Source: Clostridia bacterium
GTDB taxonomy: Bacteria; Bacillota; Clostridia; Christensenellales; Aristaeellaceae
DNA: 64,000 nt
NCBI GenBank assembly: GCA_017395685.1
Contig: JAFQOD010000028.1
Span: 1-64,000 of the forward strand
Direction of reading: 5' to 3'
In this document: piece by piece, positions 1-64,000 of the stretch
How the letters are laid out: every line of letters begins with the position of its first letter
Position numbering within the stretch: position 1 is the first letter of the stretch
Made by a program: the position numbers and the translations under genes
Notes under the pieces: model-generated
What the model was told of the DNA's origin: nothing
What the model saw: the letters and a program-made list of their open reading frames with translations, nothing else
The model's database searches: none

Positions 1-78
1 TCCTTCACTTAACATCGTTTCCACCACGTGTTTCTTGAATTCCGCTGTGTATCTCTTGTTCGGTACTCCCTTGGGCAT
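1..78 (-). CDS. IS3-family transposase OrfA, N-terminal fragment (window edge)
   Basis: Only 26 codons are inside the window, starting MPKGVPNKRYTAEFKKHVV. The pattern KRYTAEFK is characteristic of the N-terminal helix-turn-helix of IS3/IS150 OrfA proteins, which bind the element's terminal repeats and are joined to OrfB by programmed frameshifting in complete elements. A GGGGAG ribosome site lies about nine bases before the ATG. The gene continues past the left edge, so whether the element is intact is unknown. Confidence 0.8.
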   Translation of the reverse strand, partial: MPKGVPNKRYTAEFKKHVVETMLSEG

Positions 79-139
79 AAAATCACTCCCCATTCGTTAT
101 TCAGTATACCATACTGTCTAACAAATGGGGAGCAGTTCA
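1..139 (-). mobile_element. End of an IS3-family (IS150-like) insertion sequence, cut by the window edge
   Basis: The minus strand begins TGAACTGCTCCCCATTTGTT at 139, the kind of terminal inverted repeat found on IS150-group elements, and runs into the first codons of a transposase OrfA. The remainder of the element lies outside the window, so the other end, OrfB and any target-site duplication cannot be seen. The end at 139 is placed by the repeat's first base and may be off by a few bases. Confidence 0.75.
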
Positions 140-196
140 GGCCGGCCGCAGAGAGCTTTTTTTCTGTCATTAATCCCAGAATGCGGGATCTGTTCC

Positions 197-1219
197 TTAT
201 ACCGATTCCCTTTCCACAATGGAGCAATGAATGATTTCCTTTTCCGGGGCTTTGGCAGGATTATGGATCATTTCCATGATATGCAGCGCCGCTTGAACCC
301 CGATTTCTGTAGTGGGCAGGGCAATGGTTGTCAGCGGCGGCTGCAGATAACGGGCGATTTCCCGGTTGTCAAAGCCCACAACCGCCATATCCTGCGGAAT
401 TTTCAGCCCCGCTTCATTGAGCACCCGCATGCATCCCGCAGCCATCAGATCATTCATGGCAAAGATGGCCGTAGGCCGGGGATGAATGCACAGCAATTCC
501 CTGGTCTTTTCCACGCCGGATTCGTATTCCCAGTCGCCGTATTGAATATAAGCCTCCGGCAGTACCAGCCCGGCCTGCTGCAGCGCCATCTGAATGCCGT
601 GCATCCGCCGGGCGGTGGGATAGGAATGGGGATGGCCGGCAATCACGGCAATGCGCTCATGGCCCTTGGAAATCAGATAGCGGGTCATATCCGCTGCGGA
701 TTCATCATTGGAATAAGTAACATATGTATCTTCCTTTGTGCCATGGGAATAGGCAAATACCAGGGGCGTATCCATGGGATCAAACAAGTAATCCAGATGC
801 CGGTCATGCATGCCCACATAAATAATTCCATCCACATTGGAGGCCTGAAGCAGCGATACCCCGTTATTGATCCGCTGACGATATGCGCCGATCTGCTCAT
901 ATTGGTTATACAGCTTTTCCAGCAGATGCAGATCATGAAGGATCATTTTATATCCGGATTTGGACAGCGTTTCATTGATCCCGCTGACGATGCCAGCCAC
1001 CGGCAGGCCCCGGATATCCTCCACCAGCACACCGATGGTATGGGTCTGGCCGCTGCGCAGGGATTTTGCCAGGGTATTGGGGGTATAATTGGCCTGGGCG
1101 ATGGCCATCAGCACCCGCTCCGTGGTTTCGGGGGATAACTTTTTTGTGCCGTTTACCACATGGGACACCGTTGCCGTGGATACCCCTGCCAGCTCCGCCA
1201 CATCCCGCATCGTCGCCAT
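197..1219 (-). CDS. LacI-family transcriptional regulator
   Basis: A 340-residue cytoplasmic repressor, normal for LacI/GalR proteins. Residues 1-50 are the LacI DNA-binding head (MATMRDVAELAGVSTATVSH, then the hinge around NYTPNTLAKSLRSGQ). The rest is a periplasmic-binding-protein-like sensor domain, with the usual DDLMAAG and VVGFDN-type stretches near the end. The start at 1219 follows a GGAGGG site; upstream codons in the same frame lack one. It is divergent from the sugar transporter and GH127 genes, so it probably represses them and releases on binding an arabinose-containing sugar; the ligand is inferred from context. Two GGTTA-N6-TAACC palindromes lie in the shared promoter region. 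Confidence 0.93.
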   Translation of the reverse strand: MATMRDVAELAGVSTATVSHVVNGTKKLSPETTERVLMAIAQANYTPNTLAKSLRSGQTHTIGVLVEDIRGLPVAGIVSGINETLSKSGYKMILHDLHLLEKLYNQYEQIGAYRQRINNGVSLLQASNVDGIIYVGMHDRHLDYLFDPMDTPLVFAYSHGTKEDTYVTYSNDESAADMTRYLISKGHERIAVIAGHPHSYPTARRMHGIQMALQQAGLVLPEAYIQYGDWEYESGVEKTRELLCIHPRPTAIFAMNDLMAAGCMRVLNEAGLKIPQDMAVVGFDNREIARYLQPPLTTIALPTTEIGVQAALHIMEMIHNPAKAPEKEIIHCSIVERESV

Positions 1220-1250
1220 TTTTTGCCCTCCAAAGTTAAACGTTTTTCTT

Positions 1251-1279
1251 ATTATACAATATTCAGTCTTCTTCGTCAA
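1251..1279 (-). promoter_or_regulatory. Sigma-A promoter of the LacI-type regulator
   Basis: On the minus strand, TTGACG (1279-1274) and TATAAT (1256-1251) are separated by 17 bases. Transcription would start about 25 bases ahead of the regulator's start codon. The operator-like palindrome at 1287-1302 lies just upstream of this -35 box, which suggests autoregulation. Confidence 0.8.
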
Positions 1280-1286
1280 CGGCTTT

Positions 1287-1302
1287 GGTTACTAAATTAA
1301 CC
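1287..1302. promoter_or_regulatory. Candidate LacI-regulator operator 1
   Basis: GGTTA, six bases, TAACC: a 16-base inverted repeat in the divergent intergenic region. The same arms and spacing recur at 1379-1394. It lies between the two divergent promoters and could serve both. Confidence 0.65.
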
Positions 1303-1335
1303 ATCGTTTTCCAACCAGAAAATGCAAATTTACCC

Positions 1336-1364
1336 TTGACTTTTGGGTGTGGCCCTGCTATTCT
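1336..1364 (+). promoter_or_regulatory. Promoter of the arabinoside transport operon
   Basis: TTGACT (1336-1341) and TATTCT (1359-1364) are 17 bases apart, placing the start of transcription near 1371, directly before the palindrome at 1376-1397. Confidence 0.75.
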
Positions 1365-1375
1365 TAAATCAAGCG

Positions 1376-1397
1376 AAAGGTTAATCGAATAACCTTT
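1376..1397. promoter_or_regulatory. Candidate LacI-regulator operator 2
   Basis: A near-perfect 22-base palindrome: arms AAAGGTTA and TAACCTTT around ATCGAA, with only two positions breaking symmetry. Its GGTTA-N6-TAACC core matches the site at 1287-1302. It occupies roughly +6 to +27 of the transport promoter, a place where a bound repressor would block the polymerase. Confidence 0.75.
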
Positions 1398-1434
1398 TGT
1401 AAATCGTTCAGAGAATTGAAAAGGAGGAACCACC

Positions 1435-2754
1435 ATGAAGAAACTGCTCGCTTTGCTCCTGTGCGTGGTCATGATGCTGCCGGCAATCGCCCTGGCCGCG
1501 GATGATGGCCGCATCCACATCACTTATTCGTTCTGGGGCAACCAGACGGAGGCGGAAAGCGTCCAGGCCGCTCTGGATACCTTCAACGCCATGCAGGATA
1601 AGATCTTTGTGGAACCTATGCAGATCCCCAACGAAGAATACACCCAGACCCTGGTCAACTATGCCATCGCCAAGCAGCTGCCCGATTGCGGCATGGTCAA
1701 TGAAAATGCCGTGCTGTATTTCGCCCGCAACGGCGTTATGGCCGATGTATCCGACATGTATGCCGGTGAAGCCCTGCAGCCCATGGATTGCATCACCTTC
1801 AAGGATGCCGGCGTTCCTGTAGGCTATTCCAGCAGCAACGAAATCCTGGTGCTCTACTACAACAAGGATATGTTCGATGCCGCCGGCGTGCCTTATCCCT
1901 CTGCTGATAAGCCCTACACCTGGGATGAATTCGTAGATGTGGCCAAGAAGCTCACCTTCGACGAAAACGGCAAGCATCCCGGTGAAGAAGGCTTCAACCC
2001 CGAAAAGATCGTTCAGTACGGCGCTTTCGTCAATAACTGGACCTGGCAGATGGAAGTATGGGCCCTGTCCAACGGCGGCGCCTGGTTCTCCGAAGACGGC
2101 AAGGAAGTGCTGATCAACAGCCCCGAGGCCATCGAATCCATCCAGAAGGTAGCCGATCTGGCCCTGGTAGAGCATGTTGCTCCCCTGAATGTTATCCCCG
2201 AAGATAACGGCGTTGGCATCGGCATTGGCAGCGGCACCGTGGCCATGACCACCGACGGCACCTGGCGCCTGGGCACCGATTTCCCGAACCTGGATATCAA
2301 TTACGGCATCGCTCCCCTGCCCGTGATGAAGGAGCAGGTCACCCTGTGCACCTCCGGTCTGACCGGCGTATTCAATGGCAAGAATCAGGAAGCTGCCTAT
2401 GAGTTCGTGAAGTGGTATACCCGTGAAGAATCCAACTGGGAGCCCCTGGTGCTTACCGGCATCTGGCTGCCCAAGTCTGAATACTACTATACGACCGAAG
2501 AAGGCATCAATGCCTGGCTGGGCAACGAAAAGTATCCCTACAATCATGATATGGAAACCGGCAAGAAGGTACTGGTGGATTACACCATGAATTATGCCAA
2601 GCCCGCCTGCTGGTATTTCACCCCCAATACGCAGATTACCACCAATGAAATTCTCTTCACCGCCCTGCAGTATGTATGGAGCGGCGAACGCACCGCGGCG
2701 GATGTGATCGCTGAAATCTATCCCGAACTGTGCGAAGCCATCATCGTCGAATAA
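1435..2754 (+). CDS. Sugar ABC transporter extracellular substrate-binding protein (family 1)
   Basis: A 439-residue exported binding protein that would capture a sugar or oligosaccharide and deliver it to the two permeases encoded next. It begins with a classical signal peptide (MKKLLALLLCVVMMLPAIALA) with cleavage predicted after ALA; no lipobox cysteine is visible, so how it stays at the cell surface is unclear. The mature part has the layout of family 1 binding proteins: ITYSFWGNQTEAESVQ near the N-terminus, then FARNGVMADVSD and YYNKDMFDAAGV. An AAGGAGG site sets the start. It is the first gene after the LacI-controlled promoter. The GH127 gene in the operon suggests an arabinose-containing ligand; this is inference. 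Confidence 0.92.
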   Translation: MKKLLALLLCVVMMLPAIALAADDGRIHITYSFWGNQTEAESVQAALDTFNAMQDKIFVEPMQIPNEEYTQTLVNYAIAKQLPDCGMVNENAVLYFARNGVMADVSDMYAGEALQPMDCITFKDAGVPVGYSSSNEILVLYYNKDMFDAAGVPYPSADKPYTWDEFVDVAKKLTFDENGKHPGEEGFNPEKIVQYGAFVNNWTWQMEVWALSNGGAWFSEDGKEVLINSPEAIESIQKVADLALVEHVAPLNVIPEDNGVGIGIGSGTVAMTTDGTWRLGTDFPNLDINYGIAPLPVMKEQVTLCTSGLTGVFNGKNQEAAYEFVKWYTREESNWEPLVLTGIWLPKSEYYYTTEEGINAWLGNEKYPYNHDMETGKKVLVDYTMNYAKPACWYFTPNTQITTNEILFTALQYVWSGERTAADVIAEIYPELCEAIIVE

Positions 2755-2773
2755 ATCAAATCCGGTATCTTTG

Positions 2774-2803
2774 GTCGGGGGAGCGCATCTGCGTTCCCCC
2801 GAC
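2774..2803 (+). other. Intercistronic hairpin between binding-protein and permease genes
   Basis: GTCGGGGGA and TCCCCCGAC form a strong stem with CGCA/TGCG continuing inside; no T-run follows. Such stems after binding-protein genes usually stabilise the upstream mRNA or partly attenuate read-through, giving more binding protein than permease. A similar stem sits at 60975-61000 in the other transporter operon. Confidence 0.7.
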
Positions 2804-2839
2804 TTGCCAAATTCATCCTGAAACGGGGGGAATGCCGGC

Positions 2840-3757
2840 ATGACAGCCAAGCCCATGAAAAAAATGATCAAATATAACAGGGCCGAATCCAGAACAGCAT
2901 ATCTTTGCCTTCTGCCTTCCATCATCGGCCTGGTATGCATCACCTATCTGCCCATGCTGGCCTCCTTTACGCTCAGCCTTTTCAGCTGGAACGGCCTTGG
3001 CGCCATGAAATTCATCGGGGCGGACAATTATATCCGTCTGTTCACCAAAGATACAAAATTCTATGCTTCCCTGCTTTCCACCCTGCAGTATGCAGGCATG
3101 GCCGTTATCGGCAGCATGATCTATTCCCTGATCATTGCCATGCTGCTCAACCGGAAGGTGCCCGCCAGGGGATTTTTCCGGGCGCTGTTTTATCTGCCCT
3201 ATGTGCTTCCCGCCATGGCGGTGTATCTGGGATGGAAATGGCTGTTTGATTTCAATCACGGCTTTTTCAATTATGCCATTAAAAGCCTGGGCGGATCATC
3301 CGTCAAATTCCTGGATGCCAGCGGCATGGTCACCCCTTCCCTCACCCTCATCGCCGTGTGGCTGAGCGGCAATCTGATTGTCATTTTCCTGGCCGGGCTG
3401 CAGAATGTGCCCCGGATTTACCACGAAGCGGCAGAAATCGATGGGGCCAATGCCTTCCAGCGATTCTGCCATGTGACCCTCCCCTGTATGACCCCCATTA
3501 TTTTCTACAATCTTCTCATGAGCCTTGTATCCAACCTGCAGGTGATCACCCCCGCCCTTTCCCTGACCAAGGGCGGGCCCGGCACCGGCAGCTATTATAT
3601 GTGTTATATGCTGTATAATCAGGCCTTCAAATCCCATAAATACGGCTACGGAAGCGCCATTGCCGTAATACTCTTTATCCTGATCGCCATCTTTACCGGC
3701 ATTCTGTTTGCCACCAGCAAAGGCTGGATCTTCTATGAAGGGGATGATAAAGGATGA
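2840..3757 (+). CDS. Carbohydrate ABC transporter permease (MalF/UgpA type)
   Basis: A 305-residue inner-membrane permease with six predicted transmembrane segments, starting with the YLCLLPSIIGLVCITYLPML helix. The EAA loop that contacts the ATPase is visible as YHEAAEIDGANAFQRF, about two-thirds along. It pairs with the MalG-type permease encoded next, whose start overlaps this stop by four bases (ATGA). No ATP-binding subunit is encoded here, as is common in Firmicutes, where a shared MsmX-like ATPase serves several importers. GGGGG just upstream is the likely ribosome site; a methionine a few codons in is a possible alternative start. Confidence 0.92.
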   Translation: MTAKPMKKMIKYNRAESRTAYLCLLPSIIGLVCITYLPMLASFTLSLFSWNGLGAMKFIGADNYIRLFTKDTKFYASLLSTLQYAGMAVIGSMIYSLIIAMLLNRKVPARGFFRALFYLPYVLPAMAVYLGWKWLFDFNHGFFNYAIKSLGGSSVKFLDASGMVTPSLTLIAVWLSGNLIVIFLAGLQNVPRIYHEAAEIDGANAFQRFCHVTLPCMTPIIFYNLLMSLVSNLQVITPALSLTKGGPGTGSYYMCYMLYNQAFKSHKYGYGSAIAVILFILIAIFTGILFATSKGWIFYEGDDKG

Positions 3758-4632
3758 CAACCTCCGCTCTACCCAAAAAACACATGCGCATTTCCTCCAA
3801 GCGGAAAAAGGAACGGCTGGTCAGCATCCTTTGCACTGCGGCGCTGGTGCTGCTGGGCCTGATGGTGATGTTCCCCATCTACTGGATTTTCCGCTCCTCC
3901 CTTATGTCCAACGGGGAATTGTATGCCTATCCCCCCTCCTTCCTCCCCCCTGAATGGCGCTTCAGCAATTATGCAGAAACGCTGAAGGTATTCGATTACA
4001 TGCAATTCCTGGGCAACACCATGACCATTCTGGTGCCTTCCGTGATCGGTGCGGTCATCACTGCCACCATGGGCGGATACGCCTTTGCACGGCTGCGCTT
4101 CCGGGGAAAGAAATTCCTGTTCACCCTGTGCGTGGGCTCCATGCTGCTGCCTTCCATGGTAACGCTGATTCCCCTGTTCCTGGTGTGGGCCAAGCTGAAT
4201 CTGGTCAATACCTACTGGCCGCTGATTCTGCCCCATTTCTGCGGCGGCGGCGCCTTCAATATTTTCCTGATCCGTCAGTTTGTCAAAACCGTGCCCCGGG
4301 AATTGGATGAGGCTGCCACCATTGATGGCTGCGGGCATTTCAAGATTCTGGTCTTCATCATTCTGCCTGCCATCAAATCCGCCATGATCGTGGTAGGGCT
4401 GCTGAAGTTCATTGAGCTGTGGAATGATCTGCTGCAGCAGGTCACCTATATCACCCGGCGGGATCGCTATACCCTGGCGCTGGGCCTGAATATTTTCAAA
4501 GGCTCCTTCAACGATGACTGGTCCTCCATCATGTGCGCCACCTGCCTTTCCTTCATTCCCGGTATTGTGTTCTATCTGATCGGCCAGCGCTATTTCGTTG
4601 AAGGCATCGTAATGACCGGCATGAAAAACTGA
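3754..4632 (+). CDS. Carbohydrate ABC transporter permease (MalG/UgpE type)
   Basis: A 292-residue membrane permease, the second half of the importer. It shows the MalG signature: an N-terminal helix (LVLLGLMVMFPIYWIFRSS), the GGYAFARLRFRGK stretch, and an EAA loop written ELDEAATIDGCGHFKI. The C-terminal end FVEGIVMTGMKN is typical of the family. It overlaps the previous gene by four bases and is followed twelve bases later by the GH127 gene, so sugar import and intracellular hydrolysis are translated from one message. Confidence 0.92.
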   Translation: MTTSALPKKHMRISSKRKKERLVSILCTAALVLLGLMVMFPIYWIFRSSLMSNGELYAYPPSFLPPEWRFSNYAETLKVFDYMQFLGNTMTILVPSVIGAVITATMGGYAFARLRFRGKKFLFTLCVGSMLLPSMVTLIPLFLVWAKLNLVNTYWPLILPHFCGGGAFNIFLIRQFVKTVPRELDEAATIDGCGHFKILVFIILPAIKSAMIVVGLLKFIELWNDLLQQVTYITRRDRYTLALGLNIFKGSFNDDWSSIMCATCLSFIPGIVFYLIGQRYFVEGIVMTGMKN

Positions 4633-4644
4633 GGAGGAACGCCA

Positions 4645-6552
4645 ATGGGCATCCGCGAAATTCCCCTGAACAAGGTTCGAATCACGGACGCTTTCTGGTC
4701 GCCGCGCCAGCGTCTGATGACCGACGTGACCATCCCCTACATGGAAAAAATCCTCCGGGATCAGGTGCCGGGGGCAGAAAAATCCCATGCCGTCAGCAAT
4801 TTCCGAATGGCCGCAGGAGAAGAAACCGGCGAATTCTACGGCATGGTCTTCCAGGACAGCGATGTGGCCAAATGGCTGGAGGCCGCTGCCTATTCCCTTT
4901 TCCTGAAGCCGGATAAAGCGCTGGAAAACAGGGTGGATGAAATGGTGGCCCTGATCGGCCGCTGCCAGCAGGAAGATGGATATCTGAATACCTATTTCAC
5001 CGTAAAGGAGCCGGAAAACCGCTGGGCCAATCTGCTGGAATGCCATGAGCTGTACTGTGCCGGGCATATGATCGAGGCTGGGGTTGCGCTGTATGAAGCC
5101 GCCGGCAAGGATGAATTGCTGCAAATCTGCATCCGCCTGGCGGATCATATCTGCCGGAAATTCATGCAGGAAGAAGGCATTCCCGGCCATCAGGAAATCG
5201 AAATTGGCCTGATGCGGCTGTATCATGCAACCGGCAATCAGAAATACCGGGATATGGCGCTGCGTTTTCTGGATTTAAGGGGCCGGGATCCGGAATGGTT
5301 CCAAAGGCACACCCCCGCCCATCCCGGAATCCATTACGGGGGATATGATATCCTTCCGGAGGATACCGCCTATAATCAATCCGATGTTCCTGTACGGGAG
5401 CAGATCGCCGCCCGGGGCCATGCGGTCCGCCAGCTTTATATGCTGACCGCCATGGCCGATGCCGCCGCCGATACCGGGGATAAAGATATGAAAGCGGCCT
5501 GCAATCGCGTATTTGATAATATTACCCAGCGGCAGATGTATGTAACCGGAGCGGTGGGGGCTACCTCCTATCATGAAGCCTTTACAACCGATTATGATCT
5601 GCCGTCTGACCGTTGCTATGGCGAAACCTGCGCCTCCGTAGCCATGACATTTTTTGCCCATCAGATGCTTTCCCTCCAGCCGGACGGCCGTTATGCCGAT
5701 CTGATGGAATTGGAGCTGCATAATGCTGCTTTGGCCGGCATGCAGCTGGATGGCAAGCGCTTTTTCTATGTCAATCCTCTGACGGTGGATGCCTGCGTTT
5801 CCGGCATCGTTCCCGGTTATGAGCATGTGCTGCCCCAGCGACCGGCCTGGCATGCCTGCGCCTGCTGCCCGCCCAATCTGGCCCGGCTGATTGCCTCCCT
5901 GAGCAAATATCTTTGGAGCGAAGATGACAGCACCCTGTACAGCCATCTGTTCATCGGAAGCGAAGCTGATACCAGATGGGGAAAAATCGCCCTGGAAAGC
6001 CGTTATCCTTGGGAAGGGAGCATCCGTTATCGGATCATCTCCACCGAGAAGCCCTTTACCCTTGCCATCCGTATTCCTGCCTACATCAGCGATTACAGGA
6101 TCACCATCAATGGCCGCATCTGGGATGCGCCTTCCCTCCGGAATGGATACTGCCATCTGCAAAAGGAATGGCAGCCGGGCGACCGAATTGAAATCACCTT
6201 CGATCTGCCGGTGCGCCGCATCCATGCTCATCCGCAGGTGCGGGATGCAGCAGGGAAAATTGCCGTCGCCCGGGGACCGCTGATCTATTGTATCGAAAAT
6301 GCAGATCATGATACGGATGTTTCCAGCCTGATGCTGGCCGCAGATAAAAAAATCCTTTCCCTTCCCTATCAGCATGATTTGCTGGGCGGCGTCATTCCCC
6401 TTTCCGCTCAGGGATATGAAATCCAGGCCCCGAACGCTCTGTATTCCACCGTGCCTTTCATGCATTCCCCTGTTCCGATTACCCTGATTCCCTATTATGC
6501 CTGGGGCAACCGGGAAAAAGGAAGCATGACCGTCTGGATCCGGGAAAAATAA
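4645..6552 (+). CDS. GH127 beta-L-arabinofuranosidase (DUF1680 family)
   Basis: A 635-residue cytoplasmic glycosidase matching family length. GH127 enzymes such as HypBA1 cleave beta-L-arabinofuranosyl linkages of plant hydroxyproline-rich glycoproteins, using a zinc-bound cysteine as nucleophile. The equivalent residues are all visible: general acid E311 (YHEAFTTDYDLPSD), zinc ligands E327 and C329 (CYGETCA), and C407/C408 (CACCPPN), with C407 the likely nucleophile. No signal peptide is present, so it acts on sugars already imported. It is the last gene of the LacI-controlled operon; GAGGAGG precedes the start and a hairpin terminator follows. Substrate assignment relies on family knowledge. 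Confidence 0.92.
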   Translation: MGIREIPLNKVRITDAFWSPRQRLMTDVTIPYMEKILRDQVPGAEKSHAVSNFRMAAGEETGEFYGMVFQDSDVAKWLEAAAYSLFLKPDKALENRVDEMVALIGRCQQEDGYLNTYFTVKEPENRWANLLECHELYCAGHMIEAGVALYEAAGKDELLQICIRLADHICRKFMQEEGIPGHQEIEIGLMRLYHATGNQKYRDMALRFLDLRGRDPEWFQRHTPAHPGIHYGGYDILPEDTAYNQSDVPVREQIAARGHAVRQLYMLTAMADAAADTGDKDMKAACNRVFDNITQRQMYVTGAVGATSYHEAFTTDYDLPSDRCYGETCASVAMTFFAHQMLSLQPDGRYADLMELELHNAALAGMQLDGKRFFYVNPLTVDACVSGIVPGYEHVLPQRPAWHACACCPPNLARLIASLSKYLWSEDDSTLYSHLFIGSEADTRWGKIALESRYPWEGSIRYRIISTEKPFTLAIRIPAYISDYRITINGRIWDAPSLRNGYCHLQKEWQPGDRIEITFDLPVRRIHAHPQVRDAAGKIAVARGPLIYCIENADHDTDVSSLMLAADKKILSLPYQHDLLGGVIPLSAQGYEIQAPNALYSTVPFMHSPVPITLIPYYAWGNREKGSMTVWIREK

Positions 6553-6578
6553 GCAAAGCAAAAAACGCAAACAAAAAA

Positions 6579-6616
6579 GCCGCCCCCTGCCATACAGCAG
6601 GGAAGCGGCCCTTTTT
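6579..6616. terminator. Bidirectional terminator between GH127 and the DUF4190 gene
   Basis: Stem GCCGC...CTGC / GCAG...GCGGC, with a T-run on the plus side and an A-run (T-run on the minus strand) ahead of it. It can end transcription from both converging genes. Confidence 0.85.
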
Positions 6617-6626
6617 GTGTAAAAGA

Positions 6627-6905
6627 TTACAGCAGGGATACGCCGATGATCAGGAGCAGCCAGCACAGGGCGGTGTTGATGATGCCCAGCACCATACCAG
6701 CGGTGCCCAGACCAGTCTTCTGGCCATTCTGAGCAGCCTTGCTGCGGCCAATGGCAGACAGGACGGTACCAACGATACCAGAGATGCCATAGAAGCCGAA
6801 GATGAACAGGGTGATCAGGGATACGCAGAAGCCGGCGATGCACAGACCATTGGTCTTGCCAGCCTGGGGGGCGGGATTGGGATTATACTGAGTGTTGTTT
6901 TCCAT
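6627..6905 (-). CDS. Small DUF4190-like membrane protein
   Basis: A 92-residue protein with a short polar N-terminus (MENNTQYNPNPAPQAG), a hydrophobic region (GLCIAGFCVSLITLFIFGFYG followed by a glycine-rich turn) and a C-terminal helix (MVLGIINTALCWLLLIIGVS). The proline/asparagine-rich head followed by glycine-rich helices around a G-R-S-K-A-A loop is typical of DUF4190 proteins, whose function is unknown. GAGGAGG precedes the chosen start; a longer reading is possible but has no ribosome site. It appears to be transcribed alone and ends at the shared terminator. Confidence 0.75.
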   Translation of the reverse strand: MENNTQYNPNPAPQAGKTNGLCIAGFCVSLITLFIFGFYGISGIVGTVLSAIGRSKAAQNGQKTGLGTAGMVLGIINTALCWLLLIIGVSLL

Positions 6906-7059
6906 GGTATTTTCCTCCTCTTTTTTGTCCTTACCCTCATAAGCGGACTTTGTCATTATACCATCATTTCAATATTTCGTCAATCGTTTTATGAAGATAC
7001 AGATGTTTTCTTCCTGCATTTCAGATGATACACCGTAAAAACTTTCACGGATAGGCTTT

Positions 7060-7620
7060 TTATTCCTGATGTTCCTTCAGCCAGTAGCCCCGGCCATCCC
7101 GTTCCATGATTCCCTCAGAAATCAGATCGCGCCGCAGGGTGCAAAAATCGTCATGATAATCGGCGATGATCAGATTGACCTGTTTTTCAGGATAGATTTT
7201 TCCCTTTTCAAAGCATTCGGCGATCTTTTCCAGAATGATCCGCTTCTTTTTCCGCTGCACCGGAATGGAAATCAGCTTGCCGTGCTGGATAAAGGTATCC
7301 AATACCTTCTTCCGATAAAGCATTTCCCGTTCCTGCTGGGCATCCGCCTCCCCGGATTTTTCACAGATGATATCAATGATCCGGGCGGAAAGCGCATCAT
7401 CCTTCAGGGAATAAACGGCATAATATTGTTCCTTCCTGCTTTCTGCCAATCCAGCTTCCTCCAGCTTTTTCAGATGGAAGGAGATGGTGGAAGGGGTGCG
7501 CTCCAGCCGCTGGGCCATCAGTTCCACATAGGAGGGCCCATCCTTCAGCATTTTCACAATCTGCAGCCGGGTGGCGTCTGCCAGGCATTTGAATAATTGA
7601 ACGGCCTGATGCTCCGTCAT
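7060..7620 (-). CDS. ArsR-family regulator with C-terminal DUF2087 domain
   Basis: A 186-residue two-domain regulator. Residues 1-80 form a winged helix-turn-helix of the ArsR type (LFKCLADATRLQIVKML, then PSTISFHLKKLEEAGL); no metal-binding cysteine motif is visible, so it need not sense metals. Residues about 105-182 match DUF2087 (KLISIPVQRKKKRIILEKIAECF...DFCTLRRDLISEGIMERDGRGYW), a DNA-binding-like module often found fused to or beside HTH proteins. It overlaps the upstream 123-codon gene by four bases, so the two are co-translated. The signal sensed is unknown. Confidence 0.88.
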   Translation of the reverse strand: MTEHQAVQLFKCLADATRLQIVKMLKDGPSYVELMAQRLERTPSTISFHLKKLEEAGLAESRKEQYYAVYSLKDDALSARIIDIICEKSGEADAQQEREMLYRKKVLDTFIQHGKLISIPVQRKKKRIILEKIAECFEKGKIYPEKQVNLIIADYHDDFCTLRRDLISEGIMERDGRGYWLKEHQE

Positions 7621-7988
7621 GCCTCATCCCCCCTGCTTTCTTCAAAAAATCTGCTGATTCGTGCGGCCTGGTGCAGCTTGATTTCCTCAATAGCCCGGTT
7701 TTTCCCATCTTCACAGGCGATGGCCCGATCCAGATTTTTCTGCCATACGGCGGGAATGGATTGAAGCCGATTCCGGCAAAAAGCCGTCATTGCCTCCAGA
7801 TTACCCATCTTTGCCCCGGCATTCACCACCGCTTCCAAGGCATCACAGATATTCAGCCGGATTCTTTCCAGCATGGCGTCATCCATACAGCCCTGATCCG
7901 AAAGTGCCTTCATCTTTCCGCTGATGGCCGCCCGTTCATCCTTCATCCGGGCCGAAAATTGCGCCATGAACGCTTGCATTTCCATCAT
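7617..7988 (-). CDS. Hypothetical helical protein, operon partner of the ArsR-DUF2087 regulator
   Basis: A 123-residue, soluble, mostly alpha-helical protein (MMEMQAFMAQFSARMKDERAAI...). I do not recognise the family. It lacks a signal peptide, membrane segments or metal motifs; four cysteines are scattered. It is the first gene of a two-gene operon, starting after AAAGGATG, with a promoter at 8021-8048, and its stop overlaps the regulator's ATG. The tight coupling suggests it is the regulator's partner or co-regulated function, but nothing in the sequence says which. Confidence 0.7.
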   Translation of the reverse strand: MMEMQAFMAQFSARMKDERAAISGKMKALSDQGCMDDAMLERIRLNICDALEAVVNAGAKMGNLEAMTAFCRNRLQSIPAVWQKNLDRAIACEDGKNRAIEEIKLHQAARISRFFEESRGDEA

Positions 7989-8020
7989 TTCATCATCCTT
8001 TCTTTCATGGCTTCGGTTAT

Positions 8021-8048
8021 ATTATAGCCGCAAAATTATTTTTGTCAA
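8021..8048 (-). promoter_or_regulatory. Promoter of the hypothetical/ArsR-DUF2087 operon
   Basis: Minus-strand TTGACA (8048-8043) and TATAAT (8026-8021), 16 bases apart, about 35 bases before the first start codon. Confidence 0.75.
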
Positions 8049-8120
8049 TATTAATTTTATATTTATCTAATCATTTTATTTTTATCTGCTTTTATATGCA
8101 TTTCTTATTGTGGTCTTCAA

Positions 8121-8149
8121 TTGACAAAAGGGTACATCCGTTCTATAAT
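8121..8149 (+). promoter_or_regulatory. Consensus promoter of the ruv operon
   Basis: Perfect TTGACA (8121-8126) and TATAAT (8144-8149) with a 17-base spacer, just before ruvC. No LexA/SOS box (CGAACRNRYGTTYG type) is visible, so damage induction of ruv is not indicated here. Confidence 0.85.
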
Positions 8150-8175
8150 ATATAAGATATACAAGGGGGAAAATC

Positions 8176-8670
8176 ATGCGGATATTAGGCATCGATCCCG
8201 GCCTTGCCACCATGGGCTGGGGGGTATTGGATACCAACGGATCAAAGCATCAATTGGTGGAATGCGGGGCTATCATCACCCCTCCGGATATGACCATGCC
8301 CCTGCGGCTCCATAATATCTTTACCGGAGTGAAGGAGCTGCTGATCAGCTATGCCCCGGATGAAATCGTATTTGAAGAATTGTTCTTCGCCAAAAATGTC
8401 ACCACCGCCCTGAATGTGGGGGCAGCCAGGGGATCCGCCCTGTGTGCCTGCGCAGAATACGGCCATCCCATCTATGAATACACCCCTATGCAGATCAAGC
8501 AAGCGGTAACGGGCTATGGCAAGGCGGATAAGATGCAGGTGCAGCAGATGGTGAAGCTGATGCTCAATCTGCCCAAGATCATCCGCCCGGACGATGCGGC
8601 GGACGCAGTAGCGGCCACCCTCACCCACGCCGCCTCCGGCCGGATGAAGGAACAATTCCTGATGAAATAA
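8176..8670 (+). CDS. ruvC: Crossover junction endodeoxyribonuclease RuvC
   Basis: A 164-residue Holliday-junction resolvase that nicks paired strands of recombination intermediates processed by RuvAB. The RNase H-like fold is marked by the catalytic acids: D7 (GIDPGLATMGWG), a glutamate at 67/68 (VFEELFF) and D140/D143 (RPDDAADA). Length is normal. AAGGGGG precedes the start. It opens an operon with ruvA 14 bases downstream and ruvB, the usual Clostridia arrangement. Confidence 0.97.
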   Translation: MRILGIDPGLATMGWGVLDTNGSKHQLVECGAIITPPDMTMPLRLHNIFTGVKELLISYAPDEIVFEELFFAKNVTTALNVGAARGSALCACAEYGHPIYEYTPMQIKQAVTGYGKADKMQVQQMVKLMLNLPKIIRPDDAADAVAATLTHAASGRMKEQFLMK

Positions 8671-8684
8671 ATGGAGAGATCGCC

Positions 8685-9287
8685 ATGTATGCATTTTTGA
8701 AGGGCGTCATTGCCGATAAGGGCCAGAATGAAATCGTCATCGATGTGGGGGGCGTGGGCTATCAGCTTTCCTGCAGCATGACCACCTTGCAGGAAATCCC
8801 CCCGGTGGGCGAAACGAAAAAAGTATATACCTATCTTTCCGTCCGGGAAGACGCCATGGAATTATTCGGTTTTGCCACCAAGGAAGAAAAAAGCATGTTC
8901 CAGCGGCTGCTTTCCGTCAGCGGCATCGGCCCCAAGGTGGCCCTGTCCATTCTGGGCAGTATGCCCCTTCGGGATCTGACATTGGCCATCGTCACCGGGG
9001 ATATCACCGCCCTCTCCCGGGCCCCCGGCGTGGGCAAAAAAACCGCCCAGCGGCTGGCCCTGGAATTGAAGGAAAAGGTGGATCAGAGCGATCTGGACGC
9101 CGTACCCCAGGGCAGCGGCAGCTTCACCCCCATTCAGGAAGACGCCGCCACCGAGGCCCTGGCCGCCCTGCAGGCCCTGGGCTATACCGCCGCAGAGGCC
9201 GCAAAGGCCATCAGCCATGTCCGGGGCCAGAGTGATTCCGCCAATGAACTGGTACGTCTTGCCCTGCGGAATATGGCTGGTTTCTGA
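8685..9287 (+). CDS. ruvA: Holliday junction branch migration protein RuvA
   Basis: A 200-residue DNA-binding subunit that holds the four-way junction as a tetramer and loads the RuvB motor. The three domains are recognisable: an N-terminal OB fold (MYAFLKGVIADKGQNEIVIDVGGVGY), the double helix-hairpin-helix centre (SVSGIGPKVALSIL and APGVGKKTAQRLALELK), and a C-terminal RuvB-contacting domain (ALAALQALGYTAAEAAKA). It lies 14 bases after ruvC. The gap to ruvB (133 bases) is unusually long for this operon and contains an 18-base-pair hairpin. Confidence 0.97.
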   Translation: MYAFLKGVIADKGQNEIVIDVGGVGYQLSCSMTTLQEIPPVGETKKVYTYLSVREDAMELFGFATKEEKSMFQRLLSVSGIGPKVALSILGSMPLRDLTLAIVTGDITALSRAPGVGKKTAQRLALELKEKVDQSDLDAVPQGSGSFTPIQEDAATEALAALQALGYTAAEAAKAISHVRGQSDSANELVRLALRNMAGF

Positions 9288-9364
9288 TACTCATTCAATG
9301 AATCACGGGGAAAATTTGTCATCAGCGGTAATATGAAATATCCCGAATCACTTTTCGGAAGGGG

Positions 9365-9405
9365 TATGGGGAAACCGCTTTTGGCTCAAAAGCGGTTTCC
9401 CCATA
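9365..9405 (+). other. Perfect 18-base-pair hairpin in the ruvA-ruvB gap
   Basis: Arms 9365-9382 and 9388-9405 are exactly complementary (TATGGGGAAACCGCTTTT), with a GGCTC loop. It ends five bases before the AAGGAGG site of ruvB. There is no terminator T-run; the downstream bases are AAAAAGGAGG. It could modulate ruvB expression or mark an RNA-processing site. Confidence 0.8.
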
Positions 9406-9420
9406 AAAAGGAGGATTATC

Positions 9421-10476
9421 ATGCCCCATGATGATCGCTTGGTCATGACCGGAATGCGGCAGGAAGATCAGGATATTGAAGCTTCCCTGCGCCCCCGTCA
9501 TTTAAGGGAATATATCGGCCAGGAAAAGGTAAAAAACAGCCTGGGCATCTATATCAATGCTGCCCTGAAGCGCCACGACGCCCTGGATCATATCCTGCTC
9601 TACGGCCCTCCCGGCCTGGGAAAAACCACCCTGGCCTGTATTGTGGCCGCCGAAATGGGGCAGAACATCAGGGTCACCTCCGGCCCTGCCATTGAGCGGC
9701 CCGGGGATCTGGCCTCTATTCTTACCAATCTGAATGCCGGCGACGTGCTCTTTATCGATGAAATCCACCGGCTTTCCCGGGCGGTGGAGGAAGTGCTCTA
9801 TCCCGCCATGGAGGATTATGCCCTGGATATCATGATCGGCAAGGGCCCTACCGCCCGCTCCATGCGGCTGGATCTGCCCAAATTCACCCTTGTCGGCGCC
9901 ACCACCCGGGCAGGCCGCCTATCCGCTCCCCTGCGGGATCGCTTCGGTATCGTATTCCGGCTGGAAATGTATACCCCGGAGGAGCTTTCCAAGATCGTGG
10001 CCCGCTCTGCCGGCATCCTGGGCATGCCCTATGACAGCGAGGGCATTCTGGAAATTGCCCGCCGCAGCCGGGGCACCCCCCGCATTGCCAACAGGCTTTT
10101 GAAGCGGGTGCGGGATTTTGCTCAGGTGCGGGGGGACGGCCATATCACCGCAGAAGTGGCAAGGGACAGCCTGAACATGCAGGATGTGGATGCCCTGGGC
10201 CTGGATCGGATCGACCGGGCAGTGCTCTCCGCCATGATTGATAAGTTCGGCGGCGGCCCCGTAGGCCTGGATACCCTGGCCGCCGTTACCGGCGAGGACG
10301 CCGTCACCATCGAAGACGTATATGAGCCTTACCTGATGCAGCTGGGCTTCATCATGCGCACGCCAAGGGGCCGGGTCTGCACCCCCCTTGCCTATGAGCA
10401 TCTGGGCAAAACGCCCCCTGCCGCCCTGCCCATTCAGGATCATACCGATGCGGAGCAGACCAGTTTGCTGGATTAA
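9421..10476 (+). CDS. ruvB: Holliday junction branch migration ATPase RuvB
   Basis: A 351-residue AAA+ motor that drives branch migration with RuvA. It shows the family start ([14 protein letters not shown]), Walker A ([10 protein letters not shown], residues 61-70), Walker B ([11 protein letters not shown]), sensor 1 ([20 protein letters not shown]) and the C-terminal winged helix ([24 protein letters not shown]). AAGGAGG precedes the ATG. The C-terminal tail is slightly extended beyond the usual ending. Three short-spaced genes follow (12-13 base gaps), probably on the same transcript. Confidence 0.97.
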
Positions 10477-10488
10477 GAAAGGCCATCC

Positions 10489-10800
10489 ATGCAATATATT
10501 GTATTAAGCGCAGACAATTTTCCTCTCCTTTGCCTGGCCCCCGATGCCGTCGCGCTGCATCTGAAAAAGCTGGCCAGACGTTTCAGAAATGAAATCGAAC
10601 AGCCAAAGTCACCTTTTCTGAAAAAAGCAAAGGATGCTTCCGGAAAAGAATACAGGATAGTCAGCTTTAATGAAATGGATTTCATTGATTGGCTGAATAG
10701 AAAAAAAGAAACAAAAGAAGCAAAAATTATCCCTTTTGCCCAATCCGTGGATTTGAATCTTCCACCGGAATGGCAGGATTATCCCCAAATCACTTTTTGA
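10489..10800 (+). CDS. Hypothetical protein in the ruv transcription unit
   Basis: A 103-residue soluble protein beginning MQYIVLSADNFPLLCLAP. I do not recognise it. The N-terminal third could form a small beta unit followed by a basic helix (LHLKKLARRFRNEIEQP), and the C-terminal half is rich in lysine and glutamate. Base composition is more AT-rich than the surrounding genes, which hints at relaxed constraint or acquisition. AAAGG lies upstream of the ATG, and it is packed between ruvB (12-base gap) and a GNAT gene (13-base gap), so it is probably translated. Confidence 0.6.
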   Translation: MQYIVLSADNFPLLCLAPDAVALHLKKLARRFRNEIEQPKSPFLKKAKDASGKEYRIVSFNEMDFIDWLNRKKETKEAKIIPFAQSVDLNLPPEWQDYPQITF

Positions 10801-10813
10801 GGAGTACATATCC

Positions 10814-11302
10814 ATGATCCGACCAGCGCAAAAAAGCGATCTACCTGCTATTGAGAAGGTCTATGCCGCCGCCCGTGCCTATATGGCCGCCTCCGGCAAT
10901 CCCCATCAGTGGGGGGACGGGCATCCGGCCCGGAGCATTTTGGAAAATGATATCGAAAAGGGCGATTTATACGTCTGCGAGATTGGCGGTGAAATCCGGG
11001 GCTCCTTCGCCCTGCTCTTTGGCGCCGATCCTACCTACAGCTATATTGAGGATGGGGCCTGGCCCAATGATCTGCCCTATGCCACCATTCACCGCATCGC
11101 CTCCGACGGCAAGGTGAAGGGCATTTTCACAAGATGCTTTGAATATGCCCTTTCCCAGGCGGATGAAATCCGCATCGATACCCATCATGATAATAAAACC
11201 ATGCAGCATGTGGTTATGAAGCACGGCTTCCGCCGCTGCGGCATCATTTATCTGGCAAACGGCGATCCCCGGATCGCTTATCAATATTCCAAAGAAAAAT
11301 AA
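10814..11302 (+). CDS. GNAT-family N-acetyltransferase
   Basis: A 162-residue protein with the GNAT layout: an N-terminal strand (MIRPAQKSDLPAIEKVYAAARAYM), a long substrate loop (ASGNPHQWGDGHPARS), the YATIHRIASDGKVKGIFTRCFEYA region where acetyl-CoA's pyrophosphate would bind, and a closing IRIDTHHDNKTMQHVVMKHGFRRCG. The NPHQWG...P pattern followed by HRIAS is shared by a Firmicute GNAT subgroup of unknown substrate. Closely spaced with its neighbours in the ruv unit. Substrate cannot be deduced. Confidence 0.85.
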   Translation: MIRPAQKSDLPAIEKVYAAARAYMAASGNPHQWGDGHPARSILENDIEKGDLYVCEIGGEIRGSFALLFGADPTYSYIEDGAWPNDLPYATIHRIASDGKVKGIFTRCFEYALSQADEIRIDTHHDNKTMQHVVMKHGFRRCGIIYLANGDPRIAYQYSKEK

Positions 11303-11315
11303 GGGGGAAAATCGC

Positions 11316-12407
11316 ATGTTATTCCAGCTGGCGCCTTATACCCATCCTGATTTTGCCGCTCTCCATCTTCTGGATGCCCCTGACGCCGCCCTGGGCCGGG
11401 TGGAAAAGGATTTCGTTGCCCCCGACAATTATCACGCCACCACCATTTTCCCCACCTATTTCAAGGTAAACGGAAAATGGCATCTGGCCGAGGAAAGCCG
11501 CATGGACTGCATTGCCGTCTGGGACGGAGAAAAGGTAATCGTCAAGGAATTCCGCCATCTGAAGGTGGGGGATCTGGTATTCACCGGAAGGGAAGAGGAT
11601 GGCTCCAAAGGCATTTTCGTCCACACCCAGGGCTTTGCCTCCGGTGCCGCCAATGAACGGGATACCTTCTCCTTCCGCCAGGGCCGCTCCCGTGAAACCG
11701 CATTCTCCCGGGATTACGATCATCTCTATGAACTGCTGCGCCACGAAAAGGATCACGGCCACATCGTCTGGGTACTGGGCCCGGCGGTGGCCTTCGATTC
11801 CGATTCCCGGGCCGCTTTTGCCCGATTGGTGGAAAACGGCTATGTCAGCGCCGTGCTGGCCGGCAACGCCCTTGCTACCCACGATCTGGAAGGCGCCTAC
11901 AAGCGCACTGCCCTGGGCCAGGATATCTATACCCAGATCAGCCAGACCATGGGCCACTATAATCACATTGATACCATCAATAAGGTTCGTTCTTACGGCT
12001 CCATCCCCGCATTCATCGAAGGGGAAGGCATCGATAACGGCATCATCCATGCCTGCGTGAAAAATGATGTGCCTTTCGTGCTCACCGGTTCCATCCGGGA
12101 TGACGGGCCCCTGCCCGAAGTGTATGCCGATGTCTATGCCGGTCAGGACGCCATGAGAAATCAGGTGCGCAAGGCCACCACCGTTATCTGCATGGCCACC
12201 ACCCTCCACGCCATCGCCACCGGCAATATGACCCCCTCCTTCCGGGTAATGCCCGATGGCACCATCCGCCAGGTATATTTCTACAGCGTGGATATTTCCG
12301 AATTTGCCGTAAATAAACTGGGCGACCGGGGCAGCCTCAGCGCCCGCTCCATCGTCACCAACGTGCAGGATTTCGTGGTCAACGTGGCCAAGGGCCTGGG
12401 AGTATAA
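11316..12407 (+). CDS. TIGR00300/AgrE C-terminal-like protein (LOR/SDH-related domain)
   Basis: A 363-residue protein I place by its conserved C-terminal half: GNALATHDLEGAYKRTALG, GHYNHIDTINKVRSYGSI, VPFVLTGSIRDDGPLPEVYAD and KLGDRGSLSARSIVTNVQDF. These are the hallmark blocks of the TIGR00300 family and of the C-terminal domain of cyanobacterial AgrE/ArgZ, where the domain is an NAD-dependent ornithine cyclodeaminase. The N-terminal part (TYFKVNGKWHLAEESRMDC) is compatible with the same family. A role in ornithine-to-proline conversion is therefore plausible, but substrate and activity are inference. It ends the ruv-linked unit; the hairpin repeat at 12422 follows. Confidence 0.7.
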   Translation: MLFQLAPYTHPDFAALHLLDAPDAALGRVEKDFVAPDNYHATTIFPTYFKVNGKWHLAEESRMDCIAVWDGEKVIVKEFRHLKVGDLVFTGREEDGSKGIFVHTQGFASGAANERDTFSFRQGRSRETAFSRDYDHLYELLRHEKDHGHIVWVLGPAVAFDSDSRAAFARLVENGYVSAVLAGNALATHDLEGAYKRTALGQDIYTQISQTMGHYNHIDTINKVRSYGSIPAFIEGEGIDNGIIHACVKNDVPFVLTGSIRDDGPLPEVYADVYAGQDAMRNQVRKATTVICMATTLHAIATGNMTPSFRVMPDGTIRQVYFYSVDISEFAVNKLGDRGSLSARSIVTNVQDFVVNVAKGLGV

Positions 12408-12421
12408 ACGAAAGGATAATA

Positions 12422-12479
12422 GCAAGAGGGCCTTTATTTTGAAAAAGAAAGGCCCTCCCGCACCCACCCAAAGAAAACT
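12422..12479 (+). repeat. Dispersed hairpin repeat, copy A
   Basis: Stem GAGGGCCTTT (12426-12435) / AAAGGCCCTC (12448-12457), then CCCAAAGAAAACT (12467-12479). The loop-side string TTTTGAAAAAGAAA and the CCCAAAGAAAACT tail recur exactly at 30309-30366, while the stem bases differ and remain paired. It follows the last gene of the ruv unit and may act as a transcription end point. The rest of the gap to queA (to about 12600) shows nothing I recognise. Confidence 0.75.
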
Positions 12480-12618
12480 GCTTCTGGATTTTACCCGGCC
12501 GCAGGAGATCAGCTGATTTCCCAGTGACGGAAAAGAATAAATGACGTCATCATCAATTTCGAATTCCGCATTCCGAACTCCGAATCTTGCTCTACAATAA
12601 AGAAAAGGATCTGTGTCC

Positions 12619-13644
12619 ATGAAAACCTCCGATTTCTACTACGATCTTCCCGAACGCCTCATCGCCCAGACCCCTGCCCAGCCCCGGGACGCCGCCCGGA
12701 TGATGGTAATTCATCGGGATACGGGGCTGCACGAGGATAAGATTTTCCGGGATATTCCCGATTACCTGCGCCCCGGGGATGTGATGGTGATCAATCACAC
12801 CAAGGTGATCCCCGCCCGGCTGCTGGGAGAAAAAGAGGATACCCATGTGCCGGTGGAGGTGCTGCTGCTCAAGCGCATCGATAAGGATAGCTGGGAAACG
12901 CTGGTGCGTCCCGGCCGCCGGCTGAAGAAAGGGGTTACGGTCTCCTTCGGGGATGGGCTGCTGCGGGCCGAAATCGGCGATACCACCGAGGCTGGGGGCC
13001 GCATTGTGCATTTCATTTACGAGGGTGTATTTGAGGAACTGCTGGATCGCCTGGGAGAAATGCCCCTTCCCCCCTATATTCACGAAAAGCTCACCGATCC
13101 CACCCAGTATCAGACCATCTATGCCAAGCAGGAGGGCAGCGCCGCCGCCCCCACCGCAGGGCTGCATTTTACCGAAGAAGTGATGCAGCGCATCCGGGAT
13201 AAGGGCATTGAAATTGTGCCGGTGCTGCTGCATGTGGGCCTTGGCACCTTCCGGCCGGTGAAGGCGGAGGATGTATCCGAGCATGTGATGCATTCCGAAT
13301 ACTGGGAAGTGACAGAAGAGGCTGCCAAAAAAATCAATGCCGCCCGCAAAAACGGCGGCCGCATCGTCTGCATCGGCACCACCTCCGTGCGCACCCTGGA
13401 AACAGCGGCAGATGATCAGGGCATCGTCCATCCCGGTATGGGGATGACCAATATTTTTATCACCCCTGGGGTAAAGCTGAAGGCCACCGATGTGCTGATG
13501 ACCAATTTCCATCTGCCCGAAAGCACCCTGCTGATGCTGGTATCCGCCCTGATGGGCCAAAGGGAAGCGCTGGAAGCCTATCGGGAAGCGGTGGAAAAGG
13601 AATATCGCTTTTTCTCCTTCGGGGATTGCATGCTGATTTTGTAA
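12619..13644 (+). CDS. queA: S-adenosylmethionine:tRNA ribosyltransferase-isomerase QueA
   Basis: A 341-residue enzyme of queuosine synthesis: it transfers and rearranges the ribose of S-adenosylmethionine onto preQ1 at the wobble base of tRNA to form epoxyqueuosine. Family blocks are clear: MKTSDFYYDLPERLIAQTP at the N-terminus, RPGDVMVINHTKVIPARL, GSAAAPTAGLHFTEE and TNFHLPESTLLMLVSAL. The ATG at 12619 was chosen because AGGA sits nine bases before it; the GTG at 12613 is too close to that site. No tgt gene follows here, so queuosine genes are dispersed or lie beyond this window. Confidence 0.97.
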   Translation: MKTSDFYYDLPERLIAQTPAQPRDAARMMVIHRDTGLHEDKIFRDIPDYLRPGDVMVINHTKVIPARLLGEKEDTHVPVEVLLLKRIDKDSWETLVRPGRRLKKGVTVSFGDGLLRAEIGDTTEAGGRIVHFIYEGVFEELLDRLGEMPLPPYIHEKLTDPTQYQTIYAKQEGSAAAPTAGLHFTEEVMQRIRDKGIEIVPVLLHVGLGTFRPVKAEDVSEHVMHSEYWEVTEEAAKKINAARKNGGRIVCIGTTSVRTLETAADDQGIVHPGMGMTNIFITPGVKLKATDVLMTNFHLPESTLLMLVSALMGQREALEAYREAVEKEYRFFSFGDCMLIL

Positions 13645-13656
13645 GGAGGAATTATC

Positions 13657-13869
13657 ATGAAAAAGGAACTCTCTTATGCCTACAAAGCTGCCCTGGAAGA
13701 AATTCTGGAGGGCCTGGATGATCTGATGGCTGATCTGGAGGATATCCGGGATGAAGCCCAGGAACTGCTGGATGATGAAGACATCCCTGCCGTAAAAGAA
13801 GATGTGAAACGAATGGATGAAGCGCTGCGGCTGCTGGATCAGGCTGTGGAAGCGCTGGAAAATGAATGA
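13657..13869 (+). CDS. Small acidic coiled-coil protein
   Basis: A 70-residue, highly acidic protein (MKKELSYAYKAALEEILEGL...) whose leucines recur at heptad spacing through most of its length, so one or two long helices or a coiled coil are expected. It has no cysteines, membrane segments or signal peptide. TAAGGAGG is a near-ideal ribosome site, and its stop overlaps the next ATG, so expression is well supported. I do not recognise a family; its position between queA and an acetyltransferase gives no functional clue. Confidence 0.75.
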   Translation: MKKELSYAYKAALEEILEGLDDLMADLEDIRDEAQELLDDEDIPAVKEDVKRMDEALRLLDQAVEALENE

Positions 13870-14303
13870 TTGCCCTTTCCTTTGAGGAAAATAAAGCGCT
13901 GCTTGAAACAGAGAAGGGTGCGGCGCTGCTGGCCCCTGCCCTGTATCTGCCCACAGATGAAAAAATCCGGGCCAGGGCAATGGCCTATGCCGAAAATTCC
14001 CTCTGCCGGGCATTTTTTGCCCTGGACGGGGATGTACCCGTAGGCCTGTGCATTGTGCAGCCAGGTGATCAGCAGGCAGAAATCCTGGCCCTCGCAGTTG
14101 CAAAAGAGCATAGAAAACGGGGAATCGGCAGGGGGCTGATCGCCCATGTTCATGGGCAATTGACGATGCCCCTTCTCGCTGAAACGGATGATGAGGCAGT
14201 TGGCTTTTATCGCTGCTGCGGCTTTTGCGTCACTTCCCTGGGGGAAAAATACCCCGGCATCATCCGCTATCGCTGTATCCTTTCCGAGGAGGCTTGTTTA
14301 TGA
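13866..14303 (+). CDS. GNAT-family N-acetyltransferase
   Basis: A 145-residue acetyltransferase. The acetyl-CoA-binding motif A is evident as LALAVAKEHRKRGIGRGLIAHV (V-x(4)-RxxGxG, around residues 77-98), and the C-terminal DDEAVGFYRCCGFCVTSLGEKYPGI fits motif B. The N-terminal third is short and variable, as usual for substrate recognition. It overlaps both neighbours by four bases (ATGA), so it is co-translated with the small coiled-coil gene and the PfkB kinase. Substrate unknown. Confidence 0.85.
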   Translation: MIALSFEENKALLETEKGAALLAPALYLPTDEKIRARAMAYAENSLCRAFFALDGDVPVGLCIVQPGDQQAEILALAVAKEHRKRGIGRGLIAHVHGQLTMPLLAETDDEAVGFYRCCGFCVTSLGEKYPGIIRYRCILSEEACL

Positions 14304-15139
14304 ATATCACCGTGGTGGGCGGTATGAATCTGGATCTGCTGGGCTTTCCCGGCGGCATACTGCTGCCCAGGGATTCCAATCCCGGCTCCATTCAGATGCG
14401 GCCCGGCGGCGTAGGCAGAAACATTGCTGCCCGGCTTATCGCCCTGGGTGCTAAAGTATCCCTGATCACCGCTCTGGGCAATGATGACCAGGCCAGGATG
14501 CTGGCTGGCTTTTGCAGGGAAAGAGGTATCGATCTTTCCCATGCCCTGGAAACCGCCCTGCCCTCCCCCTGCTATCTGTGCATTCATGATGAAAAGGGCG
14601 ATATGGCGGTGGCTATCAGCGATATGCAGGCGGTGGATCAACTGACCCCTGCCAAAATGGAACAAAGGATGGATTTCATCAATCAGGGGGATGGGTGCGT
14701 GCTGGACGCCAATCTTTCCCCCGAAACGCTGCTTTATATCGCCCGCCATGCCAAAGTGCCCCTGTTTCTGGATCCGGTCAGCTGCGTAAAGGCCCAGCGG
14801 GTACGGGAAATACTGCCCTATCTTGCTGTCATCAAGCCCAATCGGCTGGAGGCCGCCGCCCTTACCGGAGAAAATCAGGTGGAAAAGGCCGCTGCCGCCC
14901 TGAGGGCCCTGGGCGCAAAGCATGTTTTCATTTCCATGGGCGCTGACGGCGTATATTATTCCGGCCCGGACGGCATGGGCATCTGCCCTGCCATTCCCCT
15001 GCCCGCCATTCCCCTCACCGGCGCCGGGGATGCGCTGATGGCCGGCGTCACCCTGGCCCTGCTGGAAGGCAAATCCACCAAAGATGCCGCTGCAGCCGGC
15101 TGCCGGGCATCCCATGACGCCCTGCTCGCTGCTCTGTAA
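14300..15139 (+). CDS. PfkB-family carbohydrate kinase, pseudouridine-kinase-like
   Basis: A 279-residue ribokinase-fold enzyme. The N-terminal signature NITVVGGMNLDLLGFP, then DSNPGSIQMRPGGVGRNIA, resembles pseudouridine kinase (PsuK), where 'SNPG...GGVgRNIA' lies over the nucleoside site. The ATP-site motif with the catalytic base is PLTGAGDALMAG near the C-terminus. If correct, it phosphorylates pseudouridine or a related nucleoside; the partner glycosidase PsuG is not next to it, which weakens the assignment. The start at 14300 follows GAGGAGG and overlaps the acetyltransferase stop; longer readings lack a ribosome site. A terminator follows. Confidence 0.82.
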   Translation: MNITVVGGMNLDLLGFPGGILLPRDSNPGSIQMRPGGVGRNIAARLIALGAKVSLITALGNDDQARMLAGFCRERGIDLSHALETALPSPCYLCIHDEKGDMAVAISDMQAVDQLTPAKMEQRMDFINQGDGCVLDANLSPETLLYIARHAKVPLFLDPVSCVKAQRVREILPYLAVIKPNRLEAAALTGENQVEKAAAALRALGAKHVFISMGADGVYYSGPDGMGICPAIPLPAIPLTGAGDALMAGVTLALLEGKSTKDAAAAGCRASHDALLAAL

Positions 15140-15150
15140 AAAGGATATCC

Positions 15151-15176
15151 ATCCCCTGCCAAACGGGGGATTTTTT
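15151..15176 (+). terminator. Intrinsic terminator after the PfkB kinase
   Basis: ATCCCC / GGGGAT stem with a short loop followed by TTTTTT; it closes the queA-kinase operon. Confidence 0.75.
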
Positions 15177-15278
15177 CGTTTTTATGCAAGAGAAAGGCCT
15201 GCAGATTGCAGAAAACCTGCTTATTAGAAATAGTTTACATTTTTCCTGAAAAAATAGGGAAAAATCAAAGAAATATGC

Positions 15279-15307
15279 TTGCGTTTCTTGAAAAAAGGGG
15301 CTATAAT
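15279..15307 (+). promoter_or_regulatory. Promoter of the structured RNA / zinc-ribbon transcript
   Basis: TTGCGT (15279-15284) and TATAAT (15302-15307) with a 17-base spacer predict a start near 15314, which is the first base of the RNA's closing helix. Confidence 0.75.
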
Positions 15308-15313
15308 GACGGC

Positions 15314-15526
15314 GGTTGGCGTATCGGGTCTGTGGTTGCAAGCCGATGCCAGTCGCAGGCAAAGCGGTCCACGTAAGCCGGCCAAAGCGCCGGTGAGCAT
15401 GGTGCGGTCTAGATGTAAGCCCGGCCGCGCATCAAGCGCGAGAGGATGGCGTGAGGGCGCAAATGCGCAGAGCTAAATCCCAGCCGGCGAGTGTGGGGTC
15501 AAAGACCAGGTCAGCCGAAGCTAACC
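15314..15526 (+). ncRNA. Candidate structured noncoding RNA ahead of the zinc-ribbon gene (raiA-like?)
   Basis: About 213 GC-rich bases, set in AT-rich flanks, without a convincing reading frame. The predicted transcript start coincides with GGTTGGC (15314-15320), which pairs with GCTAACC (15520-15526; one G-U pair), closing the whole element. Internal stems include ATCGG/CCGAT (15323-15327 with 15343-15347), CGCGC-ATCAA-GCGCG and GGTC-AAA-GACC. A motif GCGGTC...GTAAGCC occurs twice (15364-15379 and 15404-15422). It is too long and elaborate for a simple leader. The raiA RNA motif, found widely in Firmicutes, is my best guess from size and style, but I cannot confirm it from memory of the consensus. 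Confidence 0.68.
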
Positions 15527-15552
15527 AACAAAATCATCAGGGGGAAACAGAA

Positions 15553-15837
15553 ATGTATCAGGACAAGACGCTGGTATGCCGTGACTGTGGCAATGAATTC
15601 GTATTCACTGCCGGTGAACAGGAATTCTACGCCGAAAAGGGCTTCCAGAATGAGCCCACCCGCTGCCGTGAATGCCGTCAGGCTCACAAGGCTGCGCGGA
15701 ACAACAACAACGGCCCGCGGGAAATGCACGACGCCGTATGCGCCAATTGCGGCGCTCAGACGAAGGTGCCCTTCCAGCCTCGGGAAGATCGCCCCGTCTA
15801 TTGCAGCGAATGCTTCGCCGCGATGCAGCGCAAGTAA
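15553..15837 (+). CDS. Zinc-ribbon protein with two CxxC-CxxC modules
   Basis: A 94-residue cytoplasmic protein made of two zinc ribbons. The first (C9, C12, C38, C41; VCRDCGNEF ... TRCRECR) matches the 'probable zinc-ribbon' family often seen in Firmicutes; the second (C63, C66, C84, C87; VCANCGAQTKVPFQP ... YCSECF) matches the CxxC-CxxC small-protein family. A lysine/asparagine linker joins them. GGGGG precedes the ATG. Function is unknown; such proteins may bind RNA or ribosomes. It lies 26 bases after the structured RNA and shares its promoter, so the two may work together. Confidence 0.88.
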   Translation: MYQDKTLVCRDCGNEFVFTAGEQEFYAEKGFQNEPTRCRECRQAHKAARNNNNGPREMHDAVCANCGAQTKVPFQPREDRPVYCSECFAAMQRK

Positions 15838-15853
15838 TTCCAGCAAACATAAA

Positions 15854-15883
15854 GGAGCCTGCCAAAAAGCAGGCCCCTTTTTT
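15854..15883. terminator. Terminator between the zinc-ribbon gene and sfsA
   Basis: GGaGCCTGC / GCAGGCcCC stem with loop CAAAAA, followed by TTTTTT. It overlaps the last bases of the convergent sfsA gene. Confidence 0.85.
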
Positions 15884-16562
15884 ATTCCAGCTGGATTTCC
15901 ACGGGATTGTGCAGCGTCATGCTCTCCGGCGTCACCTGGCAATCATAGCACAGAATCTGCACTCCCGCCTCTGCCGCATGCTTCAGCGCATCTGCAAATG
16001 CGGGATGAGTGCGGCGGTTGGGAGTAAAATATTTCACATTCTGCATCTGAATCACAAAAAGCACTGCCGCCTCATATCCTGCCTGCACGCACTTTTCCAG
16101 TTCCTTCAGATGCTTGATACCCCGCTGGGTAGGCGCATCCGGAAAGGAAACCACCCCCTCCTCCTCCAGTGTTACGCCCTTTACCTCCATAAAAATCTTC
16201 CGATCATCCGTTTCTACATAAAAATCCAGCCTGGAATCGCCGAAAGTGCATTCCGGCCGGATCACCCTAGCCCCGGGAAACAAACGGGGGATCGCTTCCC
16301 CTGCAGCCCGGTTGGGGGCCTGGCTATCCATATTGATCAGCATCCCTGCCTTTTCCACCCCGATCACATCGCACCGGGTTTTCCGGGCAGGATGATCCGA
16401 TACGGCAAGATACACCCTGGCCCCGGGTACCAGGATTTCTTTGCACCGGCCGGTATTTTTCACATGGCAGATTTCCTCTCCCCGATCCGTTTCCACATGG
16501 GCAATAAAACGATTGGGACGGCGAAGAAAAATCCCTTCAATTACCTGATCGTATAATTTCAT
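15882..16562 (-). CDS. sfsA: SfsA-family DNA/RNA nuclease-like protein
   Basis: A 226-residue SfsA protein, first described in E. coli as stimulating maltose use and as DNA-binding; the fold has an OB-like head and a PD-(D/E)xK-type nuclease core. Visible blocks: FLRRPNRFIAHVE, VKNTGRCKEILVPGARVYL, SRLDFYVE...KIFMEVKGVTLEE (the putative D-ExK acidic residues) and SFPDAPTQRGIKHLKEL. The start at 16562 fits the usual N-terminus; only a weak GGTGA ribosome site precedes it. Transcribed alone, converging on the zinc-ribbon gene. Its true cellular role is unsettled. Confidence 0.92.
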   Translation of the reverse strand: MKLYDQVIEGIFLRRPNRFIAHVETDRGEEICHVKNTGRCKEILVPGARVYLAVSDHPARKTRCDVIGVEKAGMLINMDSQAPNRAAGEAIPRLFPGARVIRPECTFGDSRLDFYVETDDRKIFMEVKGVTLEEEGVVSFPDAPTQRGIKHLKELEKCVQAGYEAAVLFVIQMQNVKYFTPNRRTHPAFADALKHAAEAGVQILCYDCQVTPESMTLHNPVEIQLE

Positions 16563-16665
16563 AATCGCATCACCGGAAAAATTATAGGCCGGATGCTGCT
16601 TTTCTGTCAATCCCCCGCTTCTGATTCTTCCCCGGCCGCATATATTGATCGGGGAGGATCAAATC

Positions 16666-17475
16666 ATGTTCAAACGAAAAATCGTTACCCTGACCGCCCT
16701 GGCCCTCACCGGGGTGCTTTTTCTCATTTCGCCGCTAATTCAGGAGCAGAAAAATATCACCTCTGCCGGTCATCCCATCCTGCGTGTCTGGATACTGGAG
16801 GAAGAGCCTGCCGTCACCCGCTGGCTGAAAAAACAGGCCGCACAATACGAAAAGGAAGCTGGGCAGCGCATCTATCTGCGCGCCGCATCCAGTAAGGAAA
16901 TGGATCAGGCCCTTACAGGAGAAAAGGGCGCCATCATCCCCGATCTGATGGTAATGCAGGGATTGGATACCCCCCTGCTCTACCGGGGCTATGCCCTGAT
17001 CCTGCGGGACGAGAATGCGGTGATCCACACGCCTTCCCCCACCAGCGCCCTGTTTTTCCGGCCCACCGCCACCCCGGGACCCAGCCCATCGCCCCAGCCG
17101 GAGCCGGATCTGACCGCCCTTTCCCCCATTCTGGCGCCGCCCTTTCTTGTGCCATCACTCCCTGATATTCTGGTATCTGCCGATCCGCTGGCCGCCTTTT
17201 TGGCAGGAAAGGCCCCCGCCGCTCTGCTCACTGCCGGGCAGGCCGCCCAATTATCCTTTGGATACCGGGCCTACGCCCTGAAGGATGGAGAAGGCCTGAC
17301 CATGGTGCAGGCCAGAGCAATGAACAGCGAAGGGGCCGCATTTTTAGCCTTTTTGAAAGGGGAGGCTGCCCAGCGGGCACTGGCTGACGCCGGATTGAAT
17401 TCCTGCGATCCATCCATCCGCCTCTATGATGAATCCGATCCCATCCGGGCGCTGATTGAAGGAAGCCGGCAATAA
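16666..17475 (+). CDS. Exported protein with a degenerate solute-binding fold
   Basis: A 269-residue protein with an N-terminal signal anchor (MFKRKIVTLTALALTGVLFLISP) and then LRVWILEEEPAVTRWLKKQAAQYEKEAGQRIYLR, which resembles lobe 1 of family 1 sugar-binding proteins. A proline-rich linker (about residues 128-150) replaces much of the middle, and the C-terminal part (MNSEGAAFLAFLKGEAAQRALADAGL) resembles the end of the same fold. It is far shorter than true binding proteins and has no transporter genes beside it, so it may be a sensor or structural derivative. GGGGAGGATC precedes the chosen start. Function not assigned. Confidence 0.65.
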   Translation: MFKRKIVTLTALALTGVLFLISPLIQEQKNITSAGHPILRVWILEEEPAVTRWLKKQAAQYEKEAGQRIYLRAASSKEMDQALTGEKGAIIPDLMVMQGLDTPLLYRGYALILRDENAVIHTPSPTSALFFRPTATPGPSPSPQPEPDLTALSPILAPPFLVPSLPDILVSADPLAAFLAGKAPAALLTAGQAAQLSFGYRAYALKDGEGLTMVQARAMNSEGAAFLAFLKGEAAQRALADAGLNSCDPSIRLYDESDPIRALIEGSRQ

Positions 17476-17533
17476 ATTTTGCATACATTCTTTCCTTTCC
17501 GGGCATGCTCTTTTCCGAAGGGAGGAATAGGCA

Positions 17534-17698
17534 ATGAAGGAAGATACTTGCATTCTCTGCGGCAAGGCATTCCCCACCGGGCTGCACGTGATGGGCTGCC
17601 TGATCTGCTTCCCCTGCGAAAAGAAGCTGACGGCCAGCATCCTGCCCCGCCGGAAAAGAAAGCGGCTGCTGCGCATTTACACCGCCGCAGAGGGTTGA
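17534..17698 (+). CDS. Gin/CsfB-type inhibitor of sigma-G
   Basis: A 54-residue gene. The protein starts MKEDTCILCGKAFPTGLHVMG and continues to CLICFPCEKK, matching the Gin (CsfB) pattern C-x2-C ... G-[IL]-H ... C-x2-C-E. In B. subtilis, Gin is a zinc protein that blocks sigma-G (and sigma-E) until the correct sporulation stage. The B. subtilis gene also lies upstream of tmk, as here, which supports the call. GGAGG with a nine-base spacer precedes the ATG. Implies a sporulating ancestry. The basic C-terminal tail (RRKRKRLLR) is an unusual feature. Confidence 0.85.
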   Translation: MKEDTCILCGKAFPTGLHVMGCLICFPCEKKLTASILPRRKRKRLLRIYTAAEG

Positions 17699-17723
17699 TT
17701 TTTCGCGCCAGGCACGGTACAAT
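17695..17723 (+). promoter_or_regulatory. Promoter of the HAD-tmk fusion gene
   Basis: TTGATT (17695-17700) and TACAAT (17718-17723) with a 17-base spacer, 40 bases before the start codon. The -35 box overlaps the stop codon of gin. Confidence 0.65.
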
Positions 17724-17763
17724 AACATCCGACCGATTCTTTTTTCGGAAGGATGTTTTTTGC

Positions 17764-20108
<2,345 letters not shown>

Positions 20109-20123
20109 AAGGAGGATGCTGGA

Positions 20124-20741
20124 ATGAAGGTGCTTCTTCTCAACGGCAGCCCGAAACAAAACGGCAATACCGCCCTGGCCCTTTCCGAAATGGAAAAGAT
20201 TTTTACATCTGAAGGCATCGAAACCGAAATTATCCATGTGGGCCATCTGCCCATCCGCAGCTGTATTGCCTGCGGCCAGTGCCGAAAGCTGGGAAAATGC
20301 GTATTCGACGATATCGTCAATGAAATTGCCGAAAAATTTAAGCAGGCTGATGGCCTGGTAGTGGGCAGCCCCGTCTATTATGCCTCCGCCAATGCCACGC
20401 TGGTGGCGCTGCTTACCCGGCTGTTCTATTCCACTCCCTTTGCCAAGACCATGAAGGTGGGGGCGGCGGTGGTGGCAGCCCGGCGGGGCGGCCTTTCCTC
20501 CACCTTTGATGAACTGAATAAGTTCTTCACCATTTCCGGCATGCCCGTGGCCTCCGGCCAATACTGGAACAGCATCCACGGCGGTGCACCCGGCGAAGGG
20601 GCGCAGGATGCAGAAGGCCTGCAGATCATGCGTACTCTGGCCCGGAATATGACCTTCCTGATGAAATCCATCGCCCTGGGCAAGGAAAAATACGGCCTGC
20701 CCGAAAGAGAAAAAGGCATCTTTACCAATTTCATTCGCTAA
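20124..20741 (+). CDS. Flavodoxin-fold NAD(P)H-dependent oxidoreductase
   Basis: A 205-residue FMN-binding protein of the NADPH-dependent FMN reductase/iron-sulfur flavoprotein group. The FMN phosphate loop is NGSPKQNGNT (residues 8-17), and GSPVYYASANATLVALLTRLFY forms the flavin-stacking segment. A CIACGQCRKLGKCVFDD stretch (around residues 49-65) supplies three to four cysteines in the spacing used by the iron-sulfur flavoproteins, so it may also carry a cluster. AAAGGAGG precedes the ATG, 15 bases after mnmA. Physiological partner unknown. A bidirectional terminator follows. Confidence 0.88.
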   Translation: MKVLLLNGSPKQNGNTALALSEMEKIFTSEGIETEIIHVGHLPIRSCIACGQCRKLGKCVFDDIVNEIAEKFKQADGLVVGSPVYYASANATLVALLTRLFYSTPFAKTMKVGAAVVAARRGGLSSTFDELNKFFTISGMPVASGQYWNSIHGGAPGEGAQDAEGLQIMRTLARNMTFLMKSIALGKEKYGLPEREKGIFTNFIR

Positions 20742-20751
20742 ACAAAAAATC

Positions 20752-20784
20752 GCCTCTCATGACTGAACATGAGAGGCAATTTTT
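20752..20784. terminator. Bidirectional terminator between the flavoprotein and GH43 genes
   Basis: GCCTCTCATG / CATGAGAGGC stem with a six-base loop, AAAAAA before it and TTTTTT after it. Confidence 0.88.
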
Positions 20785-21650
20785 TATTTCCGGTACAGCC
20801 GCCCGTTTTTTTCCTCCAGCGGATAGAAAAAGGGCCGCTCCATACGGTGTTCATTGGGGCTGTGCAATGTCAGCTGCAATTGTCCCTGCAAATCCCTGAA
20901 GATCATCCCATGGCCGCCGTCTTCCATAAACAGCGGCTCCGCCTGGGAAAATACGCCGTCGATTTCCCCGTTATCCGATACGGCCACCCCCTGGGTATAG
21001 CCCCCCTGGGAAAAGCTGGCCCACAGGCACAGCAGGCCGCCATCCTCTGTACGCCACAGGAAAGGCCCATCCGTTACCCAGCCTGTCATGCCGGAAGAAT
21101 GCCTGATTTCCCGGCACCAGGGGGCCTGGGAAGCACGGAACAGCAAAAAAGGATCTCCATCAGGGGCACGCAGATCATTTGTCAGGGGAATGGCGCACAT
21201 TTCCCCATCCCCAGCCTGCACCCATTCATGGCAAAAGATCATGTACGGCCGGCCGGCCCGGCTCACATACAAGGTGCCGTCCAGGCATTCCCAGTCCCGG
21301 GGCGTCACCGGCCCATCAGAATGGGGATGAAACGGCCCCAGGGGGAAATCTGCGCGCAGCACCGCTGTGCCCCGGCACACCATAGGATTTTTGAAGCTGG
21401 CAAACATGTAAAAAGCGCCCTGATAGAAATAGACCTCCGGGGCCCAGTAATTGCGATCCGCCCAGAAGCTGCCATCGTTACGAAAGCATTCATAGGGCCC
21501 CTCCCAGTTTTCCAGATCCCGGCTTACATAGACATCGAATCCATCCGCCTCTCCCCAGCAGGTTTCCCCCCGGGTACCATAGAGATAGTAGACCCCCTCA
21601 TGCACCAGCACAAAGGGATCACGGATGTTAATCTGCGTGCGTTTCATCAT
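20784..21650 (-). CDS. GH43-like glycosidase (arabinofuranosidase/xylosidase fold)
   Basis: A 288-residue five-bladed beta-propeller protein without signal peptide. The blade motifs fit GH43: base D11 in NIRDPFVL, the WAPEVYFYQGAFYMFAS block, and LDGTLYV. Where many GH43 enzymes have E-G-P for the general acid, this one reads WVTDGPFLW; a glutamate in FCHEWVQAGDGEM could serve instead, so activity is likely but not certain. It ends a three-gene operon (MATE transporter, amino-acid-kinase-like gene, then this one, gap nine bases). The odd operon partners give no substrate; arabinosides or xylosides are the family default. Confidence 0.82.
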   Translation of the reverse strand: MMKRTQINIRDPFVLVHEGVYYLYGTRGETCWGEADGFDVYVSRDLENWEGPYECFRNDGSFWADRNYWAPEVYFYQGAFYMFASFKNPMVCRGTAVLRADFPLGPFHPHSDGPVTPRDWECLDGTLYVSRAGRPYMIFCHEWVQAGDGEMCAIPLTNDLRAPDGDPFLLFRASQAPWCREIRHSSGMTGWVTDGPFLWRTEDGGLLCLWASFSQGGYTQGVAVSDNGEIDGVFSQAEPLFMEDGGHGMIFRDLQGQLQLTLHSPNEHRMERPFFYPLEEKNGRLYRK

Positions 21651-21659
21651 AACCCCTCC

Positions 21660-22487
21660 TCAACGGATGCCGATGCGGGTACAATCCACTTTCCCGGAAA
21701 GAATGCCGGCGATGGGATGCCGGGCATGGGCGATGATGACCTCCACCCCGGTGCGGGCAGAGCGCAGGGCATATTCCAGCTTGGCCCTGGCCCCATTGGC
21801 CCCTGCCCGGGATGCGCCGATGCAATGATGCTGCCAATTACGCACCGCTTCCTCCAGCTTTTCGGCATCAGGGGCATAGATTTCTTTCACCAAAGTGGAG
21901 GGATCCTTGGGATCAGCATAGATCCCTTCCGTGGAGGTGAGCAGGATCAATTGCCTCGTGTGCACCAGCTCCGCCACCACCGCCGCCGTTTCATCATTAT
22001 CCACGCATTCCACCACATGGGCCTCAGGATGCTCCTGCTGCAGGGCAGAAAGCTCCATCTTTCTGTTTTCTTCGTCGCTGACGCAGTCGTTGTAATTGAT
22101 GATGGGGATAGCCCCCTGAGCAGGGCAGCGCTGCAGCAATTCATACAGATGCTGACGCTTCTGGGGATCATTGAAATGATTATGCTCCACCAGCACCTGG
22201 CGCACCCCGTATTCCGGCCGGATAAACCGGCGGTAGGTTTCCATCAGGATGGCCTGACCCTGGGCGGAATAATCGGTTTTATTCTGTTCCGGATCACCGG
22301 AGAGGGCATGGCCCCTCCGCTTCATGTAATCCACCCTGCCAATTTCCGTGGCGCCGGAGGATACCAGCAGCATGCCGGGCCGCAATTCACTGCTGAGCCG
22401 GGCAAAAATATTGTAATCGATATCGTTATCCTCTCTGCGGATCAGCGCCATGGAACCGATCTTGATCACCAGCTCAATGCCCTTCAT
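21660..22487 (-). CDS. Amino-acid-kinase-family protein (glutamate 5-kinase-like)
   Basis: A 275-residue protein of the amino acid kinase fold. The N-terminus ELVIKIGSMALI holds the ATP-phosphate lysine, LVSSGATEIGR is the substrate loop typical of glutamate 5-kinase, and INYNDCVSDEENR...VDNDETAAVVAELV matches the NDxV/DND(x)LSA-like block. There is no C-terminal PUA domain, as in short proB forms. The divergent substrate residues and the absence of proA leave open a kinase for another carboxylate. The start at 22487 follows GGAGGG, one base after the MATE gene ends; longer readings lack a ribosome site. Confidence 0.75.
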   Translation of the reverse strand: MKGIELVIKIGSMALIRREDNDIDYNIFARLSSELRPGMLLVSSGATEIGRVDYMKRRGHALSGDPEQNKTDYSAQGQAILMETYRRFIRPEYGVRQVLVEHNHFNDPQKRQHLYELLQRCPAQGAIPIINYNDCVSDEENRKMELSALQQEHPEAHVVECVDNDETAAVVAELVHTRQLILLTSTEGIYADPKDPSTLVKEIYAPDAEKLEEAVRNWQHHCIGASRAGANGARAKLEYALRSARTGVEVIIAHARHPIAGILSGKVDCTRIGIR

Positions 22488-22488
22488 A

Positions 22489-23883
22489 TTATCCCTCCCT
22501 GCCGCCGATGGTGGTGAGATTATTGATCCATTTCCCGCTGAGGAACCGGGGCAGGCCCATGCAGATCTTGAACCCCTCCTCAATAAATGTGGCAGCATAG
22601 ATGCCGGTAATGGGCAAGCCGAATACCAGCGTGGCAATGGCTACGCAGGGCACGCCGATCACCCAGATGGAGCCCCCGTCCATGGCCATGGAAAAGATGG
22701 TATCGCCGCCGGCCCGGAGCACGCCCACAATATTGATGGTATTGAAATGCCTGAAGGGCATGGCGCAGGCGGCAAGGACGATAATGGTGGCGGCATCCTT
22801 CAGCGTCTGAGAGGACAGATTGGAAAAGAGCGAAAGAATGGGATAGCGGAAAGCAAACAGCATCAGGGCAGTAAACACGCTCAGGCATTCGGTGGCAAAA
22901 AGCATCCGCCGGGAGGTGAGGATCGCCCCTTCCCTGTCCCCGGCGCCGATCCGGTTGCCGATCAGGATGGCGGTGGCATTCACCGCGCCAAAGACCAGCA
23001 CTGTCATCAGCTGGTCAATATTATTGTATACGCCCACAGCGTTGACAGCGTCATCCCCCCGCATGCCATAGAAAATGGAATAGGCGGTCATGCCCAGGGA
23101 CCACAGCCCCTCATTGATGACGACGGGCAGCACCCGCTTGATATAATCCAGGGAAAAGCGATTATCGGGCATTTTCAGCTGGGACATACGGATGGCGCCG
23201 GGCTGACGCTTCAGATACGTATAGCCCATATTCACCAGCAGGGATACCGCCGCCGCCGCCACCGTGCCGATGGCAGCGCCCTTTACCCCCATAGCCGGGA
23301 AGCCCATATGCCCATAAATCAATACATAATTGAAAAACGTATTGGTCAGAATGCCGGCAATGCCCCCGGCCATGGCAACAGCCGGCTTTCCGGTAGCGCG
23401 CAGGGTATTGGAAAACACGATATCCATGCCGCTGAGCAGATAGCTGAAGCCTACGATGGAAAGGTATTCCACAGCCAGGCCCCGGCTGGGCCCATCCTCC
23501 AGAAACAGGGTCATGATCTGCCGGGGAATTAGCACTGCCCCCAGGCAGAATAGAAGCGCTAGGCCCAAGGTGATCCGCAGGCACAGGCTCATTACCTTAT
23601 GGATGCCTTCCTTATCCTTTTTGCCCCAGAACTGGGAAATAAAAATGGAAGTGCCGGAGGCAGCCCCAAAAAGAAACAGCTGGAACAGGAAGGAATACCG
23701 GCCTGCCTGGGTAACGGCGGCATAGCTGGCCCCGTTATCCTGCAGCCCCGCCACCATCAGCCCGTCCACGATGTGCGCAGACGCCGCCACCAGATTCTGC
23801 AGGGCGATCGGCAAGGCGATGCGGATCATTTTTTTTCCAAAGTCTCTTTCCCAATGGAAAATCTTTTTCGTGCTTTCTTTCAT
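22489..23883 (-). CDS. MATE-family multidrug/Na+ antiporter
   Basis: A 464-residue inner-membrane protein with twelve predicted helices in two homologous halves, the normal MATE layout. The N-terminal half opens with IRIALPIALQNLVAASAHIVDGLMVAG; the second half repeats the pattern near VLPVVINEGLWSLGMTAYSIFYG. MATE proteins export cationic drugs or metabolites in exchange for Na+ or H+. The start at 23883 follows AAAGG; the longer reading runs into the promoter region. First gene of the operon with the kinase-like and GH43 genes; the actual cargo is unknown. Confidence 0.93.
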   Translation of the reverse strand: MKESTKKIFHWERDFGKKMIRIALPIALQNLVAASAHIVDGLMVAGLQDNGASYAAVTQAGRYSFLFQLFLFGAASGTSIFISQFWGKKDKEGIHKVMSLCLRITLGLALLFCLGAVLIPRQIMTLFLEDGPSRGLAVEYLSIVGFSYLLSGMDIVFSNTLRATGKPAVAMAGGIAGILTNTFFNYVLIYGHMGFPAMGVKGAAIGTVAAAAVSLLVNMGYTYLKRQPGAIRMSQLKMPDNRFSLDYIKRVLPVVINEGLWSLGMTAYSIFYGMRGDDAVNAVGVYNNIDQLMTVLVFGAVNATAILIGNRIGAGDREGAILTSRRMLFATECLSVFTALMLFAFRYPILSLFSNLSSQTLKDAATIIVLAACAMPFRHFNTINIVGVLRAGGDTIFSMAMDGGSIWVIGVPCVAIATLVFGLPITGIYAATFIEEGFKICMGLPRFLSGKWINNLTTIGGREG

Positions 23884-23920
23884 TTTTTGCAGCCTTTCGG
23901 GAAATATCAAAATCTTTTCT

Positions 23921-23949
23921 ATTTTATCATGTTCCACCAGCAATCGCAA
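23921..23949 (-). promoter_or_regulatory. Promoter of the MATE-kinase-GH43 operon
   Basis: Minus-strand TTGCGA (23949-23944) and TAAAAT (23926-23921), 17 bases apart. Confidence 0.6.
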
Positions 23950-24006
23950 GGGGCGTAATCGGCCAGTGCAAAAGGGATACATATCACTATTTGCATTATT
24001 CCTGCC

Positions 24007-24035
24007 TTGACAAAACATGCACCAGAAGCTACAAT
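24007..24035 (+). promoter_or_regulatory. Promoter of the secreted flavin-fold gene
   Basis: TTGACA (24007-24012) and TACAAT (24030-24035) with a 17-base spacer, 40 bases ahead of the start codon. Confidence 0.75.
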
Positions 24036-24074
24036 AATTATGCATCTTTTGCAAATAAAAGGAGGTACCCGGTT

Positions 24075-25187
24075 ATGAAGAAAATCTTTGCTCTGCTGGT
24101 AGCTCTGATGCTGCTGGTTCCCACCCTGGCCGCCGCTGAAATGACGGAAGCCGAAATGCATGCCTGGGCACTGGCCAACGGCTATGTGAAGGCCGATGTG
24201 GATGCCCTCGCCTCTGCCACCACCAACAAGGCCGGTGGTGTAAACTTCGGCGCCATCGAATGGACCGAGGAGCTGCAGGTTATGGCCATCAAGGAATTCC
24301 TCAAGGGCGGCCATTATCTGGGCGATGCCAATTATGCCCAGGATGAAACCGGCTGGAACTATCGTGAAATGTACCAGATGGCCACTGTTTACGGCAACAT
24401 GCCCAACAATACCAATCTGGAACTGGTACTGGATATCGATTCTCTGTGCCTGCTGGGCGTATCCGAAGCCGGCACCAGCAAGACCCTCCATATCCAGCAC
24501 AACCCCAACGTATCCATCTCCTGGTGCCGTCAGCTGCGGCCCCATGAAGAAGAAACCTACAACTACTACTGCTCCTACGGCGTCCAGTTTGACGGTGTGG
24601 TGCGCATTTTCACCCCCGCTGATCTGGAAACCGAAGAAGGCAAGGCCAAGCTGCTGAACCTGTTTGATAAATATTATCCCACCCTGGCCACCTCCTGGAT
24701 GGGCTATGCCGCTACCTTCGCCAATCTGACAGATGAAGCGGAAATCCTGGCTGCCAAGCTGGGCTACATCGAAAAGCAGCTCAAGGGCGGCGCCATGGTG
24801 ATCTACGAAGTAGTGCCCACCCGCATCATCATCACCGCGCCCTTCCTGATCAACATGAGCCCCTCCATGACCAACGGCATCAAGTTCGTCAATCAGATGG
24901 AAGGCGAAAAGAAATATGCCTATGATCTGCTGCTGACCGAAGAATTCCTGGATGCCCTGGTTGCCTATAAGAACGAATACATGGCCACCGAAGAAGGCAA
25001 GGCCCAGGTTGAAGCCTATTATTCCACCGGTATGTATCCCATGCTGGACGGCCTGTGCGCCCAGTACGGCGCCCCCACCAGCCTGCAGATCTGCATGATG
25101 CCCACCACCGCCGCCGGCCTCAAGACCCAGACCACCTGGGTGCCCGCCGTCGTGGATGTTGACGCTACCGCAGCTGCCACCAAATAA
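24075..25187 (+). CDS. Secreted protein with a PNPOx-like split-barrel region
   Basis: A 370-residue exported protein: signal peptide MKKIFALLVALMLLVPTLAAA, then a mature region. Residues about 110-180 (GNMPNNTNLELVLDIDSLCLLGVSEAG, then HIQHNPNVSISWCRQLRP) resemble the flavin-binding split barrel of pyridoxamine-phosphate-oxidase-like proteins. Such proteins are usually cytoplasmic, so export is unusual. A second, helical half ends in a low-complexity tail. GGAGGT precedes the start; promoter and terminator make it a single-gene unit. Possible roles are extracellular flavin-linked redox or small-molecule binding; no enzyme activity can be assigned. Confidence 0.7.
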   Translation: MKKIFALLVALMLLVPTLAAAEMTEAEMHAWALANGYVKADVDALASATTNKAGGVNFGAIEWTEELQVMAIKEFLKGGHYLGDANYAQDETGWNYREMYQMATVYGNMPNNTNLELVLDIDSLCLLGVSEAGTSKTLHIQHNPNVSISWCRQLRPHEEETYNYYCSYGVQFDGVVRIFTPADLETEEGKAKLLNLFDKYYPTLATSWMGYAATFANLTDEAEILAAKLGYIEKQLKGGAMVIYEVVPTRIIITAPFLINMSPSMTNGIKFVNQMEGEKKYAYDLLLTEEFLDALVAYKNEYMATEEGKAQVEAYYSTGMYPMLDGLCAQYGAPTSLQICMMPTTAAGLKTQTTWVPAVVDVDATAAATK

Positions 25188-25205
25188 ATCAAGGCATACC
25201 TTTGC

Positions 25206-25237
25206 CCCTGCTGCTTTTCTGCAGCAGGGTTTTTTTC
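25206..25237 (+). terminator. Intrinsic terminator of the secreted flavin-fold gene
   Basis: CCCTGCTGC / GCAGCAGGG stem, loop TTTTCT, then eight T's. Confidence 0.92.
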
Positions 25238-25267
25238 TTTGCGGTCTGTACTTTCCCTGTGCTTTCC

Positions 25268-25296
25268 TTGCAAAATGATCCGTACCGGCCTATAAT
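25268..25296 (+). promoter_or_regulatory. Promoter of apgM
   Basis: TTGCAA (25268-25273) and TATAAT (25291-25296) with a 17-base spacer, 24 bases before the apgM start. Confidence 0.75.
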
Positions 25297-25320
25297 GAAA
25301 GGGTTTGGAGGCGAATAGCA

Positions 25321-26526
25321 ATGAAATACGTATTGATTATCGGTGACGGCATGGCGGATACCGGCCTGGCCCAATTGAACGGAAAAACCCCTCTGGAGCA
25401 TCTGGATCTGCCCCATTTCAACATCCTGGCCGGGGGCGAGCACGGCACTGCCCGCACCGTGCCCGAAGGGGTACCGGCCGGCAGCGATACCGCCATTCTG
25501 AATATATTCGGCTACGATCCCAGGAAATATTATTCCGGCCGCAGCGTGCTGGAGGCAGCGGGCGTGGGCGTGCTGCTCAAGGAAGGGGAGGTTTCCTTCC
25601 GGGTCAATCTCTGCGCCGTGGAGGATGGCATCATGCTTTCTCATAACGGCGGCGGCATTGAAGGGGATGAAGCAGAAACCCTGATGCAGGATCTGATCGC
25701 CCATCCTGATTTTGCGGCCGTTGCCGGGAAGATCGCCCTGCAGATTACTGTCAGCCGCACCTTCCGGCATGTGGGCGTTATTGATGCCCCGGAAGCCGGG
25801 GAATTCATCCTGAAGGAGCCCCATAATATCCTGGGTGAGCCCTGGCAGGATTATCTGCCGAAGGGCGCTTTATGCAATGAGCTTACCGATCTGATGCTGG
25901 CCAGCTACCGCATTCTGGATCAGCACCCCATCAATATTGCCCGCAGGCAGCGGGGGCAATTGCCCGCCAATGTAATCTGGCCCTGGGGCGCCGGAAGGGC
26001 CGCGCAGCTGCCCTCCTTCCCGGAAAAATACCACCATGCCGGGGCGGTAATTTCCGCCGTGCCGCTGGTATGGGGCATTGCCAATCTGGCCGGCCTGCCC
26101 TTCCCTCAGGTGGAAGGGGCCACAGGCGATCTGGATACCAATTATGAGGGCAAGGTGAATGCCCTGCTTCAGGCGCTGAAGGAAGGGGATGATTTTGCCG
26201 CCATCCATGTGGAGGCCCCCGATGAAATGGCCCATGCCGGCGATCTGGAAAAGAAGCTGGAGGCCATCCGCCGCCTGGATCGGCTGGTGATTGCACCGCT
26301 GCTGGAAAAGCTGCCTGAAATTGATCCGGATTTCCGCATTCTGCTGCTCAGCGATCATCCCACCCTGCTTACCACCCGCACCCATGACGGCAATCCTGTG
26401 CCCTATGCCATCTACGACAGCAGAAAGCCGGGGCAGCCCCGGAAATTCTCCGAATCCATGGCCACGCAGGGCCCTGCCCTGGAAAACGGCGATCTGCTGA
26501 TGCCCAGGCTGTTTGATCAGGTATAA
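25321..26526 (+). CDS. apgM: Cofactor-independent phosphoglycerate mutase (archaeal/ApgM type)
   Basis: A 401-residue glycolytic enzyme interconverting 3- and 2-phosphoglycerate. It belongs to the alkaline-phosphatase-like, ApgM group rather than to GpmI: it starts MKYVLIIGDGMAD and has PEGVPAGSDTAILNIFGYDP (with the catalytic serine), YSGRSVLEAAGVGV, HVEAPDEMAHAGDLEKKLEAI and LLLSDHPTLLTTRTHDGNPVPYAIYD, which carry the two-metal ligands. Length is normal. Transcribed alone between its own promoter and terminator. Some bacterial members double as homoserine kinases; no neighbouring threonine genes support that here. Confidence 0.93.
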   Translation: MKYVLIIGDGMADTGLAQLNGKTPLEHLDLPHFNILAGGEHGTARTVPEGVPAGSDTAILNIFGYDPRKYYSGRSVLEAAGVGVLLKEGEVSFRVNLCAVEDGIMLSHNGGGIEGDEAETLMQDLIAHPDFAAVAGKIALQITVSRTFRHVGVIDAPEAGEFILKEPHNILGEPWQDYLPKGALCNELTDLMLASYRILDQHPINIARRQRGQLPANVIWPWGAGRAAQLPSFPEKYHHAGAVISAVPLVWGIANLAGLPFPQVEGATGDLDTNYEGKVNALLQALKEGDDFAAIHVEAPDEMAHAGDLEKKLEAIRRLDRLVIAPLLEKLPEIDPDFRILLLSDHPTLLTTRTHDGNPVPYAIYDSRKPGQPRKFSESMATQGPALENGDLLMPRLFDQV

Positions 26527-26626
26527 ATTTTTCCATTGCAAAAACGGTTCCTAATTGCACAATGCATTTTCCGAAACCATTTTGTACATCACTCACAAAA
26601 CTGAAATCAAAGGTTTGTGAACCATT

Positions 26627-26653
26627 CCGGGATTGAAAAATCCCGGTTTTTTT
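26627..26653 (+). terminator. Intrinsic terminator after apgM
   Basis: CCGGGATT / AATCCCGG stem with loop GAAA (a stable tetraloop) and a seven-base-plus T-run. It also separates apgM from the HPr-like gene. Confidence 0.93.
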
Positions 26654-26710
26654 GTTACACTGCAAATCGTGGGGAAGGAAAGAAACCCACAGAAAAGGAG
26701 ATGTTGAGCA

Positions 26711-26965
26711 ATGACCATTCATGTACATGTAGACTCCATGAAGGCCGCTGAGCACCTGAGCAGCATCTGCAAGGAATTTGAGAATGAGCTTCTCCTGCGG
26801 TCTGAGAAATTCTGCATCGATCCCAAATCCACCCTGGGCATCCTGGCCATGATGTATTCCGCCCGGAACAGCATGTATCTGGATACCAATGATATGGAAG
26901 ACAATCAGATCCCTCACCTGATCCAGGCCATCGATTCTTTCATCGTGAAGCCCGCTTCCAAGTAA
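26711..26965 (+). CDS. HPr-like protein lacking the phosphorylatable histidine motif
   Basis: An 84-residue protein with the length and end-pattern of HPr, the phosphocarrier of the sugar phosphotransferase system. The region LRSEKFCIDPKSTLGILAM lines up with HPr's ...K-S-[IL]-x-G-[IV] regulatory-serine segment, giving S40. However, the N-terminal G-x-H-A-R-P active site is absent: the same stretch reads VDSMKAAEHLSSICKEF. It could be a regulatory HPr paralogue rather than a carrier. AAAAGGAG precedes the start. No PTS genes are nearby. Confidence 0.7.
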   Translation: MTIHVHVDSMKAAEHLSSICKEFENELLLRSEKFCIDPKSTLGILAMMYSARNSMYLDTNDMEDNQIPHLIQAIDSFIVKPASK

Positions 26966-27039
26966 TCCCGGATGCGCTCGTCCTGAGCGTCCTTCGCCAA
27001 GCCGCCTTTACAGGCGTTGACATACAAATTGACATAGAG

Positions 27040-27080
27040 AAAATTCCCGGCGAGAAGCAATTGCTTCCCCCGGGAATTTT
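27040..27080. terminator. Bidirectional terminator between the HPr-like and phosphoesterase genes
   Basis: AAAATTCCCGG / CCGGGAATTTT with an inner GAAGCAA/TTGCTTC stem: a long two-part hairpin with A/T ends on both sides. The 75 bases before it (from 26966) show no other element I recognise. Confidence 0.85.
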
Positions 27081-27082
27081 CA

Positions 27083-27949
27083 TTATTCACTTTTTAAGGT
27101 AATCAGATGAAACTGGGGCCTTGTTCCCAGGCGCACCGGCAGAAAAGAGGTGCCCACCCCGTTGCTGATCAGGATATCTGTTCCGTTTTCCTTTTTCCAG
27201 CCGGTACGGTATCTTTCCCCATAATCGCTGGATGATTTCAGCGCCCGTCCGAAAAGGGCCACCTGGCCGCCGTGGGTATGGCCGCACAGCGCCAGATCAT
27301 AAAAGATTCCCCCGGCCATTTTATAGGTTTCCGGCAAAATATCCGGGGTGTGAGGCGCGAAAATGGTAAAATCCGCATCCCGGCACAGGGCCGCCGCCTT
27401 TTCCAAATCCGGATGCCCATTATAGTAATCATCCACACCGGCAATGGCCAGTTTTTTCCCCTCCCGTTCAATCACCAGCGCATCATTCACCAGAGGGCGG
27501 ATGCCCGCCTCCTGCATGGCCCGGGATATGGCCTGCAGGTTGCTTTCCGGCAGGGTTCTATCATGATTGCCCATAACGGCCACTGTGGCAATCTTTGCCC
27601 TGAAGCCCGGCTTCAGATGGAAAAATGCCAATGCCCCCTGGGAATCCTCCCCGTAATCGCCCCCCAGGATGATCAGATCCGGCGCCAGTGCGTTCACCCT
27701 CTCCACCAGCTTCATCACCCTGGCCTCATTCAGGTATGCGCCGTAATGGATATCCGATATATAGGCCACCTTCAGCCCGTCAAAGGCAGCGGGCAGGGCT
27801 GGGGATGTATAGGTATCCTCCGCCAGATCCAATTGCGCCGCCAAATATAGTGGATAAAAAATCGCACAGGATACCGGCAGCAGCATCAGCATCCGGCCAA
27901 GAAAATTCGCTTTCTTGGCTCTTTTTTTATTCTGTGAACCAGAATACAT
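27083..27949 (-). CDS. Membrane-anchored metallophosphoesterase (YkuE/YaeI-like)
   Basis: A 288-residue calcineurin-like phosphoesterase with an N-terminal membrane anchor (LGRMLMLLPVSCAIFYPLYLAAQ). The two-metal site is complete: YISDIHYG (D and H), ILGGDYGED (D), VMGNHDRT (N and H), FAPHTPD (H) and LCGHTHGGQVALFG (HxH). YkuE-type relatives act at the outer face of the membrane on lipid or envelope phosphates, for example UDP-diacylglucosamine-like substrates in related LpxH/YaeI groups; the substrate here is unknown. AAAGGAG precedes the ATG. It converges on the HPr-like gene. Confidence 0.9.
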   Translation of the reverse strand: MYSGSQNKKRAKKANFLGRMLMLLPVSCAIFYPLYLAAQLDLAEDTYTSPALPAAFDGLKVAYISDIHYGAYLNEARVMKLVERVNALAPDLIILGGDYGEDSQGALAFFHLKPGFRAKIATVAVMGNHDRTLPESNLQAISRAMQEAGIRPLVNDALVIEREGKKLAIAGVDDYYNGHPDLEKAAALCRDADFTIFAPHTPDILPETYKMAGGIFYDLALCGHTHGGQVALFGRALKSSSDYGERYRTGWKKENGTDILISNGVGTSFLPVRLGTRPQFHLITLKSE

Positions 27950-28142
27950 AATTATCTCCTTTCAAAGGAATACTTGCATTTTATCATATCATCAGTCAAT
28001 GCGCAATGAATCTGACATTTTCATTGATTTAATCATCTAATTTCTGATTATTTGATACTTTTTTTCATTAGTTCCTTAAAAGGGACTATCGTATGAAAGG
28101 AAGATACTACAATCATTCTGATAATAGGGATGGTGATTTTTC

Positions 28143-28283
28143 ATGAAATTAAACAAAGCTATCAGTATCAGAATATCTGAGCTTTTAACCAAAAAGCAGA
28201 TGACGCAATACTCCTTATTCATAAAAAGCGGTGTACCCAAATCGATAAGCATCAGTGATTTTTTAACTCTCCCCTATTTATAG
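28143..28283 (+). pseudogene. Internally deleted XRE-family helix-turn-helix remnant
   Basis: A 46-codon frame starts MKLNKAISIRISELLTKKQM and ends SISDFLTLPYL. The first half reads like the start of a small Cro/CI-type regulator (RISELLTKKQMTQYSLFIKSGVPKS) and the last ten residues like its usual end (ISISDFF-x-P type), but the recognition helix and following helix, about 25 residues, are missing between PKS and ISIS. The region 27950-28341 is AT-rich, unlike its neighbours, and holds only this remnant and a GGTGATTTTT ribosome-site motif that recurs before the amidase. Confidence 0.6.
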
Positions 28284-28341
28284 AAAATAATTTAGATCCG
28301 TGATTCCCGTCATCCGAACATTTGATTGGAAGGTGATTTTT

Positions 28342-29264
28342 ATGAGGAGCCAGCAGTTTTTTCCTGTATGTTGCTGATAATTTTCCTTTGCTCTCTTACC
28401 CCCTTATCAACATCCCAGGCCGCCATGAAGCTGGAATTAACCCCCTATGAAAGGGGCTTTTCCTATGCCTATTCCCTGCCCGGAGAGGATTTCAGCATCC
28501 TGTGGTACAGCACGCCTTCCGAAACAGGACGGCTGGTATTATGCAACGAAGAAGGCCAATACAGCGGCGATGTTTCCCTGCCCCTTTCCGGCGTGATCGT
28601 GTGCATCGATCCCGGGCATCAGGAATTTGGAAAGGCCGTCAGGACGCCCGCCGGCCCCGGCCTGACCGGTTATATCAAAGGCACTTCCGGTATGGCCCAG
28701 GGCGTTGTCACCCTGCGCAAGGAATTTATCGTTACGATGGAAGCAGCGGTAAAGCTGCGGGATGAATTGCTCCGCCAGGGCGCTACGGTTTTCCTGACCC
28801 GGGAGGAGCCCTATACGTTTCTTTCCAATCTGGATCGCAGCCTCATTGCCGAAGAGGGGGGCGCCCACATTATGCTGCGGCTTCATTGCGATCTCCGGGA
28901 GAATCGGAAAACCCAGGGCATTTCTGTCTACGTCCCCCGGAATTCCGATTACGCCCGGGCTGTAGCCGATCCTGATACCTACCGGCATATGGGAGAATTG
29001 CTGATCAACGCCATGAAAAACCGGCTGGGCTATGAACTGACGGAAGCCACCGGCCGGGTGCGTATCAATGATCAGTTTGTGGGCAACAACTGGGCCAAGA
29101 TGATCTGCTTCCTGGTGGAGATGGGCTTTATGTCCAATCCGGAAGAGGATATCAAGCTGGCCACCCCTGAATATCAGCAATGGCTGGCAGAGGGCATGGC
29201 CCAGGGCGTATATGAAATTGCCCTGTTCCGGGGATTGGTACAACCAGAAAATTCCGAACAATAA
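28342..29264 (+). CDS. N-acetylmuramoyl-L-alanine amidase (Amidase_3) with a likely frameshift in the signal peptide
   Basis: A secreted zinc amidase that cuts peptide stems from peptidoglycan glycan chains. The Amidase_3 core is intact: IVCIDPGHQ (zinc H), TLRKEFIVTMEAAVKLRDELL (zinc E), MLRLHCDLR (zinc H) and CFLVEMGFMSNPEED (catalytic E). The ATG at 28342 has a proper GGAAGGTGA site but its frame stops after eleven codons; restoring one T in the six-T run at 28357-28362 would give MRSQQFFSCMLLIIFLCSL, a good signal peptide leading into the main frame. Otherwise translation must start at ATG 28368, with no ribosome site, or TTG 28326. A sequencing error is possible. Confidence 0.85.
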
Positions 29265-29278
29265 TATGTTTTCATTAA

Positions 29279-29305
29279 ATACCGTCCGCCCGGACGGTAT
29301 TTTTT
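29279..29305 (+). terminator. Intrinsic terminator after the amidase
   Basis: ATACCGTCCG / CGGACGGTAT stem with loop CC, followed by TTTTT. Confidence 0.9.
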
Positions 29306-29328
29306 CTGCATAATCATCCATTTCTCCC

Positions 29329-29357
29329 TTGACATATGCAGCTTTTCAGCATACAAT
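29329..29357 (+). promoter_or_regulatory. Promoter of argF
   Basis: TTGACA (29329-29334) and TACAAT (29352-29357) with a 17-base spacer. No clear ArgR box was seen. Confidence 0.78.
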
Positions 29358-29391
29358 CAATGCTGTTCCATTTTTTTAAGGAGATTTATGT

Positions 29392-30294
29392 ATGAAGCAT
29401 TTATTGAAGCTGCAGGATCTTTCCCGGCAGGAAATCACCGAAATTCTGGATCTGGCCGATCAATTGAAATATGAAAAAAAGAACGGCATTCCCCATCCCC
29501 ACCTGGCCGGCAAAACCCTGGGCATGATTTTCCAGAAATCCTCCACCCGCACCCGTGTCTCTTTTGAGGCGGGCATGTATCAGCTGGGCGGCAGCGCCCT
29601 GTTCCTCTCCCCCCGGGATCTGCAGATCGGCCGGGGCGAGCCCATCCAGGATACCGCCCGGGTGCTCTCCCGGTATCTGGACGGCATCATGATCCGCACC
29701 TTTGATCAGGCGGAGGTAGAGGCCCTGGCCGAATACGGCACCATCCCCGTTATCAACGGCCTCACCGATTATTGCCATCCCTGCCAGGTGCTGGCCGATC
29801 TGATGACCATGCGGGAATACAAGGGCAAGCTGGAAGGGCTGAAATTCTGCTTTATCGGCGATGGCAACAATATGGCCAATTCCCTGATCGTAGGCTGCAT
29901 CATTATGGGCATCAAGGTGGCCATCGCATGCCCCAAGGAATATCAGCCCGATCCCGAAATCATGGCCTGGGCCAAGGAAAACGGCGATTTCCTGTGCACC
30001 GAAGATGTGATGAAGGCCGCCCGGGATGCCGACGCCCTCTACACCGACGTATGGGCCTCCATGGGCCAGGAAGAAGAAAAGGCCGTCCGTGAGGCCGCTT
30101 TCCGGGGCTATCAGATCAATGATGCCGTCATGGCCGCCGCCAAGCCTGACGCCATGGTGATGCATTGCCTGCCCGCCCACAGGGAAGAGGAAATCACCGC
30201 CAAGGTATTCGAAGCCCATGCCAATGAAATCTTTGACGAAGCCGAAAATCGCCTCCACGCCCAGAAGGCCGTGCTGGTGAAATTGATGAAATAA
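29392..30294 (+). CDS. argF: Ornithine carbamoyltransferase
   Basis: A 300-residue cytoplasmic enzyme that makes citrulline from ornithine and carbamoyl phosphate, in arginine synthesis or, run backwards, arginine breakdown. The carbamoyl-phosphate loop is SSTRTR (residues 50-55), DGIMIRTFDQ and NGLTDYCHPCQVLADLMT are the next conserved blocks, and HCLPAHR near residue 262 binds ornithine. AAGGAG precedes the ATG. It stands alone, so synthesis versus catabolism cannot be decided. The TIGR00300-like gene at 11316 could also act on ornithine. Confidence 0.96.
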   Translation: MKHLLKLQDLSRQEITEILDLADQLKYEKKNGIPHPHLAGKTLGMIFQKSSTRTRVSFEAGMYQLGGSALFLSPRDLQIGRGEPIQDTARVLSRYLDGIMIRTFDQAEVEALAEYGTIPVINGLTDYCHPCQVLADLMTMREYKGKLEGLKFCFIGDGNNMANSLIVGCIIMGIKVAIACPKEYQPDPEIMAWAKENGDFLCTEDVMKAARDADALYTDVWASMGQEEEKAVREAAFRGYQINDAVMAAAKPDAMVMHCLPAHREEEITAKVFEAHANEIFDEAENRLHAQKAVLVKLMK

Positions 30295-30308
30295 TGTGAA
30301 GATATAGT

Positions 30309-30366
30309 GCGAGAGGGGATTTCTTTTGAAAAAGAAATCCCCTCTCGCGCTCTCCCAAAGAAAACT
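30309..30366 (+). repeat. Dispersed hairpin repeat, copy B
   Basis: An 18-base-pair perfect stem (30309-30326 with 30331-30348, starting GCGAGAGGGG) with loop TGAA, then CCCAAAGAAAACT (30354-30366). It shares TTTTGAAAAAGAAA and the tail with copy A at 12422. It follows argF and has no terminal T-run. The remaining bases to 30500 are AT-rich with no feature I recognise. Confidence 0.8.
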
Positions 30367-30525
30367 ACTCCAGAGTATTGCTAAACGCAATTCAATCAGC
30401 TTGTTTCCCTGAGCATAATACAAATCAATTCCAAACGGATCCTGATAAATTATTTTTGATTTTTCTTTTATCCTGTAACGAAAACTGGCTTTTCATGACA
30501 AATAAGGTGAAAGGGGGGAAAAGGG

Positions 30526-30839
30526 ATGGACAAGGGCGCCAGCATGAACGAAATCTATCAGGAATACGCCCGCCCCGTCTATCTGTATCTGCAAAGCCTG
30601 TGCCATGATGAAAAGCTGGCAGAGGATTTAACCCAGGAAACCTTTTACCGGGCCATGAAAACCATTCATTCCTTTCGGGGGGATTGCCGGCTGATCACCT
30701 GGCTATGCCAGATTGGCAGCAAGGGGATGAGCAATATGCCTCCCCGGAGGATCAGGCCCTGCTGATGGAAGCCCTGGATCGATTCCAGGCCCAGGGAAAA
30801 CGAATTGAAGCCGATGCACTGAGCATGCTGAAAGAATAA
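30526..30839 (+). pseudogene. Truncated ECF-type sigma factor
   Basis: The frame from 30526 encodes a clear sigma-70 region 2: IYQEYARPVYLYLQSLCHDEKLAEDLTQETFYRAM, then FRGDCRLITWLCQIG. It then runs into unrelated residues and stops at 30765. From about 30720 a different frame continues GDEQYASPEDQALLMEALDRF to a stop at 30839; S-P-E-D-x-A-L resembles the segment between regions 2 and 4 of ECF sigmas. DNA-binding region 4 is missing, so at least one internal deletion plus a frame change has inactivated the gene. Confidence 0.7.
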
Positions 30840-30858
30840 GCGGAAAGGAGACATCTCC

Positions 30859-31242
30859 ATGCATCATCCGGAAAAAGAAAATTCATATCGCCAGGAAGCC
30901 GAGGATAAATGGGGCCATACTGACGCCTGGCAGGCCTATCAGCAAAAGGAAAAAGCAGGGCATTCTTTTAAAGAGGGGGCCGATGCCCTGATGGCACTGT
31001 TTACGGAATTGGGCGGCATGCAGCATCTGCCCCCTGAGGCAGAATGCGTGCAGAAAAAAATCCGTGTCCTGCAAGCCCTGATCACAGAAAACTTCTTTCC
31101 CAGCACAAAGGAAATCCTTTTCAGTCTGGGACAGATGTATATCCAGGATCCCCGGATGGAAAAAAGCATCGATCAGGCCGGCGGCCCGGGTACGGCTGCC
31201 TTTGCTGAAAAGGCCATCCGATATTATTGCAATCAGCCATAA
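30859..31242 (+). CDS. Stand-alone TipAS-domain protein
   Basis: A 127-residue all-helical protein matching the antibiotic-recognition domain of TipA-like regulators: EAEDKWGHTDAWQAYQQKEK at the N-terminus and MYIQDPRMEKSIDQAGGPGTAAFAEKAIRYYC at the C-terminus. In TipAL the domain follows a MerR helix-turn-helix and binds thiopeptides. Here no DNA-binding part is present and the preceding gene is a sigma fragment, so it may be a remnant or a free drug-binding (sequestering) protein, like the TipAS short form. GAAAGGAG precedes the ATG, and a terminator follows. Confidence 0.82.
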   Translation: MHHPEKENSYRQEAEDKWGHTDAWQAYQQKEKAGHSFKEGADALMALFTELGGMQHLPPEAECVQKKIRVLQALITENFFPSTKEILFSLGQMYIQDPRMEKSIDQAGGPGTAAFAEKAIRYYCNQP

Positions 31243-31246
31243 AAAT

Positions 31247-31278
31247 CCGGCAGTCTGAATCAGACTGCCGGTATTTTT
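31247..31278. terminator. Bidirectional terminator between the TipAS gene and clpB
   Basis: CCGGCAGTCTGA and TCAGACTGCCGG are perfectly complementary around a single A, flanked by AAAAA and TATTTTTTA. Confidence 0.92.
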
Positions 31279-33878
31279 TATTCAATCATTGCCTTAAAAT
31301 CCCCGGGATCGGCGGCGTCGATCAGGATGGTCTGCCCGGGCAGAATATCCCCGGCGATCAGCTTCCTTGCCGCCAGCGTTTCAATCTTTCCCTGGATCAC
31401 CCGCTTCATGGGCCGGGCGCCGTAAACGGGATCATAGCCCAGTTCCATCAGCCGGTCCAGGGCAGCATCAGTCAAACGGAGGGAAAGCTGCTTTTCCTTC
31501 AGGCGATTTTGCAGCCTTGCCAGCAGCAGATCCACAATTTTCCGCACCTGATCCCGGCCAAGAGGGGTAAAGATCACCGTATCATCGATGCGATTTAAGA
31601 ATTCCGGCCGGAAATGGCTGCGCAGCAGGGCCTGCACCGATGCTTTTGCCCGCTCGGACAGCATGCCGTCTCCGTCAATGCCTTCCAGGATCTGGGCGGA
31701 TCCCAGATTGCTGGTCATGATCAGGATGGTATTTCTGAAATCCACCGTTCTGCCCTGGCTGTCGGTTACTCTGCCGTCATCCAGAATCTGCAGAAGAATA
31801 TTGAATACATCCGGATGGGCCTTTTCCATTTCATCAAAGAGCACCACGGAATAGGGATGGCGGCGCACCGCTTCGGTAAGCTGTCCCCCCTCCTCATAGC
31901 CCACATAGCCGGGAGGAGCGCCAATCAGGCGGGATACGGAGAATTTCTCCATATACTCCGTCATATCGATGCGCACCAGGTTCTTTTCGTCATCAAAAAG
32001 CGCCTCCGCCAGGGTCTTGGCCAATTCCGTCTTGCCCACGCCGGTAGGCCCCAGGAACAGGAAGGAACCGATGGGCCGGTTTTCATCCGCCACTCCGGCA
32101 CGGGAGCGGAGGATGGCCTCGCTGACAAGCTGCACCGCTTCATCCTGGCCGATCACACGCTGATGGAGCACTTCGGGAAGGCGCAGCAGCTTTTCCCTTT
32201 CCCCTTCCACCAGTTTGCTTACCGGGATACCCGTCCAGCGGGAGACAATACGGGCAATTTCCTCTTCCGTCACCTTATCCCGGAGCAGGGTAGCATCGGG
32301 GGATTTGCTTTCCTTTTCCGCTTCTTCCAATTGGGCCTTCAGCTGGGGCAGCTTTCCATATTTCAGCTCCGCTGCCCGGGAAAGATCATATTTTCTTTCC
32401 GCCTGCTCAATTTCAGCGTGGATCCTTTCAATTTCCTCTCTGAGCTTTTGCACCTTGCCAATTTCATTTTTTTCATTTTCCCAGCGGCTGTGCATTTCCT
32501 TGAACTGATCCTGCATATCGGATAATTCCCTGCGCAGAATGGCAAGCCGCTCCTGAGACAGGGGATCGATTTCCTTTTTCAGGGCTGCTTCCTCAATTTC
32601 ATGCTGCATGATGCGCCGGCGGATATCATCCAATTCCGTGGGCATGGAATCCATTTCTGTCCTGATCAGGGCGCAGGCCTCATCCACCAGGTCGATGGCC
32701 TTATCCGGCAGGAATCGATCGGTAATATACCGGTTGGAAAGGGTGGCAGCGGCAATCAGCGCCCCATCCTGGATCTTTACGCCGTGGAATACCTCATAGC
32801 GTTCCTTCAGCCCCCGCAGGATGGAAATGGTATCCTCCACGGTAGGTTCATTGACCAGCACCGGCTGAAAGCGGCGCTCCAGGGCGGCGTCTTTTTCCAC
32901 ATACTTACGGTATTCATCCAGGGTGGTGGCGCCGATGCAGTGCAGTTCGCCCCTGGCCAGCATGGGCTTGAGCAGATTGCCTGCATCCATGGCGCCGTCG
33001 GTTTTTCCGGCCCCCACAATGGTATGCAGTTCATCGATAAAGAGCAAAATCTTCCCTTCGCTCTTCTTGATTTCTGCCAGCACCGCCTTAAGCCTTTCCT
33101 CAAATTCCCCACGGAATTTGGCGCCGGCAATCAGTGCCCCCATATCCAGGGAGAAAACGGAGCGATCCTTCAGGCTGTCCGGCACATCCCCCCGAACGAT
33201 GCGCAGGGCCAGGCCCTCCGCAATGGCGGTTTTACCCACGCCGGGCTCACCGATGAGAACAGGATTATTCTTGGTTTTTCTGGAAAGAATGCGGATCACA
33301 TTACGGATTTCCTGATCCCTGCCGATCACCGGATCCAGCTTGCCCTTCCGGGCTAGTTCCACCAGATCGGATCCGTATTTCTTGAGGGCATCATAGGTTT
33401 CCTCCGGATGATCGCTGGTCACCCGGGCGGCGCCGCGGACGGCAGAGAGGGCCTTTAAAAATTCCCCTTCCGTAACGCCCTGCCGCTTTAGCAATTGGCT
33501 TATCTCCCTATCCGGCGCCTTCAGCAGGCCAAGGAACAGATGCTCTACGGAAATATACTCATCCTTCATCCGTCCGGCTTCATCATGGGCGGCCCTGAGC
33601 GCTTTATCCAGATCATTGGAGATATACACCTTGCCCTCTTCACGGGAAAGGCCACGTACTGCAGGCAGCTTTTGCAAAAGAGTTTCGGCATCCCGGCCTA
33701 TTTCCCGGGCATTTACTCCCATCTTGCTCAGCAGCTGGGCAATCAATCCCTCCGGCTGTGCAAGCAGCGCAGAAAGCAGATGGACCTGCTCCAATTGCTG
33801 ATGGGCCCTTTCCCCTGCCAGGCGCTGGGCCAGCTGAATGGTTTCCATGGATTTTTGCGTATATGCAGAATCGGACAA
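31278..33878 (-). CDS. clpB: ATP-dependent disaggregase ClpB
   Basis: An 866-residue Hsp100 chaperone that, with DnaK, pulls proteins out of aggregates. In order: N-domain repeats (residues about 1-150), AAA1 with [15 protein letters not shown] and [13 protein letters not shown], the ClpB-specific middle coiled coil (about 405-530), AAA2 with [19 protein letters not shown] and [15 protein letters not shown], and sensor 2 (YGARPMKR). No ClpP-binding IGF loop is expected. The start is a TTG at 33878 with GAGGG seven bases upstream; the nearby ATG is in another frame. A CtsR box and promoter precede it. Confidence 0.96.
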
Positions 33879-33925
33879 ATCGCATCCCTCTTTTCAGATA
33901 AAGTAAGGTTTTGAAGTCATTGATT

Positions 33926-33942
33926 ATTGACTTTCTTTGACC
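33926..33942 (-). promoter_or_regulatory. CtsR operator before clpB
   Basis: On the minus strand it reads GGTCAAAGAAAGTCAAT, matching the CtsR consensus RGTCAAANANRGTCAAA at all but the last position. It covers the predicted transcription start, so CtsR would repress clpB until heat stress. No ctsR gene is in the window. Confidence 0.82.
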
Positions 33943-33950
33943 TTCGATTT

Positions 33951-33979
33951 ATTTTAACCATATTTTCTCCGCCTGTCAA
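33951..33979 (-). promoter_or_regulatory. Promoter of clpB
   Basis: Minus-strand TTGACA (33979-33974) and TAAAAT (33956-33951) with a 17-base spacer. Confidence 0.8.
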
Positions 33980-34085
33980 GAGAAAAAATTAAATTTTCTT
34001 TAAATTTGCTTGAATTTGTCGGCAGAAAAGTGATTGTATTCGGGGCGATTTTATGGTATGCTATGATACGTGGAGGATTATGCTT

Positions 34086-34790
34086 ATGGATGACAGGTTA
34101 ATCAAAGCAGACGCCATCATATTCGATGTAGGGAATGTATTGCTGACCTATTCCCCCGAACGGATATGCACCCTTCTGCCGGAGGCTGTCCGCGCTCCGC
34201 TGCGGGATGCCCTGTTCGGCCCGGAATACCGATGGGGCGCATTCGACCGGGGCATCGAAAGCAATGAGGCAATTGCCAGGCGCATTGCCCAGATTGCCGG
34301 GCTGCCCGATGAATGGCCGCAGATCATCCATATTCTGCACCATTTCCCGGAAACCATGCATCCCATGCCCCTTTCCCGCCTGATTCCCCGGCTGAAGGCC
34401 ATGGGCAAGCGCCTGTATGCCCTCACCAATTTCCCGGAGCCCTCCTTTTCCAACGCCTGCAGGATTTTTCCCTTTCTGCAGCAGCTGGATGGGGCCGTGG
34501 TATCCGCCGTCGAAAAATTGGCCAAGCCTGATCCTGCCATCTTCCGCCTGATTGCGGAACGCTATCATCTGTCCCCGGAAAAATCCCTGTTTATCGACGA
34601 TCTGCTTCCCAATATCCAGGGCGCCGAAAAAGCAGGATTTCAAACCTGGCATTATGCCGGTGAAGATAAATTTTTGAATAACTTTCCAAAAGATCGGGAA
34701 CAAATGCCCCCTTTTCTTCGTCTATATATGCAGAGGGTGCATGATTCCCCCCAGAGGAATGCACTGATTGGAAGGAAGGATGTCCCATGA
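34086..34790 (+). CDS. HAD-superfamily hydrolase (haloacid dehalogenase/epoxide-hydrolase-like group)
   Basis: A 234-residue HAD phosphatase. Motif I is IIFDVGNVLLTY (the DxGNVLL form typical of the YihX-like subgroup), motif II ALTNFPEPSF, motif III lysine in EKLAKPDPAIF, and motif IV FIDDLLPNIQGAEKAG. YihX relatives hydrolyse sugar phosphates such as glucose-1-phosphate. The ATG at 34086 lies nine bases after TGGAGG; the one at 34080 is too near. Its stop overlaps the start of the lipoprotein gene, linking it to an envelope gene for no obvious reason. Confidence 0.88.
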   Translation: MDDRLIKADAIIFDVGNVLLTYSPERICTLLPEAVRAPLRDALFGPEYRWGAFDRGIESNEAIARRIAQIAGLPDEWPQIIHILHHFPETMHPMPLSRLIPRLKAMGKRLYALTNFPEPSFSNACRIFPFLQQLDGAVVSAVEKLAKPDPAIFRLIAERYHLSPEKSLFIDDLLPNIQGAEKAGFQTWHYAGEDKFLNNFPKDREQMPPFLRLYMQRVHDSPQRNALIGRKDVP

Positions 34791-36235
34791 AAAAGAGCCG
34801 TCTTCTGAAGTTGGCGCTGGCCTGTCTGCTGCTCTGTGTGCCGCTGATCCTCAGTGGCTGCGTTGTGCAGCCCGAGAATATTCCGGCCAACAACACCGGC
34901 AATTACCCGGAATTCCCCACCTATAATCCCTCTACGCCCAAGCCGACGGTCAATCCCACCCAATTTATCGATAACAGCGGCAATAACGGCGGCATGGTAT
35001 CCCTGCCTACGCTCCCCGCTTCCACCAATCCCCCTGTTCAGAATAATTGGTATACCGTGGCCCCGCTGAATACCATCAACCGGCCCGAAACCAATACCCT
35101 TACCCCGCCCCCCGATGATCCCACGCCCTCCCCCACCCCTCAGGGCTCCTTGAAGCTGGGCGCCAAGGGCGAGGATGTAAAAACCGTGCAGCGCCGCCTG
35201 AAGGATCTGGGATTCTATAAGGGCAGCGTGGACGGTGATTTCGGCGAAGGCACCGAAAGTGCCGTCAAGCGTTTCCAGGAGCAGTATGGTCTGGAGGTAG
35301 ACGGTAAGGTGGGCAAGTATACCCTGCAGAAGCTGTCCACTGCCCGTCAGACGGCCAAGCCCACCGCCAAGCCCACTCCCAAGGCGACCGCTACCCCCAC
35401 CTATGATACCAGCACCTTCCTGCGCAAGGGCGACACCAGTTCCAAGGTGCGTCAGATGCAGGAACGGCTGATTTCCCTGGGCTATCTGGCTGGCAAAGCC
35501 AATGCCACCTTTGATGCCGCCACCGAGGCCGCCGTCATCGCTTTCCAGAAGCGCAACTGCAGCTATTATGACGGCGTGGCCGGCCCCGAAACCCTCAAGG
35601 CCCTGTATTCCTCCTCCGCCCGTTCCACCTCCACCGTTTCCGGCGTCATCGGCGTAACGCTACGCAACGGGGATGACGGCGATTCCGTCCGCGCCCTGCA
35701 GACCCGGCTGAAGGCCCTGGGCTATTATAAGGGCAATGTGGATGGTGATTACGGCTCCGGCACAGTAGAAGCGGTAAAGTCCTTCCAGCGTGCCCACAGC
35801 CTGAGCGTGGATGGCAGCGCCGGCAGCAGCACCCTGAACACCCTGTTCAGCGATAAAGCCAAGACCGCATCTGCCGCCAATGCCAAGGTAACCTCTACCC
35901 CCCGGCGCACCAATACCCCCAGGCCTGCTATCACCCCCCGGCCTACCCGTACCCCCCTGCCCGCCAATACCTACGTATTGGTCACCCCGCCCCCGGACGG
36001 CCAGGTGATCTATGTCACCCTGCAGCGCGGCCATTATGGCACGCTGGTCGAACGGCTGCAGCGTGAGCTGAAGAATCAGGGCTATTATAACGGCGCCACC
36101 GACGGTTACTTCGGCGAAGGCACCGAGAATGCCGTCAAATCCTTCCAGCGCGTAAAGGGCCTGGAGGTGGATGGCATTGCCGGCACCGCCACCCTGCGCC
36201 GACTGTATCAGGGCGATTTCCCGGCAGGCGCTTAA
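34787..36235 (+). CDS. Lipoprotein with four peptidoglycan-binding repeats
   Basis: A 482-residue cell-surface lipoprotein. The signal peptide ends in a lipobox (LILSGC, C25). After a Pro/Asn-rich stem come four PG_binding_1 domains at about 121-184, 211-276, 288-355 and 408-475, each with the V-x2-[LV]-Q-x2-L-x2-L-G-[FY]-Y pattern. Ser/Thr/Pro-rich linkers (TAKPTAKPTPKATATP-type) separate them. No catalytic domain is present, so it should act as a wall-binding tether or scaffold. Repeat 2 is more divergent (GKANATFDAATEAAV). It overlaps the HAD gene by four bases, and a terminator follows. Confidence 0.92.
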   Translation: MKKSRLLKLALACLLLCVPLILSGCVVQPENIPANNTGNYPEFPTYNPSTPKPTVNPTQFIDNSGNNGGMVSLPTLPASTNPPVQNNWYTVAPLNTINRPETNTLTPPPDDPTPSPTPQGSLKLGAKGEDVKTVQRRLKDLGFYKGSVDGDFGEGTESAVKRFQEQYGLEVDGKVGKYTLQKLSTARQTAKPTAKPTPKATATPTYDTSTFLRKGDTSSKVRQMQERLISLGYLAGKANATFDAATEAAVIAFQKRNCSYYDGVAGPETLKALYSSSARSTSTVSGVIGVTLRNGDDGDSVRALQTRLKALGYYKGNVDGDYGSGTVEAVKSFQRAHSLSVDGSAGSSTLNTLFSDKAKTASAANAKVTSTPRRTNTPRPAITPRPTRTPLPANTYVLVTPPPDGQVIYVTLQRGHYGTLVERLQRELKNQGYYNGATDGYFGEGTENAVKSFQRVKGLEVDGIAGTATLRRLYQGDFPAGA

Positions 36236-36249
36236 TCAGAACAAAAATC

Positions 36250-36279
36250 ATGGGAGAGCGAAATGCTCTCCCATTTTTA
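36250..36279 (+). terminator. Intrinsic terminator after the lipoprotein gene
   Basis: ATGGGAGAGC / GCTCTCCCAT stem, loop GAAAT, then TTTTT. Confidence 0.9.
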
Positions 36280-36292
36280 TCGCAATTCATAG

Positions 36293-36330
36293 AAAACGGC
36301 CTGCTGCACAATCCTGCAGCAGACCGTTTT
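36293..36330 (-). terminator. Terminator of glyA
   Basis: AAAACGG-CTGCTGC pairs with GCAGCAG-CCGTTTT around an eight-base loop; on the minus strand the stem ends in TTTT just after the glyA stop. Confidence 0.8.
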
Positions 36331-36334
36331 ATAA

Positions 36335-37576
36335 TCAATACAAAGGATAATTTGCCATCAGGGCGGCCACTGCTTCTTTCACAGCGGGGACGGCAGCCTC
36401 CCCCTCCCTGAGGATCCGGGCAATCCAGCCGGCAATCAATACCATTTCCTTTTCCTTCAGGCCGCGGGTGGTAACGGCCGGGGTGCCGATGCGGATACCG
36501 CTGGTCTCGGCAGGCTTGCGCTGATCCCGGGGCACCATATTCTTATTAACGGTGATATTGGCCATGCCAAGCCAGGTTTCCAGATCCCGGCCACTGACAG
36601 GAGTATCACACAGATCCAGCAGCAACAGATGATTATCCGTGCCATCAGATACCATCTTCACCCCGTTTTCCCGCAGGGCATTTTCCAACGCTTTGGCGTT
36701 TTTAACGATCTGCTGCTGATATTCGATGAATTCAGGCTGCAGCGCCTCCTGGAAGCAGATGGCCTTGGCGGCGATCACATGCTCCAGCGGGCCGCCCTGG
36801 ATGCCGGGGAAAATGGCTTTATCAATAGCCTTTGCCAGCCCCTCTTTACACAGGATCAGGCCGCCCCGGGGGCCCCGCAGGGTCTTATGGGTGGTGGTGG
36901 TAACCACATCCGCATAAGGCACGGGAGAAGGATGGCAGCCAGCAGCAACCAGACCAGCGATATGGGCCATATCCACCATCAGGTAGGCGCCCACTTCATC
37001 GGCAATTTTCCGGAAAGCAGCAAAATCCAGGGTACGGGCATAGGCAGAGGCACCAGCCACGATTATCCGGGGCTTACAGGCAAGGGCGATGCGACGCACC
37101 TCATCATAATTGATCTCTTCCGTTTTAGGATCAATGCCATAAGATTCAAAATGGAAATACTTACCAGAGATATTGACGGGACTGCCATGGGTAAGATGGC
37201 CGCCGTTATTGAGGCTCATGCCCAGCACTGTATCACCGGGATTGAGCAGGGCAAAATACACCGCCATATTGGCCTGGGATCCGCTGTGGGGCTGTACATT
37301 GGCATGATCCGCGCCATAGAGCTTCTTTGCCCGTTCAATGGCGATCTTTTCCACCACATCCACGCAGCCGCAGCCGCCGTAATAGCGCCGTCCCGGATAG
37401 CCTTCCGCATATTTATTGGTGAGCGGGCTGCCCATGGCGGCCATCACCGCAGGAGAAACGAAATTTTCAGAGGCAATCAATTCGATATGGGCTTCCTGGC
37501 GGGCACATTCTTCCTGAATGGCCTTGGCAATTTCAGCATCCTGATTCAAACATTCCGGCAATTCCCACATCCACAT
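36335..37576 (-). CDS. glyA: Serine hydroxymethyltransferase
   Basis: A 413-residue PLP enzyme that interconverts serine and glycine while charging tetrahydrofolate with one-carbon units. Conserved blocks: [12 protein letters not shown] at the N-terminus, [52 protein letters not shown], and the PLP lysine in [14 protein letters not shown]. The ATG at 37576 has GGAGG eight bases upstream. The upstream gap (37577-37782) shows no glycine or folate riboswitch that I can recognise. Confidence 0.97.
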
Positions 37577-37782
37577 ATCATTTTCCTCCGTTTACGTGAT
37601 CAGATAAGCCTAAAATACCAATCGCATGCAAAAATGAACACAGATCCGGAATGGATTTTATCCTGTTTAAGCCGTGCGGAGGAAATCGTAGCAGCGCTAC
37701 ATTGACTGAAGCAAGGCAACGGCAGGACGGAAACCGCCTGAAGATGATGCATTTGTGCTTAAGATCGGTATTGATAAAAAAA
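37577..37782. other. Intergenic region between glyA and the SRP RNA gene
   Basis: About 200 bases with only the glyA ribosome site and the T-run that ends the SRP RNA. A short plus-strand frame (MNTDPEWILSCL...) lacks a ribosome site, and I do not count it as a gene. Confidence 0.5.
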
Positions 37783-37901
37783 CCGCGTATGACCGACAGG
37801 CTTGGCCGCAGCACACGTCTATAATGCTTACTGCTGCTTCCTTTCGGACCTGACAGGGTTCACATCTCAACATCGCACGGGACCCGCCAGTCATACACGG
37901 C
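37783..37901 (-). ncRNA. ffs: Signal recognition particle RNA (small bacterial type)
   Basis: About 119 bases. The minus strand contains the Ffh-binding domain IV signature GTCAGGTCCGAAAGGAAGCA, with the symmetric loop and tetraloop of 4.5S RNA. The two ends pair over some 18 positions: CCGTGTATGAC...GGG at the 5' side with CC...GGTCATACGCGG at the 3' side, followed by a T-run terminator. No Alu domain is present, so it is the short form. It guides ribosomes making membrane and exported proteins to the translocon. Confidence 0.96.
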
Positions 37902-37907
37902 TTTTAT

Positions 37908-37935
37908 ATTATACATGATTTTGAAAAAAACGCAA
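37908..37935 (-). promoter_or_regulatory. Promoter of the SRP RNA gene
   Basis: Minus-strand TTGCGT (37935-37930) and TATAAT (37913-37908) with a 16-base spacer, seven bases before the RNA's first paired base. Confidence 0.75.
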
Positions 37936-38112
37936 GAGGGAAAACATAAGGAATACCAAAAACCGAAAAGTTTTTTCCTTCTTTCTTTGATAAATCTGCC
38001 TGTTTTTCCTTCCTCTATTTCGCCGTTTTCCCTTTTATCCGGCCACGTCCCCTCAAAGCCCTTCGTTATGCGCCATTTTCCCCTTTTTCGGGAAAATTTT
38101 TACGCAAATATA
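37936..38112. other. AT-rich intergenic region before the polyamine operon
   Basis: Pyrimidine-rich on the plus strand with several short T- and C-runs. No gene, RNA or clear hairpin is seen. A long open frame through it has no ribosome site and an implausible composition. Confidence 0.45.
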
Positions 38113-38141
38113 TTGACAATCAGTGCTCAATATGGTTTAAT
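38113..38141 (+). promoter_or_regulatory. Promoter of the XRE-cupin/potABCD operon
   Basis: TTGACA (38113-38118) and TTTAAT (38136-38141), 17 bases apart; two similar palindromes lie just downstream. Confidence 0.75.
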
Positions 38142-38156
38142 GTTTTATGTTTCGTT

Positions 38157-38173
38157 GTTTAGTAATTCTAAAC
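38157..38173. promoter_or_regulatory. Candidate operator 1 of the XRE-cupin regulator
   Basis: GTTTAG-TAATT-CTAAAC, a perfect 6-base inverted repeat at about +10 of the pot promoter. Confidence 0.65.
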
Positions 38174-38191
38174 CTGCGAAAGTCACCTTTG

Positions 38192-38208
38192 GTTTAGTAA
38201 AAGTAAAC
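38192..38208. promoter_or_regulatory. Candidate operator 2 of the XRE-cupin regulator
   Basis: GTTTAGTAAAAGTAAAC shares GTTTA...TAAAC and total length with the site 35 bases upstream; the arms are symmetric at five of six positions. Confidence 0.6.
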
Positions 38209-38234
38209 TTATCAAGCGGGAAGGAGCGGAACAG

Positions 38235-38777
38235 ATGAATATCGGCGAAAAGCTGAGACGGCTTCGTCTGCAGAGAAATCTGACCCAGGAAGAGATGGCC
38301 GACCGGTGCGAATTGAGCAAGGGGTTCATTTCGCAGGTAGAACGGGATCTGGCCTCCCCCTCCATCGCCACATTGACGGATATGCTGGAATGCCTGGGCA
38401 GCAATCTGCAGGAATTTTTTTCTGAAAAAGTGGCGGAAAAGCCCGTATATTCCCAGGGCGATATGTTTGTGAAAGAGGATGAGGAGCAATTGAAGGGCAG
38501 CATCACCTGGCTGATCCCTTCCGCCCAGAAAAACGAGATGGAGCCCATCCTGGTGGAACTGGGCGAAGGCGGGCAGACCCAGGAAATGCCCCCCCACGAA
38601 GGTGAGGAATTCGGCTATGTGCTTTCCGGCACGGTCACCCTGCTCATCGGCGGCAAGCAGCATAAAGTACGCACCGGGGAAAGCTTCTGCCTGCATCCCA
38701 ATGCGCCCCACTCCATCGTAAACGGCGGAAAACGCCCCGCCAAGTTTATCTGGGTTTCCAACCCGCCTAATTTCTGA
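38235..38777 (+). CDS. XRE-family regulator with C-terminal cupin domain (PuuR-like)
   Basis: A 180-residue regulator: a helix-turn-helix at residues 1-60 ([40 protein letters not shown]) and a cupin sensor at about 105-180 ([24 protein letters not shown], then [13 protein letters not shown]). The layout is that of PuuR, which senses putrescine in E. coli, and it is followed 19 bases later by potA, so it very likely controls polyamine uptake and itself through the paired palindromes upstream. GGAAGGAG precedes the start. Whether it is a repressor or an activator is not shown by the sequence. Confidence 0.92.
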
Positions 38778-38796
38778 TGAACGGAGGGCCTGCCTT

Positions 38797-39855
38797 ATGG
38801 AAGAGCAACGCCTGATTAATCTGGAGCATATTAGCAAGGAATACGACGGCGTCACCGTCCTTTCCGATATCAATCTGTATATCCGCAAAAAGGAATTTGT
38901 TACCCTGCTGGGCCCCTCCGGCTGCGGAAAAACCACCACGCTGCGCATCATCGGCGGCTTTGAAACCCCCGATCACGGCCGGGTCGTTTTTGACGGCCAG
39001 GATATTACCGCCCTGCCCCCCTACAAGCGGCGGGTGAATACCGTATTCCAGAAATACGCCCTCTTCCCCCATCTGAATGTAAAGGATAATATCGCTTTCG
39101 GGCTGAAGCTGAAAAAGACGCCCAAGGATGAAATCGAACGGAAAGTGGATAAAATGCTGGATCTGGTGAATCTTTCCGGCTACGGCAAGCGCAGCGTGGA
39201 TTCCCTCTCCGGCGGGCAGCAGCAGCGCATTGCCATCGCCCGGGCACTGGTCAATGAACCGGAAGTGCTGCTTCTGGATGAGCCTCTTGGCGCCCTGGAT
39301 CTGAAGCTGCGCAAGGAAATGCAGCTGGAAATCAAATCCATGCAGCAGCGCCTGGGCATCACCTTCCTCTACGTAACCCACGATCAGGAAGAAGCCCTGA
39401 CCATGTCTGATACCATCGTGGTCATGCGGGGCGGCCACATCCTGCAGATCGGCACCCCCAAATCCATCTATGACGAGCCCAAGAATGCCTTCGTAGCCGA
39501 TTTCATCGGGGAAAGCAATATTTTCTCCGGCACCATGGTACGGGATGAGCTGGTGCATTTCTGCGGCGCCGATTTCCCCTGCGTGGACGGCGGTTTCGGC
39601 GAAGATAAACCGGTGGATGTGGTCATCCGCCCCGAAGATATCCTGCTGGTGGGCGAAGACGTGGGCCAGGTGACCGGCGTGGTGAAATCCGTTCTTTTCA
39701 AGGGCGTGCATTATGAAATGATGATCGATGCGGGCCACTCCACCTGGAAGGTGCATTCCACCACCATGCAGCCGGAAGGCAGCCGGGTGGGCATCTCCGT
39801 GGTTCCCTTCAATATCCATATCATGCATCCCATGAAGGAGGAACTGGGCAAATGA
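38797..39855 (+). CDS. potA: Spermidine/putrescine ABC transporter ATP-binding protein PotA
   Basis: A 352-residue ATPase powering polyamine import. Walker [18 protein letters not shown]-loop [13 protein letters not shown], signature [15 protein letters not shown], Walker [13 protein letters not shown] and H-loop [14 protein letters not shown] are all present in the first 230 residues; the remainder is the regulatory TOBE-type domain ([11 protein letters not shown]). Its stop overlaps potB by four bases. In E. coli the PotA C-terminus mediates spermidine feedback. Confidence 0.96.
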
Positions 39856-40862
39856 ACAATCTGCAAATTCCGGCTTGGGGCATCTGGGCGATGCTGGCGG
39901 GGTTTGCGGCATTCATTGGGCTGCTGGTAGCCTATTTCAAAAGAAATCACGGCCTGAAGCGCCCCATCTTCGCCTCCCCCTATACCCTGTGGATCATTCT
40001 GTTCACGGTGGTTCCCTGCATCCTGATCGCCTATTATGCCTTTACCGATGTGAATGGCCAATTCACACTGGATAATTTCAAAAATTTCTGGGACAGCAAT
40101 TACGACGCCCGGAAAACTATGGGCCCGGAATTGGAAATGTATCTGGAAATGGGCTTCACCGCCGAAGATCTGGGCCTTGGCCGGGGCACGGTGAATGTGG
40201 ATACGCTGATTTATTCCCTGTGGATGGCCTTCCTTTGCACCATCATCTGCCTGGTGCTGGGCTATCCCACCGCCCATATCATGGCGGACCGGGAATTCAA
40301 ACTGGGGTCCACCCTGGTCATCCTGTTCGTAATCCCCATGTGGATGAATTTCCTGCTGCGCACCATCGCATGGATGAGCATCCTGGAAGATACCGGCCTG
40401 ATCAATCAGGTGCTGGGCTGGTTCGGCCTCGGGCCGGTAAAGCTGATGTATAATTCCGGCGCAGTGCTGCTGGGCATGGTATATAACTATCTGCCCTTCA
40501 TGGTCTTCCCCATTTACAATGTGCTCAATAAAATGGATTACAAGCTTTCCGAAGCCGCTATGGATCTGGGATGCAATAAATGGCGCACCTTCTACAAGGT
40601 GACCCTTCCCCTTTCCCTGCCCGGGGTGGTATCGGGTATCACCATGGTCTTCATGCCTGCGGTCACCACCTTCTTTATCCCCCGTCTCCTGGGGGGCGGC
40701 AGCACGGAAATGTTTGGCGATCTGATCGAACGCACCTTCCTTACCGCCAATAACTGGAATGTGGGCAGCGCCCTTTCCCTGCTGATGATGGTTCTGATCC
40801 TGCTCAGCCTGGGGCTGCTCAGGAAAGTGGATCCTGATGGAGAGGGGGGCAGCATGATATGA
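39852..40862 (+). CDS. potB: Spermidine/putrescine ABC transporter permease PotB
   Basis: A 336-residue inner-membrane permease, longer than usual. It has an extra N-terminal helix ([22 protein letters not shown]) ahead of the standard first helix, and an exported loop (about residues 70-110) before the core. The EAA loop is [17 protein letters not shown], contacting Pot[21 protein letters not shown] is the PotB-typical helix. Four-base overlaps with potA and potC give strict co-translation. The long first loop is a lineage feature I cannot assign. Confidence 0.94.
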
Positions 40863-41635
40863 TGAAATTTATCAAGCGCTTCTATCTTTCCATCATCCTG
40901 TTCTTCCTGTATGTGCCCATCATTGTTCTGATCGTGCAATCCTTCAATGCCGGCAAGAGCCGCGCCCACTGGGAGGGATTTTCCTTCCGCTGGTATCAGG
41001 AATTGTTCAATGACGCCGCCATCATGCAGGCCTTGTATGTGACGGTCTCCATCGCGGTGCTGGCCGCCATCGTTTCCACCGTGCTGGGCACCCTGGCCGC
41101 CATCGGCATTCATGCCATGAAGAAGCGGCCCCAATCCATGATGATGACGCTGACCAATATCCCCATGACCATGCCGGATATTGTAACGGGTATTTCCCTG
41201 ATGCTGCTGTTCATCTTCACTAAGGTGGAACGGGGATACTGGACGATGCTGCTGGCCCATGTCACCTTCGACGTGCCCTACGTCATATTGTCTGTTCTTC
41301 CCAAGCTGAAGCAGATGAACAAGCACAGCTATGAAGCTGCCCTGGATCTGGGCGCCACCCCCACCTATGCCTTGTTCCATGTCATTCTGCCCGAAATCAT
41401 GCCCGGGGTGATCACCGGTGCCATGCTGGCCTTTACCCTCTCCCTGGATGATTTCACCGTCAGCTATTTTACCACCAGCCCCCTGGTGCAGAATCTTTCC
41501 ACCCTGATCTATTCCCAGGCCAAGCTGGGCATCAAGCCCACCATGAACGCCCTCTCCGCCCTGATGTTTGTATCCCTGCTTGCGCTGCTGCTGGTGGTGA
41601 ACCGGCGCTCCAGCAAGGACGAAATAAAAAAATAA
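40859..41635 (+). CDS. potC: Spermidine/putrescine ABC transporter permease PotC
   Basis: A 258-residue permease with six predicted helices, partner of PotB. The N-terminus (FYLSIILFFLYVPIIVLIVQSFN) and the block PMTMPDIVTGISLMLLF are PotC-specific, and the EAA loop reads HSYEAALDLGATPTYALF. It ends with FTVSYFTTSP...LSTLIYSQ as in the family. Starts at ATGATG overlapping the potB stop. Confidence 0.94.
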   Translation: MMKFIKRFYLSIILFFLYVPIIVLIVQSFNAGKSRAHWEGFSFRWYQELFNDAAIMQALYVTVSIAVLAAIVSTVLGTLAAIGIHAMKKRPQSMMMTLTNIPMTMPDIVTGISLMLLFIFTKVERGYWTMLLAHVTFDVPYVILSVLPKLKQMNKHSYEAALDLGATPTYALFHVILPEIMPGVITGAMLAFTLSLDDFTVSYFTTSPLVQNLSTLIYSQAKLGIKPTMNALSALMFVSLLALLLVVNRRSSKDEIKK

Positions 41636-41649
41636 TTGGAGGTACATCA

Positions 41650-42690
41650 ATGAAAAAGCTTTCTCTGGTTCTGGCGCTCATCCTCTGCTGCTCCATGCTG
41701 GTGGTGTCCAACGCCGCCGCAGAAGAAGTGGTCAACGTATACAACTGGTATGATTACATGGATGAAAGCGTTTTTGATATGTTCACCGCCGAAACTGGCA
41801 TCAAAGTGAACAAGATGTATTTTACCACCAATGAAGATATGATGGTGCAGGTGCGGGTCAGCCCCGGCGCCTACGATCTGGTATTTCCCTCCGATTACTG
41901 CGTGGAGCGGATGATTGCAGAAGGCCTGATCAGCGAACTGAATTTTGATAACATCCCCAATTCCAAATATACCTCCCAGTGGCTGATGAATCCCGGCTAC
42001 GACCCCGATAACAAATACTCCGTGCCCTTCATGTGGGGCACCGTGGGCATCCTGTATAACACCAAGATGGTGGATGAGCCTGTGGATTCCTGGGGCATCC
42101 TGTGGAACGAAAAATATGCCAACAATATTTTCATGATGGATTCCCTGCGGGATACCATGGGCCTCACCCTGAAGTATCAGGGCTATTCCATGAATACCCG
42201 CAATCTGGTGGAGCTGAAGGCCGCTACCGATAAGCTGGTGCAGCAGAAGAAGCTGGTCAAGGCCTACGGCGTGGATGAAATCAAAGATAAAATGGCCGCC
42301 GGCGAAGCTGCCCTGGCCGTCATGTGGAGCGGTGACGCCCTCTACGCCATGGAACTCAACGAAGATCTGGCCTATGCCGTTCCCAAGGAAGGCAGCAACA
42401 TCTGGGTAGATCCCATGGTCATCCCCGCCACCGCCAAGAATAAGGAAAATGCTGAAAAACTGATTGATTTCCTCTGCCGGCCCGAAATCGCCAAGATGAA
42501 CTGCGAATATATCTGGTATTCCTCCCCCAATTCCGCTGCCATCGAGCTGATGGGCGAAGATTACACCGCCAATTCCACCATCAATCCTGCCCAGGACGTT
42601 ATCGAACGCTGCGAATGGTTCCATGATATCCCCGATACTTTCCTGACCGTGTACAATACACTGTGGGGGCAGGTAAAGAATGCGAAATAA
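41650..42690 (+). CDS. potD: Spermidine/putrescine-binding protein PotD
   Basis: A 346-residue exported receptor for the Pot importer. The signal peptide (MKKLSLVLALILCCSMLVVSNAAA) has two cysteines but no clear lipobox. The mature start EVVNVYNWYDYMDESVFDMF is the PotD/PotF signature, and acidic/aromatic residues in VRVSPGAYDLVFPSDYC and FMWGTVGILYNT match the polyamine pocket. GGAGGT precedes the ATG, 14 bases after potC. The downstream gene starts eleven bases before its stop. Confidence 0.94.
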   Translation: MKKLSLVLALILCCSMLVVSNAAAEEVVNVYNWYDYMDESVFDMFTAETGIKVNKMYFTTNEDMMVQVRVSPGAYDLVFPSDYCVERMIAEGLISELNFDNIPNSKYTSQWLMNPGYDPDNKYSVPFMWGTVGILYNTKMVDEPVDSWGILWNEKYANNIFMMDSLRDTMGLTLKYQGYSMNTRNLVELKAATDKLVQQKKLVKAYGVDEIKDKMAAGEAALAVMWSGDALYAMELNEDLAYAVPKEGSNIWVDPMVIPATAKNKENAEKLIDFLCRPEIAKMNCEYIWYSSPNSAAIELMGEDYTANSTINPAQDVIERCEWFHDIPDTFLTVYNTLWGQVKNAK

Positions 42691-43924
42691 GAAACCACTT
42701 TTTCTGGCAGCAATCGCCCTGATCCTGATCCTGCTGTGCTCCACCGCCCTGGCTGCAGAAAATGAATACCGAACACTGAAAAACGGTTCCGAAGGGGCCG
42801 ATGTGATGCGGCTGAAGCAGGCCATGTACTGGCTGGGCTACTTCAATAACAAAAACCTTTCCAACTACTACAATGCCACCACTGTGGAACGGGTAAAGCA
42901 GCTGCAAAAGAACAACGGCCTGGAGGAAACAGGCATTGCCACCCCTGAACTGCAGGAATTGATTTTCTCCGGCAACTGCATCCCCACCGACACCGCCCCC
43001 AAGCCCTCCCCTGTGCCCACGCCGGCCCCCACCCCCATTCCTCCTCAGGGGCCCAAGAAGGAAGTGGATCTGCCGCCCCTTACAGAAGAAGGCTTCCTGT
43101 CCCCGGAAGCGGAAATTGAAGAATTCGTGCATGTGGATGCAGATGACGGCCGCTGGATCTATATCACCTCCTCCCTCGCCATTGATCTTCAGCGCTGGAC
43201 GGACAAAAAGAATACGCAGGTCTGGTTTGAAGGGGATATCCGCACTTCGGAAGAAACCCCCATGACCGCCTATCTTTCCAATCCCACCAGCAAAAACCCT
43301 GGAAAGGGCTATGAGAATCCCCTGGATCTAGCCCGGGAAAATAAAGTAGTGCTGGCTATCACCGATGATCATTTCGGCGATCGCTGGAATGGCGGTATAC
43401 GCCCCGGCGTCATCGTCCGCAACGGAAAAATCATCAAGGATTATACTTTCCAAGACGGCCAGGGCAAATTCCCCAATCTGGAGGTGCTGGCAGTATTTGA
43501 AGACGGTAGCATGAAAACCTTCAAGAGCGATGCCCACACCGCCCAGGAATATCTGGATATGGGGGTTGTGAATACCTATGCCTTCGGCCCCATCCTGGTG
43601 GAGAACGGACAGCTGAGCGAATATATGCTGCGGAAAGAATACTACACCTACCATGAGCCCCGCTGCTCCATCGGCATGATCGAACCCCATCATTATTTCC
43701 TGCTGGTGGCCAAGGGACGCACCAATGATTCCAAGGGCGTCTATCTCACCTGGCTGGCAGATAAAATGATGGAAAAAGGCGTAGTGGAAGGCTTCAATCT
43801 GGACGGCGGCGGCACGGTGGCGCTGATGTTCATGGGGGAAATGCTGAATAAATCCACCCGCAACGTCCGCCAGACCACCAGCATTTCTGGCTTTGGCACA
43901 TCCGATCTGGTCCCGAGCAAATAA
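42680..43924 (+). CDS. Secreted phosphodiester glycosidase (NAGPA-like) with a peptidoglycan-binding domain
   Basis: A 414-residue exported protein: signal peptide (MRNKKPLFLAAIALILILLCSTALA), one PG_binding_1 domain at about 30-95 (LKNGSEGADVMRLKQAMYWLGYF), a proline-rich linker (about 107-130), and a NAGPA-type phosphodiester glycosidase domain from about 200 to the end. Family marks include AITDDHFG, GIRPGVIVRNGKI, TYAFGPILVENGQ, PRCSIGMIEPHHYFLLVAKGR and GFNLDGGGTVALMFMG. Such domains release N-acetylglucosamine or similar sugars from phosphodiesters, so wall teichoic acids or phosphorylated glycans are plausible targets. It overlaps potD by eleven bases, an unexpected partnership. Confidence 0.9.
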   Translation: MRNKKPLFLAAIALILILLCSTALAAENEYRTLKNGSEGADVMRLKQAMYWLGYFNNKNLSNYYNATTVERVKQLQKNNGLEETGIATPELQELIFSGNCIPTDTAPKPSPVPTPAPTPIPPQGPKKEVDLPPLTEEGFLSPEAEIEEFVHVDADDGRWIYITSSLAIDLQRWTDKKNTQVWFEGDIRTSEETPMTAYLSNPTSKNPGKGYENPLDLARENKVVLAITDDHFGDRWNGGIRPGVIVRNGKIIKDYTFQDGQGKFPNLEVLAVFEDGSMKTFKSDAHTAQEYLDMGVVNTYAFGPILVENGQLSEYMLRKEYYTYHEPRCSIGMIEPHHYFLLVAKGRTNDSKGVYLTWLADKMMEKGVVEGFNLDGGGTVALMFMGEMLNKSTRNVRQTTSISGFGTSDLVPSK

Positions 43925-43942
43925 TCCATATGAATCCAAATG

Positions 43943-43975
43943 AAAAGACTGGCGCAGGCTGCGTCAGTCTTTTTT
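43943..43975 (+). terminator. Intrinsic terminator of the pot operon
   Basis: AAAAGACTG-CGCA pairs with TGCG-CAGTCTTTT around GGC, ending in TTTTTT. Confidence 0.88.
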
Positions 43976-44005
43976 GATATCGTTTTGCATTTCCTGTATC
44001 TTCAG

Positions 44006-45451
44006 TTATTTTTCTTCTGCCTGATCGGCTGCAGAAAGGGCATACATCTTTTCCAGCAATTGATCCAGCTTATTCTTCTGCACATAGACGTGGGTATCTC
44101 CATCCCGTCTGACGGCATAGCTTTCCCGGTCGAAGCTGATAAATTCCGCATGGAGCGCAGCATCGCCGGCAAGATCAAAATGAATCACGATTTCCGGATC
44201 CCCCAGATTTTCTGCATCCATCACAACGCCATTGGCCATCAGCACGCACAATTCCTGATAAAAGCCTTTGAAGGCGCTTTCATCCACTTTGTGATCATTG
44301 ACGGTATACACGGTCTGATCCTGCTGGCGCAGAAGACGGATGATATCCGTGCGTCCTTTGGCAGAAACGGTGATTTCCTCTGCTTTATCAATGCTCACCA
44401 GATGAACAAAGCGATCCATGCAGCCGGCCAGCGTAATATCATTCAGGAAAGAAAGCTTTTCTGCCGCAATTGTATATACTGCGCTTTCCTGATTGAACCG
44501 CAGATACTGCTGATCACCGGTCTTTTCCCCGATGGCCATGCTTACTTCTGTGCCCGCCGTATCACGGAGAACTATTTCGATGGCTTTCCCCATGCCGAAA
44601 TCGCTTTCAAGCATCCTATCCCCGGCATAGTGCTCCGCTTTGATCCCTGCGATATTTTCCACCAGGGCAGCCAAAGCAGCCACATCCACGTCATAGGTAA
44701 TGGGCTGGGTCATCAGATAATTGGATGCACCGATGCCAATATCCTTACGGGGCTGCTTTTGAATTTCCAGCGTCTGCATTCCCCGCTTCTGATTTTCTTC
44801 CGGCCATGTAATCCGCAGATAAGCAGGGGCATAAGGCTCGGCAATGGTGGGGGTTTCCACCGCATGCAGGTTTTCAAGGGGCTGCATCAGTGCCTGGGCC
44901 ACGGTCGGCGCCAGGGCATATACCGTTTTCTGCCCGTCCATACAGGCATAGTAGCTGGATACCGGGGATTGATCCCCGATGAAAATCGTTACCTTTTTCC
45001 CATCTGCAGTCTGAATGGTGATCTTTCCCTGGGGCGATGCCAGGCCGTATTCCTTCAGATCCGCAGCCTTCTCCTGAATGATGCTCTGGGCTTTCAGATT
45101 GACGCTCTGGGCAATGATGCGGCGGGCAAGGCTGCCATCCACAGCAAATTCCTCTTTCCCCTGGATCTGGTATCCATCGCCACCGTCACAAAGCAGAGTA
45201 TAGCGATTCTGACGAACGGCGATCTCAATGCTCCGCACATCCGCTGCCGCAAGCTGCACAAGCTCCAGAGAAGGGGCAGAATCATCCTGGGCAGGCTGCT
45301 TGCCGCCCAGCATCATCAGCAGGCCGCCGATGCAAACGACGGCAGCAATGCCAAGCACCAGGAACACAGGAAGGCGGGATTTCCCTTTACTGCGGCTGCC
45401 GGTCAGCGATTCCGCACTATCCATCAGGGGACGGTTTTTCTTTTCATCCAT
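44006..45451 (-). CDS. DUF4340-domain membrane protein of the GldAFG-like ABC operon
   Basis: A 481-residue protein with a short cytoplasmic head, one membrane helix (LPVFLVLGIAAVVCIGGLLMMLGG, about residues 27-50) and a large extracytoplasmic part with repeated DUF4340-like units (ADLKEYGLASPQGKITIQTADGKKVTIFIGDQSP; the second around ESDFGMGKAIEIVLRDTAGTEVSMAIGEKTG). DUF4340 proteins typically follow GldG-like ABC auxiliary genes, as here (TAATG stop/start overlap, GGAGGAGG site). Function is unknown; a role in surface assembly or export is suggested by context only. Confidence 0.88.
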   Translation of the reverse strand: MDEKKNRPLMDSAESLTGSRSKGKSRLPVFLVLGIAAVVCIGGLLMMLGGKQPAQDDSAPSLELVQLAAADVRSIEIAVRQNRYTLLCDGGDGYQIQGKEEFAVDGSLARRIIAQSVNLKAQSIIQEKAADLKEYGLASPQGKITIQTADGKKVTIFIGDQSPVSSYYACMDGQKTVYALAPTVAQALMQPLENLHAVETPTIAEPYAPAYLRITWPEENQKRGMQTLEIQKQPRKDIGIGASNYLMTQPITYDVDVAALAALVENIAGIKAEHYAGDRMLESDFGMGKAIEIVLRDTAGTEVSMAIGEKTGDQQYLRFNQESAVYTIAAEKLSFLNDITLAGCMDRFVHLVSIDKAEEITVSAKGRTDIIRLLRQQDQTVYTVNDHKVDESAFKGFYQELCVLMANGVVMDAENLGDPEIVIHFDLAGDAALHAEFISFDRESYAVRRDGDTHVYVQKNKLDQLLEKMYALSAADQAEEK

Positions 45452-46920
45452 TACAGATGCCTCCTCCTGCGCCAGATGATCATGCCGCCGATCAGCAGCA
45501 CGGCCGGGATCACGCCGATCACAGCGATCGTCAGAATGTGATAGACGGTATTGCTGGGCATCCTGAGCACGTAGGAGCCCATGCTCTTTCCGGGCACCTG
45601 CACAGATTCGCCGCCGCCAACCAGCCAATTCAGGGGCGAATACAGCAATTCGCCGTTATCATAGGCGGTAAAGAGGCTGCTATCCATCAGGAACAGAGCA
45701 TTTCCGATAACATAAATCCGCGTATCCGCCCCATTCCCCTGATTCTTTTGCATGGCAACGGCCATGGGGAAGGTGCCCGTCTCATCCTCCGCTTCCCGGT
45801 TCAGGGTGGACGTCTGGGTCAGCTTGCTCTTGATATACGCTCCGGGAGAGGTGGTGAGCATCGTTTCATACTGCACCCCCATTTCCCGCATCGGGGTCAC
45901 CCGAATGGCCTGGCTCTGGGGCAGTACCACATAATCCCCCCGCTCAAAGCCAGCCGCAGCATTTATATCCGCATCTTCAGCGGTCAAATGAATATCCGGC
46001 ATCAGATAAAGCTGATTGCGGTAGTAGTATTCCACATAGCCCATATCCTCCACCAGCAATCCCTTATCCACCTCCAGCCCATACAGGGCCAGCAGCATAT
46101 CAAAATAGGGCAGCGCACCAGAAACATAATTGGAGGCATAATACAGCCTGCCGCCGGTAGCCAGGAAGGCCTTCATATGCTCATATTCCGCTTCGGAAAG
46201 ATCCTTGCTGGGGGCAATGGCAATCACCACATCATCGGCCCCCAGTTCCGTTTCCAAATTGGAAAGATGCAGTTCGCGAGGCTCATAATTGCGGGCCCTG
46301 AGCCCATCGGTTACATAGCGCAGTTGATTCAGCGTCAGTTCATCATGGCCCTGCAGGAAATAGATCACCGGCGTATCCTGGCTGGTCACATAAATGATGG
46401 CGGAGGTCAGCGCCTGCTCACCCACAAAATCATATTTTGTATAGGCCTGGGTCTGATAATCGATTTCATAATCGTACAATTCATTCTGGGGAATGACCCG
46501 GAATTTATCTTCCGCTGCATTGGCCACAATGATGGCATTGGCAGACAAGGTCACATTTTCCGTACGGAAACGGCTGACGGAGGAGGGATTGGCCATCATA
46601 TCCAGGTTCTGTGTTTTCACATGGCCCAGCGCCTCATAGCGCTTGAGAATTTCCTCCATCATCTTCCGCTGGGAGGAAGATGTGCTTTCGGAATACAGGG
46701 TATAGATGTGCACTTCCTCGTTGAGGCCCTCTACCACGCCCCGGGTTTCATCCGAAATGGAAAACTGCTGATTTACGGATAAATCCGCCGTCCAGGCAAA
46801 TCGATCCTCTGCTTCGCTCAATACATAATTCACCAGGATCACGGCAAGAATGACGGCAATCGTCAGTATGATGCTGCCGGCGCCGTAGCGCAGCTTCTTG
46901 AATCGTTCATTTTTCATCAT
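45451..46920 (-). CDS. GldG-like ABC transporter auxiliary protein
   Basis: A 489-residue membrane protein with helices at both ends (YGAGSIILTIAVILAVILVNYVL and ILTIAVIGVIPAVLLIGGMIIW) and an extracytoplasmic domain between. Residues ADLSVNQQFSISDETRGVVEGLNEEVHIYTLY and VIYFLQGHDELTLNQL match the GldG/ABC-auxiliary family, which partners with ABC-2 exporters in gliding motility and many non-gliding bacteria. The ATG at 46920 follows the permease stop by one base (TGATATGATG), so it is translationally coupled. Cargo unknown. Confidence 0.88.
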   Translation of the reverse strand: MMKNERFKKLRYGAGSIILTIAVILAVILVNYVLSEAEDRFAWTADLSVNQQFSISDETRGVVEGLNEEVHIYTLYSESTSSSQRKMMEEILKRYEALGHVKTQNLDMMANPSSVSRFRTENVTLSANAIIVANAAEDKFRVIPQNELYDYEIDYQTQAYTKYDFVGEQALTSAIIYVTSQDTPVIYFLQGHDELTLNQLRYVTDGLRARNYEPRELHLSNLETELGADDVVIAIAPSKDLSEAEYEHMKAFLATGGRLYYASNYVSGALPYFDMLLALYGLEVDKGLLVEDMGYVEYYYRNQLYLMPDIHLTAEDADINAAAGFERGDYVVLPQSQAIRVTPMREMGVQYETMLTTSPGAYIKSKLTQTSTLNREAEDETGTFPMAVAMQKNQGNGADTRIYVIGNALFLMDSSLFTAYDNGELLYSPLNWLVGGGESVQVPGKSMGSYVLRMPSNTVYHILTIAVIGVIPAVLLIGGMIIWRRRRHL

Positions 46921-46921
46921 A

Positions 46922-47643
46922 TCAGTTTTCGCTCCATCTTCTCTTTTCAATCATGCGCACCGTCATAAACAGCAGCACGCCGGCAAAGGAGAGCAAATAC
47001 AGCACATTGGAGGGGCTGAGCAGGCCCACGGCAAATTCCGTATTCCGGGTGCTCAGGGACAGCCATCCGAATAATTTCCCCGCGAAGGCGAAGGGACTAC
47101 CCGCCGGGATCATCTGGGGCACAAATTCCAGCACCTGCAAAAGAATATTCACCACCAGCGTCACAATGGCGGCGGTCAACTGGTTCTCACAGATGGAGCT
47201 GATAAATAAACCAATGGCAATATACACACACCCCAGCAGGAAACAGCCCAGATAACTGGTGGCTACCATGCCAAAGGATAGGGTGCCGAAAATGATGATA
47301 ATCACAGGATAGAGGAAGGTGACGGCCAGGGTGGTCAGCAGTACGCTGGCCGCGGCCAGAAATTTGCCCGTCACGATGCTCCAAAGAGAGATGGGGGATG
47401 TGATCAGCAACTGATCGGTTTTATTTCTTCGTTCCTCGCTGAACAGCCGCATGGTCAGCACCGGCACAAACATCACCAGAATATAAGCGATCCGGTCAAA
47501 AAGCCGCTCATATCGCTGGAAGAGGAAGAAAGATTATAGCCCCAGAAAAAATAACCGCTTACCAGCAGAAAAAAGCCCATAAACACATAGCCTACCGGCG
47601 TTTTGAACATGGCCTGCCATTCGCGTTTCCATACAGCGCGCAT
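46922..47643 (-). pseudogene. ABC-2 type permease (GldF-like), disrupted by a one-base frameshift
   Basis: The gene starts at ATG 47643 after GGAGGAGG and encodes MRAVWKREWQAMFKTPVGYV...SDMSGFLTGSLIFW, then hits TGA at 47475-47473. The neighbouring frame immediately continues MFVPVLTMRLFSEERRNKTDQLLI through four to five membrane helices to 46922. Family members read ...IFWMMFVPVLTMRLF; inserting one A after TGG (CTGG^TGATG) restores this exactly, giving 240 residues. The TGATG stop/start overlap could still allow two-part translation. Both partner genes are intact, so the break may be recent, or a sequencing error. Confidence 0.82.
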
Positions 47644-47658
47644 AACCGTCCTCCTCCT

Positions 47659-48597
47659 TTATTTCAGCATTTCTTCCTGGGTCAGGCGCAGGAAAATATC
47701 CTCCAAAGATTCATCCATGGGCTTCATCAGCACCACCGGAATATGGCTGGCAGCAAGATGCTCAAAAACCATGGATCGGCTTTCCTTTTCCATTTCCAGC
47801 ATGAAATCCAGCATGCCCTCTTCCTTGGATCCGGCACATTTGCATTCATGTACCCCAGGAACGGCAGCAAGCACAGATTGCACCGCCTTTTCTTCCGCCT
47901 TTGCCCTGATCTGCATGCGCATCCGGCCGTCGGATCTGCCCGTCAGATTGGCCAGCGTATCCTGGGCCACAATCCGGCCCTCATTGATCACGATAAATTT
48001 TTCGCACACTTCCGATACTTCCGGCAGAATATGGCTGGAAAGAATGACGGTATGATCCTCCCCCAGACGACGGATCAGGGTGCGGATTTCGATAATCTGG
48101 GTGGGATCCAGGCCCACGGTGGGCTCATCCAGAATGATCACCTCCGGATTTCCCACCAGTGCCTGGGCCAGGCCTGTGCGCTGCTTATAGCCCTTGGAAA
48201 GATTGCGGATCAGCCTTCCCCGCACATGGCCGATGCCCGTCAGTTCCGTAATATCATCCAGATGCTTTTTCATCAGCTTCCGGTTTACCTTTTTCACATC
48301 GCAGCAGAAACGCAGATATTCCTCCACCGTCATATCCATATACAGGGGCGGATTTTCCGGCAGATAGCCGATCTGGCGCTTGGCCTCATAAGGATGCTTC
48401 AGAATATCATATCCGTCAATGCTGATGCTGCCGGCGGTAGTGGAAATATAGCCGGTAATCATATTCATAGTGGTGGATTTTCCGGCGCCGTTTCTGCCCA
48501 GGAAACCCACCACTTCCCCTTTCTGAACGGAAAAAGTGGCATCCCGGACAGCATATTTATCGCCGTATCGCTTGGATACGTTTTTTACTTCAATCAT
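47659..48597 (-). CDS. ABC transporter ATP-binding protein (GldA/NatA-like)
   Basis: A 312-residue ATPase of the ABC-2 exporter type. Walker A FLGRNGAGKSTTMNMI, Q-loop GYLPENPPLYMDM, signature NLSKGYKQRTGLAQAL, Walker B VIILDEPTVGLDP and H-loop ILSSHILPEVSE. The C-terminal 90 residues form the DUF4162-like tail (NEGRIVAQDTLANL). GGAGG precedes the start at 48597; longer readings lack one. First gene of the operon with the permease, GldG-like and DUF4340 genes. Confidence 0.95.
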   Translation of the reverse strand: MIEVKNVSKRYGDKYAVRDATFSVQKGEVVGFLGRNGAGKSTTMNMITGYISTTAGSISIDGYDILKHPYEAKRQIGYLPENPPLYMDMTVEEYLRFCCDVKKVNRKLMKKHLDDITELTGIGHVRGRLIRNLSKGYKQRTGLAQALVGNPEVIILDEPTVGLDPTQIIEIRTLIRRLGEDHTVILSSHILPEVSEVCEKFIVINEGRIVAQDTLANLTGRSDGRMRMQIRAKAEEKAVQSVLAAVPGVHECKCAGSKEEGMLDFMLEMEKESRSMVFEHLAASHIPVVLMKPMDESLEDIFLRLTQEEMLK

Positions 48598-48638
48598 ATT
48601 GCTTCCTCCACATATGAAGATTCTTAAAGAAAAACGCA

Positions 48639-48673
48639 GAAGGATGGAGGGCCTTTTCCGCTCCCCATCCTTC
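48639..48673 (-). terminator. Likely terminator of the GntR-controlled catabolic operon
   Basis: GAAGGATGG / CCATCCTTC stem around a 17-base loop, followed on the minus strand by TGCGTTTTTCTTT. It lies between the last catabolic gene and the next operon. Confidence 0.65.
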
Positions 48674-48684
48674 AAAACATTTGC

Positions 48685-49446
48685 TTATTTGCAGTTCGCA
48701 AAGCTGAATCTGGGCGTGGAACTGACCTGATGCAGCCAGTAATCCAGCTTTTCCAGCTGTTCATTTGTTCCCTGGCATTGGAAAAATGCTGCGCCCTCAC
48801 AGCCGCATACACCGCCGCCGGCCACAAGATAGGGCTGCGTACCGGTCAGCGCCCGGATAGCATCCAGTTCCGTATAGGCCATGCCTACAGAGGGGGCCAG
48901 ACGAAGGCCGATGGCCTCGGCGCTGTTCACAATCTGGCACAGCTGATGAATGGGCTGCTCCACCCGCTTTTCCACGCCCACCGGCACAATCACCCGGACT
49001 CTCCTGCCCACCGCGGCCCGATAAATGGGGCCCATGGTGCCGGAAGTAGGATTGCCCGCCAGAATGGCAGATTGGCCCGTAGCCAGATGAACGGCATTGG
49101 CGCCCTTGAAAATGATATCACCTGCACGCATCCCATCTGCCAGATCATGAATGGTCTTGCCGCGGATGCGCTGCCCCTTGCTGATCACCACATCCCCTTC
49201 CAGTTTGCCCAGGGATTCAGGAATACCCTCCCTGCGGATAATACCCCGGAAGAAGCGGTATTTTTCAAAATCGGTATCCCCGATACGGGCCAGCAGCGCT
49301 TGTGCAAGATAAGCATTGGTGGTGCCTGCCACCACCAGCACGGTATGCTTTTCCATGGCCTCGACGACGGAGGCATCCTGGGCCAGCGCCAGGGCAATCA
49401 ATTGCTTGCCGGCAGAAGGGGAAAGAAAAATCTGCTTGGATTTCAT
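48685..49446 (-). CDS. Conserved-looking protein of unknown function closing the CoA/biotin operon
   Basis: A 253-residue soluble protein I cannot place. It begins [20 protein letters not shown] and is rich in glycine turns and small hydrophobics: [66 protein letters not shown] and [15 protein letters not shown]. These suggest an alpha/beta fold with a phosphate- or nucleotide-type loop and a cysteine pair near the end (CGC). Its ATG overlaps the biotin-carrier stop, so it is tightly tied to the carboxyl-transfer genes. It could be a catalytic partner or a CoA/acid-handling enzyme; neither is shown. Confidence 0.7.
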
Positions 49447-49826
49447 TCCTGGGCACCTCCGATTACCGCCGCCACCTGACCCGCGCGGAGAAGATCCCCT
49501 GCCTGTACGGGCAGGCTTTCCACCACGCCGTCAAAGGGGGCGTATAATTCATTTTCCATTTTCATGGCTTCCACGGTCACCAGCAGATCGCCTGCCTTCA
49601 CCGTATCCCCTTCCTTTACCCATACCTTCACCACTTTCCCGGGCAGGGGCGTTGTCACCTGGCCATCCAGGGCAGCCGGCCGGCAGGGCCTGGGGGTATA
49701 GCGGGGGGCCTTGGGAAGCAGTGCCGCCTGCAGAATATCGGTTAAGGATTCCTGATGCTCCGGATGAGAAATACATTCCATCGTCAGGCGGTACATTCTA
49801 CCCTGATGCTGAAATTCATATACCAT
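49443..49826 (-). CDS. Biotin carboxyl carrier protein
   Basis: A 127-residue biotin carrier of the acyl-CoA carboxylase/decarboxylase gamma type. The C-terminal biotinyl domain (about 57-124) reads [21 protein letters not shown], then [15 protein letters not shown], with K89 the biotinylated lysine. The N-terminal 40 residues ([18 protein letters not shown]) are a docking-like segment, and a short Pro/Arg-rich linker joins them. In decarboxylases it shuttles CO2 from the transferase to a membrane subunit; in carboxylases from biotin carboxylase. Neither partner is in this operon. Ribosome site GGAGG. Confidence 0.93.
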
Positions 49827-49835
49827 AGAATCCTC

Positions 49836-51377
49836 CTACACAGGCATGTTGCCATGCTTTTTGGGCAGCTGCTCCACCTGTTTATTTTCCAGCGCCTTCA
49901 GGCAGCGGATCAGCACCCGCCGGGTTTCCGAGGGCAGGATGATCATATCCGTATATTCCCGGGCGGCCTTGCGGTAAGGATTGTTGAAGGCCGCTTCATA
50001 CTGGGCCGTCAGTTCGGCGCGGGTGCGGGCGGGATCATCCGATGCGGCAATTTCCTTGCGGAACACAATGGCCGCTGCCCCGGCTGCCCCCATCACAGCG
50101 GATTGAGCTGTGGGCCAGCTGAGCACCACATCCGGGCCCATCCCCTTTTCGCACATGCAGGCGGAGGCGCCACCGTACATTTTCCGCATGGTCAGGGCAA
50201 TCTTGGGAACGGTGGCATTGGCAACGGCATACACCATCTTTGCGCCATGGCGCAGTACCCCCGCATACTCCTGATCCACCCCCGGCAAACACCCGGGCAC
50301 ATCGGATAAAAATACCAAAGGAATGCCAAAGGCATCGCACAGATTGACGAACTGGGCCGCTTTATCCGCCGCATTCATATCCATGCTGCCTGCTTTATAC
50401 AGCGGCTGATTGGCGATGAAGCCCACGCTTCTGCCATTGAGCCGGGCAAGAGCCACCACAATATTCCGGGCAAATTCAGGACGGATTTCATAATAGAAGC
50501 CATCATCTGCCATCAATTCAATCACCCGGCGCACGTCAAATACCTTGCGGCTGTCCTCCGGGATGATGGTATCCAGTTCGGGCACCAGCTTATCAGGATC
50601 CTCGCTGCAGCGATATACCGGCGGCTTTTCCCGGCAGTTATCGGGAAAAAAGCTGAGCATCAGCTTCAGCTGCTCAATGCAATCGGCGTCATCCGCCGCC
50701 ACCCTATGGCATACACCGGAAATACGGCTGTGCACCCGGGCGCCGCCCAGGGCCTCATCATCGATCACTTCGCCGGTAACGCTTTTGACCACCGCAGGGC
50801 CGGTAACGAACATGCGGCTGGTGCCATCCACATTGATAATAAAATCCGTCAGCGCAGGGGAATAGGCGCCGCCGCCTGCACAGGGGCCCATGATGGCTGA
50901 AAGCTGGGGAATATAGCCGGAGGCATAGGCGTTCAGCCGGAAAATATCCAGATACAGCTTGGTATCATTGCCTTCCTGAATGCGGGCGCCGCCGCTGTCA
51001 TTGAGGGCAATGATGGGCTTGCCTGCCCGGATGGCTTCCTCCATCAGCCGGACGATCTTGATACCGTGCATTTCCCCCAGGGAGCCGCCCACCACCGTGG
51101 CGTCCTGGGCATAGGCATATACCACCCGGCCATTTACGGTACCAAAGCCCGTCACCACACCATCCGCCGGGGCATCCACCTTATCCATGCCAAATTCCGT
51201 GGCGCGATGACGGACGAACAGGCCGTATTCCATAAAGCTGCCCTGGTCAAAAAGCAGATCCAGCCTTTCCCGGGCCGTCAATTTCCCTTTTTCATGCTGC
51301 TTCTGAATGCGGGCTTCGCCCCCGCCCTGAAGCAGTTTTTCTCTTTTCGCAAGGAATTCCTCATTGGGAGTGCTCAT
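49836..51377 (-). CDS. Acyl-CoA carboxyltransferase subunit (PccB/MmdA type)
   Basis: A 513-residue carboxyltransferase that moves carboxyl groups between biotin and a CoA thioester (propionyl/methylmalonyl-CoA-like). Both crotonase-fold halves are complete: KLTARERLDLLFDQGSF, GGARIQEG, GPCAGGGAYSPALTDF in the N-terminal half; FIANQPLYKAGSMD, FLSDVPGCLPG, KMYGGASACMCEKGMGPDVVLSWPTAQSAVMG in the second. The start at 51377 follows GGAGG. Coupling with a CaiB transferase and a biotin carrier suggests that a CoA ester from the kinase/aldolase pathway is carboxylated or decarboxylated; the exact substrate is unknown. Confidence 0.94.
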   Translation of the reverse strand: MSTPNEEFLAKREKLLQGGGEARIQKQHEKGKLTARERLDLLFDQGSFMEYGLFVRHRATEFGMDKVDAPADGVVTGFGTVNGRVVYAYAQDATVVGGSLGEMHGIKIVRLMEEAIRAGKPIIALNDSGGARIQEGNDTKLYLDIFRLNAYASGYIPQLSAIMGPCAGGGAYSPALTDFIINVDGTSRMFVTGPAVVKSVTGEVIDDEALGGARVHSRISGVCHRVAADDADCIEQLKLMLSFFPDNCREKPPVYRCSEDPDKLVPELDTIIPEDSRKVFDVRRVIELMADDGFYYEIRPEFARNIVVALARLNGRSVGFIANQPLYKAGSMDMNAADKAAQFVNLCDAFGIPLVFLSDVPGCLPGVDQEYAGVLRHGAKMVYAVANATVPKIALTMRKMYGGASACMCEKGMGPDVVLSWPTAQSAVMGAAGAAAIVFRKEIAASDDPARTRAELTAQYEAAFNNPYRKAAREYTDMIILPSETRRVLIRCLKALENKQVEQLPKKHGNMPV

Positions 51378-51390
51378 GATCTTTCCTCCG

Positions 51391-52566
51391 TCATTCAAAT
51401 GCCTTGGCGATTTCCTCTTCCGTCATATTCAGCAGCTGCGCCATCACATCATGGGTATCCTCACCCAGCGCAGGGGAACGGAACGCAGGCTGATAGGGCA
51501 TGCTCTGCATCTTGAGGGGGAAGCCCACTGTACGGAAGGTGCCCGCCTTGCTGTCCTCTACATCGATGAACATATCCCGGGCGATCAGCTGCTCATTCTT
51601 TGCCACATCGTCCACCTTGTTGATTTCACCAAAGGGCAGGCTATACTTGGCCATTACAGCGGCAGCCTCCGCCGTGGTCAGCGCGCTAAATACCGGCTGC
51701 ATGGCCGCATCCAGTTCATCCTTATTCTGATAGCGATCCTTTTGCTCCTTGAACCGGGGATCCTCATAAATTTCGGGATGGCCCAGGGCCTCCATCAGGG
51801 TTTTGAACTGGGCATTGGTGGGGCAGCATACCATGATGCTGCCATCCTTGGTGCCAAATTCCTGGAAGGGAGCGGAAATGGCATGCCGATTTCCCTGGGG
51901 AACGGGCACGATGCCATTCACATTATATCTTGCGATTTCATTGACCATCACGGAAGCCGCCATGGCATCCAGCATGGATACATCCACAAACTGGCCTTCG
52001 CCTGTATTGGCCCTGTTCTGCAGCGCTGCCAGCACGCCGATGGCGCCGTAGAGCCCCGCCACCACATCGGCAATGGAGGTGCCCGCCTTGACGGGCTTTC
52101 CATTCTTTTCGCCGGTGATGCTCATAAACCCGGACATGGCCTGCACCGCAATATCCAATGCGCCCCGGCCGCTGTAGGGACCGGTCTGGCCGAAGCCGGA
52201 AATGGCCGCATAAATGATATCCGGCTTGATCTGCCGCAGGGCTTCATAATCCAGCCCGAATTTTTTCATGGTGCCGGGCTTATAATTTTCCACCACCACA
52301 TCGGAAATTTTGACAAGATTGATGAAAATTTCCTTCTGGCGGGGATCCTTCAGATTCAGTTCGATGCTTTTTTTGCCGCGGTTGCAGCTGACAAATTTGG
52401 CACTGGTGCCGCCCCGGGCCGGCGTTTCATTGCGGGTATCATCCCCGAAACCGGCGCGCTCGATCTTGATCACTTCGGCCCCCAGATCGCACAGCGTCAG
52501 GGTGCACATGGGGCCCGCCACAAACTGGGTCAGATCCAGAACACGGATACCTTCCAATGGTTTCAT
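51391..52566 (-). CDS. CaiB/BaiF-family (class III) CoA transferase
   Basis: A 391-residue CoA transferase that moves CoA between carboxylic acids. The nucleophilic aspartate is D167 (GTSIADVVAGLYGAIG). N-terminal block LDLTQFVAGPMCTLTLCDLGAEVIKIER, RGKKSIELNLKDP and VVVENYKPGTMKKFGLDY are classic for the class. AAAGGA precedes the ATG at 52566. Its place between an FGGY kinase and a carboxyltransferase implies that an organic acid made from the sugar is activated as a CoA ester. Donor and acceptor are not deducible. Confidence 0.94.
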   Translation of the reverse strand: MKPLEGIRVLDLTQFVAGPMCTLTLCDLGAEVIKIERAGFGDDTRNETPARGGTSAKFVSCNRGKKSIELNLKDPRQKEIFINLVKISDVVVENYKPGTMKKFGLDYEALRQIKPDIIYAAISGFGQTGPYSGRGALDIAVQAMSGFMSITGEKNGKPVKAGTSIADVVAGLYGAIGVLAALQNRANTGEGQFVDVSMLDAMAASVMVNEIARYNVNGIVPVPQGNRHAISAPFQEFGTKDGSIMVCCPTNAQFKTLMEALGHPEIYEDPRFKEQKDRYQNKDELDAAMQPVFSALTTAEAAAVMAKYSLPFGEINKVDDVAKNEQLIARDMFIDVEDSKAGTFRTVGFPLKMQSMPYQPAFRSPALGEDTHDVMAQLLNMTEEEIAKAFE

Positions 52567-52580
52567 CGATCTCATTCCTT

Positions 52581-54071
52581 TCAAAGAAGCTGCCGGCTGA
52601 TTTGATGATCCACCGGCATAAGCGCCTGCCGCGCGGAAAGAAAAATCTTTTTCAATTGCTGATAGCGATGGGCATTCTGTTCATCAGGAGGCGTCAGATG
52701 CTCCCCGCCGTGGAATTTCAGCACGGCATCATAGCCATCAAATACCCCTACCGCCTTCCCGGCAATCACCGCAATGCCCAGCGCCCCCGCATGGGCCGCC
52801 GCATCCGTGGTAACAATGGGAAGACCAAATACATCCGCCAGGATGCTGCGCCACATGAGGCTGTCGGCGCCGCCGCCCACCAGGCGGATTTTCTGAATAT
52901 TCAAAGGAGAATTGGCCTGCATAATGATTTTCAATATCAGATCCAGCTGCATGGCCACTCCCTCCGGAACGGCCCTGCACAGCTGGGCTGCCCCTGCAGA
53001 GGCGCTCAGGCCCAGGAAGGATCCCTTCAGCTGAGGATCCCAGAAGGGCGCCCTTTCCCCCATCAGATTGGGCAGAAACATCACCCCATCGGAACCGGGG
53101 GCCGTATGCAGCGCCATTTCGGCCATTTCATCATAGGAATAACGCAGAAGATTCTTCAGCCAGCTGAAGCTGAAGCCACCGGACTGCATGGTGCCGCTGT
53201 CCCTGAATCCATCCAGATACCGGATCTTGGCAATCCGCATCTGATCATCCAGCGAAGGCTGATTGGTAACGGAGCATACCCAGCTGGAAGTGCCCAGGCT
53301 GATATAGGTATCCCCTCGCTGGAATGCACCCGCGCCCAGGGTGGCAGCGCCGCCATCCCCTGTGCCCAGCACCACGGGGGTGCCGGCCCTGAGGCCGCAT
53401 TCCCTGGCCGCGTCCGCCAATATGCCCCCCAGCACCGTGCCAACAGGCAAAAGATCGGGCATCTTTTCCCGGTCAATGCCGGCAGCACCTATCAGCGCAG
53501 GGGACCAATCCGTTCCATTCAATTCCAGGGCGTGCATGAAGGCCGCCTCTTCCGGATCGGTGGCATAGCGCCCGGTAAGCTTGAGATTGATATAATCCTT
53601 AGCACTGAGGAAGCAATCGGTTTTTTTATATAGATCAGGCTGCTGCTGCCTGAACCTCTTCCATTTGGGCAGGGAATGATTGGGCGAAGGGCGCATCCCC
53701 ACCCGCCGGTAATATTCACCGGGCTGGAATGCCCCCTCCAATTCATCTGCCTGCTGCTGAGATCTTACATCTGCCCAGATTATGGCGGGGCAAAGGGGCC
53801 TGTCCCCCTGCACTGGCAGGCAGACCATCATCTGCCCGCTGAGGGAAACAGCCGCCACATCCCTGGAATCAATGCCCTCCATCAGGCTGCGGCTGGCCCG
53901 GCAGAAAGCCTGCCACCAATCAGCCGCCTGCTGTTCGGCCTTGCCCATGGCATTCGTATCCAATGGATAGCCCTGGGTCAGGGAACGGATAACGCCCTCT
54001 TCAGCCTCCACCAGAGTGGCCTTCAGGCTGGATGTGCCCAGATCATAAGCAGCAAAATAACGTTTTTTCAT
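52581..54071 (-). CDS. FGGY-family carbohydrate kinase (xylulokinase-like)
   Basis: A 496-residue sugar kinase of the FGGY family. Domain I starts YFAAYDLGTSSLKATLVE and has SLSGQMMVCLPV over the sugar site, where true xylulokinases read GQMHG; the ATP domain shows VLGTGDGGAATLGAG, ISLGTSSWV and LVGGGADSLMWRSILAD. The M-M in place of the usual M-H makes a substrate other than D-xylulose likely. It lies 14 bases before the CoA-transferase gene in the same transcript. The sugar is unknown; a ketose or polyol from the two dehydrogenases is plausible. Confidence 0.88.
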   Translation of the reverse strand: MKKRYFAAYDLGTSSLKATLVEAEEGVIRSLTQGYPLDTNAMGKAEQQAADWWQAFCRASRSLMEGIDSRDVAAVSLSGQMMVCLPVQGDRPLCPAIIWADVRSQQQADELEGAFQPGEYYRRVGMRPSPNHSLPKWKRFRQQQPDLYKKTDCFLSAKDYINLKLTGRYATDPEEAAFMHALELNGTDWSPALIGAAGIDREKMPDLLPVGTVLGGILADAARECGLRAGTPVVLGTGDGGAATLGAGAFQRGDTYISLGTSSWVCSVTNQPSLDDQMRIAKIRYLDGFRDSGTMQSGGFSFSWLKNLLRYSYDEMAEMALHTAPGSDGVMFLPNLMGERAPFWDPQLKGSFLGLSASAGAAQLCRAVPEGVAMQLDLILKIIMQANSPLNIQKIRLVGGGADSLMWRSILADVFGLPIVTTDAAAHAGALGIAVIAGKAVGVFDGYDAVLKFHGGEHLTPPDEQNAHRYQQLKKIFLSARQALMPVDHQISRQLL

Positions 54072-54092
54072 GGGGATGAATCCCCCTTTTTA

Positions 54093-55118
54093 TCAGAAAG
54101 TGAGTGCCACCTTGGTGGCCTTCTTGCTCTGGGTGAGGCGGAAGCCCTCTTCGAATTCTTCCACCGGCATTACATGGGAAACGAAATCATCCAGATTGAT
54201 GGCCCCGCTGCGCACAAATTCCACCACCCGGTTATGCACCGCATGCTCTTCGGGGAAAGTGGGCTTCTGAACAAACTGGATGCTCCAGTTATAGGGGGCC
54301 TTTTCCCAATCGATTTCGGTGCAGGTCTTGGGGGAAATGCCGTATACGCAGATCTTGCCGTTGAATTTGATCACCTGGAAGCCCGTATTGATCAGGGCAT
54401 TGATGCCCACGGCATCGATGAAAAGATCCACCCCGGAAGGATAGATGGCACGCACGGCGGAAACCACATCCTGCTTGGCGGGATTGATCAGAATATCCGC
54501 CCCCAGGCGCTGCGCCTTTGCCAGACGCTCTTCATCCAGATCGCTGACGATCAGCCCATTGACGCCCAGCAGCTTGCAGAAACGCACCATAGCCTGACCC
54601 ACCGGGCCGCAGCCATTGATCATTACGGTTTTGCCTTCCTGCACGCCAAACTGATTGAGGGCACTGAACACTTCCTTCAGGGTGATGATCATCATTGCCT
54701 TGACAGGATCGATATCCGGGGGCACAATCTGCTCCGCCATATGGGAAAGGGGCACGCCCTTTTCCCCATCCTCTACCCGGGCGAAATAATCAGTTACCAG
54801 AGCACGCTCGGAAAAGCCGCCCCAGCCATGATAATATTTATCGGTATCCTTCAGCTTGGCACGCAGGACATAATCGCCCACCTTATAATTGCGCACCTTT
54901 TCGCCCACTGCAATGATCTTGCCGCAGGCCTCATGCCCCAGCACGCAGGGATAGGTATCAAAGCCCTTGAAATGGCCCTCAATTACCTTGGTATCCGTGC
55001 CATTGCAGATGCCGCAGGAAACTACCTGCACCAGTGCATCATAGGGGCCCATTTCCGGTTCCGGAATATCATAAACCAGCTGGAGCTTGCCAAGCTCCGG
55101 AACGATCAAACCCTTCAT
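54093..55118 (-). CDS. Zinc-dependent medium-chain alcohol/polyol dehydrogenase
   Basis: A 341-residue MDR dehydrogenase. The catalytic zinc ligands are C35 (VVSCGICNGTD) and H62-E63 (LGHEACGKII); the structural-zinc four-cysteine lobe is missing, as in several sugar/threonine-type members. The dinucleotide site is VMINGCGPVGQAMVRFCKLLG, and the acidic D in LIVSDLDEERL suggests NAD rather than NADP. MKGLIVPEL at 55118 was taken as the start; it overlaps the GH105-like stop by four bases. It probably oxidises a polyol or sugar acid in this pathway. Confidence 0.9.
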   Translation of the reverse strand: MKGLIVPELGKLQLVYDIPEPEMGPYDALVQVVSCGICNGTDTKVIEGHFKGFDTYPCVLGHEACGKIIAVGEKVRNYKVGDYVLRAKLKDTDKYYHGWGGFSERALVTDYFARVEDGEKGVPLSHMAEQIVPPDIDPVKAMMIITLKEVFSALNQFGVQEGKTVMINGCGPVGQAMVRFCKLLGVNGLIVSDLDEERLAKAQRLGADILINPAKQDVVSAVRAIYPSGVDLFIDAVGINALINTGFQVIKFNGKICVYGISPKTCTEIDWEKAPYNWSIQFVQKPTFPEEHAVHNRVVEFVRSGAINLDDFVSHVMPVEEFEEGFRLTQSKKATKVALTF

Positions 55119-56092
55119 TTGGTTTCCTGCCTTTCTTTTTCGCTGATGGTAAAATCCCGGCATGCCGCCTCCATGATCAGGAAGAAGGATTGCCCATTGG
55201 GGGAAGAACGGGTATAGGGGTTGCGGCGGGCTACATCCTCCACAAAGCCGTATTCATCCACCCGCTGATGGAAGGCCATCCGCAGCCGGTTGGCGATGGG
55301 CAGATAACGGCCCCGGTCAATCAGATTCTTCGCCAGCAGCCGATACAGCACCCCCGCCAGAATCAGCGCACCATTCATGGCCACATGGGTATTGGGATCA
55401 TCATAGGTGCAGTGGGAATAGCCATCCTCACCAGTTACCCGCAGCATGCCTTCCACCACCAGCATGGTTTTGCGCACCAGTTCATCCCGTTCCGCCTTCA
55501 TATTTTCAGGCAGCGCCAGTGCCACCCGGGCCATGCCCGCAATAGCAAAGCCGTTGCAGATGCTGCGGAAATTGGGCCAGGCCACCTGCTTTTTGGCGTC
55601 ATCCCACATCCAGTGCATCAATTGATGCTCCGGATTATACAGGCAATCCCAATAGCCGTTTACCTGGCGGATGGCCTCCTCATATTCCCCGGCAATGGCC
55701 AGGAAGGGGGGCAGCATATACATGGAATCCAGCCAGAATTCCGGGGCGCGGGTCACGTGATAGACGATGCCGTTTTCATTGCGGGGAGCATGATGCAGGG
55801 CATAATCCAGCATCTTATCAAAAGCATGCTTGAACTGCACATCCCCGGTATATTTCCATGCGGCAAGCAGGCCCTCCCCTGCACAGCACGGATCGGTCAC
55901 CAGCGCCTTTTCATCCCCGTTCTGGATGCAAACGCGGCCATCAGAAAGGCTCATCACAATGGCCTGCTTGGCCATCACGACCAATTCATCATAAGCGCCG
56001 AATTCAAACAGTGCCTGCATGGCCTCCCCATGCTCCCAGCAGCGGCGCTGGAAAGACATCAGCGCCCGGATGACCTTATCGGTGATCTGCAT
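55115..56092 (-). CDS. GH88/GH105-like unsaturated glycuronyl hydrolase fold protein
   Basis: A 325-residue (alpha/alpha)6-barrel protein without signal peptide. FWLDSMYMLPPFLA (D122) matches the GH105/GH88 catalytic aspartate segment, and VTDPCCAGEGLLAAWKYTGD and WDDAKKQVAWPNF are other barrel motifs. GH105 enzymes hydrate the double bond of unsaturated galacturonyl-rhamnose units from pectin. The protein is at the short end for the family and some motifs are altered, so substrate or activity may have shifted. Overlaps the dehydrogenase gene. Confidence 0.78.
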   Translation of the reverse strand: MQITDKVIRALMSFQRRCWEHGEAMQALFEFGAYDELVVMAKQAIVMSLSDGRVCIQNGDEKALVTDPCCAGEGLLAAWKYTGDVQFKHAFDKMLDYALHHAPRNENGIVYHVTRAPEFWLDSMYMLPPFLAIAGEYEEAIRQVNGYWDCLYNPEHQLMHWMWDDAKKQVAWPNFRSICNGFAIAGMARVALALPENMKAERDELVRKTMLVVEGMLRVTGEDGYSHCTYDDPNTHVAMNGALILAGVLYRLLAKNLIDRGRYLPIANRLRMAFHQRVDEYGFVEDVARRNPYTRSSPNGQSFFLIMEAACRDFTISEKERQETK

Positions 56093-56105
56093 GCTATCAT
56101 TCTCC

Positions 56106-56861
56106 TCAGCGATACAGTTCCACGCTGAATTTTACCCTGTTGCCGCAGTAGTAAGACGTGCTGTACTCAACGGGCTCATCCGTATCGGTGTAGCCCACGG
56201 TACGCACCAGCGAAACTGCATTATTTGTTGCGATATGAAGTAATTTTGCCACCTGCGGCGTGGCATTGGCCGCCTCAATCTGGCGGTTTACCCGATGGAC
56301 ATGAATGCCGTAAATCCTTTCCAGGGTGGAATAAAGCGTCGCCTGGGAAAGATCCTCCTGCAAAAGCTGTGCACAGCGGGTATATGGCAGATAGGTTTCC
56401 TGATACAGGATGGGATCCCCATTGGCATAGCGGACACGTTTGAGCTCGATCAATTCTTCGCTCTTATCCAGGCCCAGCTTTTCCTTTACATCCACCCTGC
56501 CTTCCACCTTTTTCAGGCTCAGCAGCTGGGTGGTGGGGATCAGCCCCTGCTCTTCCATTTCTTCATTAAAGGTTTTCAGCCGTTTCAAAAATTTCGCATC
56601 AATTTTGGGAGAGGAAACAAAAGTGCCCTTACCCTTGCAGCGTTCCAGATATCCTTCCACTACCAGTTCATTGAGTGCCTGGCGTACGGTGGGGCGGCTG
56701 ATATGCAGATTTTCCACCAGATCATTTTCCGCCGGAATCAGATCGCCTTCCACCAGCTTTCCGGATTGAATCATATCCTTCAGCTGGGTTTTTAACTGAA
56801 AATACAGAGGAATGGGGGTACTTTTATCAATGGGCTTCAGATCATAAATGGTGCAGGGCAC
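56106..56861 (-). CDS. GntR-family regulator with UTRA ligand domain
   Basis: A 251-residue HutC-type regulator. The winged HTH covers about residues 15-80 (PIPLYFQLKTQLKDMIQSGKL, then ISRPTVRQALNELVVEGYLERCKGKGTFV); the UTRA sensor follows (LKRVRYANGDPILYQETYLPY, and VRTVGYTDTDEPVEYSTSYYCG). A GTG start at 56861 sits eight bases after GGAG; a GTG at 56870 is possible. It lies inside the operon it most likely controls. Its presumed operators, core ATGTCNTTACAT, occur at 57896-57907 and 62485-62496. The effector is presumably a pathway sugar or phosphate. Confidence 0.93.
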   Translation of the reverse strand: MPCTIYDLKPIDKSTPIPLYFQLKTQLKDMIQSGKLVEGDLIPAENDLVENLHISRPTVRQALNELVVEGYLERCKGKGTFVSSPKIDAKFLKRLKTFNEEMEEQGLIPTTQLLSLKKVEGRVDVKEKLGLDKSEELIELKRVRYANGDPILYQETYLPYTRCAQLLQEDLSQATLYSTLERIYGIHVHRVNRQIEAANATPQVAKLLHIATNNAVSLVRTVGYTDTDEPVEYSTSYYCGNRVKFSVELYR

Positions 56862-56879
56862 AGGTGTCACTCCAATCTG

Positions 56880-57866
56880 TTATATTTCAAGCTGCGCCAT
56901 GGTGGCGGGCATTTCATGAGCGGTATTGACCTTGCCGGGGCCCACCGAAAGATCGAAGCAGGAGGCAATCAGTTTGCCCTGCCAGATAATCGGTTCGCCG
57001 GGCTGATCCAATTCACCGTTAAAGCCATCGGTATCAGGGCTCTGGGCCAGACGCTCCAGTTTTCCATCGGGCGTCATTTTTACAATGGCGTTCACCCTGA
57101 AATCAGCAATATACAGATTATCGTGTTCGTCGAAGATCATTCCATCCGTGCTGGTAAGCTCCTGCGGATCACGGGCGAAGGGAACATTTTCCTTCAGGCT
57201 TCCGTCTTCATTGAAGGTGATTTTATAAATTTCCCCGTCTCCGAAATTGCCAACGAACAATTCCCCTTTGGAGTTGAACGCAATCCCGTCAGCGCCATAG
57301 CGCCCGTTGAGATTCTGCGTGATAAAGGTAGCGAAAAGATGCTCATCCTCCAGCGTGTTCTTCACATGGATATCATGATCATCCAGGGCAAAGCGGTATA
57401 CCGCACTGATCATGCGGCCCTGTTCGTCGGGCACACGGGTCATCTTGCTCTGGGTTACATACATGTAATTGCCGCGGATCCGGATGCCGTTGGGATGTTC
57501 CATCTGATCCGCCACCACCGTGCAGGAGAGAATCTCGCCGGAAGGCGAAGCCTTGATCTTGAGCACCCGGCCCTTGAACTGCAGCGCAGGATCCTTCTTC
57601 CATCCCTGATTATCACAGATGTAAAGGTAGCCTTCCCTGTCAAATTCAATGCCCATATTGCGGGCCAGGCCGGTTTCGGGATGCACGGGAACATCAAACC
57701 ATTTGGTGATGCTGTGATCCTTTCCAATGCGGATCATGCAGCCGGAAAGATCATCCTGTGCATAATTGGGGCAGGATACAATCAGATCCCCATTCTGATC
57801 AATGGCCATACCATCGGGCGTGCAAACATATTCAGGCAGCAAAGCAAATAACGATGTATCTTTCAT
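56880..57866 (-). CDS. SMP-30/gluconolactonase-family protein
   Basis: A 328-residue six-bladed beta-propeller. Calcium-site residues fit the family: PEYVCTPDGMAIDQNGDLIV, EHPNGIRIRGNYMYVTQS, GADGIAFNSKGELFVGNFGDGE and STDGMIFDEHDNLYIADFRVNAIVKM. Members hydrolyse sugar lactones, so it would open a lactone produced by one of the dehydrogenases here. No signal peptide. AAAGGAGG precedes the ATG at 57866. First gene of the second unit of the cluster, just after the GntR-type operator. Confidence 0.92.
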   Translation of the reverse strand: MKDTSLFALLPEYVCTPDGMAIDQNGDLIVSCPNYAQDDLSGCMIRIGKDHSITKWFDVPVHPETGLARNMGIEFDREGYLYICDNQGWKKDPALQFKGRVLKIKASPSGEILSCTVVADQMEHPNGIRIRGNYMYVTQSKMTRVPDEQGRMISAVYRFALDDHDIHVKNTLEDEHLFATFITQNLNGRYGADGIAFNSKGELFVGNFGDGEIYKITFNEDGSLKENVPFARDPQELTSTDGMIFDEHDNLYIADFRVNAIVKMTPDGKLERLAQSPDTDGFNGELDQPGEPIIWQGKLIASCFDLSVGPGKVNTAHEMPATMAQLEI

Positions 57867-57892
57867 GGATATCCTCCTTTGGTTCATATATC

Positions 57893-57910
57893 ACAATGTC
57901 CTTACATTGT
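57893..57910. promoter_or_regulatory. GntR-type operator before the SMP-30 gene
   Basis: ACAATGT-CCTT-ACATTGT, a perfect 7-base inverted repeat starting a few bases after the predicted transcription start. Its core ATGTCCTTACAT (57896-57907) recurs as ATGTCTTTACAT at 62485-62496. Confidence 0.78.
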
Positions 57911-57917
57911 AATATTG

Positions 57918-57946
57918 AATATAACACACTTTGCCCTGCCCGTCAA
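57918..57946 (-). promoter_or_regulatory. Promoter of the SMP-30/GntR/CoA-biotin operon
   Basis: Minus-strand TTGACG (57946-57941) and TATATT (57923-57918) with a 17-base spacer; start near 57911. Confidence 0.78.
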
Positions 57947-58021
57947 CTCCGCAGCTGCTTAAGCGCAACCATTTATGATATGTCTGGTTTCCTTCTCCTT
58001 TCCGAAATAAAAGGGCTGTAA

Positions 58022-58696
58022 TCAGCGGTTGTTTGCCGCATCGCAGATCAGCTTGGCGGAGCGATAATTGATGCCAAAGCGGCTGACGCCCAGATCCAGC
58101 ATCCGATCCACCGTTTCCAGATTGCGGATGCCGCCGGCAGCCTTTACCCACACCTTGCCCTTGGCGGCCTTCATGATGGTTTCCACATGATGGATGGTGG
58201 TGCCCCCTTCCATGCCGGTGGCGCTCTTTACGCAATCCGCGCCGGAAGCAATCACCAATTCAACCGCCTTGATGATTTCCTCATCGCTCTGCAGAGGCGC
58301 TTCGATGATCACCTTCAGGGCATGTTCCCGGCCGATAGCGTCCTTTACGGTGCCGATATCCCGCACCACATCATCATACATGCCGGATTTGAAATAGCTC
58401 AGATTCATCACCATATCGATTTCCTGGGCGCCCAGATCAATGGCCCACTTGGCGCAGGCAGCCTTTACATGGGTGGGATCAGCGCCGGACCAGCGGCAGC
58501 AGCCGAAGCCGGGATTTACCCCGGAGCCCTTCAGATTTTCCACCAGGTAAGGGAAATAGCTTGCCGGGGCATTGATGGCAAAAAACTTATATTCCTTTGC
58601 CTGGGCAATCATTTCATCCACATCGCGCTTGGTTGCAAGGGTGGATACGTCCGTAGAATCGATCATCCTTGCCAGTTCACGACCATTCATTGCCAT
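58022..58696 (-). CDS. deoC: DeoC-like class I aldolase (deoxyribose-phosphate aldolase family)
   Basis: A 224-residue TIM-barrel aldolase. The Schiff-base lysine is K157 (ADCVKSATGMEGG), with D94 (QEIDMVMNLS) and K185 (WVKAAGGIRN) as the other catalytic residues. Classic DeoC splits deoxyribose-5-phosphate to acetaldehyde and glyceraldehyde-3-phosphate. The N-terminus (MIDSTDVSTLATKRDVDEM) and several pocket residues differ from nucleoside-salvage DeoC, and the sugar-acid context suggests another phosphosugar, so the symbol denotes the family rather than the pathway. GGAGAG ribosome site. Confidence 0.85.
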   Translation of the reverse strand: MAMNGRELARMIDSTDVSTLATKRDVDEMIAQAKEYKFFAINAPASYFPYLVENLKGSGVNPGFGCCRWSGADPTHVKAACAKWAIDLGAQEIDMVMNLSYFKSGMYDDVVRDIGTVKDAIGREHALKVIIEAPLQSDEEIIKAVELVIASGADCVKSATGMEGGTTIHHVETIMKAAKGKVWVKAAGGIRNLETVDRMLDLGVSRFGINYRSAKLICDAANNR

Positions 58697-58725
58697 GCTT
58701 TTCTCTCCTATCTTACTTATTTACA

Positions 58726-59202
58726 TTATTTCACAACAATCAGCGGCTGATCATCGCCGGAAAGCCGCCACAGCTTAGCATCATTTTCCCAGGTAGCCGC
58801 TTCGCTGAGAATCAGCACATGCACGGGCTGATCCTCCAGGGGGAATTGCCGGCCATGCACCACCCCGGGATGGAGATGCACCATGGTGCCCTTGGGAATG
58901 ATAAAGGCGTCAAACTGCTCCGGATCCGGTGTTTCACAGGGCTCGCCCACATAAATCACCATATCCCCATCCAGGGGCAGGCGCAGTTCCGATGTGGCGG
59001 CATGATATTCATACCAGGGGATCCTCATCTCGCAAGGGCAGGCATAGCCCACCGAGGCGCCCATTTCCGCCATCGGCTTCCATACCAGCCGATCGGGGAA
59101 GAAGGCGGACTGCAGATCCTTTCCCTGCTCCAGCATATTACAGAAATGGCCGTATTTGCTGAAATTCTCCTGGGTCAGTTCCTTTACCACAATCTTCTTC
59201 AT
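58726..59202 (-). CDS. AllA-like (ureidoglycolate lyase family) beta-barrel protein
   Basis: A 158-residue cupin-like protein. The start IVVKELTQENFSKYGHFCNML and the block FDAFIIPKGTMVHLHPGVVHGRQFPL match the ureidoglycolate lyase (AllA) family, whose enzymes act on short hydroxy-/ureido-acids. No purine-degradation genes are nearby; it lies between the permease and DeoC-like genes, so a sugar-acid or small-acid substrate is more likely. A GGGGTGATGGC context precedes the ATG. Confidence 0.75.
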   Translation of the reverse strand: MKKIVVKELTQENFSKYGHFCNMLEQGKDLQSAFFPDRLVWKPMAEMGASVGYACPCEMRIPWYEYHAATSELRLPLDGDMVIYVGEPCETPDPEQFDAFIIPKGTMVHLHPGVVHGRQFPLEDQPVHVLILSEAATWENDAKLWRLSGDDQPLIVVK

Positions 59203-59206
59203 GCCA

Positions 59207-60031
59207 TCACCCCTTTACAGAACCGGCGGCAATGCCCTTGATAAAGCTCTTGGAGAAAATGGCGAAGATGATCAGCAGGGGCAGCACGGCCCAGGTAAGC
59301 GCCGCCATGCGCCCGCCGATATCGAAGCGGAATTCCGAAATCAGATTGGATACGAACAGTGGAATGGTGAACATATCATTGTTGTTGATGATCAGCATGG
59401 GCAGGGTGTAATTATTCCAGGACCACATGAACAACAGAATGGAAATGGTGGACACCGCAGGAATAATGAAGGGGAACACCAGCGAAATCATGATGCGGGG
59501 CTCTGACGCGCCGTCGATCCGTCCGCTTTCGATGATTTCCATGGGCACGGAATCCTTCATGAACTGCACCATGAAAAACGCGGTAAAAGGATGGGCCAGC
59601 CAGGTGAATACCAGGGGCCAAAGGGTATTGGTCAGGTGCAGAACGCGCATTTCCATGATATAGCCGATGGTGCTGATCTGGCCGGGCAGCATCATGGTCA
59701 CCACGATCAGACCTTCCAGGAATTTGCGTGCCTTGAAGCGATACTTGGTGATGGCATAGGAAATCAGCACGCTGTTAAATGCACTGCCTACGATGGAGAA
59801 GATGGTTACAAAAGCACTGTTGCCATAGGTTCGCAGGAAGTTGCTCTGCAAAAGCGTCCGTGTATTTTCAAAAAAGCTGCTTCCAAACCAGAAGGGCAGG
59901 GTTTTCATCAATTCTTCTGTAGTATAGGATCCCATAACGGGCAGCACATAGAAGGGAAACAGGCAGATGAAAGAAATGATGGCAAAGAAGATAACCGTCA
60001 GAACCCGGATGATAATCTTGCTTACTTTCAT
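59207..60031 (-). CDS. Carbohydrate ABC transporter permease (MalG type)
   Basis: A 274-residue permease with six predicted helices, starting IIIRVLTVIFFAIISFICLFPF. The EAA loop reads PMEIIESGRIDGASEPRI, a slightly altered form, and the C-terminal FIKGIAAGSVKG is family-typical. It pairs with the MalF-type gene upstream (one-base overlap) and is followed by the AllA-like gene with a four-base gap. No ATPase gene is in the cluster, so a shared MsmX-like ATPase is expected. Confidence 0.92.
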   Translation of the reverse strand: MKVSKIIIRVLTVIFFAIISFICLFPFYVLPVMGSYTTEELMKTLPFWFGSSFFENTRTLLQSNFLRTYGNSAFVTIFSIVGSAFNSVLISYAITKYRFKARKFLEGLIVVTMMLPGQISTIGYIMEMRVLHLTNTLWPLVFTWLAHPFTAFFMVQFMKDSVPMEIIESGRIDGASEPRIMISLVFPFIIPAVSTISILLFMWSWNNYTLPMLIINNNDMFTIPLFVSNLISEFRFDIGGRMAALTWAVLPLLIIFAIFSKSFIKGIAAGSVKG

Positions 60032-60954
60032 CAGGCATCCGCCCCCTTTCTGTTGGAGATGCGCCTGGAAACAAATGAGAATACCAGAATAATCACAAAC
60101 AGAATGTAGCACAGCGCAGCGCCGTAGCCCAGCCGCATCTTATTGGCAAACGCATCATTGATGAATTTCCAGATGATGGTGTAGGCGGAATATCCGGGGC
60201 CGCCGGTGGCCGTGGTGGTGCCGGCATAGAGCTGCTTGGGAATTTCATAGAGCTGCATGCCGTTGATAATCGAGGTCATAATCAGGAAGATCGTCAGGTT
60301 ATTGAGCTGAGGCACTGTGATGCGGGAGAAAAGCTGCCATTCATTGGCGCCGTCAATCCGTGCCGCCTCATAAATATCAGGGGAAATGGCCGTCATACCA
60401 GCCATGTAGATTACCATGCAATAGCCAAAGTGGCGCCATACCTGCAGCATCACGATGATCATACGGGTCATGGTGGGATTCTGCAGGAAATAGATGCCTT
60501 CATCAATCAGACCGATACTGATCAGGAATTCGTTGATATAGCCGTACTGCCAGTCAAACAGGTTGGAAAAGATGGAACCGATGGCAATAGGGGCGATGAT
60601 ATAGGGAAGGAAAAATACCGTTTCGAATGCACGCTTGGTGCGCTTGAGGGAGAAAACCGCATTGGCCAGCACCAGGCCCAGAATGGTCTGGATCGGCACG
60701 GAAAGCAGCATGAACTGGATGGTATTCCAGATGGCTTTCCAGAACAGCTTATCTTTAAACAGCAGATCCCGGTAATTGGCCAGGCCCACGAAATTCATGG
60801 CCTTGATGCCATTCCAATCAAAGAAGCTGAGGAAGAAGGAATAGAAGGTGGGATACAGGGTAAAGGCGACATAACACAGCACGTAGGGGGCTGCAAGCAG
60901 GTATGGCCAAGCCTTGTGCATACTCTGCTTTTTGATTTTGATTGACTTGTCCAT
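60031..60954 (-). CDS. Carbohydrate ABC transporter permease (MalF/LplB type)
   Basis: A 307-residue permease. First helix AWPYLLAAPYVLCYVAFTLYPTFYSFFLSF, EAA loop DIYEAARIDGANEWQLF, and six predicted helices overall. It partners with the MalG-type permease and the binding protein encoded just upstream. The gap to the binding-protein gene contains a UUCG-capped hairpin, which probably sets the expression ratio. Confidence 0.93.
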   Translation of the reverse strand: MDKSIKIKKQSMHKAWPYLLAAPYVLCYVAFTLYPTFYSFFLSFFDWNGIKAMNFVGLANYRDLLFKDKLFWKAIWNTIQFMLLSVPIQTILGLVLANAVFSLKRTKRAFETVFFLPYIIAPIAIGSIFSNLFDWQYGYINEFLISIGLIDEGIYFLQNPTMTRMIIVMLQVWRHFGYCMVIYMAGMTAISPDIYEAARIDGANEWQLFSRITVPQLNNLTIFLIMTSIINGMQLYEIPKQLYAGTTTATGGPGYSAYTIIWKFINDAFANKMRLGYGAALCYILFVIILVFSFVSRRISNRKGADA

Positions 60955-60974
60955 AAGCCTCTCCTTCTTGGGCC

Positions 60975-61000
60975 CCGGCGCATCCCGAAGGATGCGCCGG
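60975..61000 (-). other. UUCG-tetraloop hairpin after the binding-protein gene
   Basis: On the minus strand CCGGCGCATCC and GGATGCGCCGG form an 11-base-pair stem capped by TTCG, the extra-stable C(UUCG)G tetraloop. No T-run follows. It resembles, in position, the hairpin at 2774-2803. Confidence 0.85.
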
Positions 61001-61018
61001 AGCGAATTTCGTTCCGAA

Positions 61019-62311
61019 TCAGAATACGTTGGCAGTGGGTTCGAGGAGCTGAACGTTCTCGATCACATAGTCAATCAGTTCCTGAGCGGTGAGGTTGGGG
61101 TTGATCATCATCTGCAGACGGGCATCCTTCACAACATTGCCCACGGTGGTGGTGTACTGGGTGAAGGTTTCGTAGGGAGCTACGTTGGTGCCGATCTTGT
61201 CATAGATGTAGGCGCAGATGTTCTGGCCATCATACCACTTGGAATAGAGGAAATCGCCGCGGATGGGGGAATTTTCGCCTTCATAGAAGCTCTTGAAGCT
61301 GGGGATCCAACCAATCTGTTCGTAGATGGAATCGTAGCCTTCAACAGTGCCCTTGAAGTACTTGATGAAGCCCCAGGCGCCTTCCTTGTTGGGGCTGTTC
61401 TTGTAGATGCCCTGAGAGGTGCCGCCGTTGAGCCAGCTGGTTTCGGGGCACTGGCAGAAGCGCCACAGGCCTTCGGTTACCTTTTCCTTGTCGTTGGAGG
61501 CAATGCAGCTGTTGGTGGACCAGGAAGCATGGTTGAAGAAGATAACGGTGCCATTGGTGTAGGCAGCGTTCCAGCTGGTGGAGTTCTTTTCATTCAGGCC
61601 CAGGGGCACGCCGGCATCCTGGATCTTCTTGGCGGTTTCGAAAGAAGCCAGATAACGGCCGGTGATGTCGATATCATCGCCGTCGATGAATTCAGCGTTG
61701 GTCTGGCCATGGATCATTTCGGCCAGGTCAGCGATGGACTGCATCATGAATACTTCGCCATTGGCAGCTTCCTTCAGCTTCAGGCCGGTAGCAATGAAGC
61801 TATCCCAATCCTTGATCAGTTCGTACACATCTTCGGGTTCGGTGACGCCGAAATACTTTTCGGTCAGGTCAACACGATACACGAAGCCGGAGGGGCAGAA
61901 CTGGTTATCCAGGGATACCAGGCGGCCTTCGGAATCCAGCAGGCCGGGCACAACGGCATCGATGATTTCGTTGCGGTCATAGTTGTAGGGATCGGCTTCC
62001 AGATCTTCCAGGATATCCATGGCGAACAGAGCGCCGCGGTTGGAAACTTCGCAGCTGACGATATCCGGCACATCCAGTTCGGAGGCAACAGCGCCCATCA
62101 GCTTGGTGAGGAAGTCGCCATTGTTAACCAGAACGTAGTCATATTCCAGTTCGGGGAAAACTTCGGCCACAACCTGCTTTTCATGCTTCATGACCTTTTC
62201 GCCCTGGCTCCATTCGATTACTTTGCCAGTGGGATTGTCGCCATACTCGGCCAGAGCAGCAGTGCTCATCATCATCATGACAACCAGCAGCAACGCAAAC
62301 AGTTTCTTCAT
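61019..62311 (-). CDS. Sugar ABC transporter extracellular substrate-binding protein
   Basis: A 430-residue exported binding protein with signal peptide MKKLFALLLVVMMMMSTAALA and no lipobox. The mature part has a family 1 layout: KVIEWSQGEKVMKHEKQVVAEVFPELEYDYVLVN (strand-helix start) and later SWNAAYTNGTVIFFNHASW and GIYKNSPNKEGAWGFIKYF. AAAGGA precedes the ATG. It is the first gene of the transporter unit, downstream of a promoter with a GntR-type operator. Ligand unknown; probably a uronide- or polyol-related sugar given the neighbouring enzymes. Confidence 0.9.
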   Translation of the reverse strand: MKKLFALLLVVMMMMSTAALAEYGDNPTGKVIEWSQGEKVMKHEKQVVAEVFPELEYDYVLVNNGDFLTKLMGAVASELDVPDIVSCEVSNRGALFAMDILEDLEADPYNYDRNEIIDAVVPGLLDSEGRLVSLDNQFCPSGFVYRVDLTEKYFGVTEPEDVYELIKDWDSFIATGLKLKEAANGEVFMMQSIADLAEMIHGQTNAEFIDGDDIDITGRYLASFETAKKIQDAGVPLGLNEKNSTSWNAAYTNGTVIFFNHASWSTNSCIASNDKEKVTEGLWRFCQCPETSWLNGGTSQGIYKNSPNKEGAWGFIKYFKGTVEGYDSIYEQIGWIPSFKSFYEGENSPIRGDFLYSKWYDGQNICAYIYDKIGTNVAPYETFTQYTTTVGNVVKDARLQMMINPNLTAQELIDYVIENVQLLEPTANVF

Positions 62312-62484
62312 CGTGTTTTCATTCCTTTCATTATTATCGTGTACGGGGGTGCATGTGCTCAGCGTGCACAGATGATTTTGATGCCGTTTCTTCTCCCTCC
62401 CTTTGGCACACAGTATAAAACCCATCTTTTTAACGCCTGCCGCACATGCGGCGCCTTCAATTGGAGACACCACAATGAGTAAAG

Positions 62485-62496
62485 ATGTCTTTACAT
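62485..62496. promoter_or_regulatory. GntR-type operator before the transporter unit
   Basis: ATGTCTTTACAT, identical at 11 of 12 positions to the core at 57896-57907 and likewise placed just after the predicted start. It is embedded in GTAAAG-ATGT-CTTTAC (62479-62494), and the overlapping ACATCATGATGT (62493-62504) is a perfect palindrome. Confidence 0.75.
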
Positions 62497-62508
62497 CATG
62501 ATGTATAT

Positions 62509-62537
62509 ACTATAACATCCGTCCAGCGGCTTGTCAA
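62509..62537 (-). promoter_or_regulatory. Promoter of the sugar transporter/AllA-like/DeoC unit
   Basis: Minus-strand TTGACA (62537-62532) and TATAGT (62514-62509) with a 17-base spacer. The 170 bases between it and the binding-protein start form a long leader with no other element I recognise. Confidence 0.8.
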
Positions 62538-62589
62538 CGCCATTTCAGGTTTTTTTCGTATTTTTTTGCCCATTTCATCCATCTCACAA

Positions 62590-62634
62590 GAAAAAAGCCG
62601 CCCCGGTGATGATCCCTTCATCCCCGGAGCAGCC
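62590..62634 (-). terminator. Terminator after the iron alcohol dehydrogenase gene
   Basis: On the minus strand GGCtGCtCCGGGGATG pairs with CATCaCCGGGGcGGC, followed by TTTTTT. Confidence 0.88.
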
Positions 62635-62646
62635 AATTGATGGTAA

Positions 62647-63822
62647 TTATTCCAATGCCAGGTAATAAATTTTCCTACAGTCCTCCGCATTCAGCGGAAC
62701 GAATTTTCCTACCGTTCCTCCCACCAGGGCGGCGCAATGGGCTGCCATCCGTTCAAAATCCCTGTCGTCAATCTGAATCTCCTTCAGACGGACGGGCATT
62801 TCCAGCGAGCGATAGAATGCTTCCAGCCGGCGGATGCCCTCCCGGGCAATCTCCTCCATCGTGCCCATCGATTCGGGCACGCCGAAAACCCGGATGGCGA
62901 ACTGTGCCAGCTTCTTTTCACCGCCCCGGGGCAGCACATATTTCATCCAGGCCGGGAATATGATGGCCAGCCCGGCGCCATGGGCAATATCATATACCGC
63001 GCTCAGCTCATGCTCCAGCTTATGGCTGGCCCAGTCGCCGATGCGCCCGGTCTGCAGCAGGGTATTATGGGCCAGGCTGCCTGCCCAGGTAATCTCTGCC
63101 CGGGCGTCATAATTTTCGGGTTCTGCCAAGGTCAACTGGGCGTTATTGATCACGGTGATCAGCGCCCCCTCGATCATCCGGTCCATCAGCTCCACATGCT
63201 CCACCTGGGTGAAATAACGCTCCATCATATGCGCCATGATATCCACAATGCCGCAGGCCACATGATATTTTGGCAGAGAAAAGGAATCCTCCGGATTGAT
63301 GATGGAGAATTTGGGGAAATTGAAGGGCACATTGCGGCCCACCTTGCACAGATCCGCTTCCCGGGTAATTACGCAGGAGCTGCTCATTTCACTGCCGGCA
63401 GCCGGAATGGTCAGAATGGTGCCAAGGGGCAAAACATGATCAATAACGCCCTTTCCGCAGAACAGATCCCACACATCCCCGTCATAGCATACGCCGTTTA
63501 CGATGGCCTTGCCGGTATCGATAGCGCTTCCGCCGCCCACTGCCAGCACCAGCTGCACATCATGCTCCCGGCACATTTCAATGCCCTTGTAAACCAGCGC
63601 CAGACGGGGATTGGGCTGTACGCCCCCCAGTTCCCATACATGGGCCCCCAGATCCAGAAGGATTTTCATCACTTTATCATATAAGCCGGTGCGCTTGATG
63701 CTGCCGCCGCCGTATACCAGCAGGATACGCTTTCCGTATTTTTCCACTTCCCCGCCCAGTTGATCCAGTGCATTTCTGCCAAAGTGAATCTTGGTAGGAT
63801 TCTGAAACGTAAAATCAATCAT
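62647..63822 (-). CDS. Iron-containing alcohol dehydrogenase
   Basis: A 391-residue group III dehydrogenase (BDH/YqhD-like). N-terminal FTFQNPTKIHFGRNAL, NAD(P) loop LVYGGGSIKRTGLYDKVMKIL, LVLAVGGGSAIDTGKAIVNG, and metal ligands in GIVDIMAHMMERYF and SHKLEHELSAVYDIAHGAGLAII. Such enzymes reduce aldehydes or oxidise polyols. GGAGGAGG precedes the ATG at 63822, which overlaps the end of the upstream gene. Its terminator separates it from the transporter promoter. Confidence 0.95.
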   Translation of the reverse strand: MIDFTFQNPTKIHFGRNALDQLGGEVEKYGKRILLVYGGGSIKRTGLYDKVMKILLDLGAHVWELGGVQPNPRLALVYKGIEMCREHDVQLVLAVGGGSAIDTGKAIVNGVCYDGDVWDLFCGKGVIDHVLPLGTILTIPAAGSEMSSSCVITREADLCKVGRNVPFNFPKFSIINPEDSFSLPKYHVACGIVDIMAHMMERYFTQVEHVELMDRMIEGALITVINNAQLTLAEPENYDARAEITWAGSLAHNTLLQTGRIGDWASHKLEHELSAVYDIAHGAGLAIIFPAWMKYVLPRGGEKKLAQFAIRVFGVPESMGTMEEIAREGIRRLEAFYRSLEMPVRLKEIQIDDRDFERMAAHCAALVGGTVGKFVPLNAEDCRKIYYLALE

Positions 63823-64000
63823 GGTTTTCCTCCTCCATCCCGTCACAGCCATATAATTTCATCGCATTGCGATACATCACATCACAAGCGGTTTCATAGG
63901 CCTGTTTTTCATCCATCAACCCTTTTTCAATATATCCCTGCAAAATCCGCTGTAGTCCCTGGCGGGCCAGACGGGCTGCCAGCCAGCTCATTTCCGGGAA
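63815..64000 (-). CDS. C-terminal end of an amidohydrolase-like protein (window edge)
   Basis: Only 61 codons are inside the window, ending ...ETACDVMYRNAMKLYGCDGM plus a short acidic tail, with the stop overlapping the dehydrogenase ATG. The pattern A-x-D-[VI]-M-Y-x-N-A-x-x-L-Y is typical of the last helix of metal-dependent amidohydrolases (Amidohydro_2/uronate-isomerase-like TIM barrels). The rest lies beyond the right edge, so the identification is tentative. It is co-translated with the iron dehydrogenase. Confidence 0.55.
   Translation of the reverse strand, partial: FPEMSWLAARLARQGLQRILQGYIEKGLMDEKQAYETACDVMYRNAMKLYGCDGMEEENHD

Follow-up and report, generated by a model that had tools for sequence, protein, structure and literature searches.

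A sugar-catabolic gene set joined to genes for a CaiB-type CoA transferase, a carboxyltransferase and a biotin carrier in a Clostridia bacterium

Introduction

In the fermentation of glutaconate and of malonate, CoA transfer is combined with sodium-pumping decarboxylation in an acid-in/acid-out cycle, in which CoA is recycled and a biotin carrier takes part. Loci with OadB may also contain CaiB-type CoA transferases. The locus L072 comprises genes for CaiB, a mutase, MeaB, an epimerase, a carboxyltransferase (CT), a carrier and OadB, and in L066 (Acidaminococcaceae) CaiB is placed past OadB at a distance of about 5 kb. We take L072, and in part L066, to be loci of the succinate-to-propionate type with methylmalonyl-CoA decarboxylase, and they offer a precedent for CaiB sharing a locus with a sodium decarboxylase.

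The window, which is the whole 64,000-nucleotide stretch of DNA that was analysed, comes from an anaerobic bacterium and contains a set of sugar and CoA/biotin genes, all on the minus strand. The cycle proposed below resembles glutaconate and malonate fermentation in its acid-in/acid-out character, its recycled CoA and its biotin carrier, whereas the cluster lacks a beta subunit, is joined to sugar genes and has an MmdA/PccB-like CT. As in the succinate-to-propionate type loci, CaiB, an MmdA-type CT and a biotin carrier stand in one locus; unlike them, the window has no OadB and none of the mutase, MeaB and epimerase genes of L072, its CT diverges in the acyl-pocket motif, and sugar genes are present. 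In Blautia parvula (L073) a CT likewise adjoins CaiB and is the neighbour of the window CT (82/88, flagged as a long-branch joining) in a tree that contained no propionyl-CoA carboxylase rows. The AMKM lysine motif of the window carrier is missing from the biotinoyl-like protein of that locus, and the other neighbours there, unlike those in the window, are a DcuC-type carrier and AMP-ligase-like and aldehyde-ferredoxin-oxidoreductase-like proteins.

Results

Arrangement of the gene set

All genes named in the original prediction were found on the minus strand, and their families were borne out by Pfam and NCBIfam profile matches; the list had missed the GntR-UTRA regulator and the Amidohydro_2 gene at the edge. 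The features are as follows.

63815..64000, minus strand: 3' end of the Amidohydro_2 gene (408 aa; whole gene C24:63815-65041; PF04909, 42.6 bits vs 26.4)
62647..63822, minus strand: Fe-containing alcohol dehydrogenase (Fe-ADH; start hand-picked, ORF to 63852)
62509..62537, minus strand: promoter-like site TTGACA-17-TATAGT (11/12, TG before the second hexamer)
62485..62496, minus strand: palindrome ATGTAAAGACAT, presumed GntR operator 1
61019..62314, minus strand: extracellular solute-binding protein, family 1 (start hand-picked at the signal-peptide ATG)
60031..60954, minus strand: ABC sugar permease A
59207..60034, minus strand: ABC sugar permease B (internal start hand-picked)
58726..59202, minus strand: AllA-like (ureidoglycolate lyase family) protein (PF04115)
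58022..58696, minus strand: DeoC-like aldolase (lysine motifs retained, GTSSG-type loop lost)
57918..57946, minus strand: promoter-like site TTGACG-17-TATATT (10/12, TG before the second hexamer)
57896..57907, minus strand: palindrome ATGTAAGGACAT, presumed GntR operator 2
56880..57887, minus strand: SMP-30/gluconolactonase-like lactonase (start perhaps at 57866, judging by relatives)
56106..56870, minus strand: GntR-UTRA transcriptional regulator (family profiles)
55115..56092, minus strand: GH88/GH105-like hydrolase (PF07470)
54093..55118, minus strand: Zn-dependent medium-chain dehydrogenase (Zn-ADH; internal start hand-picked, ORF to 55163)
52581..54071, minus strand: FGGY sugar kinase, SGQMM subfamily
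51391..52584, minus strand: CaiB-type (class III) CoA transferase (PF02515; Asp in SIADVVAG)
49836..51377, minus strand: biotin-dependent CT, MmdA/PccB type (PF01039; altered acyl-pocket motif)
49443..49826, minus strand: biotin carrier protein (Biotin_lipoyl with AMKM)
48685..49446, minus strand: protein of 253 aa without an assigned family

The 3' end of the Amidohydro_2 gene, which begins beyond the window edge, overlaps the start of the Fe-ADH gene. With some starts picked by hand, 9 of the 14 junctions overlap or are shorter than 15 bases, as had been said of most of them, and the remaining gaps are 332, 64, 29, 134 and 21 bases. The kinase and CaiB genes overlap by 4 bases, as do those for the carrier and the 253-aa protein; 13 bases separate CaiB from the CT, and 9 the CT from the carrier.

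The locus lies on a single contig of 106 kb (C24), and GC and GC3 are alike on both sides of the kinase-CaiB join. A recent foreign origin of the set was rejected, as GC and GC3 are in line with those of the surroundings. No plasmid match was found, and among viral contigs 32 stretches fitted a pattern, of which 0 were confirmed. A mobile element is located next to the locus, with an integrase beyond tRNA-Val on the side away from the cluster, and the GldG-type ABC gene that flanks it is a divergent copy, at 24-31% to the genomes of the genus.

Predicted regulation

Promoter-like sites in the region (13, against a shuffle mean of 15.0) are no commoner than chance, and only two of them carry TG before the second hexamer. 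Both are on the coding strand and each occupies one of the larger gaps, ahead of the solute-binding protein in one case and of the lactonase in the other, and the 12-base palindrome ATGTAARGACAT, which occurs twice in the 64 kb, starts 13 and 11 bases past them. Two hits at one mismatch or fewer were obtained in 0 of 100 shuffles, a count that is no independent test because the pattern was derived from the same two sites; among 240 loci the pattern was not found beyond these sites. The stricter pattern WATGTNNNNACATW is matched at the lactonase site only, and a match also turned up in 12 of 100 shuffles. The score of the lactonase promoter-like site is no better than that of two others, one of which, also on the coding strand, lies where the GntR gene starts. 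Terminator-like sites number 27 against 17.8 in shuffles, with some within the cluster on the coding strand.

The occurrence of the palindrome behind each of these two promoter-like sites suggests a pair of operons regulated together, and the second would extend from the lactonase through the kinase, CaiB, CT and carrier to the 253-aa protein. The view of the locus as a catabolic set whose layout hints at shared regulation is supported.

Genes of the sugar half

The lactonase matches PF08450 (58.2 bits vs 26.3) and the GH88/GH105-like hydrolase, a putative unsaturated glycuronyl hydrolase, PF07470 (66.0 bits vs 26.6); the resemblance of the hydrolase to a solved member is weak (E 0.00019). The AllA-like protein reaches 28.7 bits with PF04115 (cut-off 23) and just 24 of 160 with the NCBIfam ureidoglycolate lyase profile. 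The DeoC-like aldolase scores 163.5 bits with TIGR00126 (cut-off 117.3) and retains VKSATG and VKAAGG, the lysines of which we take to be the Schiff-base catalytic motifs, so that the Schiff-base lysine expected of a deoxyribose-phosphate aldolase is present. The GTSSG-type loop of that aldolase, presumably phosphate-binding, is absent and is replaced by GINYRSAK; the loop in other DeoC sequences reads GVGLESAV (G266), GTSSG (G240 and G139) or GTSNG (G054).

Xylulokinases carry QMHG at the kinase motif that was compared, which is presumably the one called altered in the original prediction. The window kinase does differ there, with SGQMM, but the same residues occur in 8 of the 9 aligned FGGY sequences (that of the window among the 8), the ninth having SAQMM; on this alignment the motif is a trait of the subfamily and not special to the window gene. 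Searches of solved structures with the solute-binding protein, the amidohydrolase and the Zn-ADH indicated no substrate.

Carboxyltransferase, CoA transferase and carrier

The CT matches PF01039 (Carboxyl_trans) with 591.5 bits and the MmdA profile TIGR01117 with 707 bits against a cut-off of 998.8, of which the CTs of OadB loci also fall short (916.5 and 932.1). Its acyl-pocket motif is GGASACMCEK, with GGAS where MmdA relatives have GGAY or GGSY (its altered residues S412 and A413 are numbered by the longer ORF to 51398). All 33 of the other CTs with a site located by the motif search carry GGAY or GGSY; two CTs that did not fit the search pattern, those of L073 and of contig C35, have GGAC and GAAY. 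Since the window motif is unlike all 33, the substrate may be quite different.

According to PMC5187497, a Phe marks CTs acting on acyl-CoA of four carbons or fewer, and this residue appears, from the alignment and the spacing from Tyr, to be F153 in the window CT, in keeping with the explanation preferred below. The selectivity position D422, given in PMC7835884, corresponds to A413. Position 100 and His143 are named for the engineered glycolyl-CoA carboxylase in PMC10729300, and a specificity of that kind is not supported for the window CT, where the retained Leu and Tyr appear, from the alignment offset, to be L107 and Y149.

The best solved-structure matches of the CT are named propionyl-CoA carboxylase beta (569 bits), and the match to glutaconyl-CoA decarboxylase chains is weak (89 bits). 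A housekeeping propionyl-CoA carboxylase role is argued against by the absent biotin carboxylase and the altered acyl-pocket motif. CaiB matches PF02515 (416.5 bits vs 23.3) with the features of a class III CoA transferase, including the Asp in SIADVVAG, presumably the nucleophile; its best NCBIfam match, NF052585 (succinate-glutarate CoA transferase, 319.8 bits), is below the cut-off of 750. The carrier has a biotinoyl domain with the AMKM lysine, as expected of a biotin carrier.

Discussion

The explanation that we prefer, tentatively and with slightly less than even weight, is a two-operon sugar regulon under one GntR repressor, to which a CaiB-CT-carrier decarboxylation module using an OadB encoded elsewhere is attached. 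Operon 1 would comprise import, the AllA-like protein and DeoC, and operon 2 the lactonase, regulator, GH105-like hydrolase, Zn-ADH, kinase, CaiB, CT, carrier and 253-aa protein. An imported glycoside would be opened and oxidised by the Zn-ADH, the lactone hydrolysed by SMP-30, and the product phosphorylated by the FGGY kinase and split by the DeoC-like aldolase; Fe-ADH may serve to reduce the aldehyde and keep the redox balance.

A sugar core of adjacent SMP-30 (56-63% identical) and FGGY kinase (39-40%) genes is shared with four other genomes of the order (G240, G011, G219 and G187), and Zn-ADH (42-45%) with the first three. Unlike in the window, the GH105-like, AllA-like, GntR and Fe-ADH genes were undetected in the stretches examined, as were CaiB, CT, carrier and the 253-aa protein; DeoC occurs at G240 only and, unlike that of the window, is of the canonical kind. 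The sugar core was present at 0 of 85 CaiB loci, and 5 of the 85 have CaiB and CT with no sugar half. Searches through CaiB, CT, the kinase, the 253-aa protein or the AllA-like protein found no close orthologue of the whole set, one CaiB search covering the best 80 of 269 relatives. Among 24 AllA-like loci with short flanks, three of them extended, Fe-ADH adjoins in G070 and G021:C31, an FGGY kinase is present in G070, and Zn-ADH and an FGGY kinase lie within about 10 kb at G021:C76 (66 and 112 bits); the remaining loci gave no match save the AllA-like gene itself.

Each part belongs to a known kind, but none of the other genomes searched was found to combine them in this way. The original prediction read the set as one linear pathway and named unlinked halves in all relatives as evidence to the contrary. 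The halves are apart in every relative examined, none of which has an orthologue of the whole set, and the linear reading is not supported. A reading in which DeoC-like cleavage of the oxidised sugar yields, directly or after oxidation, a malonate-type C3/C4 acid whose CoA ester is decarboxylated by CaiB, CT and carrier while a shared OadB pumps sodium, the 253-aa protein being a new enzyme of this sugar fermentation route and energy being conserved through biotin-dependent decarboxylation, is doubtful.

The same separation, in four genomes with the sugar core and in five loci with CaiB and CT, would fit halves that are co-transcribed but unrelated in their chemistry, the sugar being fermented while CaiB, CT and carrier handle a co-arriving acid such as malonate from a malonylated plant glycoside. 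A decorated glycoside fits the import genes and the GH105-like enzyme, but among the genes of the set none was recognised as an esterase, although the amidohydrolase and the 253-aa protein are without an assigned role. This alternative is rather unlikely, though the strongest of those weighed.

In the preferred two-operon explanation, CaiB would load a small dicarboxylic acid of the malonate type with CoA taken from the product acyl-CoA, and the CT would pass the free carboxyl group of that acid to biotin on the carrier, regenerating the acyl-CoA, so that neither ATP nor extra CoA would be needed. None of the genes present has an obvious part in making such an acid from a sugar. The window was correctly said to be without biotin carboxylase and membrane subunit: no beta subunit was found in it or in 15 kb to its right, and no beta or delta subunit within the cluster. 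Biotin carboxylase (PF02785) was not found genome-wide either, in a search positive in 13 of 14 control genomes, and the enzyme likewise went undetected in 88 of the 120 genomes examined from the family and in 50 of the 71 good ones. The partner that a propionyl- or acetyl-CoA carboxylase requires was not detected, and the alpha/gamma-linked beta subunit of a sodium-translocating acyl-CoA decarboxylase is missing. The suggestion of possible partners elsewhere is supported by two OAD_beta genes and an OadA on other contigs. Contig C35 has the order CT-OadG-carrier-OadB-OadA (OadG recognised by eye), and the copy on C63 has no CT or carrier within the 18 kb examined. Carboxybiotin would be decarboxylated with sodium pumping by an OadB from elsewhere, for which this orphan C63 copy is the best candidate.

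The C35 OadA exceeds its NCBIfam equivalog cut-off (740.5 vs 718) and, with no biotin carboxylase found in the genome, could instead serve transcarboxylation, in which the carboxyl group on the carrier passes to pyruvate to give oxaloacetate, or the reverse reaction makes malonyl-CoA. This is improbable, because C35 has its own CT and carrier, so that the window copies are not needed for a housekeeping role, and the location within a sugar set speaks against biosynthesis. That two adjacent operons without common regulation are chance neighbours or an assembly artefact is very improbable, even with an arrangement absent elsewhere among the genomes searched and an adjoining mobile element, given the four-base overlaps at the kinase-CaiB and carrier-253-aa joins, the similar GC and GC3 across the join, the single 106 kb contig, and an integrase past tRNA-Val on the far side.

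If the preferred explanation is true, CoA transferase, CT and carrier would form a minimal three-gene cassette, one that a sugar regulon can acquire and that borrows the sodium-pump subunit of the cell, a modular energy gain from decarboxylation. Within a family in which biotin carboxylase went undetected in 88 of 120 genomes, the acid accepted by the altered CT is a concrete target. The recurring lactonase-kinase-dehydrogenase sugar core of this order, for which a literature search by combined gene names found no publication, is also brought to notice.

The 253-aa protein at the end of the cluster was matched by no family of Pfam or NCBIfam at E 0.001 and gave nothing significant in profile searches, and its single-sequence structure model (mean pLDDT 32.4) has no usable fold. 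The closest matches, all short of significance, are the 6-phosphogluconate dehydrogenase NAD-binding domain, for 2 of 9 members of its family (E 0.0053), and chains of that enzyme over about 40 residues (E 0.027 at best), a hint that is weak but recurs.

Gene content and layout

Gene and family searches bore out the predicted minus-strand gene set, from 63852 down to 48685, and two genes that had not been listed were added: a GntR-UTRA regulator inside the cluster and an Amidohydro_2 gene at C24:63815-65041 (C24, the contig of the window), which starts outside the window. Most junctions are tight, as had been claimed: with the start codons judged likely, 9 of 14 overlap or are shorter than 15 bases, and the looser ones measure 332, 64, 29, 134 and 21 bases. 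The cluster genes have a G+C content of 0.50-0.58 and a GC3 of 0.58-0.72, and the base composition agrees with that of two other measured stretches of the contig (0.553 each). All parts are of known kinds, except a 253-residue protein at 48685-49446, and the combination is a new variation on these kinds. Searches of the open-access literature for the sugar genes and for the CoA half, which are a weak test, returned no description of the set.

A GldA/F/G-like ABC cassette with DUF4340 adjoins the cluster at 44006-48675. The genome encodes three GldG-like proteins, and the one in this cassette is matched by 27 of 28 other genomes of the genus at only 24-31% identity. Across the window edge, C24:65256-70391 (L013:5257-10392) contains tRNA-Val(GAC) and, after it, genes for a tyrosine integrase, an ArdC-like protein and a resolvase. 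These point to an integrated element that seems to start beyond the tRNA and apparently leaves the cluster outside.

Promoter-like sites and putative operons

Thirteen promoter-like sites are present in 47000-64000, which is no more than in shuffled sequence (mean 15.0), and only two have TG before the second hexamer. As listed below, each of these two is followed, after 13 bases (solute-binding protein) or 11 bases (lactonase), by the start of ATGTAARGACAT.

Promoter-like sites with TG and the palindromic sites that follow them
62537-62509, minus strand, promoter-like site before the solute-binding protein, score 11/12, in the 332-base gap
62485-62496, ATGTAARGACAT with palindromic arms, after the solute-binding protein promoter-like site
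57946-57918, minus strand, promoter-like site before the lactonase, score 10/12, in the 134-base gap
57896-57907, ATGTAARGACAT with palindromic arms, after the lactonase promoter-like site

The score of 10/12 is also reached at two other promoter-like sites, including a minus-strand one where the GntR gene starts, and terminator-like sites are scattered throughout the cluster. At up to one mismatch, ATGTAARGACAT occurs twice in the 64 kb and twice in 0 of 100 shuffles, counts that are not an independent test because the motif was derived from the two sites themselves. Among 240 loci, it matches only in the two containing these same sites, and the single match in L013 is the solute-binding protein's site. 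A stricter palindrome pattern finds one site only, as it does in 12 of 100 shuffles.

This evidence is suggestive of shared control. The layout suggests one operon of the solute-binding protein, two permeases, the AllA-like protein and DeoC, and a second of the lactonase, GntR, GH105-like protein, Zn-ADH, kinase, CaiB, carboxyltransferase, carrier and the 253-residue protein. The amidohydrolase and Fe-ADH lie ahead of both, and their upstream region is different, with no motif of the ATGTAARGACAT type. The arrangement of promoters and palindromes makes a somewhat better case for the originally observed cluster.

Linkage of the sugar and CoA halves

Kinase relatives (E ≤1e-75) are present in 30 of 297 genomes of the order, the cluster's own included. 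At the 29 other loci, scanned with flanks of about 1.5 kb, the lactonase adjoins the kinase in 4, a DeoC is present in 10, and CaiB or a carboxyltransferase was detected in none; in the nine with longer flanks, neither CaiB, carboxyltransferase, carrier nor 253-residue protein was detected. In four genomes (G240, G011, G219 and G187), the lactonase and kinase are 56-63% and 39-40% identical to those of the window, with a Zn-ADH at 42-45% in the first three; the contig of G187 stops soon past the kinase. Therefore, a lactonase-kinase-dehydrogenase core recurs in the order without the CoA half.

CaiB relatives were found in 5 of the 297 genomes of the order (E ≤1e-60) and in 3 of 150 relatives (E ≤1e-40), own genome included in both. 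Among named genomes, 269 matches were confirmed, and the 80 best were used, with a top identity of 45%. These 80, together with five loci of order and genus genomes scanned with flanks of about 1.5 kb, gave 85 loci of 4.1-21 kb, generic transporter and GntR matches being excluded. In none of the 85 (80 being the best 80 of 269) was a kinase, lactonase, DeoC, GH105-like or AllA-like protein detected at E ≤1e-8; two have weak Zn-ADH matches only, several kb off, and five have a carboxyltransferase (L063, L066, L067, L072 and L073). The sugar core is also missing from longer stretches of all five order and genus loci, and no CaiB lies within about 1.5 kb of 29 carboxyltransferase loci of the class.

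Among the genomes searched, the link between the halves is thus seen in this one only. The relatives give no support to the putative single linear pathway of the original prediction.

The lactonase-FGGY kinase core is seen in four stretches of the order (L208, L209, L210 and L211), with Zn-ADH in three and, nearby, a canonical DeoC once and a GH35/42-like protein once. The sugar half may have a distant parallel in genome G021 (C76; L141:233-10165), where an AllA-like gene has a Zn-ADH, an FGGY kinase and an ABC ATPase no more than about 10 kb away.

Carboxyltransferase

The window carboxyltransferase is 57% identical to its closest matches in the class, where 142 of 391 genomes, own included, have matches at E ≤1e-160, and a carrier lies near the carboxyltransferase in 28 of 29 loci. 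Among solved structures, its top matches bear the name propionyl-CoA carboxylase beta. In a maximum-likelihood tree of 36 carboxyltransferases, whose rows excluded true propionyl-CoA carboxylase, it belongs to no starred set of half the rows or fewer; it lies on a long branch, paired at 82/88 with Blautia parvula L073, a pairing flagged by the tree program as joining long branches.

The acyl-pocket motif is GGASACMCEK in the window protein versus GGAY or GGSY in all 33 other carboxyltransferases where the motif search located the site; those of L073 (GGAC) and of contig C35 of the same genome (GAAY) fall outside the search pattern. In the solved-structure alignment, A413 is the counterpart of D422 in S. 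coelicolor PccB, a residue that PMC7835884 reports to determine selectivity. PMC5187497 reports that the hexanoyl-CoA enzyme MccB also has Ala at this position, numbered 421, that Ala there in PccB allows longer chains to be bound, and that one Phe is universal in carboxyltransferases for acyl-CoA of up to 4 carbons. Judged by alignment and residue spacing, however, this Phe appears to be kept as F153, and we infer a small acyl group in an unusual pocket.

The Blautia parvula stretch (L073:4440-15992) encodes, in one direction, a DcuC-type carrier, the divergent carboxyltransferase, CaiB, a biotinoyl-like protein lacking the lysine motif, and AMP-ligase-like, Fe-S (by eye) and aldehyde-ferredoxin-oxidoreductase-like proteins.

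Biotin-dependent partners and CoA recycling

Biotin carboxylase (PF02785), detected in 13 of 14 control genomes, was not found in this genome. It was likewise not found in 88 of 120 genomes of the family, own included, or in 50 of the 71 of good quality; because the absence is so common, an assembly gap is unlikely. ATP-driven carboxylation is therefore unlikely in this assembly, which is 96% complete, and decarboxylation via OadB or transfer via OadA remain.

Candidate partners for both routes are encoded elsewhere. PF01039 has two matches in the genome, that of the window and one on C35, where one gene row (L014:10998-16645) encodes a carboxyltransferase, a protein that resembles OadG by eye, an AMKM-bearing carrier, OadB, and OadA above an equivalog cut-off. 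A second OadB on contig C63 (L015:7940-9073; TIGR01109, 421.6 bits vs 190.6) has a YunB sporulation gene and a NUDIX gene as neighbours, and neither a carboxyltransferase nor a carrier was detected in the surrounding 18 kb.

As the likeliest mode of action, CaiB and a biotin-dependent decarboxylase would form a self-sustaining cycle, in which the acyl-CoA remaining after decarboxylation would hand its CoA to the next acid molecule, comparable to the glutaconate, malonate and succinate fermentations. Such a cycle would fit the missing biotin carboxylase, the beta subunits elsewhere and the precedents of L072 and L066, where CaiB occurs together with an MmdA-type carboxyltransferase and OadB, whereas the OadB proteins of this genome lie on other contigs than the cluster. 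Its main mechanistic rival is transcarboxylation to pyruvate via OadA. If CoA recycling operates, the two halves could, as a guess, be joined by a malonate-type acid derived from the sugar or its substituent.

The failure to find biotin carboxylase in this genome and in 88 of 120 of its family also raises the question of the malonyl-CoA source for fatty acids; conceivably, the carboxyltransferase, carrier and OadA of C35 make it by transcarboxylation.

Other proteins of the cluster

The 253-residue protein has relatives, 27-44% identical (L003-L010), in 7 other genomes among 297 of the order, with two copies in G219, and no significant family match in Pfam, NCBIfam or profile searches. Its family is conserved, with invariant residues including GTTN and KGxNA, and has a weak local likeness to 6-phosphogluconate dehydrogenase. 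The gene surroundings are varied: when the eight relative loci were scanned in all reading frames over up to 20 kb each, no window genes other than ABC ATPases were detected. Therefore, this protein need not be an enzyme of the biotin pathway.

The best NCBIfam match of CaiB is succinate-glutarate CoA transferase, under the cut-off (319.8 vs 750), and its Asp within SIADVVAG presumably has the role known for CaiB. Where xylulokinases have QMHG, 8 of the 9 kinases aligned, that of the window among them, read SGQMM, and the one of G219 reads SAQMM.

The DeoC-like protein scores above the cut-off for deoxyribose-phosphate aldolase, and both of its lysine motifs are intact. The phosphate-binding GTSSG loop is lost both here and in the DeoC of G266 (49% identical). 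The two form one kind, and the substrate of the window protein may be other than deoxyribose 5-phosphate. The G266 protein, the closest DeoC relative seen, is encoded at L207:7160-11310 with an FGGY kinase and creatininase-family and ornithine-cyclodeaminase-family genes, a group that by its gene content would be another pathway.
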